In this document: piece after piece, positions 1 to 64,000 of the stretch
How the letters are laid out: each line of letters starts with the position of its first letter
Position numbering within the stretch: the stretch's first letter is position 1
Assembly: GCF_009937975.1 (NCBI RefSeq)
Contig: NZ_AP018442.1
Coordinates: 62,001-126,000 of the forward strand
Length of the DNA: 64,000 nucleotides
Reading direction: 5' to 3'
Source: Undibacterium sp. YM2
Lineage (GTDB): Bacteria; Pseudomonadota; Gammaproteobacteria; Burkholderiales; Burkholderiaceae_D
The notes under the pieces: generated by a model
The model's input: the letters and a program-made list of their open reading frames with translations, nothing else
Database searches by the model: none
Told to the model about the DNA's origin: nothing
Made by a program: the position numbers and the translations under genes

Positions 1-719
1 GCAGCTATCTGTTCAGCGTTGAGGTTTCGGATATGCAGATGAGCATCGAGATGCTCAGCGATTGCCGCCGTCAACGATTGCACTACTCCCGCCTGGACCG
101 ACTCGGTAATGGCGCCCTGGATTGCAGCCGACGCTAACTGCAACGTAGGCGCTATCAAGGACTGTGCTTGACCGGTGCTGAGATGAGATGCGCTATCGTG
201 TAACGCTTGCATGTGTTTGCGTAGTAGAGCAATCATTGGCTGGCTCCCGCTCAAGATATTGAGGTGTCTTTCATCAAGTGAAGGCAACAAAGGCGCCAAC
301 AATCTGCGCGGCACTACCAGAGTGAGATTGGTAAAGTCGCTCGCAGAAGTTGCCAATGGCTGAGCCAGGTCGCAAATCAACAAGTCCCCAGGCTGGGTCT
401 GCCGTGCCCGTTGGGTATCACGCCTTCCACAATGACCTACCATGTAAAACTGCAGAAGAATGTGGTCCATTCCGTCACGAGCCAGGCGGTTGCGGGCACG
501 ATCAAATTGCTGGGCGCTAGCCTGGACCACACCGAGGCCTAGTTCTCCGAGCATGAAGGCATCGACCTTGGCGCGGAAAGGAGTCCTTCCAGATAACGTA
601 GGCCGGATGTCGAACATGACTCCAATGGCCTCGCACCACGTCTCGACTGCAGCGTTGGAGGTCATTGAGGAAGTATCCATCAACGAATGGGGTAAGGGAG
701 CTATTATGTCGGGATTCAT
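1..719 (-). CDS. AraC-family transcriptional regulator (partial, C-terminus off the left edge)
   Basis: The open frame starts with ATG at 719 and runs off the window, giving about 239 residues. They match the N-terminal sensor half of AraC-type regulators with a cupin-like AraC-binding domain: a mid-protein stretch LLICDLAQPL followed by a leucine-rich helical region (IALLRKHMQALHDSASHLS) is typical of this class. The last visible residues (HLDAHLHIRNLNAEQIA) are the start of the AraC DNA-binding region, so the two HTH motifs lie outside. No partner gene is visible; the neighbour is an IS110 remnant. Family is fairly certain, inducer unknown. Confidence 0.72.
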   Translation of the reverse strand, partial: MNPDIIAPLPHSLMDTSSMTSNAAVETWCEAIGVMFDIRPTLSGRTPFRAKVDAFMLGELGLGVVQASAQQFDRARNRLARDGMDHILLQFYMVGHCGRRDTQRARQTQPGDLLICDLAQPLATSASDFTNLTLVVPRRLLAPLLPSLDERHLNILSGSQPMIALLRKHMQALHDSASHLSTGQAQSLIAPTLQLASAAIQGAITESVQAGVVQSLTAAIAEHLDAHLHIRNLNAEQIA

Positions 720-1154
720 ACGATTGGCTTCGCCATCTGAACTATTTAACGGGAAGTCCCTTTCGAAGTTAGATTGCCTATCCTATGGTGAGAAAATATC
801 AAATTTATAATATTTCTAGTGTACAACGCTATTGGGCCGATGTCGATAAATTCACATCATGGAACAGCTAATTTTTTTCAACTTTGAAGCGGCGGCGGAT
901 TTGTAACTTCTTCAAGCATTATTGGGGCAACAAGCGTACAGTTTGGTTCTCCTTGTCTCGCGTGTCAGAGTAATCGCCCGGCCATCACGCCTTGACCTGG
1001 CGTATTAGCAATACTGGAAATCATGGAGCTGGTTGCCAGCTGCGGGGAAGTTGTTCGTTTGCTAGCTGAATTGATAATCATCTAGCCGTCCCCCTTCGGC
1101 AAGCACTGAGAGATAAAGTTACGGTGCAAACCTACTTTATCAAAGGAGAACGGC
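720..1154. other. Intergenic region upstream of IS110 transposase
   Basis: No convincing gene is seen. The stretch from about 1000 to 1150 would be the non-coding left end of the IS110 element; it contains short self-complementary segments and could hold the guide-RNA region known for IS110-group elements, but I cannot fold it here. It also holds a 22-bp sequence that recurs in the istA fragment at 5889-5910. Confidence 0.35.
1053..1074. repeat. 22-bp repeat shared with the istA remnant (second copy 5889-5910)
   Basis: GTTCGTTTGCTAGCTGAATT and its following two bases match 5889-5910 in 21 of 22 positions. In the second copy it lies inside the istA coding remnant (minus strand reading NSASKRT). 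The first copy reads NSASKRT too, so it may be a tiny fossil of another istA copy or a shared junction sequence. Confidence 0.5.
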
Positions 1155-2168
1155 ATGTTATTTTGTGGCATAGACCTCCATTCGAACAACAGCTTTGTAG
1201 TCGTTTCAGATGACAACGACAAGGTGTTGTTCTCCAAGCGGCTCCCCAACAATCTAATGGAGGTATGCGCGGCGCTCAGCCCCTACCGACAAGAGCTGTG
1301 TGGAATTGTGGTTGAATCAACCTACAACTGGTACTGGCTTGTCGATGGCCTCATCGAAGCCGGCTACACGCTCCATCTTGCCAATATCACCGCAATCAAG
1401 CAATACGATGGACTCTAACATCGCGGTGATGAGTCCGATGCTCGCCATCTGGCACATTTGCTGCGGTTGGGACTCTTGCCAGAAGGACATATCATGCCAA
1501 GGCCCGTTCGCGCGTTGCGGGATCTGGCACGCAAGCGCATGCAGTTGGTTCAGATGCGCACCTCAAATATTGTATCGATTGAGACCTGTCTGGCACAACA
1601 AACGGGAAGTCATATTCCCGGTAACGACGTGAAGAAATTAACGACAGCAGACATCGATAAGATGGCGGTTGGTGAAACTGAGGCGATTGGGATGAAATCC
1701 AACCTTGCTGTGATACAAGCATTGCAAACGCAGATCGATGGCATCGAAACAGTACTGTCAGCACATTGCCATGGCAGTTCTGAATATCGACTACTTACTT
1801 CCGTAGCCGGGATCGGACCGATCCTGGCTACGGTCATTCTTCTTGAAACGAGCAACATAGAACGGTTTGCCTACGTTGGCAACTACGTGTCCTATTGCCG
1901 CTGTGTCGGCAGTGCCCATGTTTCAAACGGCAAGAAGAAAGGTGAAGGCAATACCAAGAATGGCAATCGTTTCCTTGCGTGGGCCTTCGTTGAGGCTGCC
2001 AATTTTGCGATCCGCTTCTGCGAAGCTGCGCGCAAATTTTATCAGCGTAAGAAAGCCAAACGAAACGGTATCGTCGCAATCAAAGCGGTTGCGCATAAAT
2101 TGGCACGAGCTTGCTATCACATGTTAAAAACTGGCGAGCAATTTTCTGTGGAGCGTTGCTTTGCCTAA
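1155..2168 (+). pseudogene. IS110-family transposase, interrupted by one in-frame stop
   Basis: Reading straight through one stop, the frame gives 337 residues, the normal length of IS110 transposases. The N-terminal RuvC-like DEDD domain begins MLFCGIDLHSNNSFV with the first catalytic Asp in GIDLH, and VESTYNWYWLVDGL carries the expected Glu. The middle resumes HRGDESDARHLAHLLRLG with the paired Asp residues, and the C-terminal Transposase_20 domain has VAGIGPILATVILLE and the Ser region near CVGSAHVSNGKKKGEGNTKNGNR. A TAA at 1416-1418 replaces what is usually a Lys codon after QYDGL; frame is the same on both sides, so this is a nonsense mutation, not a frameshift. A good ribosome site (AAAGGAG) precedes the ATG. 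Probably inactive unless suppressed. Confidence 0.9.
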
Positions 2169-2483
2169 GGTTGGCAACGGCCAGCGAGCCAGGGACTGGG
2201 TTGGACTTTGAGCCCACTGAATTGATTGGACACTGTGTCGTTTGCCATTGCCTTATCTGAGTTATTAGGGAATGGGTCAACCGTATTGCGAGCCACCTGG
2301 GTTTGGTCCCGTCATCGCCGGGAGCCATAGAATTGTTCATTCTTTTGGACGCAAAACGGTACCGAGATGCTTCTGGGGCTGCAGTGCCGCCAGGGCGGAA
2401 CACGATAACAATGCTTCCGCTTGATCCACATGGGTGACTGGTGCGATTCATGCAACCAGCGAAAGAAGCAAAGGGAGTGACTT
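2169..2483. other. IS110 right end and intergenic DNA
   Basis: No gene recognised. The first 100 or so bases after the transposase resemble the usual short non-coding right end of IS110 elements (GGGACTGGGTTGGAC... ATTGATTGGACAC), but the exact end and any target core cannot be fixed from one copy. Confidence 0.4.
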
Positions 2484-2918
2484 TCATAGGCAACTGACCA
2501 AGCTGCATGCCATCTTCATCCAACTCTCGCCAATGCTGCCAGGCGCGACGGGCATAAAACTCGGACGCTCGCCAGGAACTGGTTTCTCTGTATGCACAAG
2601 CTTCCCGTCAGCATCATGGCCACCAAAGTAGTTCACCGAAATCATGTAGATCTCACGTGAGTCACAGTGGAAGTAAGCGAACTGCAAAGCGGAGTTGTAT
2701 CGCACGCCATCGGCACCGCCTCCCTTGAAAACCTGAGGAGTACTGAAGCTGACTTTAGACCAACTGCGGACATGCTCCCCTTTGCGAACTAGCGTACTTC
2801 GGTCTAGCAAGTCGCTGCGGTCTGCGGTTTCACTAAATTTCTGTCAGTCCGCCGCTAATGCCAATGGCGCGCAAAGTACAAACAGTACAAGAATGATTGT
2901 GCTATTCAATATTTTCAT
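2484..2918 (-). pseudogene. Secreted adhesin-E-like protein with a nonsense codon at residue 25
   Basis: From ATG 2918 the frame encodes a clear signal peptide (MKILNSTIILVLFVLCAPLA, cleavage after LALA) followed at once by TGA (2846-2844) and then an uninterrupted 120-residue domain. That domain reads QKFSETADRSDLLDRSTLVR ... SWSKVSFSTPQ ... SREIYMISVNYFGG ... VAPGSIGESWMKMAC, the pattern of the surface-adhesin protein E family, whose members usually have Trp right after the leader. TGG to TGA is therefore the simplest explanation. The start overlaps the end of the upstream gene by 17 bases. Inactive as it stands; family call is good, role in surface attachment is only known for distant relatives. 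Confidence 0.7.
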
Positions 2919-3741
2919 TTTTCTCACAATCCTTTTTGATTCTTCTTAACATTGAATAGTATATCCCCTTGTTTTTTGCTGCCTTGATCAAGAACTCGGT
3001 CGCTTCCTGGACAGCAACTTGAAACGCCTTACCTTCTGATACGTAGTTGCCGACTTGAGCAGGAAATCTGCCAGGAATACGGTTTACGTATGCCGTTAGC
3101 TCGCCCATTGCTTTACTAGACTGCCTACGAGAAAACGTAGAAAGAATGTCCTCAAGCGTATTCCTATCAAATGAAATATTCTGTTCAAACAGCAACAGCT
3201 TTGCCTCTTTCTTTTTGATTTCAATATGCTGTCTTTGGACTCGCTTTGCTTCATACTCTTCATGCATTGCAGAAGCAGCTATCAATGACGACTCGCTTTG
3301 TAGGGAAACAGTTTCTGGCAAACCATCTTTGAAACTTATATAAGAGATTTCGAAATTTCGATTCTGGTTATGGTCTTTCCATCCTTTGTGAATCACCAGA
3401 CTGTTATTTACGTGAATGCGGGCGCCCAGTTGAAAATCTGCAATCAAATCACGTGACAAATGTATTGGATCATGATCGCCGAAAAAATCCGAAATAATTG
3501 ATATTAGATCGGACATATCTTCGACAAAACTATTTTGAAACTGCTCTACCGACTGCTCCTCATTGATCTCATTTGTGAAGACATATTTAAATGGTTTCCC
3601 ATACTTAGAGCGGGCAACTAGCAACTCATGATGAGAGTCAACTTGCTCGTTCTGACCCCACTCGTCGCAAATTTTTGCCATCACGTCTGCAGCTTCCAAT
3701 TTCTCTCTGAGTATTGCAATTAGTAGATCTTTGTTATCCAT
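2902..3741 (-). CDS. Hypothetical helical protein, 279 aa
   Basis: Not recognised. The frame is open further upstream into the IS6 copy, but those extra residues are the antisense/alternate frame of the insertion sequence; ATG 3741 (MDNKDLLIAILREKLEAADV) is the natural start. The protein is rich in charged helices, with an acidic N-terminal part, a region IVHGKGWKDH-like around HNSLVIHKGWKDH, and a Lys/Glu coiled-coil-like stretch (EAKRVQRQHIEIKKKEAKLL). No signal peptide or membrane segment. It overlaps the start of the adhesin-E-like gene by 17 bases, so the two were probably co-transcribed. The IS6 copy sits 55 bases upstream and may have replaced its promoter. Confidence 0.55.
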   Translation of the reverse strand: MDNKDLLIAILREKLEAADVMAKICDEWGQNEQVDSHHELLVARSKYGKPFKYVFTNEINEEQSVEQFQNSFVEDMSDLISIISDFFGDHDPIHLSRDLIADFQLGARIHVNNSLVIHKGWKDHNQNRNFEISYISFKDGLPETVSLQSESSLIAASAMHEEYEAKRVQRQHIEIKKKEAKLLLFEQNISFDRNTLEDILSTFSRRQSSKAMGELTAYVNRIPGRFPAQVGNYVSEGKAFQVAVQEATEFLIKAAKNKGIYYSMLRRIKKDCEKNENIE

Positions 3742-3796
3742 TTGCCATTGATTATTTCTATGCTTAATTAGCGTGATGTTATGAGGCGCAATTAAT

Positions 3797-4619
3797 GGTT
3801 CTGTCGCATTGTTGATCAAACGGCGGAATTTCCCAGAAACGGCACTGCTGCGCTCAAACGGGACGGACCACTCCTGCCAGCGCATAAAATTGGTCAGCGA
3901 ACGACATTGCATCGGCGCCGTCGATTGCGAACTGGCCCTTGCGGATCATGTGTATCAGTTCGATGCCGGCGAGCACGGAGCCGGCACACCGGATCGATTT
4001 GAAGTTGAGCATCGGCCTGGTCACCCGCTTGATGGCGCGATGGTCCTGCTCGACGATGTTGTTGAGGTATTTAACTTGGCGCACTAGGATCGGCACGTCG
4101 CGGCCGGCGTTGATCGCATCGATCGCCGCCTTGTTGGCGCCGCTCTTGTCCATCGCAACATTGTCCGGATCGCCGTTCGCTCCCATGGCCTTTTCGAAGA
4201 AGCGCTTCGCTGCGGCCATGTCGCGCCTGGCCGTCAGCAGTAAGTCGACGGTCTTGCCCTGCTTGTCGACAGTGCAGTAGAGGTATTTCCAGACGCCCTT
4301 GACCTTGATGTACGTCTCATCCATGCGCCAGCTGCCCCCGACCAGTCGCTTGTGTTTCCGGGCCATCTTCTCGATGAGCGGCAGGAACCGAATCGCCCAA
4401 CGGTTGATCGACGAATGGTCGACCGACACGCCACGCTCTTCCATGATCTCCTCGAGGTGCCGGTAGCTCAGCGGGTAGGCCGCATACCAGCGGATGCAGA
4501 CCAAGATCACATCGATCGGAAAGCGCATCCCTTTGAAGTTGAGCATATCGGTTCGTCCTGGGTTCGGGCACCGCAGTTTACCTAATTGGCACGTCGACCT
4601 TCGCTAACGCGACAGTACC
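3797..4619 (-). mobile_element. IS6-family insertion sequence, copy 1
   Basis: Bounded by imperfect inverted ends GGTTCTGTCGCATTG (left) and the complement of AACGCGACAGTACC (right), enclosing one 230-residue transposase. 823 bp, the usual IS6 length. Apart from two mismatches seen close to the left end it matches copy 2 at 13987-14809 in the stretches compared, and the transposase proteins are identical. The 8 bases on either side (CAATTAAT and TATCCCAC) do not match, so no target duplication is left. Confidence 0.9.
3854..4546 (-). CDS. IS6-family transposase (copy 1)
   Basis: 230 residues, full length for the family. N-terminal HTH-like region (MLNFKGMRFPIDVILVCIRW, YPLSYRHLEEIMEERGVSVD), then the DDE catalytic domain: first Asp in WRMDETYIKVKG, second Asp in VAMDKSGANKAAI, and Glu in NIVEQDHRAIKR with the K/R helix typical of IS6. 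Catalyses replicative, cointegrate-type transposition. All catalytic residues are present and the frame is intact, so it should be active. Confidence 0.95.
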   Translation of the reverse strand: MLNFKGMRFPIDVILVCIRWYAAYPLSYRHLEEIMEERGVSVDHSSINRWAIRFLPLIEKMARKHKRLVGGSWRMDETYIKVKGVWKYLYCTVDKQGKTVDLLLTARRDMAAAKRFFEKAMGANGDPDNVAMDKSGANKAAIDAINAGRDVPILVRQVKYLNNIVEQDHRAIKRVTRPMLNFKSIRCAGSVLAGIELIHMIRKGQFAIDGADAMSFADQFYALAGVVRPV

Positions 4620-4904
4620 TATCCCACGGCCTACGCTTGTGGGGAGCCAGTTCTGGCAGCGCGGTATTTCGTTCTGGAAACGAGGCTTAAAACTACTACC
4701 CGATTCATCGTGGCAGTTGCGACAGGGCGTGTATTACTGTAACGACCTCTGCACAAATCAGTTAGGCTGGGTCGAAGGCTCGCTCCGTAGTGCCTTGGAC
4801 GCCGGCGCGCGAATTTTGGCCCAAGTGGAAGCGCACAGAGTGAGTTCTTTTCAAGCTGAGCTAGTTTGATATTCGTCCCGTATGATGATCACTTTTTTAA
4901 TCTT
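4620..4904. other. Region without a convincing gene
   Basis: A GTG-initiated plus-strand frame (4639-4869, 76 codons) exists but shows no family features, no ribosome site and lies directly against the IS6 end; it may be a decayed fragment. I see nothing else. Confidence 0.3.
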
Positions 4905-4940
4905 AAAAAAAGCTGTCCTCCGTAAAGAAGGACAGCTTTT
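4905..4940 (-). terminator. Rho-independent terminator after the 4948-5325 pseudogene
   Basis: Perfect 12-bp arms (4908-4919 AAAAGCTGTCCT and 4929-4940 AGGACAGCTTTT) around a 9-base loop, followed on the minus strand by a T run. It lies just past the stop of the minus-strand pseudogene, which supports that gene having been real. Confidence 0.8.
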
Positions 4941-4947
4941 GAGTTTT

Positions 4948-5325
4948 CTAGTTAAATTCAACAACTGCGAGTCCGCGTGCTAATTGCCAAGCTCTTCCGA
5001 ACAAGTAGGTTACTTGTCCAATGTCCCTGAGATTGTAAAGAACGGTTCCACCATTCACGAGGTGGCACGCATCAGAATTGTGGCGCCATCGACGGCTCCG
5101 CCACGTCCGGCTATAAAATCTGACAAATGTCTGCCTTCCCAAATATGTGCTTCAAAGTGAGAAGAGACTACCTGAAGAATCATCATAAGAGAAAGGTGTT
5201 CTCGCATACTTTCTGCATTGATGACCGTAAAGCTGTCAAATTCCGCTAATAGAGGATCGGATGGGATTTGATTTTTTTTACACGAATTCCGGCCGACACT
5301 CTATTACAACGATAAATGCACGCAT
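4948..5325 (-). pseudogene. Small hypothetical gene broken by two frameshifts
   Basis: Three consecutive frames join into one protein of about 125 residues: MRAFIVVIECRPEFV from ATG 5325, then (after a shift at the A8 run, about 5273-5280) NQIPSDPLLAEFDSFTVINA ... HIWEGRHLSDFIAGRGGAVDGA, then (second shift near 5070) HLVNGGTVLYNLRDIGQVTY ... GLAVVEFN. Each segment looks coding and the last stops just before a strong terminator. No family recognised. The breaks could be true decay or assembly errors at homopolymers. Confidence 0.5.
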
Positions 5326-5879
5326 CAAGGGAAAATGTGTTGTGGCCGCATACCTATGCAAACACCGATTAACGGAAAGGAGGTGTGGCGCGATAAAATC
5401 ACCACATTGAACGGCTAAATTTGATCTGACAATCGCTGTCTTCAAGTCGGGTACCTGCCCAGTACAATCGGAATGGTGTTTTGGGTACCTGACGTGCCGG
5501 TAGTTTTTTCCAGTTACTTGACGTGGTGGCTAAACCCCGCGCTGCCTGGGGTTTCAATGCCATAGTGATCTCCCAAGATTGCTTCTAATATGCGCTGTTC
5601 TCATTAGGATTGCAAAAAGCCTCCCGGAGCCGTTGTTGATAAAAAAGTATCGCTTTACTTCATTTCATCACAATGCTTCAACTATTTGGATCACATCAAT
5701 TAATCCATCCAATCTGCTTGCTTATCTGTGCAGATAGATAACAGTTAATTGGCTTTCTTTAGCTATTTTCACTGGTTTAGCTGTACAGATAAACTATATC
5801 GATGGCAAGTGAGTCAAAGAGTGGCGCGTAAATAAAATCGCGCCAATTTCGCGCCAAATTAGATGTCTGCTGCACCTAG
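5326..5879. other. About 550 bp without a gene
   Basis: No coding frame of note. Contains short repeated motifs such as GTGGCGCG...AAAATC (5385 and 5821), GGTACCTG (5450 and 5486) and an AT-rich stretch at 5640-5800. Looks like the eroded flank of the istA fragment. Confidence 0.3.
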
Positions 5880-6256
5880 TCATTAACTGTTCGTTTGCTG
5901 GCTGAATTGACCCGGTCAGTTTGATCCACCTTCCACTTCCTTGCGAAGGCTGCCACCCGGTCATACGACCCGTCAAATCCCAGTTCTTTCAGATCCAGAT
6001 GAAGTTGTTTCAAACTGCGCCGTTGCTTCCGATTTTTACATGCTTCGGTTTTAAGTCAGCTTGAGAGCTGCAATGCGTATTTGTCGATCGCACTGGTTGT
6101 TTGTCGCTCCGCATAGGCAGGCTCTGTGATTTCAGAACGCAGATAGCGTCGGACTGTGTTGCGAGAGATGCCCAGTCGTCTGGCGATCTCCCGTAATGGG
6201 ATCTGGTCACGAATGTGCCAGCGTCGAATAATACCTAGTAATGCCACGTCAATCAC
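5880..6256 (-). pseudogene. istA: IS21-family istA fragment (N-terminal third, with a nonsense codon)
   Basis: From a GTG/ATT-preceded start at 6256 (ribosome site AGCAGGAG) the frame encodes the IstA N-terminal HTH: DVALLGIIRRWHIRDQIPLR, EIARRLGISRNTVRRYLRSE. A TGA at 6058-6056 stands where IstA has Trp (ALQLSSW), and the same frame continues as LKTEACKNRKQRRSLKQLHL, DLKELGFDGSYDRVAAFARK before homology ends near 5880. The catalytic DDE part and istB are missing. A deletion remnant of an IS21 element. Confidence 0.85.
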
Positions 6257-6466
6257 TCCTGCTCCCTACTCATCAAGATAAGTAGGATTGTGTGCTAAAC
6301 GTGGGTCAATTTTAGATGCAATTTATCCAGCAAAAAATGTAGGGGGGCGATTTTTAGTGCAAATTAACATATTTGCACGCCAGAGAAGAAGGTCCAGTCT
6401 CCGTAGTCGAATAATTCGGCATTTAACAACCTTTAAGATGTTATGCGTTTATACAACTTATCGGCT
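6257..6466. other. IS21 left end and hipBA upstream region
   Basis: Holds the non-coding left end of the IS21 remnant (a TTGACCCACG-type end near 6295-6310 as read on the minus strand) and the start of the AT-rich control region of hipBA. No gene seen. Confidence 0.4.
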
Positions 6467-6481
6467 GTATTTATAATATAC
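6467..6481. promoter_or_regulatory. Possible HipB operator
   Basis: GTATTTATAATATAC is a palindrome with GTAT/ATAC half-sites, lying in the AT-rich region 67-81 bases before the hipB start. HipB-type antitoxins bind such half-sites to repress their own operon. Further TAC/GTA pairs follow to 6540. The assignment is by position and symmetry only. Confidence 0.3.
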
Positions 6482-6547
6482 ACATTTAAAGTTGTATTTT
6501 CCATTTACACTCTATATGCTGTAGATATTACATACAGAACCAGTACC

Positions 6548-6988
6548 ATGGACTACCCAATCAAAACATTGCAGCAGATTCGGCCGATACTAGTTGCTCT
6601 CCGAAAACAGGCCGGACTATCTCAAACAGATCTAGCCCTACTACTTGGCGTAACTCAACAGAGCTACGCGAAGATAGAAGCGAACCCGGCGGTAACTAGC
6701 GTCGAACGGTTGTTCACGGTGCTGAGCCTACTTGGAAGTGAGATCGTTCTGACCCAAAAAACTCAAAACAGTGGTACATCTACAGTGCCTGTGACCGCTA
6801 CGAAAAGATTGCGATCTACTGCTCCAACGAAGGATAGGAATGGTGAACACATCTCCGGTGTACTTGCTACCCCAAAGGGGAAATTACTTTCTAGTGCAGC
6901 CTTAAAGCATAAAGCAACAACTAATAAACGCAATCCAGCTGCCCCAAAGAAGATAACCCCACCAAGTACGAAGAAAGAGAGCTGGTAA
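6548..6988 (+). CDS. hipB: HipB-type antitoxin, HTH (Xre) protein
   Basis: 146 residues from ATG 6548 (MDYPIKTLQQIRPILVALRK). An Xre HTH occupies residues 10-65: RKQAGLSQTDLALLLGVTQQ, SYAKIEANPAVTSVERL. The C-terminal half is a basic, Lys/Thr/Pro-rich tail (KRNPAAPKKITPPSTKKE), longer than in E. coli HipB. It neutralises HipA and represses the operon in known systems. Stop is directly followed, after one base, by the hipA GTG, so the two are translationally coupled. Confidence 0.85.
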   Translation: MDYPIKTLQQIRPILVALRKQAGLSQTDLALLLGVTQQSYAKIEANPAVTSVERLFTVLSLLGSEIVLTQKTQNSGTSTVPVTATKRLRSTAPTKDRNGEHISGVLATPKGKLLSSAALKHKATTNKRNPAAPKKITPPSTKKESW

Positions 6989-6989
6989 A

Positions 6990-8333
6990 GTGGGAAGACG
7001 AGCGCACGCACAAAGACTGAATATTTGGCTAAACGGAATCCCTGTTGGTCATTGGGACACACAGCCTGGTCGAAACTCCCTGGCGTACTTCGAGGAATGG
7101 CTTGCTGATGAACAAGGCCGCCCGCTCTCACTTTCGCTGCCATTTAAGCCGAATAACGAACCATACCGCGGCCCTCTCGTCCAAAACTACTTCGATAACC
7201 TATTGCCGGATAGCGAGGCAATACGCCGCCGCCTGGCACTACACTTCAAAACAGGCGGAATTGAGCCATATCAACTACTAGCCGCGGTCGGCCGCGACTG
7301 CGTTGGCGCTATCCAATTGTTGCCAGAGGACGAAACACCGAGCGATATTTTCAGTATCAGCGGCGAGCCTCTCAATGAGAGAAAAATCGCAGCGCTACTC
7401 CGAAACGCCATCTCAGATCGTCCTCTCGGCCAGGTAGAAGATAATTCCGACCTTCGCTTGTCGATTGCCGGCGCCCAGGAAAAAAGTGCGCTCTTATGGC
7501 ATAGAGATCAGTGGCACCGACCAGAGGGAAGCACACCTACTACTCATATCTTTAAATTGCCACTTGGCTTGGTCGGTGCAATGCGAGCTGATATGCGGAC
7601 ATCCGTGGAAAACGAGTGGCTTTGTTCTAAAATCATTCACGGATTTGAACTTCCTGTTGCCAACTGCGACATCGCTCAATTCGAAGACATGAAGGTATTG
7701 GTTGTCGAGCGATTCGACCGACGACTGGCACAAGATGGTAGCTGGATAGTCCGCCTGCCCCAGGAGGATTTTTGCCAGGCCACGGGCACACCGCCTATCC
7801 AAAAATATCAATCAGATGGGGGACCCGGAATTACGAAAATCATGGAAATTCTCCTCGGATCTGATCAAGCCAATCTGGATAGGTTTAATTTTTTCAAAAC
7901 CCAACTGGTGTTTTGGCTACTTGGCGCGACCGATGGCCATGCAAAGAACTTTAGCATTTTCCACCAACCTAGAAGTAGGTTCCAGGCAACTCCTCTATAC
8001 GATATCCTATCCGCTCACCCGATCATTGGAACAAAAGCGAATACACTTGCACCACACCGAGCAAAATTAGCGATGGCAGTAAAAGGCTCAGAAAATTACT
8101 ATTTGATTCGCCAGATACAGCGAAGACATTGGGCAAATCACGCCAAGTTGGTCGGATTAGGCGCCGCTACTGCCGAGGAGATAATTACCACTTTACTGGA
8201 CAAGGCAGAAGAAGTGGTCAACTCGACATACTCGCAAATTCCAGAAGGGTTTCCTATGGACCTTGCTGATTCTATTTTACAAGGCATGCTGAACCAATGT
8301 GCGCTGCTCAAAAGAATGCCGCCCGGCCTGTAA
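6990..8333 (+). CDS. hipA: HipA-type Ser/Thr kinase toxin
   Basis: 447 residues, normal for HipA. The N-terminal subdomain (LNIWLNGIPVGHWDTQPGRN, FKPNNEPYRGPLVQNYFDNL, LPDSEAIRRRLA) is followed by the phosphorylatable/P-loop-like segment LRLSIAGAQEKSALL and the HipA_C kinase core with VVERFDRR, the catalytic loop GATDGHAKNFSIF and ATPLYDILSAHP. HipA kinases inactivate glutamyl-tRNA synthetase in E. coli; relatives hit other targets. GTG start one base after hipB. The reading frame is intact amid otherwise decayed DNA, consistent with selection for the addiction pair. Confidence 0.9.
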   Translation: MGRRAHAQRLNIWLNGIPVGHWDTQPGRNSLAYFEEWLADEQGRPLSLSLPFKPNNEPYRGPLVQNYFDNLLPDSEAIRRRLALHFKTGGIEPYQLLAAVGRDCVGAIQLLPEDETPSDIFSISGEPLNERKIAALLRNAISDRPLGQVEDNSDLRLSIAGAQEKSALLWHRDQWHRPEGSTPTTHIFKLPLGLVGAMRADMRTSVENEWLCSKIIHGFELPVANCDIAQFEDMKVLVVERFDRRLAQDGSWIVRLPQEDFCQATGTPPIQKYQSDGGPGITKIMEILLGSDQANLDRFNFFKTQLVFWLLGATDGHAKNFSIFHQPRSRFQATPLYDILSAHPIIGTKANTLAPHRAKLAMAVKGSENYYLIRQIQRRHWANHAKLVGLGAATAEEIITTLLDKAEEVVNSTYSQIPEGFPMDLADSILQGMLNQCALLKRMPPGL

Positions 8334-8433
8334 TTCGGAATCAAACCGTCTGGCTGCAAAAGGTCAAATGCGGAAATATAGGTTCTGTCGCAATAACAGG
8401 GCCGAGCTAAGTAGAGTCGTTGGTTATTTTAGA
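8334..8433. other. Intergenic, with a stray IS6-like end
   Basis: 8381-8395 (GGTTCTGTCGCAATA) shares its first 12 bases with the left ends of both complete IS6 copies, so it may be the scar of a third, deleted IS6 copy. No gene. Confidence 0.4.
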
Positions 8434-8662
8434 GTAAGCGTCCCGCCGCCCCACCTATAAAAAGAAGTTATAGCTGTGTAGAGTTCGGAAATGGCAGCAG
8501 CGAATCGATCTGGTTGTTAGGGCACGTCGGGAGACGTTCCAGGACGCTGGTCAGCCATTGCATCGGATCAAGGCCATTGAGCCTGGCGGTGCACAGCAAG
8601 GTCTGGATGGCGGCAGCACGGCGGCCGGCGCGTTCTGAGCCGGCGAACAGCCAGTTCTTCTT
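8434..8662 (-). pseudogene. tnpC: IS66-family remnant: right end plus C-terminus of TnpC
   Basis: The element end GTAAGCGTCCCGCCGCCCCA at 8434 matches IS66-type terminal repeats. On the minus strand up to 8662 a frame reads KKNWLFAGSERAGRRAAAIQ, TARLNGLDPMQWLTSVLERL, PTCPNNQIDSLLPF with a stop at 8470-8468: the conserved C-terminal tail of the IS66 TnpC transposase. It is cut at 8662/8663 exactly where the Tn21-type repeat begins, so a Tn3-family element inserted into this IS66. Confidence 0.85.
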
Positions 8663-8700
8663 GGGGTCGCCTCAGAAAACGGAAAATAAAGCACGCTAAG
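8663..8700. repeat. 38-bp terminal inverted repeat of a Tn21-subgroup Tn3-family transposon
   Basis: Begins GGGGTCGCCTCAGAAAACGG and continues to 8700 (ending GCACGCTAAG), the expected 38-bp length and sequence of Tn21-group ends, differing by one base or so from the Tn21 form I remember. The tnpA stop lies inside it, as in those transposons. The other end is not visible in the window. Confidence 0.85.
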
Positions 8701-8868
8701 CCGGTTGCAGCGGTCGTAGCGGCCTGAATTTGCCCGCGCCGATCTTGGCGCTGCTGCGCCAGAGGTAATCTCCGGTCAGGTTGATGTGCTCCCAGCTCAA
8801 CGGCGACAGGTACTGCAACAGCGCGTCATCGACAACATGGCCGTTGCCGCGCAACGCCGTAAAGTGCC
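8696..8868 (-). pseudogene. tnpA: C-terminal fragment of Tn3-family transposase
   Basis: The minus frame reads [53 protein letters not shown] then stop (8698-8696). This is the conserved carboxyl end of Tn3-family TnpA. Homology is lost upstream of about 8868, where unrelated sequence joins. Only about 57 of roughly 990 residues remain. Confidence 0.8.
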
Positions 8869-9183
8869 ACAGAAGATGAGACTGGAATTGGCAAAGAACG
8901 CTCTGATTAACAGAAAACTGTCACATAATTTGAGACTGATTGTCGCAAATGTTGACGTAGTCCGCATGCGTTTCGCTTTCGCCTGGCTAATCTTTTTGTG
9001 CTCCATCGACTCATCGGTTTCCATGGGCGCTTCGGCAAAATATCGCCCCATGGCAATCGCCACCGAACTGAACTTCAAGCGCTCGATTTCTTCCGGTTCC
9101 AATTTGCCGTGTACCTGCGCTATCGCTGCACTCATTTCGTCCCATAAGGACTTATCCGGCACATAGTTGTTCAGCGAATCGGC
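8869..9183 (-). other. Unrecognised coding-like remnant
   Basis: A minus frame entering near 9183 reads ADSLNNYVPDKSLWDEMSAA, IAQVHGKLEPEEIERLKFSS, VAIAMGRYFAEAPMETDESM, EHKKISQAKAKRMRTT, which looks like real protein, but there is no clear start and it degenerates after about 8950. I do not recognise the family. Probably a fragment joined to the Tn3 remnant by deletion. Confidence 0.3.
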
Positions 9184-11877
9184 TCAGCTAGTAAGCACTC
9201 CATTAGTATTAGCGATGGCTACGCCACTAAACGTGTATGGAGTGAGGTTAAAGCTAGCTGGGACATTTTGACCACTCCCATTGTCTGCATTACAGCGCAA
9301 CTGTACCTCGACATTGGTACAACCGGTATAATTACCTGGCGGTAAAAACCCCGTGCGCGGCCCAGGCGTAAAAGCCGGTATTCCGTTAACAAGTGGCGGC
9401 AAGTAGGGATTCACGATGGACGCGGCGCCATCGACAATCGAGAGTGCAACATCACCACTTGAAGTGAGATCGAAAGATACAGAGCCATAGGTACCATCTG
9501 AGAGCAATGCAGTGCAGGTAAAAATGATGGTAATGTTCGAACAGGAGTCTAAATACGATCCTGCAGGAAGGTAGTTAGCTAGAAGGTCGGTAACTACAAT
9601 TCCTCCACTTACGGCGAACCATGGGTGGGCCCATGCTTGAGATGGATCGCCAGGCGAGTATATGTTGTAGCACTTGCTAGAGAAGTAGGTGTACGAGTTA
9701 TTAGATTGCAAGGCGCTAGGCCAAGTACCCTGAAATTCATAGTGCCACGAGTTATAGGGGCTGCCACCATCTTTCCACATATTTTCGGAAACCTGATTGC
9801 CGTCAATGTCAAATGGGGGATGTGCAAATGGTGCAGGTTTTACCCAACTATTTGTGCGCACAAACCAAGCGCTACCCTCATATCCTGTACCGTCCGCTGC
9901 AAATAAGGAAGAAAACGAAAATGTTGCACCATAATCGCTTCTATCGTCGTTGAAGCCCTGATCGTAGAGGTATTGGAAAATGTTGTTGTAGCGTGAAATT
10001 CCGGTTGTTGGTTGGAATATTTTGCCAAATTCCGCCTGCATCGGGTATCTCCACGTGTTTAACATTGCCGGTAAGCTCCATGGAGTACCAATCAGTCCAC
10101 TATTTACACTCAAGACGTCGGTGCCTGCGCTCCAGTTCCGGAGCTTACCTGATAGATGACCAAGAACGAGAAGCTGACTTTGAGTTTCATAGTAAATATT
10201 ACCAGGCTGACCAACGACCTCGGGAATGTATGCGACTGCCATGTCATCCGGAAGTGGACCAAGCAGAGTAGCGAAGGATTTAAAGTACTGCCAGAAGGTT
10301 GCTCGGTACAGATCGCGTTGCTGCGTGATATTCGGGACCGCGTTGCCGATGCCACTTCCGCCAATTAGCCATGCGTTATAGAAGGCCTTGGCAGAGGTAC
10401 TTATCGTCAAATTGGTGTTCGGACTGTCAACACTAGCATTAGCCTGATAATTTTGTGCCTGAATGACCAGTTGCACCCCTTGCGTTTGAATCACTGAGTA
10501 GTAATGAAATAGCCACTGCGCTGTAGCAAAGCAGCTCTCATTTGATAGAAAATTCTGCGCTGTGCCATAGACCCCGCCAGCATTGATGATGGCATTCTGT
10601 AAAGCGACAGGGAGCGGCGTTGCCATGCCCGTACCCATAATCGTATCGTGAATAATCTGAATAGAATCTGTTACACCGTCGTTTGGATCGAGAATCTTTG
10701 TCGCAATTGCAGATATTTGGGAGGGATCAATACCTTTTGTCGTTGTCGTATAACCTGTTATGGTTTGCACTGTACTTTGGACGTTGGCGACGGCAGTGGT
10801 CATTTGCGCTGAAAGAACATTCAATTCGAGTTGATGTAGATCTGTAAGAACTGCAGAAAGTTGCTGAATGATTTTCAATTGGTTATTTATAACAGTCGTG
10901 AGTTCGTTCTCGATGTTTTGCAACGCGGTAGCGATCGGATTTGATTTATCTCCGAATATCCAAGAGCAGACAAGTGACATTATCTGGCTACCCACAGCAG
11001 AAGCCATTCCTCCAGCGAAGCTTTTCGCTCCAAAACTGAGTAAGTCGGATGCTGTCGTCTCAAATGCATCTTCCATTACACTAGCAGCGACACCATCTGT
11101 AGTTTGAGCGAGATCACCCATGCTGTCTGCAAATGTGCCGTCCTGCGCATTGAGTACGTCCATCCAGGTAGTATCGTTAGATGCCCAAGTGGCGGAGGCA
11201 GTTATCACAGGCGCATTATCTACCGCCAATGATGTCACTGATAACTCTGATGTAATTGTTGGCCGCAAGCCAGGTGTAGCAAAGAGAGAAAAGCGCGGCG
11301 GAGGTGTTTTCGCGATTTTATTGCTCCATGCCGATATCTCTCCCGCCTCACTTATCGACGCCTTTAATTTCGAACGGTTCAGTACATTTGGAGCGGCTAT
11401 ATGCAACAGAAACGGAGCTGTATAGCCGGGCATAAACGCAGTTGCAGTTGCACCGAAGAGATGAGCTTTTACATGGGCATCAGCTTGATCGGATGAGAAT
11501 TCACTGTTGTGTATCAGCACTGCACGCGTCGCTGTGGATGCTTCATTTAAATAAATCAGTTGACCTGGTTGAGGCACAACCGGAGGTATCGCTTCATAGA
11601 TGGACCTGTCGACGTCTAGCGTGATTCCCTCACTAATCTGCGACTGCGTAAGGGTGAGATTGGGGAAGCCATAGAGGACAGCATTGGCTGGCACAGTAGG
11701 ATATTCCAGCTCAAAGCGTCCGTTTGGCGCAGTAGTTACAGTGGCGAGAACAGTGCCATCGGCAACAACAAGTGCGACTGTACCTGGTTCGGCCTGCGGT
11801 TGGGAGAGGAAACCTTCCAACATGGCTAATGTAGATTTATTGTTTTGTGTCACAACACTTTGACTTTTATTTTCCAT
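9184..11877 (-). CDS. Large protein with helical core and two C-terminal cyanovirin-like (CVNH) repeats
   Basis: 897 residues from ATG 11877, chosen because GGAGA lies 9 bases upstream; an in-frame ATG further out has no such site. Layout: a short N-terminal beta domain (PGTVALVVADGTVLATVTTA, carboxypeptidase-regulatory-like), a hydrophobic/Gly-Ala segment with GAKSFAGGMASAVGSQIMSL, a coiled coil (LTTVINNQLKIIQQLSAVLT, DLHQLELNVLSAQMTTAVAN), a central domain rich in Trp/Tyr/Asn, and two repeats at the end: PAGSYLDSCSNITIIFTCTA ... VSFDLTSS ... DG and PPGNYTGCTNVEVQLRCNAD ... ASFNLTPY. The Cys pairs, FDL/FNL strand and spacing match the CVNH lectin fold. No signal peptide. Possibly a carbohydrate-binding toxin or surface protein; function inferred, family of the large part not recognised. 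The gene is AT-richer than the IS copies around it. Confidence 0.6.
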   Translation of the reverse strand: MENKSQSVVTQNNKSTLAMLEGFLSQPQAEPGTVALVVADGTVLATVTTAPNGRFELEYPTVPANAVLYGFPNLTLTQSQISEGITLDVDRSIYEAIPPVVPQPGQLIYLNEASTATRAVLIHNSEFSSDQADAHVKAHLFGATATAFMPGYTAPFLLHIAAPNVLNRSKLKASISEAGEISAWSNKIAKTPPPRFSLFATPGLRPTITSELSVTSLAVDNAPVITASATWASNDTTWMDVLNAQDGTFADSMGDLAQTTDGVAASVMEDAFETTASDLLSFGAKSFAGGMASAVGSQIMSLVCSWIFGDKSNPIATALQNIENELTTVINNQLKIIQQLSAVLTDLHQLELNVLSAQMTTAVANVQSTVQTITGYTTTTKGIDPSQISAIATKILDPNDGVTDSIQIIHDTIMGTGMATPLPVALQNAIINAGGVYGTAQNFLSNESCFATAQWLFHYYSVIQTQGVQLVIQAQNYQANASVDSPNTNLTISTSAKAFYNAWLIGGSGIGNAVPNITQQRDLYRATFWQYFKSFATLLGPLPDDMAVAYIPEVVGQPGNIYYETQSQLLVLGHLSGKLRNWSAGTDVLSVNSGLIGTPWSLPAMLNTWRYPMQAEFGKIFQPTTGISRYNNIFQYLYDQGFNDDRSDYGATFSFSSLFAADGTGYEGSAWFVRTNSWVKPAPFAHPPFDIDGNQVSENMWKDGGSPYNSWHYEFQGTWPSALQSNNSYTYFSSKCYNIYSPGDPSQAWAHPWFAVSGGIVVTDLLANYLPAGSYLDSCSNITIIFTCTALLSDGTYGSVSFDLTSSGDVALSIVDGAASIVNPYLPPLVNGIPAFTPGPRTGFLPPGNYTGCTNVEVQLRCNADNGSGQNVPASFNLTPYTFSGVAIANTNGVLTS

Positions 11878-12464
11878 ACTACAATCTCCATGAAATGGTG
11901 GGACAAAGAAGACAGGGTACTTTGTCATCAACTTACACACCCAAAGCACTCACAAAGACACTTAGATTCTTGCTTGCCTTGAGTTTGATCAATAGCTTTA
12001 GAAGCTATTTCAAGTGCTATTGATTTAATTACTCAATTAAAAGAGTAAGTAATAGACAACAATCTATCATGTGTAATTGCTAATTAAGAATTATAATTTG
12101 ATAATAATTGTTAATTTAATTTGCTTCACTCATATATACTTCTTCAAATCTTGGTCATGAAAGAAAGGGTAAATAGAGCGCGATAACCTGGCGAAAATTA
12201 AATTGCTCCATTGTGCGCGAACGGCAAGTCACGCAATTTGCTCTAATCCACTCCGTCGGCAATTCATTCAAGTGATTGTGCGATAAGCTATTGAGAACTA
12301 TTAAGACTTCCCCAATTTATGGCATCACCAAAGATTAGTCTGTTTTCAACAAGTGGCGATGATCGATGGGCGCTGTTGAGCATGTTACGTGCATTCAGAT
12401 AGAAGGAGCCAGTACCCCAGTGCTTCATACTATATCTATACGTTTTGCGTGAGTCCTGTAAATG
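11878..12464. other. AT-rich intergenic region upstream of the CVNH-repeat gene
   Basis: Roughly 580 bp with no coding frame. 12040-12130 is very AT-rich (AATTGCTAATTAAGAATTAT and following) and could hold the promoter of the minus-strand gene. Nothing else is recognised. Confidence 0.35.
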
Positions 12465-13601
12465 TCAGCCGCGTGCACCTTCTAAACGTCGCTGTTCTTC
12501 ATTCGCAAGATCAGCGATGGGAAATAAAATAGCTCGGTCGAAATCAGCAAGAGCGCTACCGCGCGAGACACGTGCCGGCCAGTCTGCATGGGTCAGGGCG
12601 CCACGTCCCAGTGATATTGCATCTGCTTGGCCGCTTGCAAGTAAATCGGCGGCACGCACTGGATCATGCAATGATCCGTTCGCAATGACAGGTATACACG
12701 TATATTTCCGGGCAAGAGTAGCCAGGCTGAGGCCGTCTCCGAACGCGCTCTTCCATGCTTCAAACTCGGTAGTGTGGATATAATCGATAGGCAGTTTCGC
12801 CAGTGTCCCAAAAATGAGTGCAGCCTCAATTTCTGCATTGCGCCATTTGTGTGTGAAGTCATTTACCTTCGCTTGGGATATGCGCAAACCAACTGTTATC
12901 TCGACTCCGACTGCCATGCGTACTGCCCGTACGACCTCAATCATCAGGCGTAGGCGGCGTTCTATGTTCCCGCCATACTCGTCGTCGCGCAGGTTCGTCC
13001 CTTCGCTAAGAAATTGATCAAGCAGGTAACCGTTTGCGCCGTGGATTTCGACTCCGTCGAAACCAGCATCTTTTGCACGGACAGCCGCAGCGGCGAAGCC
13101 ATGGATTGTTTCTGCAATTTCATCGTGTGTCATTGCGCCTGGTAACGGGTAGTCACCCTTGCCACGATAGAATTCCATCTGCTGTCCTTTAGGTTTTACC
13201 GCAGACGGGGCAACTGTATCGTCCCGGTAAGGGTTTCCTTGCGCCAGCGCACCTGCATGCATCAGTTGTGCAATGATGTACCCGCCATTTTGATGGGCTC
13301 CCTCAACCACCTTTACCCAGGAATCGCGTTGGATATCGTCAGACAAGCCGGGTTGCTTCCAATAACCTTGTGAGTAAGCTGTGTCCGTATAAATACCCTC
13401 GGTGATTATCAAGACGAAACCACCTTCGGCAAAGGAGCTGTAGTAGCGTGCCATTTGATGCGTCGCGCATCCAGTGTCTGTCGCACTTACACGTGTCATG
13501 GGTGCCACCGCTAGCCGATTTTTAAGCCACATGCGCCCTACGCGCAGAGGATCGAACAGGAATTTCAACTGTTGAATATGATGTTTTTTGGTATCTTTCA
13601 T
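12465..13601 (-). CDS. Old Yellow Enzyme-family FMN oxidoreductase
   Basis: 378 residues, the usual length. A (beta/alpha)8 flavoprotein: LFDPLRVGRMWLKNRLAVAP with the APMTR strand near residue 33, the substrate-binding pair in FDGVEIHGANGYLLDQFLSE (HGAN, His/Asn), RDDEYGGNIERRLRLMIEVV, and the FMN phosphate loop VIANGSL ... ADAISLGRGAL. It reduces activated alkenes with NAD(P)H; the true substrate is unknown. The ATG follows the ridA-like stop by one base with a GGGAG site, so the two formed an operon, perhaps for detoxifying reactive carbonyls or enamines. Confidence 0.88.
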   Translation of the reverse strand: MKDTKKHHIQQLKFLFDPLRVGRMWLKNRLAVAPMTRVSATDTGCATHQMARYYSSFAEGGFVLIITEGIYTDTAYSQGYWKQPGLSDDIQRDSWVKVVEGAHQNGGYIIAQLMHAGALAQGNPYRDDTVAPSAVKPKGQQMEFYRGKGDYPLPGAMTHDEIAETIHGFAAAAVRAKDAGFDGVEIHGANGYLLDQFLSEGTNLRDDEYGGNIERRLRLMIEVVRAVRMAVGVEITVGLRISQAKVNDFTHKWRNAEIEAALIFGTLAKLPIDYIHTTEFEAWKSAFGDGLSLATLARKYTCIPVIANGSLHDPVRAADLLASGQADAISLGRGALTHADWPARVSRGSALADFDRAILFPIADLANEEQRRLEGARG

Positions 13602-13602
13602 A

Positions 13603-13986
13603 TCAGCTCCCTATGTCAGTGCGTATAGCCACAATTGCTTCTATCTCTATCATGGCCGCAGGATCGTACAGTGACTTGATTTCTGCAATTGTGTCTGCCG
13701 GGTACGGCGCAGTAAAAAAACGACGGCGTAGTTCGACGACCTCTTTGAAATTGCCCATATCAGTAACGAAAATGGTAACCTTGATAACATCCTCAAGGCT
13801 GGAACCCCCCGCCTCTAGTGCGCGCCTGAGATTGGCAAATGCCTGCTCACCCTGAGCTTCAAACCCCCCAGCGACGATCTTGCCGTCGACTCCGGCACCT
13901 GCCTGACCGGAAACGAATAACAGCCTGTCAAATTTGATCGCCTGTGAAAGCAGGAAAGGTTCGTAGTTGTCTGGATGGGTAATAAC
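13603..13986 (-). pseudogene. RidA/YjgF-family protein, N-terminus removed by IS6 copy 2
   Basis: The frame reads VITHPDNYEPFLLSQAIKFD, RLLFVSGQAGAGVDGKIVAG, GFEAQGEQAFANLRRALEAG, VIKVTIFVTDMGNF ... EIEAIVAIRTDIGS. RidA-family trimers hydrolyse reactive enamine/imine intermediates; the conserved C-terminal Arg is present (IRTD). About 127 residues remain and the IS6 end at 13987 lies in the first codons; upstream in frame a stop is reached inside the IS with no ATG or good GTG. So only a few N-terminal residues and the start were lost, and translation is probably abolished. Confidence 0.8.
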
Positions 13987-14809
13987 GGTTCTGTCGCATT
14001 GTTGATCAAAAGGCGGAATTTCCCCGAAACGGCACTGCTGCGCTCAAACGGGACGGACCACTCCTGCCAGCGCATAAAATTGGTCAGCGAACGACATTGC
14101 ATCGGCGCCGTCGATTGCGAACTGGCCCTTGCGGATCATGTGTATCAGTTCGATGCCGGCGAGCACGGAGCCGGCACACCGGATCGATTTGAAGTTGAGC
14201 ATCGGCCTGGTCACCCGCTTGATGGCGCGATGGTCCTGCTCGACGATGTTGTTGAGGTATTTAACTTGGCGCACTAGGATCGGCACGTCGCGGCCGGCGT
14301 TGATCGCATCGATCGCCGCCTTGTTGGCGCCGCTCTTGTCCATCGCAACATTGTCCGGATCGCCGTTCGCTCCCATGGCCTTTTCGAAGAAGCGCTTCGC
14401 TGCGGCCATGTCGCGCCTGGCCGTCAGCAGTAAGTCGACGGTCTTGCCCTGCTTGTCGACAGTGCAGTAGAGGTATTTCCAGACGCCCTTGACCTTGATG
14501 TACGTCTCATCCATGCGCCAGCTGCCCCCGACCAGTCGCTTGTGTTTCCGGGCCATCTTCTCGATGAGCGGCAGGAACCGAATCGCCCAACGGTTGATCG
14601 ACGAATGGTCGACCGACACGCCACGCTCTTCCATGATCTCCTCGAGGTGCCGGTAGCTCAGCGGGTAGGCCGCATACCAGCGGATGCAGACCAAGATCAC
14701 ATCGATCGGAAAGCGCATCCCTTTGAAGTTGAGCATATCGGTTCGTCCTGGGTTCGGGCACCGCAGTTTACCTAATTGGCACGTCGACCTTCGCTAACGC
14801 GACAGTACC
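13987..14809 (-). mobile_element. IS6-family insertion sequence, copy 2
   Basis: Same ends and same 823-bp length as copy 1, same orientation, offset 10190 bp. It interrupts the ridA-like gene. Flanking octamers (GTAATAAC and TTCTGGTT) differ, so no target duplication; nor do they pair with the flanks of copy 1. That fits IS6-mediated deletion or inversion after insertion. Confidence 0.9.
14044..14736 (-). CDS. IS6-family transposase (copy 2)
   Basis: 230 residues, identical in sequence to the copy at 3854-4546, with the DDE residues in MDETYIK, MDKSGAN and VEQDHRA. Intact. Two such copies can generate translocatable units and rearrange the DNA between and around them. Confidence 0.95.
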   Translation of the reverse strand: MLNFKGMRFPIDVILVCIRWYAAYPLSYRHLEEIMEERGVSVDHSSINRWAIRFLPLIEKMARKHKRLVGGSWRMDETYIKVKGVWKYLYCTVDKQGKTVDLLLTARRDMAAAKRFFEKAMGANGDPDNVAMDKSGANKAAIDAINAGRDVPILVRQVKYLNNIVEQDHRAIKRVTRPMLNFKSIRCAGSVLAGIELIHMIRKGQFAIDGADAMSFADQFYALAGVVRPV

Positions 14810-15773
14810 TTCTGGTTAGAACGGAATATGATAATGAGTTTAAAATTGTTGAACTTAAATCATCATGGAAGATGTCGTTAAGTAAAGATGCTTGGTATTA
14901 ATGAATTGGCGGGCCTCTCTTGGTTTGCATGTAACGTAACGCCTTTTATTTAATAAGAGGCGTCTCAAAAACGGGATTTAAAGTTCGCTAAGCGTGCGCG
15001 GAGGCCGGCACCCAGCGGTACAGCATCGGTACGGACATGCCAAGGTTCTTGGTCACAGCTAAGTTGTGTATCGTTGCAGCGGGCAAGACTGCCAACCCAA
15101 TCAATTTCCTTAGCCTACGGCGTGTAATAACATTGAATATCCTGACTGGGAATGACATTGAGAAAACGAGGATACTCGGTACGTTCGATCGATTCCAGCC
15201 TGCCTCCAAATGGTCAATTTGGCAAAGATTAGCGTAGTGATCAGGAAAAGGGAAATGCTGTTGAAAGATGCTGGGTCGGGAAAATAGATCCTTATGCAAA
15301 TAATTGCGAATTTTTTTCACTCTATATAACTGAAAGTGTTATGGGATAATTTTACCATTATCTCGGCACGACCCCAGCTTGACTGCACCGGCAATTCCAG
15401 CCCGCCGGGTGATACCAGGAAATCAAATAATAGTTATTTATTTGAAATCTTCCTTGCTGCCTCAAGGTCTAATATTTATAATTAATCTAGCCTATTAGAT
15501 AATTGTTGTTGCTAAAAAGAACACCGTTATCCAACCAGGCAGCACATGCGGTGCCGGCAGCAAGAGTACGTTGTATGAATTTTTGCCGCGCAACACATGA
15601 ATCGTTGTTCAACAAGATCAAACAGCCCGGCAAGCATGTTGCGTCCTTGTGCCCTCCCCTCCCTGGCAGCCTGCCCGGCGGGTGTCCGGTACGATCAGGC
15701 ATGACCACAATTCGTGGCCTACTCGTGACCTGTATCCATGCATCATGACTGACCGGCAATACACAAGGAAAAC
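14810..15773. other. About 960 bp of non-coding DNA and fragments
   Basis: Contains the resolvase tail at 14991-15065 and, at about 14939-14964, an imperfect hairpin (ACGCCTTTTA / TAAGAGGCGT). The rest has several short open frames without family features. The last 300 bp should hold the promoter of the MACPF-type gene; AAGGAAAAC before 15774 serves as ribosome site. Confidence 0.4.
14991..15065 (-). pseudogene. Tail of a serine resolvase/invertase (HTH only)
   Basis: The minus frame reads LAVTKNLGMSVPMLYRWVPA then SAHA and a stop. This resembles the C-terminal HTH of Tn3-type resolvases (KNLGxSxPTLYRW...). Only about 25 residues survive. It may belong to the same Tn3-family element as the remnant at 8663-8868, but that is a guess. 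Confidence 0.45.
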
Positions 15774-18700
15774 ATGATGACTACCTCCAGCTTTGTCTTG
15801 GGATTTTCCACCAACCTCACCATCGGCCTCAATTCAGACTGGGATCCGGCACGAAACAAACTCAATATTCTCTACCCGACCACGGACGAAGCCATGACGC
15901 CCGCCGCGCCCGTCGTATCGATGGAACGCGGTACCTGGACTTATCCCGACATCAGCCTGCACAACAATGCACTGAGCCTGCTTGATGCGCTTATCCCTTA
16001 CCAGATACTGACCCCGGCTGCTGACATTGACGCTGTACAGATCGGCGCCGGCGCCCTGCTTGGCGGCGCCTATCAGAGCACCGCTTCGCTACAACAGTTG
16101 TCCGGCGCAATCGGCGTTGACCTGACCAAGGCAGACTATCGCTATGCATTGGTGAAATTGCGTCGTGTTGACAGTGAAGTCACTCATGCGTCACAGACTG
16201 GCGGCATTCTGGTGCATGCGCGGCCACGTCAGCCCGATGCAGCCTATCACCTGACAGAAAGCTTCATGTCTGACATCACCAAGCTGCCCCATGCAGGCCG
16301 CAGTCGTCAGCAAGACTATGGTGATCAACTGGTGCAGAGCGATGCAGAACGGGTTCTGGCGTCCTTCAAGCAATACGGCACGCACTATGTGTCGGCACTG
16401 GAATTTGGCGACACCATCCTGCAGGTATTTGCCTACATGCCAGAAAAATTCGCCCGTATCGAAGAAGCATATGCGAATGGCAATAACATCCTGTCCGGCC
16501 CGGGTTCACAGGATTTTGTGCAGTTCACCACTGACAGCAAGACAGGCGTATTTGGCCTTGTGGCTGAATATGGCAAGGTCTTGTGCCTCAGCAATAGCGC
16601 GGCATTTACTAAAAGCCTGCACAACCAGTCCTGGCTGGACAAAATCTGGTCGCAAAAGAACAGTATCTTTGCCTTGTTCAACCCCAATGCCAGCTTTAGC
16701 CTGTTTACCCTGCAAGAACAGTTTACCGAACAGACCGTCAGCAAGGTAACGCTCGCCAGCATGGGGGTGATGATAGAACAGAAGCGGCTCTTGCTCTGGC
16801 AGCGGGTATTCAAGGGGGCGATGGTGCAGAAATATCGCGACAATGTGCAAGCCAACTTCATGGTCTATGACGACCGCGATTTTGAACGCATGCTGCCAGC
16901 CGATTTCAATGATGTAACATCCTTCATCGCGACGCCAAACATCAATGTATACAAGGCCCGCCTTGACATAGGCGAGATGCAGTTCGTCGCCGCCACTGAA
17001 GTTGTCAACTTCACCCTGTTCGCCAATGTGCTGGCCCTGAAGAGCAATGCCGCCTTTGCTGTGCCTGGCAAGAACCTGAGCCTGTATGCCCAAGTGTTTG
17101 ACATGCGCAGCAAGGGGCAGCCGCGCCAGCTGGAATTGAGTGACGCCGGTTACGACCAGCTCAAGCTGGCCTGCGACGAATTTCTCGGGGCACTGGTAGT
17201 ACGCAACCGGGCAGGTGACCGCTATAGCGTGATTGTGGACGGCCTGCGCTTTGGTCTGCAAGGCAGCGGCGCCGGTGCAGTACCCATAATTGCTGGAGAT
17301 GTGCGTCTTTCGCCTGATCAGGAAGCTGTACCGAAGCTGATCAACAGTCTGCAATATTCAATGAGCTTTGCCGAAGCCGTGCTGAGCGACCAGTCAGCCT
17401 GCGCAAACGATGGCCTGCAATTACTGATGCGCCGTTACCTGAACTGGATAGCCAGCTGGATACCTGTCCTGCCCGACGACCCCGAAGTGATCGCCCTGCG
17501 CGTGCGCGCCATGGACTTGGCCAATTTTGTCAACGACCCGGAATCAGGCGCCTTCGTACCGATTCTGCCATTCGACGATTACCAGCAATATGTACAGAAA
17601 ATTCTCGGCTACCTTGACCGTATCCAGCTGCAACTGGTGCAGAATGAACAGCGCATGGCTAACCGCCGCCTGCAGGAACTGGTCATCGATGTCGGCAAGA
17701 CCCTCAATGAAAACATCATCGAATCAGGCAAGCTGGTCAGTGGCATTGTCGATGCCAATATCGCTCAGCAAAAAGACATGCAGGGCTTTTACCAGTCAAT
17801 GATAGACCAGGGCAAGGCTGAAGCTGCACAACAGCAGACAAAACTCAATGAACTCAACAAGCAACTGTTGCATGCCAGAGGGGATGTGGATGTCGCCACG
17901 CAACAGTACAAGTCCGCGGTCGAAAAATGGGAAACCATGGAGATCATCAAGTTTGGTCTGGATGTGGCGACCAACCTGTTCAGCCTGGGTACGTCCTTCT
18001 TGATTCCGGCCTCGTCCATTTCTGCTGTCAAGGACCTGGGGCTGATGGCGCAACGCATACAGAAAACCCTGAATGTACTCAACGCCACGCAAAAACTGTA
18101 TACCGGCATCAGCACCGGCCTGACAGGACTCAATGGTGCACAAGCCGCACTTGACGGCCTCGATGCCGGGCAGTTTGGCAATCCCTCAAGCCAGTCATGG
18201 GATGAGATGTCGCTTTATTTTGACCAGGTGATGGCAACCGGCCCCGATGTCAAGGCAGAAAAGGCTGCATTGCAGACCGCCTTCAAGATCATGGTATTGC
18301 GCGGCAAGGCTGTCGCCGGTGCAGAATCTTCATTGCACACCATACAGCGCAACATCTATACCAATCAATTGCAGCAAGAACTCAATGCCCGTCAGGCAGC
18401 CCGACTGGCCGAGCTGCAAAATAAACTCAATCCTGCCAATGTCAAGGACCTTGACCGTTCTGCCATCGATCTGATGGGCCTGACTGGCCAGCTGACCTAT
18501 ATGCAGAACCAGATGCTGACCATACTGGCCAGGGCTTTCCTGACGCAGGACCAGGCATTGCAATATGCCTACCTGCAGGCAGCTACACCAATTACGTCTT
18601 TCAGTCTGCTCAAGTTCAGCGCCGCCATCGTGCAGCAACACGGCCGCACCCTGGCGGCAAAGAGTGCGCTGGCACCTTACCAGCCGGTGCGCACCAAACC

Positions 18701-20792
18701 CATAGAATTCGTGATCGAGGGCGTCAATCCGCAAGAGCTGACCAACGGCAATATCTACAGCCAGACCATCTTCCTGGACAATGCTGTCTTCTATAAGTAT
18801 GCCAATGCCCGCATCATTGCCGTGCTGGCCACTGTCGAAGGTGTCGCTGGTACCGACAGCGGGCAATACCTGCTGCGGCTTGCCTATAACGGCAACCCTT
18901 TCAATGACCGCGACATGAACCGTGACCGGTTGAGCTTCCGCACACCATGGCGCGAACGCATCTATGGCTATCAGTGTGAAGATAACAGCCCGACCTTCTC
19001 TGATCATGGTGAATCCTGGTCAGAAGGTGTGAGCCGGGTGACACCGTTCTCTACCTGGGAAATTTCTTTCCCAGCAACCCAGACCAATCGCGGCTTGCGT
19101 TTTACCTCAGGCACAGTCACCCTGCGTCTATCCTTTGTACTGGAAGCGCGTATCGTCGACCCGGCTATGCTGGCCAGGCTGCGCATGGTCACACCTGCTG
19201 TCAGTGCACTGGCAGGCCCGGTAGCACGCATGGCAATTGCGCCAGAAGCGGATCATGCCGCCCTCAAGGCATTCGCCCTGCCATCCAAAGAAAACCTGCT
19301 GACAGCGCTATATCAGCAAGGCAGCTGCACCAATGGCTGGGACGTCGTGTTCAACATGGGCTTGTCAGAAATCAACCGCGTCCTTGCCATCCAGTATGAA
19401 GAGTTAAAGACATCGACCACTTACAAGAACAGGATCGTCGTCTCTACTTCAGAAAAATATCCAGGCAATGTCACCATCAACACCTATTTTGAAGTCGAGT
19501 ATGGTTACCCCAAACTGGAATTCAGCGTCAACAGCAACAATACCGCCAGGCTGGACATGGAAATCCTCAAGGGTACGATGAAGGTATGTACCAAGATAGG
19601 TTCTGCCCCGGAGGTATGTGATCCGCCGCAAAACATCACCGGCGAAACCATGACGGCCTACGTACCCTTGGGCAAGGTCAACGGCCAGGTCAAGGTTGGC
19701 AACCAGAACCATGACGTACTCAGGGTAGAACTGAATATGCTGCAAGGTGCATTTTCGATAGGCAATATCCGGCTCAGTGACGCTACCAAGGTGGAATTCA
19801 ATAAGGCGGTACAGGCTTACTTCACGCAGAACCCGGTGGTCTACCTGATCAACCAGCTGGACCTGACGGAGATCCCCACCCTGCCCGCCTTAAAACCCAG
19901 CAACTTCCTGTTCAAGCCCCTGCAGACCGCCAGCGGCAACCAGATGTTGCAGCTCTACATTATGACTGGAGGGCGTGACCTGCTCAATTACTCGCTGGCT
20001 TCACTCAACAACGTGCCTGAACCGCTGCCACAGGGTCAGAACACCAGCATGATCGTCAGCTCTCAACTGGTGTTCCGCGACATACTGCCGCAAAGCCTGC
20101 GCAATAATGGCTGGACACTGCAAGGCCAGAACCCCGGCAGCAGCGCCAAGGCCTGGACAGCCACCTTCACCAGCGCCAGCGTGACTGCCACCGTCGACCT
20201 GAGCCCGCTCAACCATAGCAGCAGTGTTTCCGGTCAGGGCGGCGGATCAACGACGCGCTATACCTACTCCATCCCCGGCGGTAATGACATCGCCTGGAGT
20301 CTGAACGGCACCACCCTGAAAGTCCAGTCGAATGGACAGCTTGTTTATGGCGGCACCCAAAATCAGGTCATGAATTATAAAGAGCATTCGTCAACCACGT
20401 TCTATCCCTGCTTCTTCAATTGCACCAGCACCTCAGACAGAGACCTCAGCACCGAAGTCAGTCTGAATGTACAAGCCTTCATGCCTTTGTCAGTGGGCGG
20501 TGACGGCCGCAACCAGAAGATCAACATCGCCATGCAAAGCACAGGGGTCAAGGTGGAAGGCCATATGTCAGGCGGCGGACCCAGCGGATCAGATGACCTC
20601 AAGAGCCAGGTCAATCAGCGTATCAATAGCCAGATCCCACCACAGATAGAGAAAAAACTGTCCATCAATTTTGAAGCGGTTTCTGTCTTTGCGCTGAAAA
20701 ACCTGCTATTCCCTTCAGGCAATTACATCAGCTTCAGCAGTTGTGATGTACCAGGTGATTTGCTCCTGCTGGGGAATATACAGGCGAAATAA
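15774..20792 (+). CDS. Giant MACPF-like protein with coiled-coil core and TULIP/P47-like C-terminus (putative pore-forming toxin)
   Basis: 1672 residues. N-terminal about 400 residues carry the MACPF/perforin signature FKQYGTHYVSALEFGDTILQ (about residues 200-220). Residues about 600-900 are long amphipathic helices (YQSMIDQGKAEAAQQQTKLN, ELNKQLLHARGDVDVATQQY) flanking a hydrophobic hairpin-like segment (IIKFGLDVATNLFSLGTSFL, IPASSISAVKDLGLM), the architecture of alpha-helical pore formers. About residues 980-1130 look like a beta-sandwich. From about residue 1180 the chain reads SCTNGWDVVFNMGLSEINRV, reminiscent of the start of P47/OrfX TULIP lipid-binding proteins, and continues as beta-rich sequence to the end. 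No signal peptide. Monocistronic, followed by a palindromic terminator. Higher GC than the flanking DNA by eye. Domain calls are from motifs; the toxin role is inferred. Confidence 0.6.
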   Translation: MMTTSSFVLGFSTNLTIGLNSDWDPARNKLNILYPTTDEAMTPAAPVVSMERGTWTYPDISLHNNALSLLDALIPYQILTPAADIDAVQIGAGALLGGAYQSTASLQQLSGAIGVDLTKADYRYALVKLRRVDSEVTHASQTGGILVHARPRQPDAAYHLTESFMSDITKLPHAGRSRQQDYGDQLVQSDAERVLASFKQYGTHYVSALEFGDTILQVFAYMPEKFARIEEAYANGNNILSGPGSQDFVQFTTDSKTGVFGLVAEYGKVLCLSNSAAFTKSLHNQSWLDKIWSQKNSIFALFNPNASFSLFTLQEQFTEQTVSKVTLASMGVMIEQKRLLLWQRVFKGAMVQKYRDNVQANFMVYDDRDFERMLPADFNDVTSFIATPNINVYKARLDIGEMQFVAATEVVNFTLFANVLALKSNAAFAVPGKNLSLYAQVFDMRSKGQPRQLELSDAGYDQLKLACDEFLGALVVRNRAGDRYSVIVDGLRFGLQGSGAGAVPIIAGDVRLSPDQEAVPKLINSLQYSMSFAEAVLSDQSACANDGLQLLMRRYLNWIASWIPVLPDDPEVIALRVRAMDLANFVNDPESGAFVPILPFDDYQQYVQKILGYLDRIQLQLVQNEQRMANRRLQELVIDVGKTLNENIIESGKLVSGIVDANIAQQKDMQGFYQSMIDQGKAEAAQQQTKLNELNKQLLHARGDVDVATQQYKSAVEKWETMEIIKFGLDVATNLFSLGTSFLIPASSISAVKDLGLMAQRIQKTLNVLNATQKLYTGISTGLTGLNGAQAALDGLDAGQFGNPSSQSWDEMSLYFDQVMATGPDVKAEKAALQTAFKIMVLRGKAVAGAESSLHTIQRNIYTNQLQQELNARQAARLAELQNKLNPANVKDLDRSAIDLMGLTGQLTYMQNQMLTILARAFLTQDQALQYAYLQAATPITSFSLLKFSAAIVQQHGRTLAAKSALAPYQPVRTKPIEFVIEGVNPQELTNGNIYSQTIFLDNAVFYKYANARIIAVLATVEGVAGTDSGQYLLRLAYNGNPFNDRDMNRDRLSFRTPWRERIYGYQCEDNSPTFSDHGESWSEGVSRVTPFSTWEISFPATQTNRGLRFTSGTVTLRLSFVLEARIVDPAMLARLRMVTPAVSALAGPVARMAIAPEADHAALKAFALPSKENLLTALYQQGSCTNGWDVVFNMGLSEINRVLAIQYEELKTSTTYKNRIVVSTSEKYPGNVTINTYFEVEYGYPKLEFSVNSNNTARLDMEILKGTMKVCTKIGSAPEVCDPPQNITGETMTAYVPLGKVNGQVKVGNQNHDVLRVELNMLQGAFSIGNIRLSDATKVEFNKAVQAYFTQNPVVYLINQLDLTEIPTLPALKPSNFLFKPLQTASGNQMLQLYIMTGGRDLLNYSLASLNNVPEPLPQGQNTSMIVSSQLVFRDILPQSLRNNGWTLQGQNPGSSAKAWTATFTSASVTATVDLSPLNHSSSVSGQGGGSTTRYTYSIPGGNDIAWSLNGTTLKVQSNGQLVYGGTQNQVMNYKEHSSTTFYPCFFNCTSTSDRDLSTEVSLNVQAFMPLSVGGDGRNQKINIAMQSTGVKVEGHMSGGGPSGSDDLKSQVNQRINSQIPPQIEKKLSINFEAVSVFALKNLLFPSGNYISFSSCDVPGDLLLLGNIQAK

Positions 20793-20835
20793 AAACAAGC
20801 CAGACGTTCTCGTAAAAACCGCATGACCAAAACAG

Positions 20836-20871
20836 ACAAGGCGTCAATTCAATATTGAATTGACGCCTTGT
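20836..20871. terminator. 36-bp perfect palindrome, likely bidirectional terminator
   Basis: ACAAGGCGTCAATTCAAT followed directly by its exact complement. It begins 44 bases past the MACPF gene stop. Arms of 18 bp without a loop are unusual; it lacks a long T tract, so it could also be a protein-binding site. Confidence 0.55.
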
Positions 20872-21366
20872 TCATTGACCTGTGTATATCATAACCCTAC
20901 CGCGACCTTTGGATTTACCAAAGTCAGATATCGTGGTTTGCAAAAGAATGCGCATCGCTTGTTTGTGACCTGTGCACTGGCGAACTTGTCTAGGGTTCGC
21001 AGGCGCTTGATGCGCATGCAAGGGTCATAGTGTGCCCAAGGTGCGAGACATCGCACGAAAAGTGAAAAAATTGGCGAGTTACCTCCCCAAATCTCTGAAG
21101 ATAATCATGTTATGAAGACGCTTTTATTCTCTGTTCGTCACATGATTGAAAATCAAAGAAAATTAGAACTTAATCAGATATTCCTTAGAACTAAATCTGA
21201 CGTTCCCTAGAGCATTCGATGGCTCCGTACTTGCACACGGTAGGTTGTGAGCTTAAGCGAACTACCAACGAGTGGTCTGGCCACGACAGTTTGTTCACAA
21301 CTAAGCGCACGTACATGACATGGCTTTGCGCCAATACTTGATTCACTTGATTTGCAATCTTCTACG
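20872..21366. other. About 495 bp without a gene
   Basis: No coding frame with support and no clear repeats. It separates the MACPF-type gene from the convergent ubiE-type gene. Confidence 0.35.
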
Positions 21367-22143
21367 TTAGGCTTGCGGCTTCAGACCGATATGAAGCGCA
21401 GCGATACCCCCCATGAGATTTTCGTAGTTTACATGCGAGTACCCTGCATCCTGCATCATGGATTTGAACGTTTCCTGGTCCGGGTGCATCTTAATCGAGT
21501 CAACAAGATACCTGTACGGCTTCCCATTCCCGACGAAGATCTTTCCAAAGGTCGGCCACAGGCTGGAATAGGCATCTGTCATCATTTGTAGTGGCTTGGA
21601 GGTGGGCTTCGAAAACTCGACGATCGTTAACTGTCCGCCTGGCTTTAGGACACGCAAGATCTCCCGCAGTGCCTGCATCTTGTTCGTGAAGTTCCGAATG
21701 CCGTAGCCGATGGTTACAGCGTCGAAGGTGCTTTCCTCGAACTTCAAATCCTCAGCATCTGCCTGAATAAACTGCACATTGTCCGGAATATCAGCCTTTG
21801 CAAGCCGTGCACGCCCTGCCTGTAACATCTGATCATTGATATCGCTGTGGATGACAGATCCGTGAGCCCCGACCCTTTTGCTGATAAGAATAGTCAAGTC
21901 ACCGGTACCCGCAGCAATATCGAGCACCTTCGACCCCGGTTTGATGTTGCTCTCCTTGATGGCGTACCATTTGACGGCGCGATGAGTCCCGAAAGAGATT
22001 ACGTCGTTCATGAAGTCATACTTCGGCGAAACGGTATCGAAGACCTCTGCAATCCTCCTCGCTTTTTCATCGACTCTGACTTTTTCGAATCCAAAATGTG
22101 TGGTCTTTGCCTGGTCTTTTTCGCTGTATGCTCTTGCGGTCAT
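21367..22143 (-). CDS. ubiE: UbiE/MenG-type C-methyltransferase
   Basis: 258 residues, family length. Starts THFGFEKVRVDEKARRIAEV then FDTVSPKYDFMNDVISFGTH, the UbiE signature 1; SAM-binding motif I is KVLDIAAGTGDLTILIS (GxGxG-like); signature 2 is QADAEDLKFEESTFDAVTIG with YGIRNF; then LREILRVLKPGGQL and VEFSKP. It methylates the demethyl-ubiquinone (or menaquinone) ring using SAM. It stands alone, away from ubiB/ubiJ, amid accessory genes; possibly a second copy beside a core one elsewhere, which the window cannot show. Confidence 0.9.
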   Translation of the reverse strand: MTARAYSEKDQAKTTHFGFEKVRVDEKARRIAEVFDTVSPKYDFMNDVISFGTHRAVKWYAIKESNIKPGSKVLDIAAGTGDLTILISKRVGAHGSVIHSDINDQMLQAGRARLAKADIPDNVQFIQADAEDLKFEESTFDAVTIGYGIRNFTNKMQALREILRVLKPGGQLTIVEFSKPTSKPLQMMTDAYSSLWPTFGKIFVGNGKPYRYLVDSIKMHPDQETFKSMMQDAGYSHVNYENLMGGIAALHIGLKPQA

Positions 22144-22624
22144 ATCGGTACTCTCAAGTAAAGTGTCGGTTCAATCGCGTAAAAGAAGCACTAACACCGC
22201 AAATAATATAAATGCGGTGACACTGAATGCCATTGCTCATATGACGCGCCTACGCACCTGCTGATTCTGGGACGATAGAAATTAATGTGGATTTTACCAC
22301 GCCCGATAGCAACCTTTAATGAACGTCCAGGGCCGAACCTAGCTTTCTAGAATTTGGTTCCGATACTTGGAATGAAATGAATTTTTCTCTGATGGACCGG
22401 TAAAAAAGTTAACCTTTTTTTACTTGTAATAATAGCTAACTCAAATAATAATTAGTTATTAAATTATACACTATATAACAGAAGCAATCGCCCAGCGCAG
22501 CTTTTCCGGTTTCCAAGTCGTGAGTATGTTTGCTTACTTCGCCAACACGAAAAGTCGTCTGAGCACATTTATGATCATAGGTAATATCCTCCACAGCGAC
22601 CAGCAAACCACTTCGGAGCAATTT
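22144..22624. other. Divergent intergenic region, about 480 bp
   Basis: Must hold the promoters of ubiE (minus) and of the 22625 gene (plus). AT-rich from 22385 to 22480. An open frame continues upstream of 22625 but without a ribosome site. No repeats recognised. Confidence 0.4.
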
Positions 22625-23584
22625 ATGGCAAACAATCTTGTTTCTATTTCTGTCGCAAATTACAGTTCACTGGGCGAAATTCAAATTACGCAAAACGGCA
22701 CCGTAATGGGTACTGTATCCGCTGCGCAGTCTTCGATCATCCCAACCATTGGCACCGTCAGTGTTACGCCAGGTCTCGCAATTTCTATTCAGGGCGCTCC
22801 GAATTATTACAATGTTTGTGATGTTGCCGCAGAAAATGTGGTGGCAGGCCTCTTCATCCAGACCAATGTAGCGTGGGGAACCAACGCCTGTCCGTGTGAT
22901 AGCGTGCAAAGTCAGTGGCCCTCCAATTGGCCAGCACTGTTTACTGGCAGTGTGTGCGGCGATGACGGCACCGTCGGGTGTATGCAACAGACTCCAGACG
23001 GAAAGCCAGGTGGCACATGCAACCCCAACTGGTTGCAATACACCACGATTAACGCCGATAGTATCGCCATCAACGCGGGCGACGACTGTCGCACCATCTG
23101 CACCAATAATTTATGCAACTTCCTCCTGGGAACCGGTGGAGTTACCCAGATCACTTTCGATTTCGAGGTGGTCAACTACACCAAGTCGGACGGCAGCGCC
23201 ATTTGGCTTGCATTCTGGATTTATTGCAAGGCTTGGCAGAACACCCAGGAAGTCGATTTCATTGAAAGCCGGTGGGGACCTGGCGATGGGTTGAACAGCA
23301 ATTTTGCAGGCCAAGGCGAACAGGTCGTCATCTATCCTGGCAGCGCAACTGGACCTTGGACAGGTTCCATCACTGCAAACTTTTCCACCAATTCCGATGG
23401 CACGATTGCGGTCAGCGTCTCCAACAGCGTCAACAGTAACATAGGCACGGCGACATTGGCAGGGCCCACCGGCTCTGAAACAGGCTATTTCTTTGTACTG
23501 AATACCTGTCCCACCGATCAGTCTGATTGTACTATCACCATTTCTAATCTTAATGTGGTTGGCACTTGGCAGGGAACTACCTGA
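22625..23584 (+). CDS. Cysteine-rich protein with a glucanase/lectin-like (ConA-fold) domain
   Basis: 319 residues from ATG 22625, which has GGAG 7 bases upstream. The first 70 residues are beta-strand-like (VSISVANYSSLGEIQITQNG). The remainder holds about 13 Cys (e.g. NACPCDSVQ, CRTICTNNLCNF) and a stretch FDFEVVNYTKSDGSAIWLAF ... EVDFIESRWGPGD, which resembles the core of GH16-like/ConA-type proteins (the E-x-D-x-x-E pattern is EVDFIE). No signal peptide is evident although the Cys content suggests an extracytoplasmic place. Function unproven; could be a carbohydrate-binding effector. Confidence 0.5.
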   Translation: MANNLVSISVANYSSLGEIQITQNGTVMGTVSAAQSSIIPTIGTVSVTPGLAISIQGAPNYYNVCDVAAENVVAGLFIQTNVAWGTNACPCDSVQSQWPSNWPALFTGSVCGDDGTVGCMQQTPDGKPGGTCNPNWLQYTTINADSIAINAGDDCRTICTNNLCNFLLGTGGVTQITFDFEVVNYTKSDGSAIWLAFWIYCKAWQNTQEVDFIESRWGPGDGLNSNFAGQGEQVVIYPGSATGPWTGSITANFSTNSDGTIAVSVSNSVNSNIGTATLAGPTGSETGYFFVLNTCPTDQSDCTITISNLNVVGTWQGTT

Positions 23585-23755
23585 TGCTATCAGCCGTAGC
23601 GCCAGTATATGTGTTGAAGTTTGGGGCCTGGAGCAGTCCCCTCTATTTCTATGTAACACAATGGATTCAAATAACCGACTTCTTATTGAGCATTGTGTAA
23701 TCTTGTCACACTCTTTTTCCACAAGCGGAAATATCAATCGAAAACAGGGGGGCGC

Positions 23756-25453
23756 ATGCGGGTATCAACTTTTTCCAATGGGGTCAGAGTAAACGCAATT
23801 GCGGGAACTCATGTAGTTCTACTTGGCTTTGACCTGGTTAGTACCCAGCGTTCTGGCTGTCTGGGCTTTGCGATTCAGCGTCGTGATCTGAAGACGGGCG
23901 AGGTTGTTTGGATGCGGGGCATGAAAACTTTTGAGACAACTGAACCGAATGCTGCATTAGGTCAGATGTTTTCGTCGCAACAGCATCCGTTTCAATCATT
24001 TCAGTGGTCGGACTACAGTGTTAAGCCTGGCCAGAGCTACGCCTACGAAGTTCACCCAACTTATGGAACACCTGAGGCCCTTGAAGTGCGGGATGGCGCC
24101 GAAGTTACCGTGGTGACTGAGATTGAGTGGGGGGAGCCACATTCAGTATTTTTCAACCGTGGAAGCGTTGCGACGCAGGAGTACGCCAGACGATTTCAGA
24201 ATCGTCGTCCCAGTGAAGTTGGCCAAGCTGCCTACGACTGGCTTTCGCGCGGTTTGCACGAGGCATTGCTGACTTTGATTAGTCGTGCAGACAGCCCAGC
24301 CTGGAAGGTACATGCAGCTATTTATGAATTTCAGGATGGCCCCGCTCTGGATGCCTTAGCCCAGGCCAGTTCAAAGGGTGCCGAGGTACACGCATTGTTT
24401 GACGCGATTCCTGGCGAGAATCATCCAATGGACGAAAACAAAAAAGCCATTACAGCGGCCGGTATCGAAGCATTATGCATCCCTCGCACGCACGGCAAGA
24501 TCATGCACAACAAATTCGTCGTGCTGACTTACAACGGAACGGCTCAAGTAGTATGGACTGGCTCCACCAATTGGACACAAAATGGCATCTATGGACACTC
24601 CAATCTGGGTCACGTGGTGCAAGACAAAGCACTGGCCCAAGCCTTCCTTACCTATTGGGAACGTCTATCCACAGACCCTAAAACTGACCGAACTTCTGGC
24701 TACAAAACCAGCAACGTAGAGCAAACGCCAGCCCCAGTTGCCGATTGGCCTCAGAGTTTGGCATGCATTTTCTCACCCCGTAACAATCAGGATGCACTCG
24801 ACTGGTATGGTGAACTGGCGGGAGGCGCGTCCAGCGGACTGTTTGCGACTTTTGCTTTTGGAATGAACAAGACGTTTCAAAATGTCTATGGACGCGATGA
24901 TGATGTGCTGCGATTTGCGTTGATGGACAAGCGGACCGCGCAGACCCGTGAACCGGCCCGAAGCAACGACTTGGCAGCCATTCATGCGATTGCAGCACGT
25001 AAGAATGTAGTCTTAGCCATTGGAAATAACATCGTGACCAATGAGTTTGACCGTTGGTTGGCCGAGATGCACCAGATAGTTGACCATGTCAATGTGCCGT
25101 GGATTCATACCAAATACATGCTGGTGGACCCGTTGGGGGATGAGCCTGTTGTCATCGTGGGTTCGGCTAACTTTAGTGACGCGAGCACCACTGACAACGA
25201 CGAGAACATGCTTGTGATCCGCGGGGATAAACGCGTTGCGGACATCTACCTGGGTGAATTTATGAGATTGCATTCGCACTACGCCTTTCGCGAGGCTGTT
25301 GCGATTCATACCGAGCAAGGAGGAAAACCTGTCGATTGGCGGCCACAGTATTTACTAGACAGCGATGCGTGGCAGTCTCCCTACTTCGATCCCAATGAGT
25401 CTTCGGGGCGTTTCTACCGGCGCAAGTTCTTTGCGCAAGCCATGAGTCTTTGA
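23756..25453 (+). CDS. Phospholipase D-fold protein with two HKD motifs
   Basis: 565 residues from ATG 23756 (GGGGGG just upstream). The N-terminal 130 residues form a beta-rich, Fn3-like module. Two PLD motifs follow: HNKFVVL ... GSTNWTQNG (about 251-273) and HTKYMLVDPLGDEPVVIVGS then ANFSDAST (about 451-475). Both have His-x-Lys and the Gly-Ser-x-Asn; the classical Asp is replaced by spacing variants common in bacterial PLD-like proteins. Such enzymes hydrolyse or transfer phosphodiesters in lipids or nucleic acids. 34 bp upstream of the DUF2278 gene, so one operon. No signal peptide. Confidence 0.8.
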   Translation: MRVSTFSNGVRVNAIAGTHVVLLGFDLVSTQRSGCLGFAIQRRDLKTGEVVWMRGMKTFETTEPNAALGQMFSSQQHPFQSFQWSDYSVKPGQSYAYEVHPTYGTPEALEVRDGAEVTVVTEIEWGEPHSVFFNRGSVATQEYARRFQNRRPSEVGQAAYDWLSRGLHEALLTLISRADSPAWKVHAAIYEFQDGPALDALAQASSKGAEVHALFDAIPGENHPMDENKKAITAAGIEALCIPRTHGKIMHNKFVVLTYNGTAQVVWTGSTNWTQNGIYGHSNLGHVVQDKALAQAFLTYWERLSTDPKTDRTSGYKTSNVEQTPAPVADWPQSLACIFSPRNNQDALDWYGELAGGASSGLFATFAFGMNKTFQNVYGRDDDVLRFALMDKRTAQTREPARSNDLAAIHAIAARKNVVLAIGNNIVTNEFDRWLAEMHQIVDHVNVPWIHTKYMLVDPLGDEPVVIVGSANFSDASTTDNDENMLVIRGDKRVADIYLGEFMRLHSHYAFREAVAIHTEQGGKPVDWRPQYLLDSDAWQSPYFDPNESSGRFYRRKFFAQAMSL

Positions 25454-25487
25454 ACGTGTCCTTCAAGTCAACTAAAGGAGAAAATCC

Positions 25488-26192
25488 GTGCCTATTCCCA
25501 ATTACTCAGTAGTCAAAGGTGCCTTGCGCGTGGGCGTGCCATTTGAGCCCGGTAATAAAGGTGACCCACATTACAACGTCATTATGGTTGTAGGGGGACG
25601 TGAGTACCGCGTTGCCGTGAATACACAGTCGCAAGATCACAGCGATCTGCTATTTCTCGCCACCTATCACTTTGACCACCCTATTGTGCAGTCCTTGACC
25701 TCATTGCCTGAAGGCGTGACGCCGCAGGGCGTTCGTCTGGATTATTTTCGTGACCCTGCACTGCTGAATGTTCATCGCATGACACCCATGGCTCCAAGCC
25801 AGGATGGGCCAGCAAACGACCTGAACGACGTTTTGGCAGACCTGTTGACCACCGAAGAGGACGTAGCAAACCAAACCACGTACAAGGTGGTCACACCGAC
25901 CTACACGGAAAGCCGAACAGCCTATCGCCCTAAGCAGGCCGTGACCGTATGGGCGGTTGGCAGCCTGTTTGCTGCCGAAAGCGAAAGCCCAGGCGTGCAT
26001 GACATCCATATGAATCAAGGCAATGGTGCGGACCATCGGCGAGACAACGGCATCTACACAGATGGAGCTCTTTTTGTGCAGGTTGGCAATGAAATGCGGG
26101 CATTCTTTGCGGCGTTCCAGTCTCAACGGCTTGGGACTGATTCCAAAGGCAATCCCGTTCCTGGTGCCAAGCCATTGTTGCAACTGTCATAG
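25488..26192 (+). CDS. DUF2278 (YukJ-like) protein
   Basis: 234 residues, GTG start with AAAGGAG 7 bases upstream. The family pattern is clear: MPIPNYSVVKGALRVGVPFE at the start, NVIMVVGGREYRVAVNTQSQ, a central LRLDYFRDPAL-like segment (GVRLDYFRDPALLNVHRM), and the C-terminal SPGVHDIHMNQGNG ... DNGIYTDGALFVQ. Biochemical role of the family is not established. It follows the PLD gene in the same operon; pairing could reflect an effector-accessory or effector-immunity relation, which is inference. Confidence 0.8.
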   Translation: MPIPNYSVVKGALRVGVPFEPGNKGDPHYNVIMVVGGREYRVAVNTQSQDHSDLLFLATYHFDHPIVQSLTSLPEGVTPQGVRLDYFRDPALLNVHRMTPMAPSQDGPANDLNDVLADLLTTEEDVANQTTYKVVTPTYTESRTAYRPKQAVTVWAVGSLFAAESESPGVHDIHMNQGNGADHRRDNGIYTDGALFVQVGNEMRAFFAAFQSQRLGTDSKGNPVPGAKPLLQLS

Positions 26193-26237
26193 CCATAATA
26201 AGATCCTATCCCAGATAAGGATAGAGGCGTGATGCCG

Positions 26238-26321
26238 CTCTACCAGCGTCGTCCCTTGTGCCAAAACAAGCTTTAAGGCTTCTTCACGCAATTCTGGTGG
26301 GTATGTCTTTTTCTGTTTCAT
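26238..26321 (-). pseudogene. IS3-type orfA fragment
   Basis: ATG 26321, with a good AGGAG site, starts KQKKTYPPELREEALKLVLA then QGTTLVE, the N-terminal HTH of IS3-family OrfA. Homology breaks at about 26240. The element end probably lies near 26355 (TGTCCGAAAAAGTCAGG). A solo left end of an IS3-type element. Confidence 0.65.
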
Positions 26322-26368
26322 TATTTCTCCTGATCGTTTATTTTAACTAACAGGGATGTCCGAAAAAG

Positions 26369-26692
26369 TCAGGATACCTCACCACAAGATGACTCAGTCA
26401 ACGTTGTTCGAGCAAGAAGACCATCACTTGAAATTGTGTTTTCTGCTTTTTCATTTTGGGTCTGCTGGGAAATACTGAGCAGAGCATCACATATTCCAGC
26501 AATTCCTCGATTATAAGCATTGCTTTGTGTTTCAGAGGATACGGCACGTTGTTGCTTTTCGCTATCAGAAAGCTCTACGTCATCATTGTCATAGGCGCCA
26601 ATTTGATTGTTACGATTCGCTTCACTCGCATGATAGGCATCATTATTTGGATTCATGCTATTACTGCGGTCATCATTCGAATTTCTGCTCAT
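26369..26692 (-). CDS. Small acidic, Asn/Ser-rich protein
   Basis: 107 residues, very hydrophilic (MSRNSNDDRSNSMNPNNDAY), with a short helical stretch (YNRGIAGICDALLSISQQTQ). Not recognised. The ATG overlaps the stop of the upstream zinc-ribbon gene (TAATG), which supports it being translated. Probably disordered. Confidence 0.5.
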   Translation of the reverse strand: MSRNSNDDRSNSMNPNNDAYHASEANRNNQIGAYDNDDVELSDSEKQQRAVSSETQSNAYNRGIAGICDALLSISQQTQNEKAENTISSDGLLARTTLTESSCGEVS

Positions 26693-27309
26693 TATCTTTC
26701 CTCAAATTTACTCAAATTTTTTCTAAGTTTGCAAACGGGACACCAGTGCGGGCGTTTTATTGTATTTGGCGTTGCGTTCCATTGATGACCAAGTGCACAT
26801 TCAAAAGCTAAATGCACCTTGTCACCTAAATACACTACTGAGAGACATCTTCCGCCCCTTTCAATTGCGATATCCTGGACTTGTTTTAGCCTTTCGAGTG
26901 CGCTCGAATTTTTAGAGGTTTCATTTCGCCCATTTGCACAAATTGGACACCAGGATTGTCGGTGCAAAATGTTACATGGTTGGGCTCGCCATTCATGACC
27001 TTGATCGCATATAAACTGTAAGTGCTTTCGAATTCCTGCATATTCGCTCGATAAACATCTCCCGCCCCTTTTTTCAGCTATCAACTGAAATGTTTTCAAA
27101 TCATGTTTGTCGTAATGCTGTCCACGGCATTGAGGACACCAGCTTTTCCTATAGACAATATGTTTCGCGGTTGCAATCCATTCATGCCCTAAACTGCACC
27201 GAAAGTTAAGTGTAGGGCGTGTACCTGAAAAATCGCCCCCCAAGCACGTGCCGCCGTTAGCAGCAGCGAGTACTTGAAAATAGGCGAGATCGTAGATATT
27301 CTCTGTCAC
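26692..27309 (-). CDS. Triple zinc-ribbon protein (treble-clef-like repeats)
   Basis: 205 residues, GTG start with GGGGGAG site. Three repeats of about 55 residues each have a Gly-Gly-x-Cys-Leu start (GGTCLGGDFSGT, GGRCLSSEYAGI, GGRCLSVVYLGD), then a Cys-x-x-Gly-His-x-Trp (CSLGHEWIA, CDQGHEWRA, CALGHQWNA) and end with Trp-Cys-Pro-x-Cys (WCPQC, WCPIC, WCPVC). Each repeat can bind one zinc. Such repeats occur in putative DNA-binding or nuclease-linked proteins of phages and genomic islands. No catalytic domain is present here. Confidence 0.75.
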   Translation of the reverse strand: MTENIYDLAYFQVLAAANGGTCLGGDFSGTRPTLNFRCSLGHEWIATAKHIVYRKSWCPQCRGQHYDKHDLKTFQLIAEKRGGRCLSSEYAGIRKHLQFICDQGHEWRAQPCNILHRQSWCPICANGRNETSKNSSALERLKQVQDIAIERGGRCLSVVYLGDKVHLAFECALGHQWNATPNTIKRPHWCPVCKLRKNLSKFEER

Positions 27310-27325
27310 GATTTGTCTCCCCCAA

Positions 27326-27772
27326 CTATTCTTCTAAAATGGAGAGGGCCAAACTGATTAAGTTTCTTTTGTCAATTTCATTTGCCGTTTCCGTAGCGCG
27401 CAAACAGGCGGAAACTTTAGCCACCTGGTCTTTAAGTATTCTAAGTTCGGTTGACAGCAATTCGTTCATAGCAACTTCAGAAAGTTCAGCCAATCCGCTT
27501 TCTCCATGACGCTGGTCAATCCAGCCAAGAGGTTTCTCAAAGGCTTCCTCAATCCTTCGCGCTACTTTTACACCAATGTTGCGACTGGGGTTTTTGCCAA
27601 GTAGTTGGCTAACCTGAGATTCAGCAAGGCCAACTCTTTCGCCAAATCGCCTAAATCCACCCACTAAGTCCGCTAGATATCTAGCATTTGTTCGAGATAT
27701 GTCAGAGTAGGTCGATGTTCTATCTTGACTGTTTTCAATCAATTGAATTTCCTTAGGAAATGGCTGAATCAT
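27326..27772 (-). CDS. HTH regulator, phage-repressor-like
   Basis: 148 residues. An Xre-like HTH spans about residues 30-75: ARYLADLVGGFRRFGERVGL, AESQVSQLLGKNPSRNIGVK, VARRIEEAFEKPLGWID; this last FEKPLGWID is typical of CI-like repressors of cryptic prophages. The C-terminal part is a helical dimerisation-like stretch rather than a LexA-type peptidase, so it would not respond by self-cleavage. 16 bp upstream of the zinc-ribbon gene. Confidence 0.7.
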   Translation of the reverse strand: MIQPFPKEIQLIENSQDRTSTYSDISRTNARYLADLVGGFRRFGERVGLAESQVSQLLGKNPSRNIGVKVARRIEEAFEKPLGWIDQRHGESGLAELSEVAMNELLSTELRILKDQVAKVSACLRATETANEIDKRNLISLALSILEE

Positions 27773-27797
27773 TATGAAACCGCATTATTTGGAGCAA

Positions 27798-28124
27798 TTA
27801 ATTGCGTTTTGAGCGCATAAGTTTTTGCTCTGCAATATTTTTTTCCATCGTTGCAAGCATGCGATCCGAGACTGCCAGTGGGTCTGAGGAATTAACTACT
27901 TTCGCGGTTCCAATTGCGCGAGCAACTGCGTAACAGAAAATGACAAGCAAACATAAAGCACATAGCTTTAATTTGTCAAAAATGTCGACTTGGAAAAATC
28001 TGACTGCGAAGCAGAACATGCTTAAAAACCACATAGCTGCCGAAGACTTCAATTTTCCCCATGTGGCAAGGAGAACAGAGTTGTGCATGTAAAAAATTGC
28101 GGCAAGTGACGTGAGAGTATTCAT
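27798..28124 (-). CDS. Small inner-membrane protein
   Basis: 108 residues with three predicted hydrophobic segments (SLAAIFYMHNSVLLATW, AAMWFLSMFCFAVRFF, LCALCLLVIFCYAVA). Its ATG overlaps the stop of the preceding gene (ATGA), so the pair is translationally coupled. Unknown function. Confidence 0.5.
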   Translation of the reverse strand: MNTLTSLAAIFYMHNSVLLATWGKLKSSAAMWFLSMFCFAVRFFQVDIFDKLKLCALCLLVIFCYAVARAIGTAKVVNSSDPLAVSDRMLATMEKNIAEQKLMRSKRN

Positions 28125-28483
28125 TGCTTTGTAGGTGGCATTCGAGATTTGTTCCTGAAATACCGAATGAATTTTCGCAAGATCAAAAACAAAAAGCCAA
28201 AAATAAAAATATTGATAATAGGGTTAATGACGTTGTCCAGACTCAGACCGAAGCTGGGAAATGTGCGTTGAAGAAAAAATACACCAAGCAAATACCCTAA
28301 CGCTATTAGGCAGATCCACCCAAAACCCGTGATCTCTCCGCCAGTCTCATACATCACGTCGCCGCAGATTCTGCATAGGTGCTGCGTTTTGGAATAGCGC
28401 AGTTTTCCAAGCAAAAATGGACGGTAGTGAGATAGGTGCGGCAACCCCTCATGCTTGCAGTTGGGACATTCTATTGTATCCAA
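28121..28483 (-). CDS. Zinc-ribbon membrane protein
   Basis: 120 residues. TTG start chosen because AAAGGAGG lies 6-7 bases upstream. N-terminal zinc ribbon ECPNCKHEG ... CRICGD (two CxxC pairs), then two transmembrane segments (GWICLIALGYLLGVFFLQ and INPIINIFIFGFLFLIL) and a basic tail. Function unknown; coupled with the next small membrane protein. Confidence 0.55.
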   Translation of the reverse strand: MDTIECPNCKHEGLPHLSHYRPFLLGKLRYSKTQHLCRICGDVMYETGGEITGFGWICLIALGYLLGVFFLQRTFPSFGLSLDNVINPIINIFIFGFLFLILRKFIRYFRNKSRMPPTKQ

Positions 28484-28513
28484 GTGAACCTCCTTTTTCC
28501 TTTGGTTGAAAGA

Positions 28514-28654
28514 CTACTTTTCTGGCAGTACCAACTCGACGTTAATGAAGCCGTCTGTCATGAACTCTGCAACGAGAGCGTTACACTTCGGGCAGTACCC
28601 TTGCTCCTTCTCTTTGCCGCCGGGAACTCCCATAGGGCGTTCTATTACTTTCAC
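28514..28654 (-). CDS. Very small single-CxxC protein
   Basis: 46 residues from GTG 28654: KVIERPMGVPGGKEKEQGYC, PKCNALVAEFMTDGFINVEL, VLPEK. Contains one CPKC pair and coding-like composition. No strong ribosome site; a 15-codon frame starting ATG at 28695 overlaps it and could indicate a start-region frameshift. Unknown function. Confidence 0.35.
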   Translation of the reverse strand: MKVIERPMGVPGGKEKEQGYCPKCNALVAEFMTDGFINVELVLPEK

Positions 28655-28706
28655 TTTTGAATGACAACTTCGGTACTCTGTTCGTAGCTATGAGACATAA
28701 TTTTTC

Positions 28707-29006
28707 CTAGACTAAAATAACATCTCTGCCCAGCACCAAACCGCGCTCACCTGCCATCCGTTTAGCTAAGGCAAAGTTTCCATGCACGCCAACAAAATTG
28801 TGAACGTCGTTCGTTGGTTCATAAACAGATGCTGTAAACACTCTGCCAGGTTGCTCGATATCGCCTATGACATCATGTTGCACAACTTCATTTCGACCGA
28901 CAGACGCATGCTTTTCAATAATGCCATCCGCAATAGGCTTTGAGGCGCATACGGCTACATCATTAGCCGTTCCCATAGAGTAATTCAGTAAAACATAAAC
29001 TATCAT
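28707..29006 (-). CDS. Hypothetical protein, 99 aa
   Basis: ATG start with AAGGAT upstream. MIVYVLLNYSMGTANDVAVC ... VFTASVYEPTNDVHNFVGVH reads as a small alpha/beta protein with no known motif. It sits in the same minus-strand series as its neighbours. Confidence 0.5.
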   Translation of the reverse strand: MIVYVLLNYSMGTANDVAVCASKPIADGIIEKHASVGRNEVVQHDVIGDIEQPGRVFTASVYEPTNDVHNFVGVHGNFALAKRMAGERGLVLGRDVILV

Positions 29007-29147
29007 CTGACATCCTTAAATAATGCCGCTATTATTATTTCCAAGCTTCCACTGGAAGTTACTACTTTATGCATGCTCCACAAAGTGGGGCTTCTGAGTT
29101 CGCAAGAATTCTCGGACCGCATTATCGTGATCCTGACGGTTTTCCGG

Positions 29148-29387
29148 TTATGACGACTTATTCTCTCGATGGCTTGCGAGCCATTCAGCATTTCGCTTAT
29201 CGCCCGCTATATTCGCTTGCTCGTCGAACGCCCATACTTCTTTCTCACTTAACAGTCCCTGATCTTCTAGGGCTTCCATGTAACCCATGAGACGCAATTG
29301 CGCAGTGTGTACAGCATCGGGGTCTTTGGCCAAGCTGATCTGTTCGATCCGACGCACGACCGCTGCACGCGCTTCTTCTTTTTCCAT
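29148..29387 (-). CDS. Small helical protein, 79 aa
   Basis: ATG 29387 preferred over an in-frame TTG four codons earlier. Sequence EARAAVVRRIEQISLAKDPD, AVHTAQLRLMGYMEALEDQG, LLSEKEVWAFDEQAN is strongly helical and acidic and clearly coding-like. Not recognised. Confidence 0.5.
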   Translation of the reverse strand: MEKEEARAAVVRRIEQISLAKDPDAVHTAQLRLMGYMEALEDQGLLSEKEVWAFDEQANIAGDKRNAEWLASHRENKSS

Positions 29388-29513
29388 ACAAGATTCCAAA
29401 TTGGTTGGACAGGCACCGCTCCTACCCCTTTCATTGACAAAGCCAGCTCGTGGCTGGCGATTGGTACTGCTAGGGAAGAAAAGATTTTTCCTTGTGCTGT
29501 TTTCCTATCCTGT

Positions 29514-32500
29514 TTAGATGGTAGACCATGCTTCTGTAGCCAAACGATTGGCTAAATCTTGCTTTTCAATTTGACCTGCAATACCAAAAAGAACTGCTGC
29601 GTCACGAAATTGTACTCGTGCTGTATTTTCTGATAACGTACACCTAGATAACTCACCTAGAGCAAAGAGCGTGTTAGCTTCAGCAAGAACGTTGCCGATC
29701 TGCTTGTACAATAGCATCGCTTCCGTTAGATGAGTTTCTGCGGGTTCAAAGCGTCCAAGCGCTTGTTCTACGTACCCCAGACATAGAAGCGCATTGGCCT
29801 CACCCAGCACATTGCCAATTTGTTTATGTAGTCGGAGCGCCTCTGTAAAGTGCATCAGAGCTTGGTCCTGGCGTCTCAGGCCATGTTCAATATGTCCAAG
29901 GCCACTAATCGCGTTGGCCTCACCCAGCACATTGCCAATCTGCTTGCTAAGTCGAAGTGCCTCCGTAAAGTGGGTCCGAGCTTTGTCCTCATGACCCAGT
30001 GAGCGCTCTACTCCACCCAAGCCAGCATGCGCAGTTCCTTCACCCAGAACATTGCCAATCTGTTTATGCAACCGCCTAGCCTCTGTAAAGTTGCTGTGCG
30101 CCGTTTCATAACGACCTAACACGTGTTCCATATGTCCTAGGCCATCAAGCGCGTTGGCCTGACCTAGAATATCGCCGATCTGCTTGTGCAGTAGCAGTGC
30201 CTCAGTAAGGAAAGCTAGTGCCAGTTCAATGCGACCAAGTGCTCGTTCTACAAAACTTAGGCCACTAAGTGCATTGGCCTCTCCCAAAACATTGCCGATC
30301 TGTTTGTGTAGCCGCATCGCCTCAATAAAGTGCGTCCGTGCCGGTTCGTTACGGCCCAGTGTCCGTTCTACCTCACCCAGACCTCTAAGTGCATTAGCCT
30401 CTCCTAATACATTACCGATCTGCTTTTGCAGTCGCAGAGCCTCTGCAAAGTGCATCCGTGCTGGTTCAAAACGGCCAAGCGAGATTTCAATACGACCAAG
30501 TCCATTATGCGCATTAGCCTCTCCTAGTATATCGCCGATTCGCTTATACATTAGCTGGGCTTCGATAAGTTGTGCCCGTGCCTGTTCAAAGCGCCCCATT
30601 TCCCGCTCCATTCCGCCTAGGCTACTATACGCATTGGCCGTACCCTGAATATTGCCGATTTGCTTGTAGAGCCGAAGCGCCTCAGTAAAGTGCGCTCGCG
30701 CTGTTTCGTTGCGGCTCAGCGCGCGTTCTACCTCACCCAGACCTATGCGCGCATTTGCTTCTCCCAAAACATTGCTGATCTGTTGGTGCAGTCGAAGCGC
30801 CTCGGTATAGTTCGCCCATGCCTGTTCGATACGGCCAAGCGCTCTCTCAACACGACCAAGTTCGTCAAGCACATTTGCCTCTCCCAAAATATTGGCATTC
30901 TGCTTGTACAATCTCAACGCCTCAGTAAAATACTTTAGCGCCGGTTCATAACAGGCCATTATGAGTTCAACCCCACCCAGCCCCTTGAGCGCATTTGCTT
31001 CCCCCAAGACATCACCCGTCTGCTTGTGTAGTTGGCGCGCTTCTATATAGTGCGCCCGCGCCGGTTCAAAACGGCCAAGTGCGCTTTCTACCCCGCCTAG
31101 TCCATTCAGTGCATTGGCTTCCCCCAAAGTATTGCTAATCTGCTTGTGAAGTCGCCAGGCTTCGGCAAAGTGTGTTCGCGCTGGTTCGAAACGACCCAGT
31201 TCGCGCTCTACCCCTCCCAGCCCCTGAAGTGCATTGGCTTCCCCAAAGCATTTCCAATCTGCTTGTGAAGCCGCAATGCCTCGGTATGGTACTTGCGCGC
31301 CGATTCGTTACGACCCAGTGCGCTTTCAACATGACCGATGTCATTAAGTACATTGGCTTCCCCCAATACATTGCTTATCTGTTTGTGCAGTAATAGAGCC
31401 TCAGTAAAGTACTTCCAGGCCTGCTCATAACGGTCAAGCGAGCGCTCTACCTCACCCAGACCACTAAGGGCATTAGCCTCTCCCAAAATATTGCCTATTT
31501 GTTTGTGCAGTCGTAGCGCCTCATTATAGGCCGTCCTTGCCTGATCATAGCGACCAAGCGCGTCTTCTATATTGCCCAGGCCATCAAGCGCATTGGCCTC
31601 TCCCAAAAGGTTGCCGATCTGCTTGTACAGCCGCAGCACCTCAGCGAGGTGCGCCCGCGCTGGTTCAAAACGGCCTAGCGAGCTTTCAACTCTACCCAAT
31701 CCACTATGCGAATTAGCCTCACCCAGAATATCGCCGATCTGCTTGTACAGTTGCAGCGCTTCAGTAAAGTGCGCTCGTGCCCGTTCAAATCGGCCCACCA
31801 CGTGTTCTACAAGGCCCAGACTATTAATAGCTCTTGCCTCGCCCTGGGTATCGCCGATCTGCTTATAGAGTCGTAGCGCCTCAGTAAAGTGTAATCGCGC
31901 TGGTTCAAAACGGCCCACTGCATGCTCTACAGAACCCAAACCCAGAACTGCTGTCGCCTCACCCAGATCATTGCCGATCTGCTTGTATAGTCGCAGCGCC
32001 TCTGTGAAGTGCGCTCGTGCCGGTTCAAATCGTCCCACTGCGTGCTCTACGATACCAAGGCAGTCAAGCACTTCGGCCTCGTGCGGAATATCGCTAATCC
32101 GCTTATATTGTCGCAGGGCCTCGGTAAAGTGAGCTCGTGCTGGTTCAAACCGGCACTCTGATAATGCTGTTTTCCCAAGATCGAACGATATGTAAGTGTT
32201 CGAGTCTTTGGATTCATTTATTATTGCTGGGGCACCTAAGCCAGAGAGAAATTCGCGTAACGTTTCACAAACGGCGGCACTCCGGTCTGATGGTTTGGCA
32301 ATCGATACATGATCGTCATCTGTTGCAACTGGATCAGTGCCAACACCCGGATGCGCCGACGTGGAATTGACAATCCTCATCCCTTTGATATCACGTGTTT
32401 CAAAGTATGTGAAAGTTTCCATTTCGTGCTTTGGCGCGTGATTGCGGTACCAATTGTATAGATTGCCCAAATGCGCATCATGTTCCTTTAGCTCACCGAT

Positions 32501-33022
32501 GGAGACGGTCGTGCCCAGTACAGTTGAAAAATGGCTTAACAAGGACGCTAAGGTAGCGCCAGCGTGCGGTGTAGCAAGAAATAGCACGCCTTTGGTAGCG
32601 GAGATTATCTTGTTATCTATTGCTTGTACGCTGTCGCTAGAATCACGCAAAATTTGCTTGACCAGCAAGCCTCCGAGGCTGTGGCACACAAAAATGATGG
32701 GTCTCAGACCAATGCACCGCTGGCACAGCAGATTAAGTACCTGCCTGGAACGCGTGGGAAGCGCCATACTGTGCCCCGCATCCGATCTCACATTGGAAAA
32801 AATCTTAGGAATACGAAGCCATCTGGATGGGCTTGCCGCGTATTCCAGTGACCATACACCGACATTTTTGAACTCGTCTCCCACCCAATGCGGCCATGAT
32901 GTGCTCTGATCTTCACCGTGACGCCAGGTTTTAAAGGCGTCACCTCCAAGACCGTGAACAAAAATCACATCCGCTATACGCGTTTCAATGTCGGTACCTG
33001 ATATCGGGTGGAGTTTAGCCAT
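29514..33022 (-). pseudogene. Alpha/beta-hydrolase fused to 22 TPR repeats (one frameshift at about 31233)
   Basis: From ATG 33022 (GGAT site; a TTG at 33040 is possible) about 600 residues are encoded before a single missing G (run of four at 31233-31236) shifts frame; the repeats then continue in register to 29514. Restoring the base gives about 1170 residues. Residues 1-270 are a PGAP1/SERAC1-like hydrolase: VIFVHGLGGDAFKTWRHG, nucleophile elbow VCHSLGGLLVKQIL (Ser), Asp/His candidates in VATDDDHVSIAKPSDRSA. The rest is 22 tandem 40-residue TPRs ending in 13 divergent residues. There is no NTPase domain between. Such hydrolase heads occur in NLR-like signalling proteins, so a sensing repeat array driving a lipase effector is plausible but inferred. 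The frameshift may be an assembly error. Confidence 0.75.
29556..32194 (-). repeat. 22 tandem 120-bp repeats encoding TPR units
   Basis: Each unit encodes exactly 40 residues of the form NALxGLGxVExxLGRxExAR then xHFTEALRLHKQIGNxLGEA. Nine units lie before the frameshift and thirteen after it, with no length variation. High similarity between units makes the array prone to gain or loss of units by recombination and to mis-assembly. Confidence 0.9.
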
Positions 33023-33075
33023 CGTGTTATCCAGAATCAAACATGATTAATAATATATCCCCTTTGAGGGATTTA

Positions 33076-33315
33076 TTAAGATATTTTTGCCACTTTCTTC
33101 TCTAACTTTTCATGTTCTTGCTTAAGATTTTCATGCGCAATAATTTCACGAATCAGGTTCCAAATTGGCTCCCCCATTTCACGAAAATCATTTGAGTCGT
33201 GAGGCAAAAGCCATTTATCTAAAGCACGTTTCGCGCATCCAAGCCGCTGGGCAAACGATGCTCTATCCATGTTCAATTGACTCATTGCTTCACGAAGAAA
33301 TTCTTGTTGTTTCAT
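33076..33315 (-). CDS. Small HTH protein upstream of the hydrolase-TPR gene
   Basis: 79 residues from ATG 33315 with GGA upstream. EFLREAMSQLNMDRASFAQR, LGCAKRALDKWLLPHDSNDF is an HTH with the recognition region CAKRALDKWLLP, a form often found beside mobile elements. The hydrolase-TPR start lies about 35-50 bp downstream, so it likely regulates or is co-transcribed with it. Confidence 0.6.
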   Translation of the reverse strand: MKQQEFLREAMSQLNMDRASFAQRLGCAKRALDKWLLPHDSNDFREMGEPIWNLIREIIAHENLKQEHEKLEKKVAKIS

Positions 33316-33362
33316 GTTGTCCAATAATAAACTAAATTATCCCTATTGGGGATACTAAATGA

Positions 33363-34029
33363 TTACAAAACTTCTGAAAACATTTGCCTTAATTTTGAGT
33401 TTTCAATCTCAAGATATGGCAAGACGTGATCAAAATCCGCGTGTCCTAAAAGCTGTTGTACCGTTTCTAAGCTTGCTCCTTGCTTTAGAAGGTTACTGGC
33501 AAAGCTACGCCTCCCGCTGTGGCTGGAACCATGTTTGATGCCTGCGTCACGGTAGACCTTTGTCACATGGGATTGAAGGCTGTCGCAGGCCAGGTAATCG
33601 GCTTGCTCGCCAGCGTAGTTTGTTCGCCTCTTGGTGTTCAGGTAAAACTTACTGCCTTTGTGTGTCAGTATCAAAGTAGTTTGGGGTGATAGACCACGGT
33701 ATTTCTCATTGTTTAGCTCCGTGCCAAGGCCGCGTTCGATGCGCAGCCCTAAGTATCGCTCAAGAGCGTCAATTGTTTTTTGATGCGTGACGTAGATGCA
33801 CCGTTGGCGACATCCCTTTGTAATAGATGCAAACTGACTTCAGACCGAAGAACGCCTGATGAAAACATGATGTCCTGAATTTCGATTTGGGCTATTTCTG
33901 ATACCCGCATGCCACAGGTCAGCCTAGCAAGAGAATAAGGCAATCACGCTCTGGGTGTCTTGACGTGGCTTCAGTAACGCGTAAAAGGTGACGAATTTGA
34001 CCTGGCTTGAGTGTGGTCGCTTGTGGCAT
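33363..34029 (-). pseudogene. Tyrosine recombinase broken by two frameshifts
   Basis: Three frames join: ATG 34029 MPQATTLKPGQIRHLLRVTE ... PERDCLILLLG, then LTCGMRVSEIAQIEIQDIMF (first catalytic Arg in GMRVSE), then TKGCRQRCIYVTHQKTIDAL ... and the C-terminal GSSHSGRRSFASNLLKQGAS (His-x-x-Arg), LLGHADFDHVLPYLEI (His and the Tyr nucleophile in PYLEI). All catalytic residues survive but two single-base losses (near 33926 and 33830) break the frame. About 223 residues, lacking the usual SAM-like N-terminal half or a short type. Likely the integrase of a now fixed element. Confidence 0.75.
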
Positions 34030-34175
34030 GTGTACCTCTGAATAGGATTGATAGGGGTTTTATTCAGAGTGAATCTATTGGAGACTCTTTTTCAAGCTTA
34101 TCACAAACACTGGCGGGCAGTCCTCGGAAAAGTGGGTAACCCGTTACCGGCCCTCCTCCCATTAATCGCCGGACG

Positions 34176-34202
34176 AAAAAAAACCTTCCCGAAGGAAGGT
34201 TT
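34176..34202 (-). terminator. Rho-independent terminator
   Basis: Arms AAACCTTCC (34181-34189) and GGAAGGTTT (34194-34202) around CGAA, followed in the minus direction by eight T. It lies 44 bp past the 63-residue gene at 34246-34437. Confidence 0.8.
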
Positions 34203-34245
34203 AGCAACTCATAAACTGTTGAAGAACCGGAATTAAGTGGGCTCT

Positions 34246-34437
34246 TCATTGATCATTCGGGTCATAGACCTCTACGGTTATTACTTCCCCCTGATCAACA
34301 CATACATAGGCTGTCCGTCCATCAATATGGGCAAAATAGTATTCAGCACCGACCCCAGTTGAGGGGCCATCTGCGTCAAACCAATCTTCTATAGTGCTCT
34401 GATTTAAATAATATATGGGGGTACATAAATGAGCCAT
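34246..34437 (-). CDS. Small acidic hypothetical protein, 63 aa
   Basis: MAHLCTPIYYLNQSTIEDWF, DADGPSTGVGAEYYFAHIDG, RTAYVCVDQGEVITVEVYDP is coding-like, beta-rich and followed by a terminator. Not recognised. It lies divergent from the three-gene operon starting at 34560. Confidence 0.45.
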   Translation of the reverse strand: MAHLCTPIYYLNQSTIEDWFDADGPSTGVGAEYYFAHIDGRTAYVCVDQGEVITVEVYDPNDQ

Positions 34438-34559
34438 AGCCGCATATCCCCTTTCAGTTGCGCTATAGTCTAGATGCGAAATTATCGACTAAGCAGCGAT
34501 AGTTCCAAACCCGCGCTTTTCACTTGGGAATATTGTCTGCGCATAATCTTAGAGGACCT

Positions 34560-35174
34560 ATGGGGAAAAATGAATCTGGTGTGATCTCTATTTTTAAGAG
34601 AGTACTTCAAAGTGAAGCCGAACAGTCCTGCCGTCACTTTGACGAGTTTCCTTTGGGCCCACAGGATAGACACTTACTCGGGGACGACTTATGGGTTACT
34701 TACAATAACTTTGCAATTGTTGAAATGAAATGGAGCGAAGCTGAAATTCGTAACGAGAACGCGAAAATTCGGCGCGTTAAATTACTCTGTAAGGGCCTTG
34801 CTGAAAGCCCTGAGATGGCCGCCTTCCACGCAAAATGCCATCGAATAGCTTGGCGCGATTCCCAAAGTGGTCGGCTAATGTCTCAAGAGTACCGAAATCG
34901 CGTATGTTGTTTAACTTGCCCAGACACGTGCGTAGACATCGATTGTGGCGCTGCGCCTTTGGCGATAGAAGACTTTGCAAAAGAATTTTTCGGGCATCCC
35001 CCCTCCCATTGCCTGCCCTTGATGGAATTTCAATCATATGTAAAGTGGCTGACGACTACTGTTACCGGTGCGCCTCGTGAGGTTATAGTGCTGGCGCTGA
35101 ATAAGTCCCGCTTTACTGTTTCTGAAGAAATGACCTTGGACCAGCTGGGCGCGCGACTACCAGCTCTACCGTAA
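34560..35174 (+). CDS. Putative PD-(D/E)XK-like protein (gene 1 of three-gene operon)
   Basis: 204 residues from ATG 34560, chosen for the AGAGGA site 5-9 bases upstream. The stretch RHLLGDDLWVTYNNFAIVEM then KWSEAE fits a PD-(D/E)XK nuclease core: Asp (GDD) about 13 residues before Glu-Met-Lys on the following strand. A Cys/His cluster (RVCCLTCPDTCVDIDC, CHRIAW) could bind metal. 48 bp before the next gene. Catalytic call rests on this one motif. Confidence 0.45.
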   Translation: MGKNESGVISIFKRVLQSEAEQSCRHFDEFPLGPQDRHLLGDDLWVTYNNFAIVEMKWSEAEIRNENAKIRRVKLLCKGLAESPEMAAFHAKCHRIAWRDSQSGRLMSQEYRNRVCCLTCPDTCVDIDCGAAPLAIEDFAKEFFGHPPSHCLPLMEFQSYVKWLTTTVTGAPREVIVLALNKSRFTVSEEMTLDQLGARLPALP

Positions 35175-35222
35175 GAACATGTCTTGGTATATTAATAATA
35201 TATGTTTACCGAAAGTACCTAA

Positions 35223-36875
35223 ATGAAGCTAACGACTTCCTGGCTTTCGCCGCCGCAATCGATAGGTGGTCTTGACCATCTGGGTACGCAGGCTCCCTGT
35301 GTTTTGATTTATGGACAGTTACTTCCAGGAATCACCAACGTAACGGACCGCGCGCGCTATTACTCATTCTATCCCTGGTTGGTCTGGTCATTTGATCGGA
35401 GATATCCGCTAGACGATTACAAGCGGTTTATTGAATACTTCCGACGAGCTGACTGTCTCTTTACGTTGATTTCCGAGCGGCATGCCAGGATCACTGATCA
35501 GGACAATGAGCGACACGGCACAGCCATGGTTGGCCGAGTGCAGCTACTAAAGGCACTCGATAATTTGACATCAGACTCGCCGCTCCAGCTTTCTGAGTAT
35601 GCGTCGGAAACATCCGGTTCTCGCTATTTTAAAAATCCCATGGGTGGGTTGGCACAGTATTATGCCGGCACCCTGGCAGAATTGAAGTTATTGGACGCAT
35701 CTGCAAAGCCATGGATTAAGTACACCACTGAATTTGGTCAGCCGTTGGCGCAGAAACTGGATGCGGCGGTACCAGCTGACCTCTTTTGGAAAATCGTCGA
35801 AGCGGACAATGTCAGTCTAGATGATCTGGATGCCTTGAGTGCATTTTGTCCATGCGGCCTGGTGGAAAGCAATGACGAGTGCCAGACGTTGACTAATCTC
35901 TATTTTGATAGAGACAACGCATTTGATATGGAGGGGACTCAAAGAAGACTCTCCCTCGGTTTGATCCTGAACCTCGCGTCGTCCCTTCCTGACGCTCACG
36001 ATTTAAACGAAACTATCTTTAGAGCATGTATCTATTCTGGAGGCCTTCCTTCAGAACAGATCTGGCAGGTACCCGACTCCATGAAAGCAACGCTTGCTTG
36101 TTGGGCCATTTACGAGCGCAATGATCTTCTCTCCATTGCATTCCAGACTGTCCTTGGTACGGCTTTACGTGTAATTTCACCTCAGACCTTCGATGACAAA
36201 ATCACCTACAGTTCGGTGGAAAGCTTCGCCCTAGCTCTATCCCAGGGAGAAGCCGTTTCAATGGTCGAGCAATCCCTTGGTTTTGGTTCTTTTGATCGCC
36301 TGGTGGCGCATTTATCCGAGAATGCGCCGGCGATCGAATTTTGGGAAAACAAGTCCCATGAATTTCAAGTAGCCCAGAGAATGATGGAAAGCTGGAGGCG
36401 TGGCGACGACACGGCGACGTTGCTTCAATTGTCGCTGACCTTGCTCGCGCTACTTGCCTGCAGGGACAACAATTCAGAATCACCCTACCACGGCATCGGG
36501 ATGTCATCTGAAATGTTGGCCAATTACCCAATCAATCTGATTAGCTTCCGGTCACGGGTAGAAATTTGGCGAAGGATGACCATCGCTGAGGTCGTAGAGG
36601 ATCTCGTTGCTTGGTGCCTGAATACCCATCTGAAGGTGGCACTGCGCAAGCTTCACCAGACTGGGCGCTCTACTTTCCGCATGCGGCCTTCGGAACGAGG
36701 GTTGGAGGTCGTTGGTGACGATATCCCCGGACCGGCGATGACAACTCCCCGTTTCCGCCAGGCTGTGCAAATACTTCGAGACATAGGAGCCTTAACCCGC
36801 GATGCCTCATCGCCATCCAGAACGACAATCTTGACTAGTGCTGGCCAACAATTAATGGAAATAGCCTGTGTCTGA
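35223..36875 (+). CDS. 550-aa protein with DUF6361-like N-terminus (gene 2)
   Basis: The N-terminal part LLPGITNVTDRARYYSFYPW then LVWSFDRRY resembles the L-x-P-G-x-x-x-x-x-x-R-A-R-Y-x-x-F-x-P-W pattern of DUF6361-type proteins found with PLD or helicase genes. The rest is mainly helical with a C-terminal winged-helix-like end (RFRQAVQILRDIGALTRD ... ILTSAGQQLMEIA). No nuclease or ATPase motif seen. Its last 8 bases overlap gene 3, so the two are coupled and their products probably interact. Confidence 0.55.
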   Translation: MKLTTSWLSPPQSIGGLDHLGTQAPCVLIYGQLLPGITNVTDRARYYSFYPWLVWSFDRRYPLDDYKRFIEYFRRADCLFTLISERHARITDQDNERHGTAMVGRVQLLKALDNLTSDSPLQLSEYASETSGSRYFKNPMGGLAQYYAGTLAELKLLDASAKPWIKYTTEFGQPLAQKLDAAVPADLFWKIVEADNVSLDDLDALSAFCPCGLVESNDECQTLTNLYFDRDNAFDMEGTQRRLSLGLILNLASSLPDAHDLNETIFRACIYSGGLPSEQIWQVPDSMKATLACWAIYERNDLLSIAFQTVLGTALRVISPQTFDDKITYSSVESFALALSQGEAVSMVEQSLGFGSFDRLVAHLSENAPAIEFWENKSHEFQVAQRMMESWRRGDDTATLLQLSLTLLALLACRDNNSESPYHGIGMSSEMLANYPINLISFRSRVEIWRRMTIAEVVEDLVAWCLNTHLKVALRKLHQTGRSTFRMRPSERGLEVVGDDIPGPAMTTPRFRQAVQILRDIGALTRDASSPSRTTILTSAGQQLMEIACV

Positions 36876-39408
36876 CCCAATTTCAATTCTGGACGTCATC
36901 AAGCGTGGTGGTTATGAAGCGTCCTTGATCACTACCTTCAACGCCACCCTTCCCTTTTATGAAGAAATTGTCCTCCGTAAGCTAGTGGCAGCCGGGTGCA
37001 GGCACAATGTCGTGCTGATGGATCAATCGCAGTGCGCTATCTCGTGGGCCAGCGAGGCAACACGTCCTCGGCATGCTGGTCACGCATATACCTTGTTGCC
37101 AATTGCAGCGCCTGGGGCGTTTCACCCCAAGATTTGCATACTTGTCGGTCAAAAGAAAGCGGCTGTGTTGATCGGTAGCCATAATTTGACCTTGTCTGGA
37201 TTCGGCTACAACCGGGAAATCAGCAATTGGATTGAGATTGGCAGTACCAAAGACGGTGATGGTGCAGCTATTTTGGCGGCTGCATGGCGAATGGCGAGGC
37301 AATGGATAGAGATGCAGAGAGGAAAGTCCGCTGAACCGCTACTTGATGCAGCATTGGCGCTGGGTGAGTTCGTAAATCCTTTCATTGTGAATGCTGTCCC
37401 TGCTGGTAATGTTTTCGCTTTGGCGCACTCCCCTTCCGGAACCTCGTTGATAGATCAGCTCGCTGAGCGTGTTACATCGAATGTTCAAAGAATTGGAGTT
37501 ATCGGGGCTTTCTTTGATACTGAATTAGCGCTGATCGCTGAACTAAAGAAACGGTGGCCCATGGCTGAGATCGTGGTCGGGATCGATCCTGAGTCTGTGC
37601 AGATGCCTGGTTCCCCGTCGCCAGGAGTAGCTCGCTACGTCGATGCGCGCCACTTATGGACGGACAACAAGAACTATTTGCACGCAAAAGCTATCTACTT
37701 TGAAGCAGGCCAAGACAGTGCCTTTGTCAGTGGTAGCGCCAACCCTAGTCGCCCGGCGTGGATAAGCCAGGCGTCCAACGGTAATGTCGAAGCAGTCCTC
37801 CTTAGAATTGGACAATCGGCAATCGATACTGCCACCGAAGTGGGAATATGCGGCCTATTTGATCTCGATTCGGTAGGCGAAGAAGTACTGAAAAATGTCA
37901 AAACCAGGACTGCAATTGAAAGAGCATCTAATGAGGTTGACCCTGTCCCTTTGCTGATTGGCATTGCCAATCATGAATCAGGCAATCTCGATATAACCCT
38001 CCGTGCTGATCTGATGTCTTTCGACCACGTGGTGTTGCTGGGTGCCGATATGGAGGAAATCTCAGAAGTCTACTCTCCTGTTTCGAGCGATGGTGTATTA
38101 AGGCTATCGGTGAAGGACGAACTGACTCTAGTTCGAGCTTGTTCTCTCTACTCAGGAACCAGTTTAGTCGCCAGGGTAATGGTCCATCATCCTTCCGTGA
38201 TTTCTGCCCGGGCGCAATCTACCAGGCAATACCAGATACGCAGCGCGCTAAACGGACTGGGATCAACTGAAGGTGACATCTCAAAAGTGATTGCGTCCGT
38301 CCAGCGTGTGATTTTCAGTGATGACACACATCGTGAAGTAACAGCAGCCATGCGCAGCCATAGAGAAAAAGAAAGCAAACAAGCGGATGAGATCGTGCCC
38401 GACACCTTAGCGATCAGTGTTTCTGATCTTCCAAAAGAAAAAAAGAAAATCAGACTTCTTAAATCAGGCGACCTAGCATACCTGCTGGATGTATTGCTGA
38501 GACGCATCAGAGAAGGACTAGAGCTCAGTACCAGTGAAACAGATTCTTCTGGGCGCACCGAAGAAGAACGCGTTGGACAAGAAGATGAAGATGTGGAAAA
38601 CCCGCCGGTATCTATGTTGCCTGCCACCAGCTTGGATGACTCGAAAATTGCCCAGGCAGTAGCTAGCCGGGCAAAATCATTGACCAATGCGATGTTAGCC
38701 CAGCTCAAGCACGCGAAAAAGGATACGGAACGGCGAAGCTCCGTGGTGTTTCAGCTCATTGCCGTGCTGGCACTTGTTCGTGAATTGCGTTATCTGGATA
38801 AATCACCCCGTTGGAAGAAAACAGGTTGCCTACTGGTGGCTGAGGGAGATCGGCGAAGGCTCTTCGATGAATCCTTGATTCACCTGCTTGGAGGAGATAT
38901 GCGTTTGTTCGACTCTATTGAATTGGCCTCGGATGGCGGAACGGAAGAAGGTGTTCAGTTACGGGTGCTCTTACTCTGGCTGGCCTGGGATCTTGGAGAC
39001 GAGCTGACTGATCACATCGACCGATTGGGGGAGAGAAAGGAGTTGGAGCCAAAACTTCGCACGAATGCTGCATTCCTGAAGCTAATGCCCCCTATTTCTT
39101 GCGACATGAACGCCAGAGCCGATCTGAAACAAAGCATTGATCACACAGTCAAGCCAACCCCGGAGGCCGCTGAACGCGCCAATATTTGGCTCAAGCGACA
39201 TCTGCGTTTTGGTGTTGAATGGCAAGATGGTTACGTCGAAAGTGGGAACTTGTGCGTAGGGGGCTATTGTATCGTGCCAGGTAAGATGCCTGAGCCACGC
39301 GTTATATATGAAATATCCGGAGGCACTATTTGTTTCTGGGATTTCGATAGAGTAAGAAGATTCGAACGGTGCCGGGTGTCGGCAGTTGAGCCAAATGTGG
39401 TAAATTGA
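36868..39408 (+). CDS. 846-aa PLD-family protein with two HKD-like motifs (gene 3)
   Basis: First motif FHPKICILVGQKKAAVLIGS then HNLTLSGFG (about residues 90-120), second YLHAKAIYFEAGQDSAFVSG then SANPSRPAW (about 270-300): both with His-x-Lys and Gly-Ser-x-Asn, so one polypeptide could form a full active site. After that come a beta-rich region, a charged linker (SETDSSGRTEEERVGQEDED) and a helical C-terminal half with a Trp-rich end (SGGTICFWDFDRVRRFERC). PLD nucleases are effectors in several phage-defence systems, and this one follows a PD-(D/E)XK-like and a DUF6361-like gene. A strong terminator ends the operon. Confidence 0.75.
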   Translation: MSDPISILDVIKRGGYEASLITTFNATLPFYEEIVLRKLVAAGCRHNVVLMDQSQCAISWASEATRPRHAGHAYTLLPIAAPGAFHPKICILVGQKKAAVLIGSHNLTLSGFGYNREISNWIEIGSTKDGDGAAILAAAWRMARQWIEMQRGKSAEPLLDAALALGEFVNPFIVNAVPAGNVFALAHSPSGTSLIDQLAERVTSNVQRIGVIGAFFDTELALIAELKKRWPMAEIVVGIDPESVQMPGSPSPGVARYVDARHLWTDNKNYLHAKAIYFEAGQDSAFVSGSANPSRPAWISQASNGNVEAVLLRIGQSAIDTATEVGICGLFDLDSVGEEVLKNVKTRTAIERASNEVDPVPLLIGIANHESGNLDITLRADLMSFDHVVLLGADMEEISEVYSPVSSDGVLRLSVKDELTLVRACSLYSGTSLVARVMVHHPSVISARAQSTRQYQIRSALNGLGSTEGDISKVIASVQRVIFSDDTHREVTAAMRSHREKESKQADEIVPDTLAISVSDLPKEKKKIRLLKSGDLAYLLDVLLRRIREGLELSTSETDSSGRTEEERVGQEDEDVENPPVSMLPATSLDDSKIAQAVASRAKSLTNAMLAQLKHAKKDTERRSSVVFQLIAVLALVRELRYLDKSPRWKKTGCLLVAEGDRRRLFDESLIHLLGGDMRLFDSIELASDGGTEEGVQLRVLLLWLAWDLGDELTDHIDRLGERKELEPKLRTNAAFLKLMPPISCDMNARADLKQSIDHTVKPTPEAAERANIWLKRHLRFGVEWQDGYVESGNLCVGGYCIVPGKMPEPRVIYEISGGTICFWDFDRVRRFERCRVSAVEPNVVN

Positions 39409-39479
39409 ATTGAGTCGTACTTCTGTGAGGAATTTAGCTCCAATTTGAATTGCCGTTAAAAATCTCTTTCCAGAAAGTC

Positions 39480-39503
39480 AAAAGCCACCAAGTGGTGGCT
39501 TTT
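39480..39503 (+). terminator. Rho-independent terminator of the three-gene operon
   Basis: AAAAGCCACC, loop AAGT, GGTGGCTTTT: perfect 10-bp arms 72 bp past the stop of gene 3. Near-symmetric, so it may work in both directions. Confidence 0.85.
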
Positions 39504-39765
39504 GGACTCTATTACCAATATGGCATCACCGGCTTAGGTCCCGTTTTTCAGGGGCGGGAGTGGGATCACGTTGGGCTACGAATAAATTATAGTCCTTTGA
39601 TCAAATTTGATCAATTTTTTTAAGAAGGTATTTGGATGCATGCGAATGTGCGACTTTTAATCTGCGCATTTGGCTTACCTACTTGCGTCAACTGACGCCA
39701 TAAGACCTTTGTTGCCGACCCATGCCGAAAGCGAGCTATTTGGCCGGGCAATTTGATTTGGGCAT
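39504..39765. other. Intergenic DNA
   Basis: About 260 bp with no gene. GTTTTTCAGGGGCGGGAG near 39542 looks G-rich but no known element is recognised. Confidence 0.3.
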
Positions 39766-39843
39766 CTCTGATTAAGTCCAAAGTCGTAAAATTAATTCGA
39801 AAAAATTAATGACTTATGAATGGTGAGTCGGACTTAATCAGAG
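39766..39843. repeat. 78-bp MITE-like element with 14-bp perfect inverted ends
   Basis: CTCTGATTAAGTCC (39766-39779) is mirrored by GGACTTAATCAGAG (39830-39843). Inside lies a second imperfect palindrome around AATTAATTCGAAAAAATTAA. A third occurrence of the end (ACTTAATCAGAG) is at 44059-44070. Non-coding, no target duplication evident. It sits 5 bp past the stop of the AlaX-like gene, so it might also end transcription. Confidence 0.6.
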
Positions 39844-39848
39844 GTTCT

Positions 39849-40502
39849 TTAGGTCATTGTGTAGCTAACACGCAGTGTAGATCCCTTTTGGCCAATTTTC
39901 GTCACGGTAAGGCCAGTCAACTCACTTGTGTTAGTCACGTGGGTACCACCGCATCCGACTGGAACATGCCCATCTATCTGGACATAACGCGATCCGTCTG
40001 GATGCCTGTGTATCCGGATCGCTAGGCTAGCCAGAATTGCTGCCTCCAAAGAAGCATTAACAACTGAGGAAGCGGCGATTGCCGCGTCTGCATTGGTTGA
40101 GAATTCAACGCGACCCTCACCAGGATATTGGTGTGCCCCTGTAGCTTTGAGATCTGAATATTCTCTCTCTATAATCGCTGCAATCAAATGGCCCGCGCTA
40201 TGCCAACGCGAATGCAATGTTCTGCTAGTAGCACAGACCCTCATGTCCACCATATCGCCTATGTCGATCGAAAGCATATGTGCAAGGTAGTGTTTAACGA
40301 AACCGCATTCGCGGTCTTGCTTTACGTCAATCACGTTGATGTCGCCAATGCTTCCATTATCGGCTGGTTGGCCACCACCTTTTGGGTAGAAAATCGTCGC
40401 AGCCGTCGCTATCCAAGGGCCAACTGCATCGACACCTTTCGCCGTCACCCTCCCGTCATAGGTCAGGCGTCCCGGTTCACTAAAATAGAGCAAAGTAGTC
40501 AT
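39849..40502 (-). CDS. AlaX-type trans-editing protein (alanyl-tRNA synthetase editing domain)
   Basis: 217 residues. Zinc-binding residues of the editing domain are visible: HSRWHSAGHLIAAIIE (HxxxH) and VGCGGTHVTNTSELTG (CxxxH). N-terminal FYPKGGGQPADNGSIG is the AlaRS-like GGGQP motif. These proteins hydrolyse mis-acylated tRNA, usually Ser-tRNA-Ala. It lies 24 bp downstream of a 2OG oxygenase in the same operon, an unusual partner that suggests editing of a modified amino acid, which is inference. Confidence 0.88.
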   Translation of the reverse strand: MTTLLYFSEPGRLTYDGRVTAKGVDAVGPWIATAATIFYPKGGGQPADNGSIGDINVIDVKQDRECGFVKHYLAHMLSIDIGDMVDMRVCATSRTLHSRWHSAGHLIAAIIEREYSDLKATGAHQYPGEGRVEFSTNADAAIAASSVVNASLEAAILASLAIRIHRHPDGSRYVQIDGHVPVGCGGTHVTNTSELTGLTVTKIGQKGSTLRVSYTMT

Positions 40503-40526
40503 TTGGATTCTCCTTGATTGATCAAA

Positions 40527-41363
40527 TTAGCTATACAGTCTTGCCGTAGCGTCGAACGACGTGAAGGCAACGAAACCGCTCACGGCTATCCGATCCCCCG
40601 AGGAAACGGGGGTAACCGCATGAGGTACTGCACCAGAGAAAAAGACATAAGTGCCAATCTCTGGTTGGATACATACTGCCGGCGGTCCAAGTTTTTTGCG
40701 GTCCAATGCATATGGAGAGTTTGAATCGCGCAGCGACTTATAGCTCTCAGCATCTGGACGCATATCCCAGAGCTGCAGAACACCGCCGCCATCGTTACCA
40801 GGAACACGCAAATAAACATTGCCTGGGCAACGCATACGGTGGGAGATAGCGGCCGCATTACCCGGCAAATCAGCATCGGTACGGTCGCAGTGTGGCTCCA
40901 CTGCGCCACCGCGGCGGATCTGGCGGGCCACACCGAAATTTGCAAATTGACCGTTATTAAATTCTTCCAGACATGCACTATGCGGCCAGAGATCTTGCCA
41001 GAACATCTGCAAGAGCTTGTCCGGAGCGACCAACGGCAACATTTTATTTTGCAAGGCAGCGCGTTGACTGGGTGCAAGCGCTAAGTAACGTGCCACCAGT
41101 GCAGAGTCACCTTGAGTATCGAAGATAGTTTCACCTGACTTCAAGAACGAGGGCTCAACTGCATAGCCCTCCATATTGGAAGAAGCTTCGATCAGAGCTG
41201 CGGCCAATTGGCAGCAGCTACTTGGGTAGAAATTTTTTACCACGACTGCCAGCGCATCACCTGCATCAATAGCGGCCACGGCAGCATGAAGGAGCGATGG
41301 AGTGATTTCTTCCCTATTAATCGTGATAGTATTGGTTGCTATAAAGACTTGACTATTACTCAT
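40527..41363 (-). CDS. 2OG-Fe(II) oxygenase-like protein
   Basis: 278 residues from ATG 41363 with GGGAG 7-11 bases upstream; a longer in-frame start lacks this. Metal ligands are likely PHCDRTD (HxD) and the distal His in GAVPHAVTPV, followed by the 2OG-binding Arg in DRIAVSGFVAF. The double-stranded beta-helix region lies in the C-terminal half (YVFFSGAVPHAV). Substrate unknown; may hydroxylate an amino acid or peptide. Operon with the AlaX-like gene. Confidence 0.75.
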   Translation of the reverse strand: MSNSQVFIATNTITINREEITPSLLHAAVAAIDAGDALAVVVKNFYPSSCCQLAAALIEASSNMEGYAVEPSFLKSGETIFDTQGDSALVARYLALAPSQRAALQNKMLPLVAPDKLLQMFWQDLWPHSACLEEFNNGQFANFGVARQIRRGGAVEPHCDRTDADLPGNAAAISHRMRCPGNVYLRVPGNDGGGVLQLWDMRPDAESYKSLRDSNSPYALDRKKLGPPAVCIQPEIGTYVFFSGAVPHAVTPVSSGDRIAVSGFVAFTSFDATARLYS

Positions 41364-41462
41364 TTTCGGCTCCCTAGATGAACGCGCCAACAGTGGCGAC
41401 ACCTATAGATTCGTAAAGTAGTTAGTCCGCCATCAACGTTTCTCATTTGCCGTTTGAAGTCT

Positions 41463-41482
41463 GTTTTGCTACGTTTTGCTAC
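41463..41482. repeat. Tandem 10-bp repeat upstream of the ATPase gene
   Basis: GTTTTGCTAC occurs twice back to back 58 bp before ATG 41540. Position suggests a regulator site in the promoter region; no factor can be named. Confidence 0.4.
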
Positions 41483-41539
41483 GGTATGAATCCTTGATGG
41501 TGACAAAAACTATCAAACTACTGAGAGGAAAAGAGGTAA

Positions 41540-43756
41540 ATGACTACGCTTATTATCGGCAGGCCAACCCCTTGGACTACAGATCCATCCTTCGAAATGG
41601 CCAAACATGATCCAGGACTCATCATGGTGCCACCCGCAGGCTTGTCAGACTTTCTTGATCCACGCAAACTGGAATGTCCAGTGAGTATTATTCACGGTCC
41701 GAAAGGCACTGGAAAAACATCAGTCATGCTTGCAAAGCGAATCCTCTTGAAGGATCTTGAGGCAGAGCGCTCTGTAATGTGTATTCCCTGTAAATGGCCA
41801 TCCAAGAAACCGTTTATCTTCATGTCGTTGCCAAATTCGGAACAGGTCGAGATGAACGACTGGGACCTTATTCAGCTGTATGCGCAGAAAGATATTTGGA
41901 CTGCACTATGGAGACTCATTTTCGGTGCCTATGTTGTTGCAGCTTTAGAAAGCGATCGCCGCGCATCGTCCCACTTTGAAACTCGCCGGGAAGGTAATTT
42001 TGGCGAGTCCCGCGAGGTCCACGCATTGTTACCACAGCCCCTTGGGGAATTTTTGTTAGGGGGCAAATATGGTGTGGATCATGACGTCATGTCGAAACCG
42101 CCTGACGTCGAGCTAATCGACATTTTGAAGAATCTGATTGAAGAGAGGAGGGCTAACAAGAATTCATTGCGTGATGCATTTAACGCTCATGTCCTTCCCG
42201 TGCTGGCGGCATTGCCGAAGCCCGTCGAGACGAAGCCAATTTTCATCTTTGTGGATGGCGTCGATGAGATTTTTCAAGGATATCGAGGGGATTCCTCTTT
42301 GTTAGCGACGGCAAAAACCCATGCTAGCCCAGATGAGTCAGAAAGTGCTACACGGCGATTGCTTGCCAAGCAAGCGTGGGTATATGCCCAGACTAGCCTA
42401 TTTTCAGCCTCCTTAGATCTCTCCATTAATTCCGGTGGTGTCGTACGACTGATTGCAAGTATGCGTACGGAAGCATGGGAAGTGGAGTGCTCATCGGACG
42501 GAGCTCAACCAAAGGGGGAGCAACAGCTTGAGCGCGTTGCTAAGCAAGTTAAGTACGCAAAAACAGAGCTAGAAAAAATTTTTCGCGCTAATATCAATGC
42601 GTGTGAGCCAAGCTCATGGGTTTCGCGAGAGGGAGACGAAATTTATAAATTCTTTGGGGCAACAAAATACGTACACCACGCGTCAAATATTGATGAGGGA
42701 ATTTTTTCTGCAATCCTGCGCCACACAATGGAAGAACCACGGGAACTGATGTTAATTGGTTCGCGTCTGCATGACCTAGGGTCTGATGTACGCAAAGACT
42801 TGGGTAAAGCTGCCAAAGTAGTCAATGATGCTACTGGAATTATCCTTAGAGACTACCTGCGATTCATGGGCGAGCGATGGGATGAAGAGCTTGCCAGATT
42901 TGTTTTACCTAAAATTCATTGCAATGTGTTGAGCGCTGAAGAAGTAAAAACAATCGCCGATGCAGTAAAGCGTGAATCTGATGGCAGAATCGATCATCCA
43001 TTCTGCTATCTCTACGCACTTGGCTTGATTGGTGTTACTCGATATGAGAACAACAATCTCTTTCAAGACTTCAACCTGCCAGGACGTTTCTCGTCCGACG
43101 AGAGGCGGACGCAATTACCCCAAAATCCATACTATCTAATTCACCCTATCTTGGTGGAGAAAATTAAACGAGCACGAATAGGAAACGGGGAGAATTCATT
43201 CGTTACGCATGGGCAGGTTATTGTTGGAAATGACCTCCCCTTCAATCTCTATCTTGATAAGAATAAGGTTATTTTTGGAGCTGAAAAGCATGACGACGAA
43301 TTCAAACCTGTCTTGCGTATCGATGGACGAACGTTGGGCTATAGTTCCGATTTTGGGAAAGATGCAGCCTTTTACAGTTACGCAAACCAGCAGACCATAT
43401 TGCTACATGGAATTTTGCTCGCAATCTGGCGTGGCGCACAGCGAAAACGACCAGACAACAGTGTGTCCGTCACAGACATTAATGAGTGCTTATCACATCT
43501 AGTGAAATCCAAGATAATTCAGCCAGAAATCAGACTCAGAAGAAGATTGAAGGTAACGGATCTTCTAGATACAGTCATGCATAAGTATCGAAACCAACGA
43601 AAATATCCTGAGGTGATATTGCGTATCAACGCAAACTTCCAAAATGCTGGCCTAGCTGGTGTGAAATTGTGCATCGAGCAATCAGGTGAATATATTAGGC
43701 TTGAAGGAATTATGTCAAATGACATCGGGACGGTGGGAATTCCGTTTCTCGTTTAA
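41540..43756 (+). CDS. Large P-loop NTPase (possibly Sll1717-like)
   Basis: 738 residues, ribosome site AGAGG before the ATG. Walker A GPKGTGKT at 53-60, Walker B IFIFVDGVDEI at 234-243 with a following sensor-like strand VVRLIASMRTEAWEV. The C-terminal 300 residues include a winged-helix-like part (HPFCYLYALGLIGVTRYENN) and a beta-rich end. Resembles P-loop ATPases of the Sll1717 type, some of which lie in defence islands; no effector domain is recognisable. Single gene, flanked by an IS3 remnant. Confidence 0.65.
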   Translation: MTTLIIGRPTPWTTDPSFEMAKHDPGLIMVPPAGLSDFLDPRKLECPVSIIHGPKGTGKTSVMLAKRILLKDLEAERSVMCIPCKWPSKKPFIFMSLPNSEQVEMNDWDLIQLYAQKDIWTALWRLIFGAYVVAALESDRRASSHFETRREGNFGESREVHALLPQPLGEFLLGGKYGVDHDVMSKPPDVELIDILKNLIEERRANKNSLRDAFNAHVLPVLAALPKPVETKPIFIFVDGVDEIFQGYRGDSSLLATAKTHASPDESESATRRLLAKQAWVYAQTSLFSASLDLSINSGGVVRLIASMRTEAWEVECSSDGAQPKGEQQLERVAKQVKYAKTELEKIFRANINACEPSSWVSREGDEIYKFFGATKYVHHASNIDEGIFSAILRHTMEEPRELMLIGSRLHDLGSDVRKDLGKAAKVVNDATGIILRDYLRFMGERWDEELARFVLPKIHCNVLSAEEVKTIADAVKRESDGRIDHPFCYLYALGLIGVTRYENNNLFQDFNLPGRFSSDERRTQLPQNPYYLIHPILVEKIKRARIGNGENSFVTHGQVIVGNDLPFNLYLDKNKVIFGAEKHDDEFKPVLRIDGRTLGYSSDFGKDAAFYSYANQQTILLHGILLAIWRGAQRKRPDNSVSVTDINECLSHLVKSKIIQPEIRLRRRLKVTDLLDTVMHKYRNQRKYPEVILRINANFQNAGLAGVKLCIEQSGEYIRLEGIMSNDIGTVGIPFLV

Positions 43757-44202
43757 CCGAAGTACTTTTAAAACAATTTCGTGCCTGAGGTACCCGACCT
43801 GAACGGCAACACCGTCATTTTTTTAGAGGCTGCTGCGAAATTAAGATGGCTAGGCGTCGCCGACGCAGGCAGTACTTCGGTACGACAAGGAGGCGCAACA
43901 ACGCCAGGTTAATTTCGTTACAGCCTCTTAGTAATTCGAAATTGTAGCTCTCGGTGGGCGCATTATCCCAACAATTTCCTTTGCGGCTCATAGAACAAGC
44001 CATACCAAATTCCTTGAGGAAGATGCTTATATTAACGATTCTGAATCGGGGTTCGTATACTTAATCAGAGATTCCGTAAAGACTTATTGACTCGGCACCC
44101 GCCGGAGAATGAATTGTTAGATTACTATTAAATGGGGATTGTAAAATTTACACTTTCTACACAACGCTGACTCATCGACTTGGCCGTAATGAGTTTTGAA
44201 AT
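43757..44202. other. Island/flagellar boundary, non-coding
   Basis: Contains the IS3 orfB scrap and one MITE-like end (44059-44070). Marks the left border of the flagellar locus. No gene. Confidence 0.4.
43940..44040 (-). pseudogene. IS3-family orfB fragment
   Basis: The minus frame reads FLKEFGMACSMSRKGNCWDN then APTES, the highly conserved segment of IS3 OrfB transposases around the third catalytic acidic residue. Homology stops on both sides after about 30 residues. Confidence 0.75.
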
Positions 44203-44231
44203 TTGCGCCAATTGCACAGCAAGCGTATTAT
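44203..44231 (+). promoter_or_regulatory. Predicted sigma-70 promoter of fliH
   Basis: TTGCGC and TATTAT with 17-base spacing, 28 bases before the fliH ATG. Good match to the consensus. No FliA-type (TAAA...GCCGATAA) site is seen here. Confidence 0.5.
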
Positions 44232-44259
44232 TTGAGTGTAGAATTTAATAGGCAATACC

Positions 44260-44991
44260 ATGGCATCAATAATTCGTTCCGCAACTCTGTCTGGCCATAA
44301 GCGTACATTAGCGACGCGAGCGTCCAAGGTCAAAGCAACTGCTATTAGTGATATGCTGCCTGCTGCTAAGGTGGTTAGCCCCTCATCTGAGCCAGAGTCG
44401 TCAACCAATGCCAACCCAGCGAATAACGTAGCCGATCTTGTTGAGCAGGCGCGTCTTTCGATACTTGCACAGATCAAAGATGAAGCTGAGGCGGCTCGTG
44501 AACTTGGGCGTCAACGTGGAATGCGCGAAGGACATCAGGCAGGTCTGGAGGCAGCAAAAGCCGAATTTGTTGCTGAATTTAATCGTATCAAATCAATTGC
44601 TGACAAGTTGCCAATAGCAATTGAAACTGGGATTAAAGGGATCGAAGATCTGGCAGTAGCCATAGCATTCGAATCGATATGCAAAATCCTTGGTAATACT
44701 GTCGTGACTTTGGAAGGAGTGCAAGGTTTGGTACGGCAAGTTGCTCAAAGAGTAAGTGCCAAGGAAAAAATCATTGTGAGGGTTCACCCTTCTGATTTCA
44801 AAATTCTTGAGAGCGGTGGTGTTTTCGAAACGCAGCAGCCAAATCAATTTTTGGAGCAGGTGAGCTGGAAGGTAGATACTGACATAGAACTTGGTGGCTG
44901 TATTATTGAAACCCCGGTAGGTGATCTTGATGCAAGACTTGAAACTCAGTTAGAAAATTTGCGTTTAACACTGTTGTCTTCGCGAAGATAA
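44260..44991 (+). CDS. fliH: FliH/SctL-like export-ATPase regulator
   Basis: 243 residues. Layout matches FliH: variable N-terminus, a helical stalk with small-residue repeats (GRQRGMREGHQAGLEAAKAE), then a C-terminal domain (KIIVRVHPSDFKILESGG, VSWKVDTDIELGGCIIETPV, GDLDARLETQLENLR). FliH dimers hold the FliI ATPase and link it to the C-ring. Its usual place is between fliG and fliI; here it lies on the other strand, convergent with the operon and 20 bp from its end, next to IS debris. Confidence 0.85.
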   Translation: MASIIRSATLSGHKRTLATRASKVKATAISDMLPAAKVVSPSSEPESSTNANPANNVADLVEQARLSILAQIKDEAEAARELGRQRGMREGHQAGLEAAKAEFVAEFNRIKSIADKLPIAIETGIKGIEDLAVAIAFESICKILGNTVVTLEGVQGLVRQVAQRVSAKEKIIVRVHPSDFKILESGGVFETQQPNQFLEQVSWKVDTDIELGGCIIETPVGDLDARLETQLENLRLTLLSSRR

Positions 44992-45011
44992 GCAATTTTC
45001 CAAACATAAAT

Positions 45012-45425
45012 TTACTTCGATAATGTTTCTGTATCTGCTCTCCCCTCCAGCAGATCAGCAACGGCCTTATTTATCACTTCCAAAATTTGCGGGTCTGCTT
45101 CCATCGCATCTTGGATATCACTGACCATTTGATAAAATCCCGGATCGTTGACCAAGTTTTCTCCCAGCTCACTTAACAACACAGATTCCAAAAAAATTCT
45201 GAAAGCTTTTTTCCCTTTTTTGGGATCATCAGGATTAATTGCCTTGACTCTCAAGGAGATTAATTCTTCAATTCTTCCTGGCGCCTCAAGTTTTTTTTGC
45301 TTGCCGTCCTTTTTTATTGTCGGACTTTTCAAGGTACCTGCAGGCTTGCTTGCGGGTCTTACTTTTTTTACCATCTGCGTACGCAACAGAGTCACTATTT
45401 GGCTTACGCTATTAATCCCTGACAT
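45012..45425 (-). CDS. Conserved-looking protein at the end of the flagellar operon, 137 aa
   Basis: ATG 45425 chosen for AAAGGAC 6 bases upstream. A basic linker (KKVRPASKPAGTLKSPTIKK) precedes a helical domain (RIEELISLRVKAINPDDPKK, AFRIFLESVLLSELGENLVN, DPGFYQMVSDIQDAMEADPQ). Not recognised. Placement after fliA suggests a chaperone or regulator role, for example of the sigma factor, but nothing in the sequence proves it. Confidence 0.6.
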   Translation of the reverse strand: MSGINSVSQIVTLLRTQMVKKVRPASKPAGTLKSPTIKKDGKQKKLEAPGRIEELISLRVKAINPDDPKKGKKAFRIFLESVLLSELGENLVNDPGFYQMVSDIQDAMEADPQILEVINKAVADLLEGRADTETLSK

Positions 45426-45465
45426 TGGTCGTCCTTTGTTTTGAGGGTTATTGCTGCCTACCCTA

Positions 45466-46218
45466 TCAGAATAGCGCATCAGAAGACACAAATCCGCCAA
45501 GAGACTGATGCAACAAACTCAGTGCATTTTTATGCAATTGAGCAATCCTGCCTTTACTCAACTGTAAAGTATCTGCAATGGTATTGAAAGGTAGGTGGTT
45601 AAGGTAATGAGATTTTATGATGATCCTTTCCTTGTGTGGCAGGCGGTTAACCAGGGATCTCACTTTTTCACGTAATTGTTTTAACTCCAGGCCTGCATAA
45701 ACACTATCCTCTGAAATGGCATCCTCATGATGATAGGTAACGGGGTTTTCGAGGATGAAGCCAAAAGCAAAACTGATGGCAATCTCTGCCAATTGCTGGA
45801 AGGTATCGATTTCAGGTTCTGACAGAACCGCTTTTATAGAAAGATTACGTTCTTCCCTGAGTTGCCTGCGAATTGAGATCTGCTCGCGCTTTTCGCTCAT
45901 GTGCTCCAGGCCGTTTAATACCGATCCTTTAATGCGATGTGCCGCGAAAGTGGAAAACTGTATTAGCCTTGTATGATCGAAATGATCTACTGCTTGGATA
46001 AGCCCCAAACTGGCAAACTGCATGTATTCTTCAAACTCCAGATCGCTGTCAATGCGTTTTGCGAACAGCTTGGCTGCCAGCATGCGTGCAAATGGCAAAT
46101 AGTTTTCAATTAATTGTTGACGTGCCGACCCATCCCCAAGCCGCAAGTTTTTCCACAAACTCAATTCAGCTGATTGCAGGGCCAGGTCATCCGGTAGCAA
46201 TGCGTCTGTTTTTGGCAC
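45466..46218 (-). CDS. fliA: Flagellar sigma factor, FliA-like (sigma-28)
   Basis: 250 residues. Region 2: LIENYLPFARMLAAKLFAKR, EEYMQFASLGLIQAVDHFDH, IQFSTFAAHRIKGSVLNGLE. Region 3: MSEKREQISIRRQLREERNL. Region 4 HTH: VNRLPHKERIIIKSHYLNHL, PFNTIADTLQLSKGRIAQLH. Directs RNA polymerase to late flagellar promoters. It is at the 3' end of the operon (12 bp after fliP), unlike the usual flhF-flhG-fliA setting. Region 2 is somewhat divergent. No anti-sigma gene (flgM) is in the window. Confidence 0.88.
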   Translation of the reverse strand: MPKTDALLPDDLALQSAELSLWKNLRLGDGSARQQLIENYLPFARMLAAKLFAKRIDSDLEFEEYMQFASLGLIQAVDHFDHTRLIQFSTFAAHRIKGSVLNGLEHMSEKREQISIRRQLREERNLSIKAVLSEPEIDTFQQLAEIAISFAFGFILENPVTYHHEDAISEDSVYAGLELKQLREKVRSLVNRLPHKERIIIKSHYLNHLPFNTIADTLQLSKGRIAQLHKNALSLLHQSLGGFVSSDALF

Positions 46219-46230
46219 GTTACTTGCAAA

Positions 46231-47007
46231 CTATTGGAAAGTACCTAGTAAGGCACGTGTCACGATGTTCCAGCCGTCAATCAATACAAACATAAGTATC
46301 TTCAAAGGCAGGGAAATAGAAACGGGGGGCACCATCATCATGCCCAGTGACATGAGTATGGTTGAGACGATCAAGTCGATCAGTACAAATGGAAGAAAGA
46401 TCACAAATCCTATCTGAAAAGCCGAGCGCAATTCAGATAACATGAATGCCGGTATTAATTGAACGGTTGAAATATCATCGATGGTTTTTGGTTCCGGACT
46501 CTTGGCAATTTCTACCATCAACTGAAGATCCTGCTCCCTGGTTTGGCGTACCATGAATTCTCGTATGGGTTTTAATCCATTCTCAAATGCGGGACCTGCA
46601 GCCATTTTTCCATCCATGAAGGGTTGAAAAGCAGTTTGATTGACCTGTGTCAGCACTGGTGACATCGTAAACAAAGTCAGGAATAAAGCCAGACTGATAA
46701 GCACTGTATTTGGCGGCGTTTCCGGCATCCCAATAGCGTGCCGTAGCATGGAAAGGACGACAATGATACGGATGAATGATGTGACAGATACCAGCAAAGC
46801 AGGTGCCAGGCTCAATAAAGTCAAACCCAACAACACTTTGAGGGCTGCTGATACCTGAGTCGTTTGTGCGACATCATTCGTAATCTGCACGCCTACCCCT
46901 GGCATGGAAAGCACGTCTCCATTGGTGGCCAGGCATTGCGATGCTGTGAAACAAGCCAACAGTAGAAAAAACACTTTCAAAAAATCTGTGCGCCCTAAAT
47001 TATGCAT
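46231..47007 (-). CDS. fliP: Flagellar export gate protein FliP
   Basis: 258 residues from ATG 47007, which overlaps the fliO stop; a GTG four codons upstream is also possible. Signal peptide-like start (TDFLKVFFLLLACFTASQCL), then FliP core VTSFIRIIVVLSMLRHAIGM, QTPPNTVLISLALFLTLFTM-type segment (PETPPNTVLISLALFLTLF), IPAFMLSELRSAFQIGFVIF, LPFVLIDLIVSTILMSLGMM. Forms the export pore with FliQ and FliR. fliQ, normally next, is absent here. Confidence 0.95.
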   Translation of the reverse strand: MHNLGRTDFLKVFFLLLACFTASQCLATNGDVLSMPGVGVQITNDVAQTTQVSAALKVLLGLTLLSLAPALLVSVTSFIRIIVVLSMLRHAIGMPETPPNTVLISLALFLTLFTMSPVLTQVNQTAFQPFMDGKMAAGPAFENGLKPIREFMVRQTREQDLQLMVEIAKSPEPKTIDDISTVQLIPAFMLSELRSAFQIGFVIFLPFVLIDLIVSTILMSLGMMMVPPVSISLPLKILMFVLIDGWNIVTRALLGTFQ

Positions 47008-47431
47008 CTTTTGTCGCACTTTCTTCTTTCAACAACAAAGGGCTGCTCATCATCAATTGCACGCCTTGCGGACTTTCTGCGATAAGCAATTCTTGACCAT
47101 TATATTCAACGACGTAAAGCATGCTTGTTTTGCCCAGTCGCGTTGCTTCCACCGTTTTGACGCGGCAAGAGCTTTTGCCGGAACCGCCAAGTTTGTCACG
47201 GTATCTCTTTAGCATAAGCACAATGCCATAGGCGGCGCAAGAGGCAAGTAGCAATGCTGCGATGCTTTGATACGCCATGGACTCACTCCCTTGCCTGTCT
47301 TGCTTGAAAGGGATGGGCGCATGAGGCATGGAAGCTGATGCCTGAGCAAAAATTTCACCAGCACTTAAAAAAAACAAAGATCCCAGGCAAAACTTCAAAC
47401 ACCAGCGGTGTAGCTGCTTGTGAAACATCAT
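47000..47431 (-). CDS. fliO: FliO-like export protein
   Basis: 143 residues. Leader-like start (FCLGSLFFLSAGEIFAQASA), one transmembrane segment SIAALLLASCAAYGIVLMLK, and a small beta domain RVKTVEATRLGKTSMLYVVE then YNGQELLIAESPQGVQLM, the FliO pattern. Helps assemble FliP. ATGA overlap with fliN. Confidence 0.8.
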   Translation of the reverse strand: MMFHKQLHRWCLKFCLGSLFFLSAGEIFAQASASMPHAPIPFKQDRQGSESMAYQSIAALLLASCAAYGIVLMLKRYRDKLGGSGKSSCRVKTVEATRLGKTSMLYVVEYNGQELLIAESPQGVQLMMSSPLLLKEESATKDA

Positions 47432-47742
47432 TTTTTTTCCACTTGTGGTAACTCAGAGATTTGCACGCCAAAATTATCATCCACGGCGACTAAAATCCCT
47501 CGGGCAACAACATTACCCTCCAGTAGGACATCAACAGGCGTATCCACGGACGTATTCAATTTCAGAATATGATTTTCACGCATATTCATCAGATCACCAA
47601 TACTGACTTCTGTTTCGCCGACTCTGATCGAGAGCTTGACCTTCACGCCCTGCACCACGCCCAGATTGCCATTCAATAAGGATTGACCAGGCTCATGTGT
47701 ACTTAATTCAGATAGCTCGATGGCATGTGTGGATGAATTCAT
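47428..47742 (-). CDS. fliN: C-ring protein FliN
   Basis: 104 residues, one SpoA domain: VKLSIRVGETEVSIGDLMNM, ENHILKLNTSVDTPVDVLLE, GNVVARGILVAVDDNFGVQI. Correct length for FliN lacking the long N-terminal extension. Forms the lower C-ring with FliM and docks FliH. Confidence 0.88.
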   Translation of the reverse strand: MNSSTHAIELSELSTHEPGQSLLNGNLGVVQGVKVKLSIRVGETEVSIGDLMNMRENHILKLNTSVDTPVDVLLEGNVVARGILVAVDDNFGVQISELPQVEKK

Positions 47743-47808
47743 TTTATTTCCTAATTACTCTTACATTGCTGAACGCGGCATTTGTTATAGCGTAAATTTC
47801 AGCAAGAT

Positions 47809-48603
47809 TTAATTGGACTTTACAAGTTCTATCGCGAGTGCGCCAGAAGAACTTCCGAGGTGTGCATTGCATACAGCAACATTATCGTCAGTCAAGACTT
47901 TTAAAGTGTGATCCAGCTTATTGGGCAACTTCAAAACATCGCCGATTGCCAGTGTAGCGAGATACCCCAATGTCAGCTCTGCATCACTGACTTCAACATG
48001 CAGACTAACCGGGGTATTTTTTAGTGCCGCCTTCAATGACATTAATCCCGGTTTGGGGCTTGCTGGCTGCGATTTTCTCCAATGCGAGATTGCCGCAGCG
48101 GGTAATAAGATACGCAAGGTATGATGACCAACACTGAGTTCACAAACAAGCGCGCCGGAACCAGGCCTGAACAAGTGTGCCGGGGGAGGGAAAATTGCCG
48201 TCTCTGGTAAAACTTCAAGCTGGCAAATACTACCAATAACAGCATTAATCAATTCGTCCAAAGACTCTGCAAGCACCTTGCCGGCAAGAACAGAATGCTT
48301 CCCATTTTCTGTAGTTGCATCAGCATTGCTTAATCCAAATATTGATTGTTCCAACTCGTTTTTTAGCGCGTCAGGTATGTGGAACCACGCCGTACTACCA
48401 TTCTGCAAATGTCGCTGATTACTACTACCAGACAAATCAGACAAGAAAAAATCTGCCTTGGCAGGCGTCGCCGAAGCACAAACCTGAGCACCTTTAAAAT
48501 CAATTTTCCAGGACACTGCCCATTTCGCATAGCAGTCTCCTGCAAGCTGGGAAATCGCTTTGGCAACGCTATTTTTCAGCAACAGATACGGAGATACGTT
48601 CAC
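47809..48603 (-). CDS. fliM: FliM-position SpoA-domain protein (short, atypical FliM)
   Basis: 264 residues against about 330 for normal FliM. The C-terminal SpoA domain is clear (LHVEVSDAELTLGYLATLAI, GDVLKLPNKLDHTLKVLTDD). The start (MNVSPYLLLKNSVAKAISQL) has no EIDALL-type CheY-binding motif and the middle domain is divergent (LAESLDELINAVIGSICQLE). It resembles SctQ-type proteins of type III secretion as much as FliM. Placed next to fliN. Without the N-terminal motif a CheY-driven switch seems unlikely. Confidence 0.6.
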   Translation of the reverse strand: MNVSPYLLLKNSVAKAISQLAGDCYAKWAVSWKIDFKGAQVCASATPAKADFFLSDLSGSSNQRHLQNGSTAWFHIPDALKNELEQSIFGLSNADATTENGKHSVLAGKVLAESLDELINAVIGSICQLEVLPETAIFPPPAHLFRPGSGALVCELSVGHHTLRILLPAAAISHWRKSQPASPKPGLMSLKAALKNTPVSLHVEVSDAELTLGYLATLAIGDVLKLPNKLDHTLKVLTDDNVAVCNAHLGSSSGALAIELVKSN

Positions 48604-48611
48604 TATCTCAC

Positions 48612-49784
48612 TCAGCCTTTCATATGCAATAAGGTGTCAAGCATTTGATTGGCAGTACTGATCAGCTCAGAGGATGCCTGATAACCGCGCTGGGTAATAA
48701 TGATTGCGCTGAATTCTTTGGACAAATCCACATTGGAACCTTCCAGCGCACCGCCATCTATTGTACTCAGATTGCTACTCGCGACGCCGAGGGTAACATC
48801 TTGCTGGCGCGTACTCTTGAATTTATTCCCACTGATGGGCACCAGATGATCTGTTGAACTGAAATTGGCAAGTGCCAGTGTCTGGTTCTTAGATGTTTGT
48901 CCGTTGGTATAGGTGACAACCAGCTTACCTTCTCCATCAAAACTGGTCTTGGACATATCACCCTGTGCGTATCCATCAATGTTGGAAACGGCCAGCGTTG
49001 ACGCACCAGTTGCTGCACTAGTTGTATTCGCGTCCAGCGACAAAGTAAGTGGCATCGCAGCGACACCGGCTGGTGAGTAGGTAAATGACAGTGAATTATG
49101 TGCGGAGTCCAGCGCACCATTAACAAATTTGACTTCACCCGTAGTTACAGTATCAGTACCATCCTTGATGGTCACCAGCCAACTACCGGGAGTCACCGCA
49201 TTATTATTTTTAAAATTAACAGCCAGAGTATGTGAACCACCAACTGCATCAATGACGATTACCCCGCCGACCGCTTTGTCTGTGTCAGCCGTAGATAAAC
49301 GGCCTGATAATTGTATGGTTTTGGATGCGGAAGCTGGATTGGTTTTCAATCCATCCAGACTGATATCTTGCAATACACCCTGATTTGACAATGCCTGCAC
49401 GTGATTGCCGTCGGCATCCACCAGAAAACCTTTGCTGTCAAATTTAAACGATCCATCGCGTGTATAAAATGTCTGTCCTTTGCTATCGCGCAAGACAAAA
49501 AAACCGTTACCGTCAACTGCTACGTCCAGATCATTTCCCGTCTGATTTATTTGCCCCTGAGCAAAATTAACGACACTTGGCAATGTGGCCAGGCCGGCTC
49601 CTGATGAAGCGCCCTGATGTCCACCAGTGGTGCTATTCCCTTCATGTGAAAAAAAACTGCTGAATTTCGCATTCGAGCCTTTGAATCCTGGGGTGTTCAG
49701 ATTGGCAACGTTATTACTGATAGTCTGCAACTCTTTGGAAAAGCCAGTCAATCCAGTAGTCGCAATTTTTATTGAGGTCAGCAT
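48612..49784 (-). CDS. flgE: Flagellar hook protein FlgE
   Basis: 390 residues. Starts LTSIKIATTGLTGFSKELQT, ISNNVANLNTPGFKGS (rod/hook motif), DVAVDGNGFFVLRDSKGQTF, YTRDGSFKFDSKGFLVDADG; ends LEGSNVDLSKEFSAIIITQR, GYQASSELISTANQMLDTLL. Full length with a complete variable domain, so a hook should be built. Confidence 0.95.
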   Translation of the reverse strand: MLTSIKIATTGLTGFSKELQTISNNVANLNTPGFKGSNAKFSSFFSHEGNSTTGGHQGASSGAGLATLPSVVNFAQGQINQTGNDLDVAVDGNGFFVLRDSKGQTFYTRDGSFKFDSKGFLVDADGNHVQALSNQGVLQDISLDGLKTNPASASKTIQLSGRLSTADTDKAVGGVIVIDAVGGSHTLAVNFKNNNAVTPGSWLVTIKDGTDTVTTGEVKFVNGALDSAHNSLSFTYSPAGVAAMPLTLSLDANTTSAATGASTLAVSNIDGYAQGDMSKTSFDGEGKLVVTYTNGQTSKNQTLALANFSSTDHLVPISGNKFKSTRQQDVTLGVASSNLSTIDGGALEGSNVDLSKEFSAIIITQRGYQASSELISTANQMLDTLLHMKG

Positions 49785-49807
49785 TGTATTTCCTTACTTG
49801 GATCGCG

Positions 49808-50209
49808 TTAGCGAATATCAAAAACTTGTTTGAGGGCCACGCCAGAAATATCCTGGCCAGTCGTCGGATGAATGGTCAATACAGGTGCATTGCCACTCAC
49901 TGAAATATCAGTTACCGTGCCGGTTGCTGTAGCACCACCAGTAACAACACTCACAACATGACCAAGCAAACCGACTGATTGCACTGCTGTTTGCACAGCC
50001 AATAACTGGTTGACGCTGGCAGTCAATTCCTGCGTCTGCGCTAATTGGGAAAATTGAGCAAGTTGAGCGACGAATGCGGTATTGTCCATGGGTTTTAAGG
50101 GGTCTTGTGCATTCAGTTGCGTCAACAGAATTTTTAGAAAATCCTGCTGATTAATATGAGCCTGACCATTGGTCGCAGAACTTACTGGACTTACACTGTT
50201 GAGCGCCAT
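49808..50209 (-). CDS. flgD: Hook-cap scaffold FlgD (short form)
   Basis: 133 residues; typical FlgD is about 220. The conserved N-terminal part is complete (QQDFLKILLTQLNAQDPLKP, MDNTAFVAQLAQFSQLAQTQ) with a small beta part (LLGHVVSVVTGGATATGTVT) but no FlgD Ig-like domain. The frame is intact and starts one base after fliK ends, so the short form seems genuine. Confidence 0.88.
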   Translation of the reverse strand: MALNSVSPVSSATNGQAHINQQDFLKILLTQLNAQDPLKPMDNTAFVAQLAQFSQLAQTQELTASVNQLLAVQTAVQSVGLLGHVVSVVTGGATATGTVTDISVSGNAPVLTIHPTTGQDISGVALKQVFDIR

Positions 50210-50210
50210 A

Positions 50211-51239
50211 TTAACGGCCTTTCTTTACATAACTGAACGGAACATTGCGAGCACTTGCTTCATCTGACTTCACTACGGCTTCGTCACCTTGAAATATCCT
50301 TACTTCACTATCTCCATCAGTGTTTTTATATTTAAAAACAAGCTTTCCGTTAATCGTAGCACCATTCAAACGCAAGCCTGATTCAGTCATTTCCCTGGTC
50401 AATTGTCTGATTAGTTGAGGTGTTTGCTCAGTATTGATTTCCTGGTCCCTGATCCAGACATTGACGTTCTGATCTTCAGTAGTAATATGCATCATACGTT
50501 TTTGCCAAATCTGCTTATCGAGCTCTTGCTCACGCACCGCAGCCTTTGCCTCGTCAGCAGGCTCCTGGCTCTCAGCATGAACTTCGTTTTGATCCTGGGT
50601 TTGGCCTGGCAAGGTATTGCGGGACAAGCCTGCTGCACGCGGAGAAGCTGTCAGCGGCTGGGAAATTTCCATGGAACTATTTTTATTAACTGACACTTCA
50701 CCTGTGATTTTCTGAGTAAAAATAACATCCGATGTGAAAGGCAGCGTCGATCCAGCACTCGCATTCGCTTTCACATCAGGCGCAATTGCTTCCATGCCTG
50801 CGCTTTGTTTTTCAAGCTGTGCTTGTTGCTCACCTGCTGCCCTTGTTTGCGAGAGTTCTGGAGCATTTGCGCTGTCTGAAACTGTTTGTGCTACTGCAGC
50901 AATATTATCCGTGCTGATGACATGATTTTCGACACTGGCGACTTTTCTTGCCACAGGAGAAACTGGATAAACACTTCTTTTTGCCGTAGCTTGCTTTTCG
51001 CGTGATGTGGCGCTTTCCGGTAAATTATCCAGAGAAGGTATAGCGGATTTGAAAGTAGATTTTTGCGTCTGGATTGCAGTTGCGTTAAAACTGCCATGCA
51101 GATTTGCATCTTTCATCATGGACAGTTCCATTTGCCGAATCCAGTTCTCATGTTGGCTGCTCATGTCACTCTTCCCACTCTGCGCTTCACGTGTTGCGGC
51201 ATCAGGATGCACTTGCATGAATGAACTAATTTTTGTCAT
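50211..51239 (-). CDS. fliK: FliK-position protein (putative hook-length regulator)
   Basis: 342 residues from ATG 51239 that overlaps the fliJ stop (ATGA). Low-complexity Gln/Ala/Ser-rich N-terminal two thirds and a small C-terminal domain (VNVWIRDQEINTEQTPQLIR, ESGLRLNGATINGKLVFKYK). This is the FliK layout, yet the classical C-terminal signature (LxLxPxxLG) is not found. Named by position and composition. Confidence 0.55.
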   Translation of the reverse strand: MTKISSFMQVHPDAATREAQSGKSDMSSQHENWIRQMELSMMKDANLHGSFNATAIQTQKSTFKSAIPSLDNLPESATSREKQATAKRSVYPVSPVARKVASVENHVISTDNIAAVAQTVSDSANAPELSQTRAAGEQQAQLEKQSAGMEAIAPDVKANASAGSTLPFTSDVIFTQKITGEVSVNKNSSMEISQPLTASPRAAGLSRNTLPGQTQDQNEVHAESQEPADEAKAAVREQELDKQIWQKRMMHITTEDQNVNVWIRDQEINTEQTPQLIRQLTREMTESGLRLNGATINGKLVFKYKNTDGDSEVRIFQGDEAVVKSDEASARNVPFSYVKKGR

Positions 51240-51703
51240 GTTGTCTTTATCCAGTGCATACGTTGCAACCAATTATCATCAGACAATTGATATTCTTTTT
51301 TTGCAGCTTCCAGATCAAATTCATGGGCCATAGCCTCTTTATTTTTTTCCAGGTTATCTACAAACTTCCTGACTTCGTTCAATCGCCTCTGCGCATCATC
51401 GCGCACCTGCAACATTTCTTGTAACTGCATACTCTCTTGTTGTTGCTGGTTCTGCATTTGCAACATGTACATATGGGCCATGCGCTGTACATCAATATTA
51501 ATAAGGGCCTTATTCTGCCTTTGTTTGATTAACTCGGTACGGGCAGAAGCTATCGCCTGGGCAAGACTGTCAACTTTTGCTTGTTGTTCTTTTACAGATG
51601 CATTATGTCCTGCCAGCTCCTGATAGAGGTCATTGACTTCCCACTCTTTCAACTTCAAGACAGGCTCCAACCCGTATTGAAATCCCCTTCGGTCCTTGGT
51701 CAT
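51236..51703 (-). CDS. fliJ: Export chaperone-escort FliJ
   Basis: 155 residues of coiled coil (FQYGLEPVLKLKEWEVNDLY, NASVKEQQAKVDSLAQAIAS ... LNEVRKFVDNLEKNKEAMAH), as in FliJ. Start overlaps the fliI stop (ATGA). FliJ inserts into the FliI ring and contacts FlhA. Confidence 0.85.
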   Translation of the reverse strand: MTKDRRGFQYGLEPVLKLKEWEVNDLYQELAGHNASVKEQQAKVDSLAQAIASARTELIKQRQNKALINIDVQRMAHMYMLQMQNQQQQESMQLQEMLQVRDDAQRRLNEVRKFVDNLEKNKEAMAHEFDLEAAKKEYQLSDDNWLQRMHWIKTT

Positions 51704-53043
51704 TGCAGTACCCCGTCACTTTGCGTTTCTTGCTTCCCTGCATTGCACAAGATATCGCGTAATTGCACAACGACCTGCTCGCGCCCAAGTACATCTTCAT
51801 CACGCTGACGCAAAAAACTGGTCAAATGAGGCCATAGTTGAATTGCCTGATCAATCTCGGCACTGCTGCCAGCGCGATATGCACCCATGTCTATTAACTG
51901 TCGGTTGCGCTCATAGCTGGCCATATTTTCCAGAGCTTCATGCACCAAGGCCTGATCTTCAGAAGAGATTAAATCCCCCAACAAGCGACTCACGCTATGC
52001 AAAACATCAATAGCCGGGTAATGACCTTGTTGTGCCAGGCGACGGGACAACATGATGTGCCCATCCAAAGTTGCTCTCAACATGTCGGAAACCGGCTCGT
52101 TAAAGTCGTCCCCCTCGACCAGCACCGTGTACAGGGCAGTAATCGCACCACCAGACGAAGCGGTACCGCAGCGCTCACACAACTCCGGAATTTCAGCAAA
52201 AACAGAGGGCGTATAACCGCGAGCCGTTGGTGGCTCGCCTACCGACAAACCAATCTCGCGCTTTGCCATGGCAAAACGCGTCACAGAATCCATCGTCAGC
52301 ATGACTTGCTTGCCATTGTCCCGAAAATACTCAGCAATCGCAGTAGCTGCGTAGGCTGCCCTGGCACGTGCCAAGGCTGGCTGATCAGACGTAGCAACGA
52401 TCACAACAGAACGCTTGATCCCTTCTGCGCCCAAATGTTTTTCTATGAACTCGCGTACTTCACGACCACGTTCACCAATCAAGGCAATCACATTCACATC
52501 AGCAACGGTATGGCGCGAAATCATGCCTAATAAAGTACTCTTCCCTACGCCACTACCAGCAAATATGCCTACGCGTTGTCCTTTGCCTATAGTGAGCAGG
52601 CCATCAATGCAGCGCACTCCCGTTTCCAGTATCTCTTTGATACGTGGTCTGGACAGAGGATTCAGCGGCATCGCCTTCAATGGCCGGTATTCTGATGCCT
52701 GCATCAAAGGTTTTCCATCCAAAGGGTCACCAAAGGCATCAATGACACGACCGAGCAGATGCTCACCGACTGCAATGCGGGGTAATTGCCCGGTGGCCAA
52801 AACCTCACTTCCAACACCAATGCCGTGAATTTCACCATAAGGCATCAGCATCACTCGGCCATCACGCAAGCCAACTACTTCCGCTTTTATTTTATGGTCT
52901 GCGTAACGGGTACTGATTTCACAAATTTCGCCGACAAGCACATCAGGGCCTGTTGACTCAATGCTCAAACCTGCCAGCTGACGCACATGTCCCATTTTCT
53001 TTACAAAATCAGCCGCCCTGACTGCGTCGAGTATGTGCTGCAT
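51700..53043 (-). CDS. fliI: Flagellar export ATPase FliI
   Basis: 447 residues from ATG 53043 (an in-frame ATG at 53073 is possible). Walker A GIFAGSGVGKSTLLGMISRH near residue 165, Walker B QVMLTMDSVTRFAMA, plus ALIGERGREVREFIE and YPAIDVLHSVSRL. Beta-barrel N-terminus with EICEISTRY. All catalytic residues present. The interval to the fliG-slot gene (about 90 bp) is too short for fliH, which is elsewhere. Confidence 0.95.
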   Translation of the reverse strand: MQHILDAVRAADFVKKMGHVRQLAGLSIESTGPDVLVGEICEISTRYADHKIKAEVVGLRDGRVMLMPYGEIHGIGVGSEVLATGQLPRIAVGEHLLGRVIDAFGDPLDGKPLMQASEYRPLKAMPLNPLSRPRIKEILETGVRCIDGLLTIGKGQRVGIFAGSGVGKSTLLGMISRHTVADVNVIALIGERGREVREFIEKHLGAEGIKRSVVIVATSDQPALARARAAYAATAIAEYFRDNGKQVMLTMDSVTRFAMAKREIGLSVGEPPTARGYTPSVFAEIPELCERCGTASSGGAITALYTVLVEGDDFNEPVSDMLRATLDGHIMLSRRLAQQGHYPAIDVLHSVSRLLGDLISSEDQALVHEALENMASYERNRQLIDMGAYRAGSSAEIDQAIQLWPHLTSFLRQRDEDVLGREQVVVQLRDILCNAGKQETQSDGVLQ

Positions 53044-53134
53044 GATCAAACCCTGGCCTTTTGCAGTAAGCACGGATGTGCAGAAGCCTCAAGCAGCCGA
53101 GTCTGTCTGACACCATACTTTTTCTGCATCACCA

Positions 53135-53644
53135 TCACAGTCCAATAACTCCTAACATGCGCTGTTTCCAGGATTTTTTCTCGTGGGCATTTCCCGAAAA
53201 ATCCAGAGAATTGCGACGGACATTCTTTAGCTCTTCATGCAAATGTACTCTCATCGCTTGCCTTACTTGGAAACCAGGTTCTGGTAATTGCATCTGCAGT
53301 ATCTTGGCTACCTGTGTTTCATGCAAGGTATCAAGAAATTGTTCTTTCCAGGGCCAGCTTTCCAAGGCCAAAACTTGCTTGAGCATCCAAAGCGGTTCAT
53401 CCCTCAGCACCATTTGCATCTCGCTCGCAGACGCCGCCTGCAAATCGTCGAGTCGCTCACCAGTTTCAGATATGCCCAAACTGGTCAGTATATTTCTATC
53501 TGCCGGGATACCCAACTCACGCAACTCAGCAAGATGGTCCCGCAATTGCGATCTATCATCGACATTCAATTGCTCAAGTATCCAGCGCTGATCCGCTTCA
53601 TTCAGACCATGCAAGAGCAAGGCAGATTGCCTGTAAGCTGACAT
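53135..53644 (-). CDS. fliG: Short protein in the fliG slot (FliG N-domain-like)
   Basis: 169 residues where FliG normally has about 330. ATG 53644 overlaps the fliF stop (TGATG). The first part (SAYRQSALLLHGLNEADQRW, ILEQLNVDDRSQLRDHLAEL) resembles the FliF-binding N-domain; the middle (LWMLKQVLALESWPWKEQFL) could be a remnant of the FliM-binding domain. The torque-generating C-terminal domain with its charged ridge is missing, and only 91 bp separate it from fliI, so it was not lost to a frameshift. Its identity as FliG is by position and weak resemblance. Confidence 0.5.
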   Translation of the reverse strand: MSAYRQSALLLHGLNEADQRWILEQLNVDDRSQLRDHLAELRELGIPADRNILTSLGISETGERLDDLQAASASEMQMVLRDEPLWMLKQVLALESWPWKEQFLDTLHETQVAKILQMQLPEPGFQVRQAMRVHLHEELKNVRRNSLDFSGNAHEKKSWKQRMLGVIGL

Positions 53645-55128
53645 CAATTGCGCTCCAAGGGGCTTGTCCTGGCATTTTCCAGCCAGTCTCTTACCTGTGC
53701 CAAAAGTCGCCTTCTATCATCGTCACTCAAGTTTCTTACCTGAACCGGGCGACGAGTCAAACGAATAACCAGAACAAACAGGAAAAATCCAGCTAATCCG
53801 GCCAAAATCAAAATTACATAGTCATTTTTAAAAACAAAACCGTGGCTAGCCACATCCTCAACAGCTTTACCCGACGGATTTGCAATTCGCTCTTCGATCA
53901 GTAATTCCCTGCCAGCAGGAACTACATCACCAGTGGCTGGGGCTGAAGCAGCATTGGAAATCTGCTCAACCGTATATACAGCGATCACATCTCCGCGAGA
54001 CTTGTCGATGCCCACGGCAGCAGCCAATAATTCTTTCAGTTTTTCCAGTTGGGCTGGCTGCATGGCATGTCGCACGACGACAGCGATATTGACATGATTG
54101 ACAGCACCAGCGGACGAGATGACTTGCTCCACTTTGCGCCCAACCTGGTACTCCACCTCGCGGCTGCTTTGCGTCACATCTCCAGAAACGGGATTATTCG
54201 TTGTCTCAGATTTGTTGCCGCGACTGGTTTCATTGGCTGTCTGCTTGTCCTTGACGATAACACCTGTGGGCTGGCCTTCGTACTTGGAGTCAGCGGCCAA
54301 GGGGCTCTCTGTCGTCGTCTTCTTTTGTTCATGATTGAGCGTTACATCAATACTCGCAATGCCTTGTCCGGCACCAAAAGTCTTGTCCAGCACTTCAAGT
54401 ACTTTTTTGTTCAAATACGCTTCGATCGCGCGTTTCTCATCCAGGCCGCTGGATGAGGAAATCATCTCCTGCCCAGCTTCTGGACTCTTCTTGGTCAGCG
54501 CAATGCCATGCTGGTCCAAAATGGTGACATCATTGGGTTTAATATCTGGCACTGCAGCACCGACCAGGCGCTGTATGCCTTGTATCTGTGCCGAGTCAAG
54601 GTTTTTCCCGGGCTTGACCGCAATCGTGATAGATGCCTTGGGCTGAGTGCCCGTTTTCTTGAACAAGGCTTGTTCAGCCAGCACCAGATGAACGCGTACT
54701 GACTGCACTTCATCCAATGCAGAAATAGTGCGCGTCAATTCACCTTGCAAGGCACGCTGATAATTGATTTTTTGCGCAAACTCTGTCATGCCGACTTCGC
54801 TATTGTTAAATAGCTCAAAGCCAACCGCGCCACGCAATGGTAATTCTTTACCAGCCAGTTTCAGGCGAGTTTTATACACCAGATCAGCTGGTACCAAAAT
54901 TGTGTTACCGCTGCCAACCAGACGATATGGGACTTTCATTTGATCCAGTTCAGCTACCATGGTCGAAGCATCTTGTGGTGCCAACTCAGCAAACAGCACC
55001 TGATAGTCTGTGCGCAAAGTCATGGACCCAAAAGCCACAACGGCGACCACGATGAGCAAGACGCCAAAAATCAGCCCGAAACGGGCACGACGATCCATAC
55101 GTCGCCAAAATTCATAAAAATCGTTCAC
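53644..55128 (-). CDS. fliF: MS-ring protein FliF
   Basis: 494 residues (usual about 550), GTG start. Two transmembrane segments (FGLIFGVLLIVVAVVAFGSM and DYVILILAGLAGFFLFVLVI). Ring-building motifs: TDYQVLFAELAPQDASTMVA, GTEFAQKINYQRALQGELTR-type (MTEFAQKINYQRALQGELTR), RVHLVLAEQALF. The cytoplasmic tail that recruits FliG is short (LLAQVRDWLENARTSPLERN). Membrane base of the structure. Confidence 0.95.
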   Translation of the reverse strand: MNDFYEFWRRMDRRARFGLIFGVLLIVVAVVAFGSMTLRTDYQVLFAELAPQDASTMVAELDQMKVPYRLVGSGNTILVPADLVYKTRLKLAGKELPLRGAVGFELFNNSEVGMTEFAQKINYQRALQGELTRTISALDEVQSVRVHLVLAEQALFKKTGTQPKASITIAVKPGKNLDSAQIQGIQRLVGAAVPDIKPNDVTILDQHGIALTKKSPEAGQEMISSSSGLDEKRAIEAYLNKKVLEVLDKTFGAGQGIASIDVTLNHEQKKTTTESPLAADSKYEGQPTGVIVKDKQTANETSRGNKSETTNNPVSGDVTQSSREVEYQVGRKVEQVISSAGAVNHVNIAVVVRHAMQPAQLEKLKELLAAAVGIDKSRGDVIAVYTVEQISNAASAPATGDVVPAGRELLIEERIANPSGKAVEDVASHGFVFKNDYVILILAGLAGFFLFVLVIRLTRRPVQVRNLSDDDRRRLLAQVRDWLENARTSPLERN

Positions 55129-55139
55129 GTACTATTGCC

Positions 55140-55469
55140 TTAAACTTGCATCTGTAAAATTTCACGGTAGGCATCAAGCACATGATTCCTGACCTGCATG
55201 ACAAGCTGCATGGACAGTTTTGCCTGTTCCAGATTAATCATGACCTGATGCAAATTGCTTGCATCTCCGGCTGCCAGTTGTTGCACACCTTTATCAGCAG
55301 TCAGCAATTGATCATTCACCTGTGACAACTGGTCAGAGAACCAATTGGAAAACTGCGCGGCCGGAGGTGTCGTCATAGCCTGAGCATTGGACGCTGATAA
55401 CGAAGCTGAGGTATTTAACTCGGGCATGGAAATCGCGGGCAAAAAATTGACTGCTTCGACCGTCATCAT
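55140..55469 (-). CDS. fliE: Rod adaptor FliE
   Basis: 109 residues. AQFSNWFSDQLSQVNDQLLT, ADKGVQQLAAGDASNLHQVM, INLEQAKLSMQLVMQVRNHV, LDAYREILQMQV is the family pattern. Joins the MS ring/export gate to the rod. Start overlaps the flgC stop. Confidence 0.93.
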   Translation of the reverse strand: MMTVEAVNFLPAISMPELNTSASLSASNAQAMTTPPAAQFSNWFSDQLSQVNDQLLTADKGVQQLAAGDASNLHQVMINLEQAKLSMQLVMQVRNHVLDAYREILQMQV

Positions 55470-55900
55470 GATCCTCCTAATTCCAGTGCTTTCAAGGCCA
55501 TGCGTTTTGCCGCATTCATGGCTACCACGTTTGCTTCATAAGCGCGCAAGGCGGTGGATATATTCACCATTTCCGTCACATGATTAATACCAGGCATGGA
55601 CACATAGCCTTTATCGTCCGCATCAGGGTTGCCTGGCTCATAAACCTTGCGCGGCGCAACGTCCAGCTCTTCCACCTTGGCGACCTGCACACCGCGCAGA
55701 TTGGCACCTGACAACCGTTCAAAATCAAGGGAAAAATTATCATTGGCCTCTACCACTTTGACATTCAAAGGACGGTACAATTTCCCATCTGCGCCCTTGG
55801 TGCTATGCAAGTTCGCAATATTATTGGCCGTGGTATCAAGACGTAGCTTTTCTACATTCATGCCGGTTGCACTGATCGCAAATGCGTTACGGTAATCCAT
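55466..55900 (-). CDS. flgC: Proximal rod protein FlgC
   Basis: 144 residues from ATG 55900, overlapping the flgB stop. AFAISATGMNVEKLRLDTTA, NNIANLHSTKGADGKLYRPL, GYVSMPGINHVTEMVNISTA, LRAYEANVVAMNAAKRMALK. Note LHSTKG where NANTP is usual; otherwise complete. Confidence 0.94.
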   Translation of the reverse strand: MDYRNAFAISATGMNVEKLRLDTTANNIANLHSTKGADGKLYRPLNVKVVEANDNFSLDFERLSGANLRGVQVAKVEELDVAPRKVYEPGNPDADDKGYVSMPGINHVTEMVNISTALRAYEANVVAMNAAKRMALKALELGGS

Positions 55901-56283
55901 CAACGTTTCCCTTCTGCGATGGCTGAACTGAGAATAGAAATATGTTTGCCCATCGCCTTCAAGAGCGCCTCATACTGCACCGTGTTTTGTGCCATATTGC
56001 CGACCTCGGTGTCTAGAAGAGCTGTACGGTCAGCATCAGTGACCGGTGCCAGTCTTTCAATAAAGGGTTGGACTCCACGCAGCATATCCGGCTGTACAAT
56101 TTTTCCCTGTGCCAGCGTAGAACGAACTGCATCCATTTGCTGTTCAAAATTAACGCTGGCCGGACGGTAACCAGCGGTATTGACGTTGGCAATATTATTT
56201 GCGATGGCCTGGTGCCGGAGGCTGGCAGCATCAAGCGCTGTTTTCAGCATATCCATCGTTACTGCTTCAGCTTTTCCAAACAT
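55900..56283 (-). CDS. flgB: Proximal rod protein FlgB
   Basis: 127 residues from ATG 56283 (GGAA site); an in-frame ATG 15 codons earlier lacks one. LKTALDAASLRHQAIANNIA, NVNTAGYRPASVNFEQQMDA ... MAQNTVQYEALLKAMGKHIS. Full length. Confidence 0.94.
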   Translation of the reverse strand: MFGKAEAVTMDMLKTALDAASLRHQAIANNIANVNTAGYRPASVNFEQQMDAVRSTLAQGKIVQPDMLRGVQPFIERLAPVTDADRTALLDTEVGNMAQNTVQYEALLKAMGKHISILSSAIAEGKR

Positions 56284-56336
56284 CTGACATTTCCAAATTC
56301 GGTTAATCGGTATAAAACTTTTTTGCACTCATCAGC

Positions 56337-57469
56337 TTACTGGATAATCAAGTCAGCCCTTAAAGCGCCAGAGGCTTTGACTGCACGCAAGATAGAAATA
56401 ATATCCCTGGTGCTGGTCTTGATGCGGGTCAATGCCTGTATCAGATCTGCGACTGTATTATTTGAAGCACTCACAAAACCTGACTCATTTTTTTCTGAAA
56501 CATTGATGCGTGAATTTGACACTGTTTCAGTACGCACTTCTGCGGCAGTGTTTCTGACCAGTATAGGCTGTGAAACCGAATTGTCCGTGATGATGGATAA
56601 CTTAAGATCACCATGAGATACAACTACCTTCGCAATTTTTACATCTCCACCAGAGACGATGGTACCGGTTCTCTCATCGACCACTACGCGCGCCCTGGTA
56701 TCAGGTTCTATGCTGAGTTTTTCTATGCGGGTCACAAAATCAACCAGATATTCCCGGTCTGCTGCCGGTACACGAATCTCCACCCCTTCGGCATCAAGTG
56801 CTTTTGCCAGTGGTTCACCAAAGGCGGTATTGATGGCAGCAGCAATTCTTGACGAGGTCGTAAAATCTGCATCAGTCAGGGTAAAAGTCATGATGTTTTC
56901 ATTACTCATGATCTTGGCCTGTACGCCTACTTCAACTATCGCCCCAGCAGGAATAGAGCCTACAGTGGGGTGATTTTTTTGCGCCACATTCCCATTCATG
57001 TCGTATTTGTAGCCGCCAACAAACAAAGCCCCCTGCGCGAGCGCATAGACCTTGCCATTTGGCGCTTTCATTGGGGCTGTCAGCAAAGTCCCCCCACCAG
57101 GCTGCGGGCATCCCCTATGGATGTCACCGTCACATCTATGCTGTCACCCTGCCGGGCTACGGGTGGCAATTTGGCAGTGACCATGACTGCAGCAACATTA
57201 CGGCTCAAGACCAGTTCAGGCTGCACTGCGACATCAAATTGTGCCAATACATTGGCAATGGATTGGCGGGTTGCCTTGTTGTTGGGGGAATCTCCGGTAT
57301 TCGCCAGGCCAGTGACCAGGCCGTAACCCACCAGGGCATTTTCACGCCAGCCAGCAAATTTGCCAAGGTCTTTCAACCTGACAGTTTCTACAGCCGTGAC
57401 ACTACCACTCAACGCAAGGAGAATCGTGGCAAGCACTAAGGCGCGCAATTTTGAGTTAAGAAAGAACAT
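56337..57469 (-). pseudogene. flgI: P-ring protein FlgI with a single-base frameshift
   Basis: ATG 57469 shares its A with the flgH stop (TGATG). The first frame encodes a signal peptide (KLRALVLATILLALSGSVTA) and VRLKDLGKFAGWRENALVGY, GLVTGLANTGDSPNNKATRQ ... DVTVTSIGDARSLVGG; it then hits TGA. One base shift at the C6 run 57090-57095 resumes TLLTAPMKAPNGKVYALAQG to the normal end LRAVKASGALRADLIIQ. With a C7 run the protein would be about 378 residues, family length. Either a sequencing/assembly error or a recent lesion that would stop P-ring assembly. Confidence 0.92.
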
Positions 57470-58041
57470 CAAAATCCTACCCAGGTAAACAGTTTGGACC
57501 AAAATCCGGGACGTTGATGGTTCGCCAGATCACCATAGCCAGCATAGCTAATCTTGGCGTCGGCCAAACGGGTAGACAATACCGTGTTGTTATCTGCTAT
57601 ATCCAGCGGCCTTACCCGTCCTTCTACAGTAATTCTTTGCTGGTCAGAGTTAATCTCCAGGAGCTGCTGACCTCTGACCATGAGGTCACCATTATCTTCA
57701 ATACTAGTGACAGTAACGCTCATCTGTGCCAATAATTTACCGCTGCGCTGTACGCTGCCACCACCATCAAAATCATTGTTGATGGAAATGCCCGCTTTAT
57801 TACTTTTTTGGTTGACGCTCGCTTGCGCACCAATATCTGTTTTTCTTTTTAAATTGGTATCGGCATTAGAGGACGCACTGGAATTTTCGTAGATCAGGAC
57901 AGTCAATACATCGCCGGGCAAATGCGCCCGCTTGTCAGATGCCAGTGATCTGTAATTATTTTCATTGTATAAATTGTCGGCCAGCACTGCCTGTGACAGA
58001 GTGCACAACAAAAACAAGGCAAGATACAAACTCTTCTTCAT
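57469..58041 (-). CDS. flgH: L-ring protein FlgH (non-lipobox form)
   Basis: 190 residues. SLASDKRAHLPGDVLTVLIY, AQMSVTVTSIEDNGDLMVRG, QQLLEINSDQQRITVEGRVR, PLDIADNNTVLSTRLADAKI, SYAGYGDLANHQRPGFWSKL are diagnostic. The leader (MKKSLYLALFLLCTLSQAVL) ends AVLA-D with no proper lipobox (Cys at 13 follows FLL), so it is probably cleaved by signal peptidase I rather than lipidated, unlike most FlgH. Confidence 0.92.
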   Translation of the reverse strand: MKKSLYLALFLLCTLSQAVLADNLYNENNYRSLASDKRAHLPGDVLTVLIYENSSASSNADTNLKRKTDIGAQASVNQKSNKAGISINNDFDGGGSVQRSGKLLAQMSVTVTSIEDNGDLMVRGQQLLEINSDQQRITVEGRVRPLDIADNNTVLSTRLADAKISYAGYGDLANHQRPGFWSKLFTWVGF

Positions 58042-58043
58042 TC

Positions 58044-59018
58044 TTAATTTCCGATTACTTTCGCGACACCTGGCGCTACCACGATGGCAGCAATCGTTTC
58101 TGTCGCAGCCGCCGGGCGTACCTGTATGCGCTGGCCCACCTCACCGTTAGCCAAGGCAAGTGCCTTGGATTCAAGCAGCAATGCACCAGAACTAAACAAC
58201 AGATTGACGGTGTCACCATGGTTGATTGCGTTTGGAAGCTGCAGATAATTCTGAGTCAACGCGGTACCTGAAGGAATATTTCTTTTCAGGCTCCCCTTCA
58301 GCATGGAACAATCTGCTGGCAAGGCGGCACCATCGAGACTTGCGACGTCCATCTCCAAAACCAGCAAGTCTTCACATGCTGGTGTAATGCCCTTGAGCAA
58401 ATCCCGTTTGGCAACAAAAGTCTGCTCCATTACTTTGACTTTCAGTGGCACGCGCACCGAGCGGCTAAACATGCCCGCGACAGTAACATCCAGCCACACC
58501 GTAACCCTGGCATGCATTGCTTCCGCCCTGGTCAAATTTCGCGCCTTGATATCAACCTGACCTTCTGCCAACAACAGTTCTGGCAGGCGCTCAGCAGTTT
58601 CTACCACCACCTGGTTTTGCCCGTTGCCCAATACTTTCTTCAGATAGTTTTCAGCAGCAATAGCAAGTTGGGCGCTGTCAAAGACTTTTGCCAGGCGCTC
58701 GACTTTCACTGCATCTGCACCGCGCCACTCTATCGCTTTTACCTGCCCGCTTGCCCTGACTATGCGTTCAATCTCTTTACGGCTAAAGCGCAAACTATAA
58801 CCGGGTAGCGGTGCATTACCCATGTCAACTGCAGCCATGGTTTTCATCAGATGCTCATCCAGGTGATTGGTCTCTACATCAATTTCGACGAGGTCCACCA
58901 GCTTGACTCTTGCTGCATTCACCATCGCATCAGTCTTCAAGGACATCACCACACCTGCCATTGCAGGCATGGCAGACAATCCAAGAACAAAGAAGAAAAA
59001 GGCAAACCAGCGCATCAT
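58044..59018 (-). CDS. flgA: P-ring chaperone FlgA
   Basis: 324 residues with signal peptide (WFAFFFFVLGLSAMPAMA). C-terminal SAF/FlgA domain: TFVAKRDLLKGITPACEDLL, NIPSGTALTQNYLQLPNAIN, HGDTVNLLFSSGALLLESKA, LALANGEVGQRIQVRPAA. Longer than enterobacterial FlgA. Assists FlgI assembly in the periplasm. Confidence 0.9.
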   Translation of the reverse strand: MMRWFAFFFFVLGLSAMPAMAGVVMSLKTDAMVNAARVKLVDLVEIDVETNHLDEHLMKTMAAVDMGNAPLPGYSLRFSRKEIERIVRASGQVKAIEWRGADAVKVERLAKVFDSAQLAIAAENYLKKVLGNGQNQVVVETAERLPELLLAEGQVDIKARNLTRAEAMHARVTVWLDVTVAGMFSRSVRVPLKVKVMEQTFVAKRDLLKGITPACEDLLVLEMDVASLDGAALPADCSMLKGSLKRNIPSGTALTQNYLQLPNAINHGDTVNLLFSSGALLLESKALALANGEVGQRIQVRPAAATETIAAIVVAPGVAKVIGN

Positions 59019-59028
59019 CAGTATTGTG

Positions 59029-59802
59029 TTAGCGGCGCAGATTATTAGTCAAAGACATCATCTCATCAGATGCCTGGACTATTTTTGAGCTCATTTCATA
59101 TGCACGCTGAGCTATCATCAAGGTCACCATCTCGTCTACCAAAGAGACGTTCGACCCTTCCAGCGTATTTTGGGCAATCGCACCAAAGCCTGCCGCACCC
59201 GGTTTACCATAAGTGGCTTCGCCAGAGTTTGCACTTGGTTGATAAATCCCGCTGGCGACCATTTTCAGGCCTGCAGGATTTGAAAAGTTCACCAGTTCAA
59301 TTTGCCCCACTTCGGATACCTGAGACTGATCTCCTGTCTGCACCATGATTTTGCCATCAGTGCCTATCGTAATACCCGTCACATTTTGTGGCATATGAAT
59401 ACCTGGCCTCAATACCTGCCCACTACTGGTTGCCAGATAAGAATCCTGATTGACTTGCAAAGTGCCACCGCGTGTATAGCCACGGCTACCATCTGCCAGC
59501 GTCACCTCGATAAAACCACTGCCATTGATGGCGATATCCATCGGCGAATTGGTTTGTGTCAGGGCCCCAGCAACAAAATCTCTGGACACATTTTCGATAC
59601 CGATACCCAAGCCAACCGGATTGAGCGTAGCCGAAGGATTCTGTGCCGAGGCACTTCCATCGACATGCATCATTTCTTGAAAATTCACACGGCCCTTCTT
59701 GAAGCCAGAGGTATTCACATTCGTCAGATTATTGGCAATAGTATCGATACTCATCTGCTGAGCCTGCATGCCAGTCGCTGCGATATAGAGAGAATTATTC
59801 AT
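59029..59802 (-). CDS. flgG: Distal rod protein FlgG
   Basis: 257 residues. AATGMQAQQMSIDTIANNLT, NVNTSGFKKGRVNFQEMMHV, DIAINGSGFIEVTLADGSRG, YTRGGTLQVNQDSYLATSSG and NTLEGSNVSLVDEMVTLMIA, QRAYEMSSKIVQASDEMM. Complete. Confidence 0.94.
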   Translation of the reverse strand: MNNSLYIAATGMQAQQMSIDTIANNLTNVNTSGFKKGRVNFQEMMHVDGSASAQNPSATLNPVGLGIGIENVSRDFVAGALTQTNSPMDIAINGSGFIEVTLADGSRGYTRGGTLQVNQDSYLATSSGQVLRPGIHMPQNVTGITIGTDGKIMVQTGDQSQVSEVGQIELVNFSNPAGLKMVASGIYQPSANSGEATYGKPGAAGFGAIAQNTLEGSNVSLVDEMVTLMIAQRAYEMSSKIVQASDEMMSLTNNLRR

Positions 59803-59850
59803 AAGTATTTATTTTCCAAACCAATGGAGTGAGTAGCTGACAGAAAAAGC

Positions 59851-60594
59851 TTAAAACTCACCCAATTTTTGTATCGCCGTATTCAACATCTCATCATAGC
59901 CTTGAAATAATTTTTGCGCTGATTCAAAATGACGGGTGGTTTCCATCATCGCCACCATTTCGCGCATGGGCGTAACATTCGAGCTCTCCAAAAAACCCAC
60001 CTGTATTTCCGATTTGCTTTCTACTGCCTTATTGTCTGCGTTTGCAGACTGCAATAAGCCATTCGCCGTTTTTACCACATTCTTTGCATCTGCAAATTGC
60101 ATGATTTTCAGTTGAGCAATCTGGGTTTCACCCTGCATGATACGACCGGCATGATCAATACTGACATCATTGCCACGCACTTGTATGTCGCCCCCCAAAC
60201 CCTGCACGGCATAGCCTTGCGCCGACACCAGGCGACCAGTGCCATCCACATGAAAATTCCCGGCCCTGCTATAGGCCAGCCCTTCAGGCGTCATCAGCTC
60301 AAAATAACCATCGCTGGCGATTGCCAGATCCCAAGGCTTGCCGGTTTGCTTGATCGCTCCAGTTGACAGGTCAAGCACGTTACCCAGCGCATTTGATTTT
60401 TCTGTCTGGCTTACATTAGCAACTTGTTCTGACTCCTTCATGACTTCGTCAAAAAGCCTGGTCAGCGGTTTGGATGTCGGTATCGCGCGCTTATAGCCAG
60501 GCGTAGCCACATTCACCATATTCTGGCTCACGATGTCCATATACTGCAGATCATTTTGCATGCTCTGTACAGCGGTAATTAATGCATTTGCCAT
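59851..60594 (-). CDS. flgF: Rod protein FlgF
   Basis: 247 residues from ATG 60594; an in-frame TTG three codons earlier is less likely. ALITAVQSMQNDLQYMDIVS, QNMVNVATPGYKRAIPTSKP, DLAIASDGYFELMTPEGLAY, SRAGNFHVDGTGRLVSAQGY and the end LESSNVTPMREMVAMMETTR. A 110-bp gap separates it from flhA, the widest gap in the operon. Confidence 0.9.
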   Translation of the reverse strand: MANALITAVQSMQNDLQYMDIVSQNMVNVATPGYKRAIPTSKPLTRLFDEVMKESEQVANVSQTEKSNALGNVLDLSTGAIKQTGKPWDLAIASDGYFELMTPEGLAYSRAGNFHVDGTGRLVSAQGYAVQGLGGDIQVRGNDVSIDHAGRIMQGETQIAQLKIMQFADAKNVVKTANGLLQSANADNKAVESKSEIQVGFLESSNVTPMREMVAMMETTRHFESAQKLFQGYDEMLNTAIQKLGEF

Positions 60595-60704
60595 AGCGCT
60601 CAATTCAGCCTAAAAAATAATCCAGATATTCGATCCAAAGAATCAGTTCAAAGAATCAATTCAAACAAGCGGATTTCAACAACTTACTAAAATTTACTAA
60701 ACAC

Positions 60705-62774
60705 TTACAAAGACAAAGTCGCAAACGCACGCAACTCCAGCGTGTTGGGTACTTCTGCCAGCGACAATACCCGCAATTGCGGCACCATGCGCTCTGATAA
60801 AACCCGCATATGCCGTCTTAATTCAGGGGCGCACAACAAAACGGGCAACAGGTTGCTCTTCATCATTTTTTCTGCATGCTTGGCAACGCCAGTGATCACT
60901 TGCTCGGCAAATTTAGGTTCCACCACCATGGCTGCACCATTTTCCACCGCCCGTATGCTCTGCATCAGATTGTGTTCTATCGTCGGATCCAGCGTCAATA
61001 CTTGTAATACATTCGTGCCCTGTGTCAATGACTGACAAATCAATGCTCCTAAACGCTGCCTAACCATTTCAGTCAGATAAGCAGTATCTTTATTAATCTT
61101 GGCAGTATCAACAATGGTTTCTATTACGGCATCCAGATTGCGGATAGAAACTTTTTCCTTCAATAAATTCTGCAAGACTTTTTGTATTTCACCCACGCCC
61201 AGCACTGTAGGCACAACCTCTTCCACCAGACCAGGTTGCGACTCACGCACACGTTTTAACAAGCGTTCAGTTTCCTGGCGCGTCAGCAAAGTGGCAGACT
61301 GCTGTCGCAATACCTCGCACAAATGCGTCATGAAGACTGTTGGTGGCTCTACCAGGGTGTACTTGCCAGCTCTTGCCTCATCCCTCAGCATGTCATCTAT
61401 CCACAGCGCAGGTAAACCATAGCTGGGCTCCTTGGTTTCCACACCTTGCAACTTGATAGTCTCAGTTGCTGGTTTAATTGCCAGCAACTTGTCCAGCACC
61501 AGGCTGCCACCTGCGATAGTCACACCAAAAATCACAATCTCATAGGCATTGGCCGCAAGCCTGGCACCTTCACGGAAACGGATATTTGGCACCACCAGGC
61601 CAGACTCCAAAGCATATTGCTTACGAAAAGCTGCGATACGCTCGGTAAAAATAATGCGTTCACTCTCCAGCATGGGGATCAAGTCCACACCCAGCAATAC
61701 CTCAGCTGCCTCCATAGGCAACAAACCATAGGCATCCTGCTCTTTGTCTGAAGACTTGGCGCCGGTACCAAGTGGTGCTTCGGCATCATCGCCCTGCACA
61801 TCACTGCCCTCACCCTGGTTAGTGTCACCACGGCGAAAAGCAATTAATGCGAGATAAAAACAAACCAGCACCAACACCGGCCACGCCGGGATGCCGGGCA
61901 AAAACACCAGCCCCAGCAATGCTGCCGCCACCAACCACAAGGTTTTGGTGAATGAGGTGATTTGCTGAAACGCCACTACACCCAGATTGGTATCGGACGA
62001 AGAGCGCGTCACAATCAAACCCGTGCCTACAGAAATAATCAAGGCAGGCACTTGCGTCACAATACCGTCACCAATAGTCAGCAAGGTATAACTCTTTAAA
62101 GCCTGATCCCAGCGCATGCCCATTTGCATCACACCTATCACCAGGCCACCAACACAATTAATCAGCATGATGATGATACCCGCAATGGCGTCACCCTTCA
62201 CAAACTTGCTGGCACCATCCATGGCACCGTAAAAGGCGGCTTCTTTGCTGATATTCTTGCGGCGGCGCTGGGCTTCTTCCTGGTCGATGAAACCCATGTT
62301 CAAATCAGCATCGATACTCATTTGCTGACCTGGCATACTATCCAGTGTAAAGCGAGCAGCCACTTCCGACACCCGCTGCGCACCATTCGTTACCACGACA
62401 TACTGAACGACGACCAGGATCAAGAAGACGATTAGGCCAATCACATAATTGCCGCCCACCACATAAGAACCAATCGCACCAATCACCCTGCCAGCGTCAG
62501 CATCGCGCAAAATAAGGCGCGTGGCAGAAATATTCAGGGCCAGTCGGAACAAAGTTGCCACCAGTAACATCGATGGGAAAGTAGAAAACTCGACCGGCTT
62601 TGCCATGTAAAAGGTCAACAGCAAAATCAGCAATGCAAAACTGAAGTTTGTCAGTATCAAAAAATCCAGCATCTCTGCTGGTATAGGTGCAAACAACATA
62701 AACAACACACCCACCACCAGCAAAACCATTGCAATGTCGGTGTTTTTCTGCAAAACCTGTCTCAACGAATTCAT
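60705..62774 (-). CDS. flhA: Export gate protein FlhA
   Basis: 689 residues, full length. Eight hydrophobic segments in the first 330 residues, FHIPEP-type region SMPGQQMSIDADLNMGFIDQ, EEAQRRRKNISKEAAFYGAM, DGASKFVKGDAIAG; large cytoplasmic domain to the end. Export gate ring; ATGA overlap with flhB. Confidence 0.96.
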   Translation of the reverse strand: MNSLRQVLQKNTDIAMVLLVVGVLFMLFAPIPAEMLDFLILTNFSFALLILLLTFYMAKPVEFSTFPSMLLVATLFRLALNISATRLILRDADAGRVIGAIGSYVVGGNYVIGLIVFLILVVVQYVVVTNGAQRVSEVAARFTLDSMPGQQMSIDADLNMGFIDQEEAQRRRKNISKEAAFYGAMDGASKFVKGDAIAGIIIMLINCVGGLVIGVMQMGMRWDQALKSYTLLTIGDGIVTQVPALIISVGTGLIVTRSSSDTNLGVVAFQQITSFTKTLWLVAAALLGLVFLPGIPAWPVLVLVCFYLALIAFRRGDTNQGEGSDVQGDDAEAPLGTGAKSSDKEQDAYGLLPMEAAEVLLGVDLIPMLESERIIFTERIAAFRKQYALESGLVVPNIRFREGARLAANAYEIVIFGVTIAGGSLVLDKLLAIKPATETIKLQGVETKEPSYGLPALWIDDMLRDEARAGKYTLVEPPTVFMTHLCEVLRQQSATLLTRQETERLLKRVRESQPGLVEEVVPTVLGVGEIQKVLQNLLKEKVSIRNLDAVIETIVDTAKINKDTAYLTEMVRQRLGALICQSLTQGTNVLQVLTLDPTIEHNLMQSIRAVENGAAMVVEPKFAEQVITGVAKHAEKMMKSNLLPVLLCAPELRRHMRVLSERMVPQLRVLSLAEVPNTLELRAFATLSL

Positions 62775-63871
62775 GCAAATGCTCCGCGCACCGTGCTAGC
62801 TTTGCTTTGATTGCGATTTTTACGCATCGCGTATACCCAGATCAAAATCTTGGCTACCTTGGGATACATATCCTCAGGTACAAATTGGTCCGAGTTCAAA
62901 CGCTTGTATAACTCCCGCGCCAAAGGAGGGTTTTCAACCACTGGAATATTATGCTGCCTGGCTGCTGCACGCATCTTGGCTGCCAGCTCCCCTTTACCCT
63001 TGACCAACAACTTAGGTGCAGGCATCTCGCCATGGCGATAAGAAATAGCAACGGCAATATGAGTAGGATTGGTGATCAACACATCGGCTTCTGGCAATTT
63101 GCCAACCGCCTGCGATTGCTTCAACAATTCTGCCCGCAACTGCTTAATCCTTTGGCGTATACGCGGATCACCTTCCCTTTGCTTATGTTCGTCGCTGATA
63201 TCTTTATGACTCATGCGCATTTTCTTGGCAAATTCCCACCGCGTATACAGCAAGTCGATTAACGCGATCACCAAAATCGCCATAAACAACTTAAACAACA
63301 CAGGCCCGATCGCAGCAAGTGCGATAGCCGCATGGCCGTGCGCATCGATGTAGCCCAGTTTTACCAATTCAGGCATCAAATGTACCAGTGCACCACAGGC
63401 CACGTACCCCAATATCGATAACTTCACCAGACTGCGCAAAGCATCGTAAATCAAACGCTTGGAAAACAGACGTTGCAAACCAGTAGCAGGGTTTAACTTG
63501 GTAAAATCAGGTGTCACTGGATCAAAACTAAAAATACCCCCAACCTGACTCACGTTCACCAATATGGCCGCAATGCAAATGGCAATCAACAAAGGTGCAA
63601 TAACCGCCACGCTTTCCATGCTCGCCTGCGTCAGCCACTGCAAAGTACCAACACTGGACCAGTCACTACGGCCTGCATCCCGCATAATCTGCTGCGCAAG
63701 ACCCAGTTCCTTCCTGGCCATACCTGGCCCAGCCGCAAAGAAAATACCAACCAAAGCTGCTAAAATTGCAGCAAAATTGGCTTCCGTACTCTTGGCAACC
63801 TGCCCCTTCTTTTGCGCCTCGCGCAGTTTATGGGGCGTGGCTTCCTGGCTTTTGTCAGCATCCTCAGACAT
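62771..63871 (-). CDS. flhB: Export specificity switch FlhB
   Basis: 366 residues. EDADKSQEATPHKLREAQKK, GQVAKSTE at the N-terminus, four membrane segments, and the autocleavage site NPTH at 268-271 (DVLITNPTHIAVAISYRHGE). Start lies one base from the fliR stop. The presence of NPTH and a cytoplasmic C-domain implies normal rod/hook-to-filament switching. Confidence 0.96.
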   Translation of the reverse strand: MSEDADKSQEATPHKLREAQKKGQVAKSTEANFAAILAALVGIFFAAGPGMARKELGLAQQIMRDAGRSDWSSVGTLQWLTQASMESVAVIAPLLIAICIAAILVNVSQVGGIFSFDPVTPDFTKLNPATGLQRLFSKRLIYDALRSLVKLSILGYVACGALVHLMPELVKLGYIDAHGHAAIALAAIGPVLFKLFMAILVIALIDLLYTRWEFAKKMRMSHKDISDEHKQREGDPRIRQRIKQLRAELLKQSQAVGKLPEADVLITNPTHIAVAISYRHGEMPAPKLLVKGKGELAAKMRAAARQHNIPVVENPPLARELYKRLNSDQFVPEDMYPKVAKILIWVYAMRKNRNQSKASTVRGAFA

Positions 63872-64000
63872 TTACAAAATGTCCTCCCAATATCCAAACA
63901 ACGCTCCGAACACCTTGGTAGCAACAGACGCAAAATGACCGCTGACATACGCCAGCACAGACAAGCCAACCACAATCTTGATTGGTACACTGAGCATAAA
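63872..64000 (-). CDS. fliR: FliR C-terminus (partial, runs off the right edge)
   Basis: The last 42 codons read MLSVPIKIVVGLSVLAYVSG, HFASVATKVFGALFGYWEDI, L, the FliR pattern P-x-K with a final membrane helix. Stop TAA abuts the flhB ATG. The fliR-flhB order is that of many flagellar loci; fliQ may lie just outside. Confidence 0.8.
   Translation of the reverse strand, partial: FMLSVPIKIVVGLSVLAYVSGHFASVATKVFGALFGYWEDIL

Follow-up and report, generated by a model that had tools for sequence, protein, structure and literature searches.

A flagellar gene cluster without a recognised motor and its giant, toxin-like companions in Undibacterium and related bacteria

A cluster of flagellar genes without a recognised motor sits on a 175-kb contig (C2), probably a plasmid, of Undibacterium sp. 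YM2, while a separate, complete flagellum gene set is found on another, larger contig of the same genome. Judging from sequence comparisons, we propose that the cluster encodes a type III apparatus that derives from a flagellum, does not rotate and exports giant polymorphic toxins or adhesins, a reading to which we assign a probability of roughly 0.7. To a bolder version we would give even odds, namely that flagellum and injectisome are joined here by a third type III machine, a flagellum which would have lost its motor independently and now serve as an interbacterial weapon. Single chains, from thousands up to almost 16,000 residues long, would be threaded through its hook-basal body, with FliG shortened to a static adaptor and with exchangeable toxin warheads. 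A literature search returned no description of such a system.

Gene content and state of the cluster

The window analysed here, a 64,000-nucleotide stretch of the contig, ends within fliR. The cluster and its downstream neighbours comprise the following features (C2 marks contig positions):

44260..44991, + strand: fliH, convergent to the main operon (Pfam FliH, E 6.4e-11)
45012..45500, - strand: X162, a helical protein that probably starts later, at 45422
45466..46218, - strand: FliA/WhiG-type sigma factor (Sigma70_r2 and r4 pass the Pfam cut-off, NCBIfam FliA_WhiG stays below its own)
46231..47019, - strand: fliP, export gate (Pfam, E 5.3e-76)
47000..47431, - strand: fliO (Pfam, E 7.6e-6)
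47428..47742, - strand: fliN, SPOA (Pfam FliMN_C, E 1.9e-19)
47809..48603, - strand: short fliM, SPOA domain only (FliMN_C match, 264 aa)
48612..49784, - strand: flgE, hook protein (Pfam)
49808..50209, - strand: short flgD, N-domain only (Pfam, E 1.1e-19, 133 aa)
50211..51272, - strand: fliK-position protein, assigned by position only, without a Pfam or NCBIfam family
51236..51703, - strand: fliJ (TIGR02473 below cut-off, E 8.6e-6)
51700..53073, - strand: fliI, export ATPase (Pfam, E 8.2e-90)
53135..53644, - strand: X169, candidate reduced FliG (profile, PDB and fold comparisons)
53644..55128, - strand: fliF, MS ring, with a short tail (Pfam, E 3e-59)
55140..55469, - strand: fliE (Pfam)
55466..55903, - strand: flgC, rod (Pfam rod domains)
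55900..56328, - strand: flgB, rod (Pfam rod domain)
56337..57086, - strand: flgI, P ring, C-terminal part after the frameshift (Pfam FlgI positions 101-343)
57080..57502, - strand: flgI, P ring, N-terminal part before the frameshift (Pfam FlgI positions 1-98)
57469..58041, - strand: flgH, L ring (Pfam, E 1e-46)
58044..59018, - strand: flgA, P-ring chaperone (Pfam ChapFlgA, E 1.6e-17)
59029..59802, - strand: flgG, rod (Pfam FlgE/F/G domains)
59851..60603, - strand: flgF, rod (Pfam FlgE/F/G domains)
60705..62774, - strand: flhA, export gate (Pfam, E 4e-236; NCBIfam FlhA, 752.6 bits)
62771..63871, - strand: flhB, export gate switch (Pfam, E 5e-106)
63872..64000, continuing to C2:126639, - strand: fliR, cut by the window end
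C2:126640-126909: fliQ, just past the window, next to fliR
C2:129783-168629, - strand: giant RHS-repeat gene, 12,948 aa, outside the window

The original prediction described a complete rod, rings, hook and export gate encoded by intact, tightly overlapping frames. Since fliR runs on past the window end and is followed there by fliQ, the gate (FlhAB, FliPQR) is indeed complete; FliF, rod, rings and hook are present as well, and short overlaps of a few bases join many of the adjacent genes. The exception to the intact frames is flgI, which in YM2 is split by a frameshift. Of 40 loci, 27 have a homologue of the fliK-position protein.

In the close relative G259, which shares an 18.8-kb stretch of 94% identity with YM2, flgI is a single frame of 388 aa. 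A transposase gene lies between fliQ and the giant gene in YM2, and searches for TPR partner proteins gave zero matches on its contig. YM2's own copy of the cluster may be damaged. The frameshift and the transposase gene adjoining fliQ are what one might expect of a decaying flagellar relic; yet composition is alike in 40 loci, dN/dS is below 0.5 and conservation extends over 15 of 44 genera, which speaks against decay for the family as a whole. This scarcely probable reading may be true of the YM2 copy alone.

A reduced rotor and a flagellar export gate

The original prediction had singled out three short proteins: the one between fliF and fliI, thought unable to hold the torque-generating FliG C-domain, the FliM-position protein and FlgD. 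All three lengths are borne out (about 169-170, 264 and 133 aa, respectively). For FlgD, Pfam recognises the N-domain only, and for FliM just the SPOA domain with which it ends; all 24 short-FliM homologues scanned match FliMN_C, and none of the 24 matches the FliM middle domain (PF02154) at E up to 0.1.

X169 is a conserved family, present in 43 of 392 family genomes, and its gene directly follows fliF in 40/40 loci read. In Pfam, it shows zero matches to FliG_N/M/C at E up to 1, and reaches no cut-off for the FliG N or middle domain. Profile comparison against 30 closely related FliGs gave an E of 9e-4 and an hhalign probability of 22.5%; all five matches in a PDB sequence search are FliG, each of them weak (E 0.4-1.3); and the 13 best structural rows for its AF2 model are FliG or C-ring entries (Foldseek E 0.44 and above). 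Five of these 13 rows align X169 to the FliG C-domain rather than the middle domain, so the fold alone does not tell which half of FliG is kept. A full-length FliG is ruled out by the 169 residues, with one ARM-like domain after the N part. Taking sequence and predicted structure together, X169 is best explained as a putative FliG that has lost its C-terminal torque domain and keeps the N and middle parts. The short FliF tail carries a conserved Trp motif in the tails of 40 homologues.

The cluster has no recognised gene for a stator, a flagellin or a filament cap, nor a recognised FliG C-domain or FliM middle domain, and single-sequence queries from YM2's own chromosomal set (fliG, flagellin, flgK/L, fliD, motAB), which remote forms may escape, match 0/40 loci. 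In a whole-genome search of YM2, the other contig accounts for every match to FliG_C (one), Flagellin_N (two) and MotA_ExbB (eight), leaving neither a full FliG nor MotAB right after the window. These missing parts might in principle be borrowed from the chromosomal set, giving a second flagellum: YM2's large contig carries a complete set and 39 of the 43 X169 genomes encode FliG_C elsewhere. However, G039 has neither FliG_C nor another FlhA, a conserved short protein occupies the place of fliG, and flgK, flgL and fliD match none of the 40 loci, making this reading very unlikely. Among the three alternatives originally offered, the specialised second flagellum is disfavoured; the non-rotating hook-basal-body secretion structure is favoured by the motor and filament queries that match none of the 40 loci of this conserved family and by its tie to a giant protein family, the likely cargo.

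The third, a stage between flagellum and injectisome, finds no support in the export gate. YM2 FlhA scores 752.6 bits against the NCBIfam FlhA model (cut-off 772.1) versus 584.4 bits against SctV (cut-off 692), and in a gene tree the FlhAs of the system make up a separate clade of 41 rows (100/100) inside the flagellar part, apart from three rows named SctV by NCBIfam. An SctV-type gate is thus rejected, and the cluster seems to have been derived from the flagellum separately.

In the non-rotating apparatus we propose, MS ring, rod, P and L rings, hook, the FlhA/FlhB/FliP/FliQ/FliR gate and the ATPase are kept, while the rotor is cut down: the 169-aa putative adaptor could continue to link the FliF tail with the short FliM/FliN ring, and this reduced ring may have become a static cargo-sorting platform. 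With FliF, FliE, the FlgB-C-F-G rod, FlgH/FlgI rings, FlgE hook, FlhA/B, FliP/Q/R and FliH/I, and with its FlhA placed among flagellar ones, the cluster resembles a bacterial flagellum, from which it differs by its short FliG, FliM and FlgD and by the lack of a recognised FliG-C, stator, flagellin, FlgK/L and FliD. If our reading is right, it would share with injectisomes a gate and ATPase, a torque-less FliM/FliN-like ring and dedicated cargo; X169 would match SctK in position, and the short FliM would match SctQ. Unlike injectisomes, it has a rod, a hook and P/L rings formed by FlgH/FlgI, and its FlhA does not group with SctV.

Injectisomes are described as monophyletic and exapted once by Abby and Rocha (2012, PMC3459982), who also suggest repeated exaptation of flagellar systems to secrete unrelated proteins. 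Reduced flagella such as those of Buchnera, whose basal bodies have been proposed to secrete, come without a dedicated cargo in the description given there (PMC3459982), whereas conservation across genera and coupling to a likely cargo family mark the present cluster. It would then represent a conserved, cargo-coupled second conversion of a flagellum, whose steps (FliG-C, stator and filament lost, cargo gained) could be compared directly with those of the first, the injectisome.

Giant proteins encoded beside the cluster

The N-terminus of a giant protein family (MVAIV.G..LGL) was found in 43/43 X169 genomes, and a giant gene lies at most 51 kb from the cluster in 10/10 chromosome-sized contigs. 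Co-occurrence of the two is pronounced (p 7.5e-49, in a test that ignores relatedness). X169 is absent from 9 of the 52 giant-bearing family genomes; four of these nine show nothing beyond short or broken frames, three are drafts of 68-92% completeness, and two (G349 and G031) carry long giant frames. In a second sample, it is absent from 10/50, three of which have cluster genes beside the giant. This constant company suggests that the cluster may serve as the secretion machine of the giants, which would be recognised by their common N-terminus.

The giants, whose open frames reach 15,898 codons, might instead leave by another route and be merely co-resident with the flagellar cluster on a genomic island. 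The long giants of G349 and G031 fit this idea, as does the fact that RHS proteins are known type VI cargo in the literature consulted. Besides the 43/43 co-occurrence and close linkage, the architecture of the giants speaks against it: conservation lies at the N-terminal end and variation at the C-terminal one, unlike a type I secretion signal, which is C-terminal, and the N-terminal 876 aa of YM2's own giant show RHS repeats only (Pfam). We consider this route quite improbable.

According to Pfam, the YM2 giant contains RHS repeats, PT-HINT, Ig-like, cadherin-like and ice-binding-like adhesive domains; no toxin end was found in that search, and the protein ends in cadherin-like and ice-binding-like domains. 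Its gene lies outside the window and hence was invisible to the original prediction. For such repeat-rich giants, the role would be adhesion. The cluster as a whole might accordingly be an organelle for giant adhesins, which would be exported and stay on the hook to mediate attachment or biofilm formation, with toxin ends being incidental; the scanned giant end of G107, with a sub-threshold DUF642 match only, would agree with this. Yet five of 20 C-termini scanned in relatives are known toxin or lysis domains and two more carry PT-HINT (ten have no Pfam match), and a small ORF starts at most 24 nt downstream of the giant in 17/20, rendering the adhesin organelle unlikely.

Relatives' giants thus display a polymorphic-toxin layout, i.e. 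a constant N-terminus with an exchangeable C-terminal toxin domain, and the small ORFs downstream are, by sequence, candidate immunity genes. The variation of the C-termini, which include known toxin domains, together with these ORFs points to antagonism between bacteria as the likely use of the apparatus. RHS repeats and PT-HINT in the YM2 giant, along with the relatives' exchangeable ends and small ORFs, recall polymorphic, CDI and RHS toxins, from which the giants differ by another conserved N-terminus and by their length. In the sections consulted, type III secretion is named among the export routes of some toxin domains and proposed for one Shewanella protein, export of a Clostridium RNase by the flagellum is posed as a question, and the cluster-giant system is not mentioned (Zhang et al. 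2012, PMC3482391). If true, our reading would provide an export route for a giant toxin-like protein family and suggest that type III secretion can act from one bacterium on another. It would also probe the maximum chain length that a type III channel lets through.

In many species, neighbouring TPR and X162 proteins may assist the proposed export of the giants. X162 has zero Pfam or NCBIfam matches and no clear PDB match; its homologues, found in 31 of 40 loci, share the conserved motif KAFRxFLESVLL..G..L.NDP. As X162 adjoins giants even where the flanking sequence shows zero flagellar genes, it is a candidate chaperone.

A flagellum-derived apparatus with a putative reduced FliG

The flagellum-like operon of Undibacterium sp. 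YM2 belongs to an export apparatus that derives from the flagellum, very probably does not rotate and is coupled to a giant protein family with toxin ends in some members; a literature search did not find a description of such a system. Its genes are arranged as follows:

44203..64000 of the window and beyond, minus strand, right to left: fliQ fliR flhB flhA flgF flgG flgA flgH flgI flgB flgC fliE fliF X169 fliI fliJ fliK flgD flgE fliM fliN fliO fliP sigma X162 (X162 being a helical protein)
Plus strand, convergent to the minus-strand cluster: fliH

X169, the 169-aa protein best read as a reduced FliG, is present in 43 of the 392 family genomes (15 of 44 genera), and a profile search recovered the identical 43, every match having an E-value of 3e-20 or better. 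We read 40 neighbourhoods, i.e. the YM2 locus and those of 39 of the 42 other X169 genomes (G034, G088 and G375 were left out). In all of them, the X169 frame lies on the fliF strand and ends within 900 nt after fliF and before the end of fliI. All 40 also carry fliF, fliI, fliE, flgB, flgC, flgE, flgF, flgG, flgH and flgI, while fliJ (32/40), fliK (27/40) and fliO (34/40) were harder to recognise, part of the gene misses being places where the stretch or contig ends. Queries with the chromosomal FliG, FliC, FlgK, FlgL, FliD, MotA, MotB, FliL, FlgJ, FlgN, FlhF and FlhG of YM2 matched in none of the 40 loci. X169 is under evolutionary constraint, as dN/dS ranges from 0.04 to 0.48 in eight pairs.

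The YM2 copy of the cluster may itself be damaged: its flgI (56337-57502) is split by a frameshift in the assembly, compared with one 388-aa frame in the close relative G259, which is 94% identical across an 18.8-kb stretch. Either real damage or an assembly error would account for this.

Borrowed parts or an injectisome

Could the cluster borrow flagellar parts encoded elsewhere? FliG_C occurs elsewhere in 39 of the 43 X169 genomes and is lacking in four. The clean case of G039 (98% complete), which has no FliG_C and whose sole FlhA is the cluster's own, speaks against this reading. The idea of an injectisome was likewise not supported: in an FlhA/SctV tree of 64 rows, the 41 of cluster type group into a single clade (100/100) that sits among the flagellar FlhAs and is separate from three rows named SctV by NCBIfam.

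Giant proteins linked to the cluster

Beyond fliQ follow a transposase gene and two further frames:

C2:129783-168629 (C2 being contig NZ_AP018442.1), minus strand: giant gene, 12,948 codons in one open frame
L002:2580-3671 (L002 being a stretch of C2 beyond the window): PT-HINT protein of 363 aa encoded on its own, immediately downstream of the giant gene

The YM2 giant starts with MVAIVNGQGLGANLN, and eleven aligned giant N-termini share 20 invariant columns. A profile of this N-terminus matched 52 of the 392 family genomes, including all 43 with X169. Both lie on one contig in 31 of the 43 (at most 54 kb apart in 28), and no more than 51 kb separates them in any of the ten genomes that have contigs of at least 5 Mb; several drafts (G060, G228, G252) hold just a short giant piece on the contig. 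Of the nine genomes that have the giant N-terminus but lack X169, four hold short or broken frames, three are 68-92% complete drafts and two (G349, G031) have long frames. Outside the family, the class sample gave three strong giant matches (G612, G656, G692), all with X169, and the cluster adjoins the giant in G612 and G656.

A second sample of 50 genomes, two of them shared with the first, was selected by the giant N-terminus alone. X169 was found in 40, two Pseudomonas among them (E about 1e-9), and in three of the other ten, genes of the cluster lie close to the giant (L326, L331, L348). Carriers of the N-terminus include, by name, Variovorax, Massilia, Collimonas, Ramlibacter, Roseateles, Trinickia and Pandoraea. 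A Burkholderia ubonensis conjugative plasmid has the cluster adjacent to two TPR genes and a giant, and the annotations of these genes read flagellar, type III, TPR or hypothetical. Giant N-termini also occur in Microvirga massiliensis and Kribbella catacumbae records (L325, L328, L340) from genomes without X169, that of M. massiliensis adjoining canonical-type fliF and motB; transfer, another host range or contamination are alternative explanations.

Giant frames reach 15,898 codons (G107), which, to our knowledge, places this frame and that of YM2 among the longest predicted bacterial proteins. Over the 9,280 of 12,948 residues scanned, the YM2 giant has RHS repeats near its N-terminus, followed by Ig-like, cadherin-like, dockerin-like, PT-HINT and ice-binding-like adhesive domains, and looks more like an adhesin. 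Among 20 hand-chosen C-termini, five end in a known toxin or lysis domain above the Pfam cut-off:

CDI EC869-like nuclease
CdiA-CT RNase A
Metallopeptidase toxin 4
Ntox50
N-acetylmuramidase

The other 15 show PT-HINT (two), RHS repeats or sub-threshold matches (three) or no match (ten). In 17 of the 20, the giant's last sense codon is followed within 24 nt by the start of an ORF of 60 aa or more, the same layout as in polymorphic toxins with immunity genes, making these ORFs candidate immunity genes.

TPR proteins of ~200 and ~390 aa recur at the loci, in groups spanning 24 and 22 of the 40. Since X162-TPR pairs precede giants even without flagellar genes in the flank examined (e.g. L293, L297, L300, L308, L327), both are suggested to be cargo chaperones. 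C2 itself has no match to the recurrent TPR proteins; two large TPR_12 proteins of 537 and 610 aa, encoded next to each other at 29514-33040 of the window, are unmatched by the cluster TPR queries. Given the co-occurrence, the common N-terminus and the chaperone-like genes, the simplest account would be that the apparatus exports the giants.

Replicon and ordinary flagellum

The YM2 genome consists of two contigs (6.66 Mb), of which C2, at 175,363 bp, is presumably a plasmid because of its size; the window spans its bases 62001-126000. In G288, of the same genus, a giant gene lies at 58823 on the second contig, which is 135,601 bases long. The large YM2 contig reads as encoding a complete ordinary flagellum, with a FliG of 331 aa and a FliM of 333 aa; family searches identified the FliG, flagellin-type, MotA and FlhA genes of this set, and the others were assigned by visual inspection of gene order and sequence. 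Plasmid-like C2 also carries a ubiE/COQ5-type methyltransferase gene (window 21367-22143) and two 230-aa frames with identical first 70 residues (3854-4546 and 14044-14736), by eye transposases.
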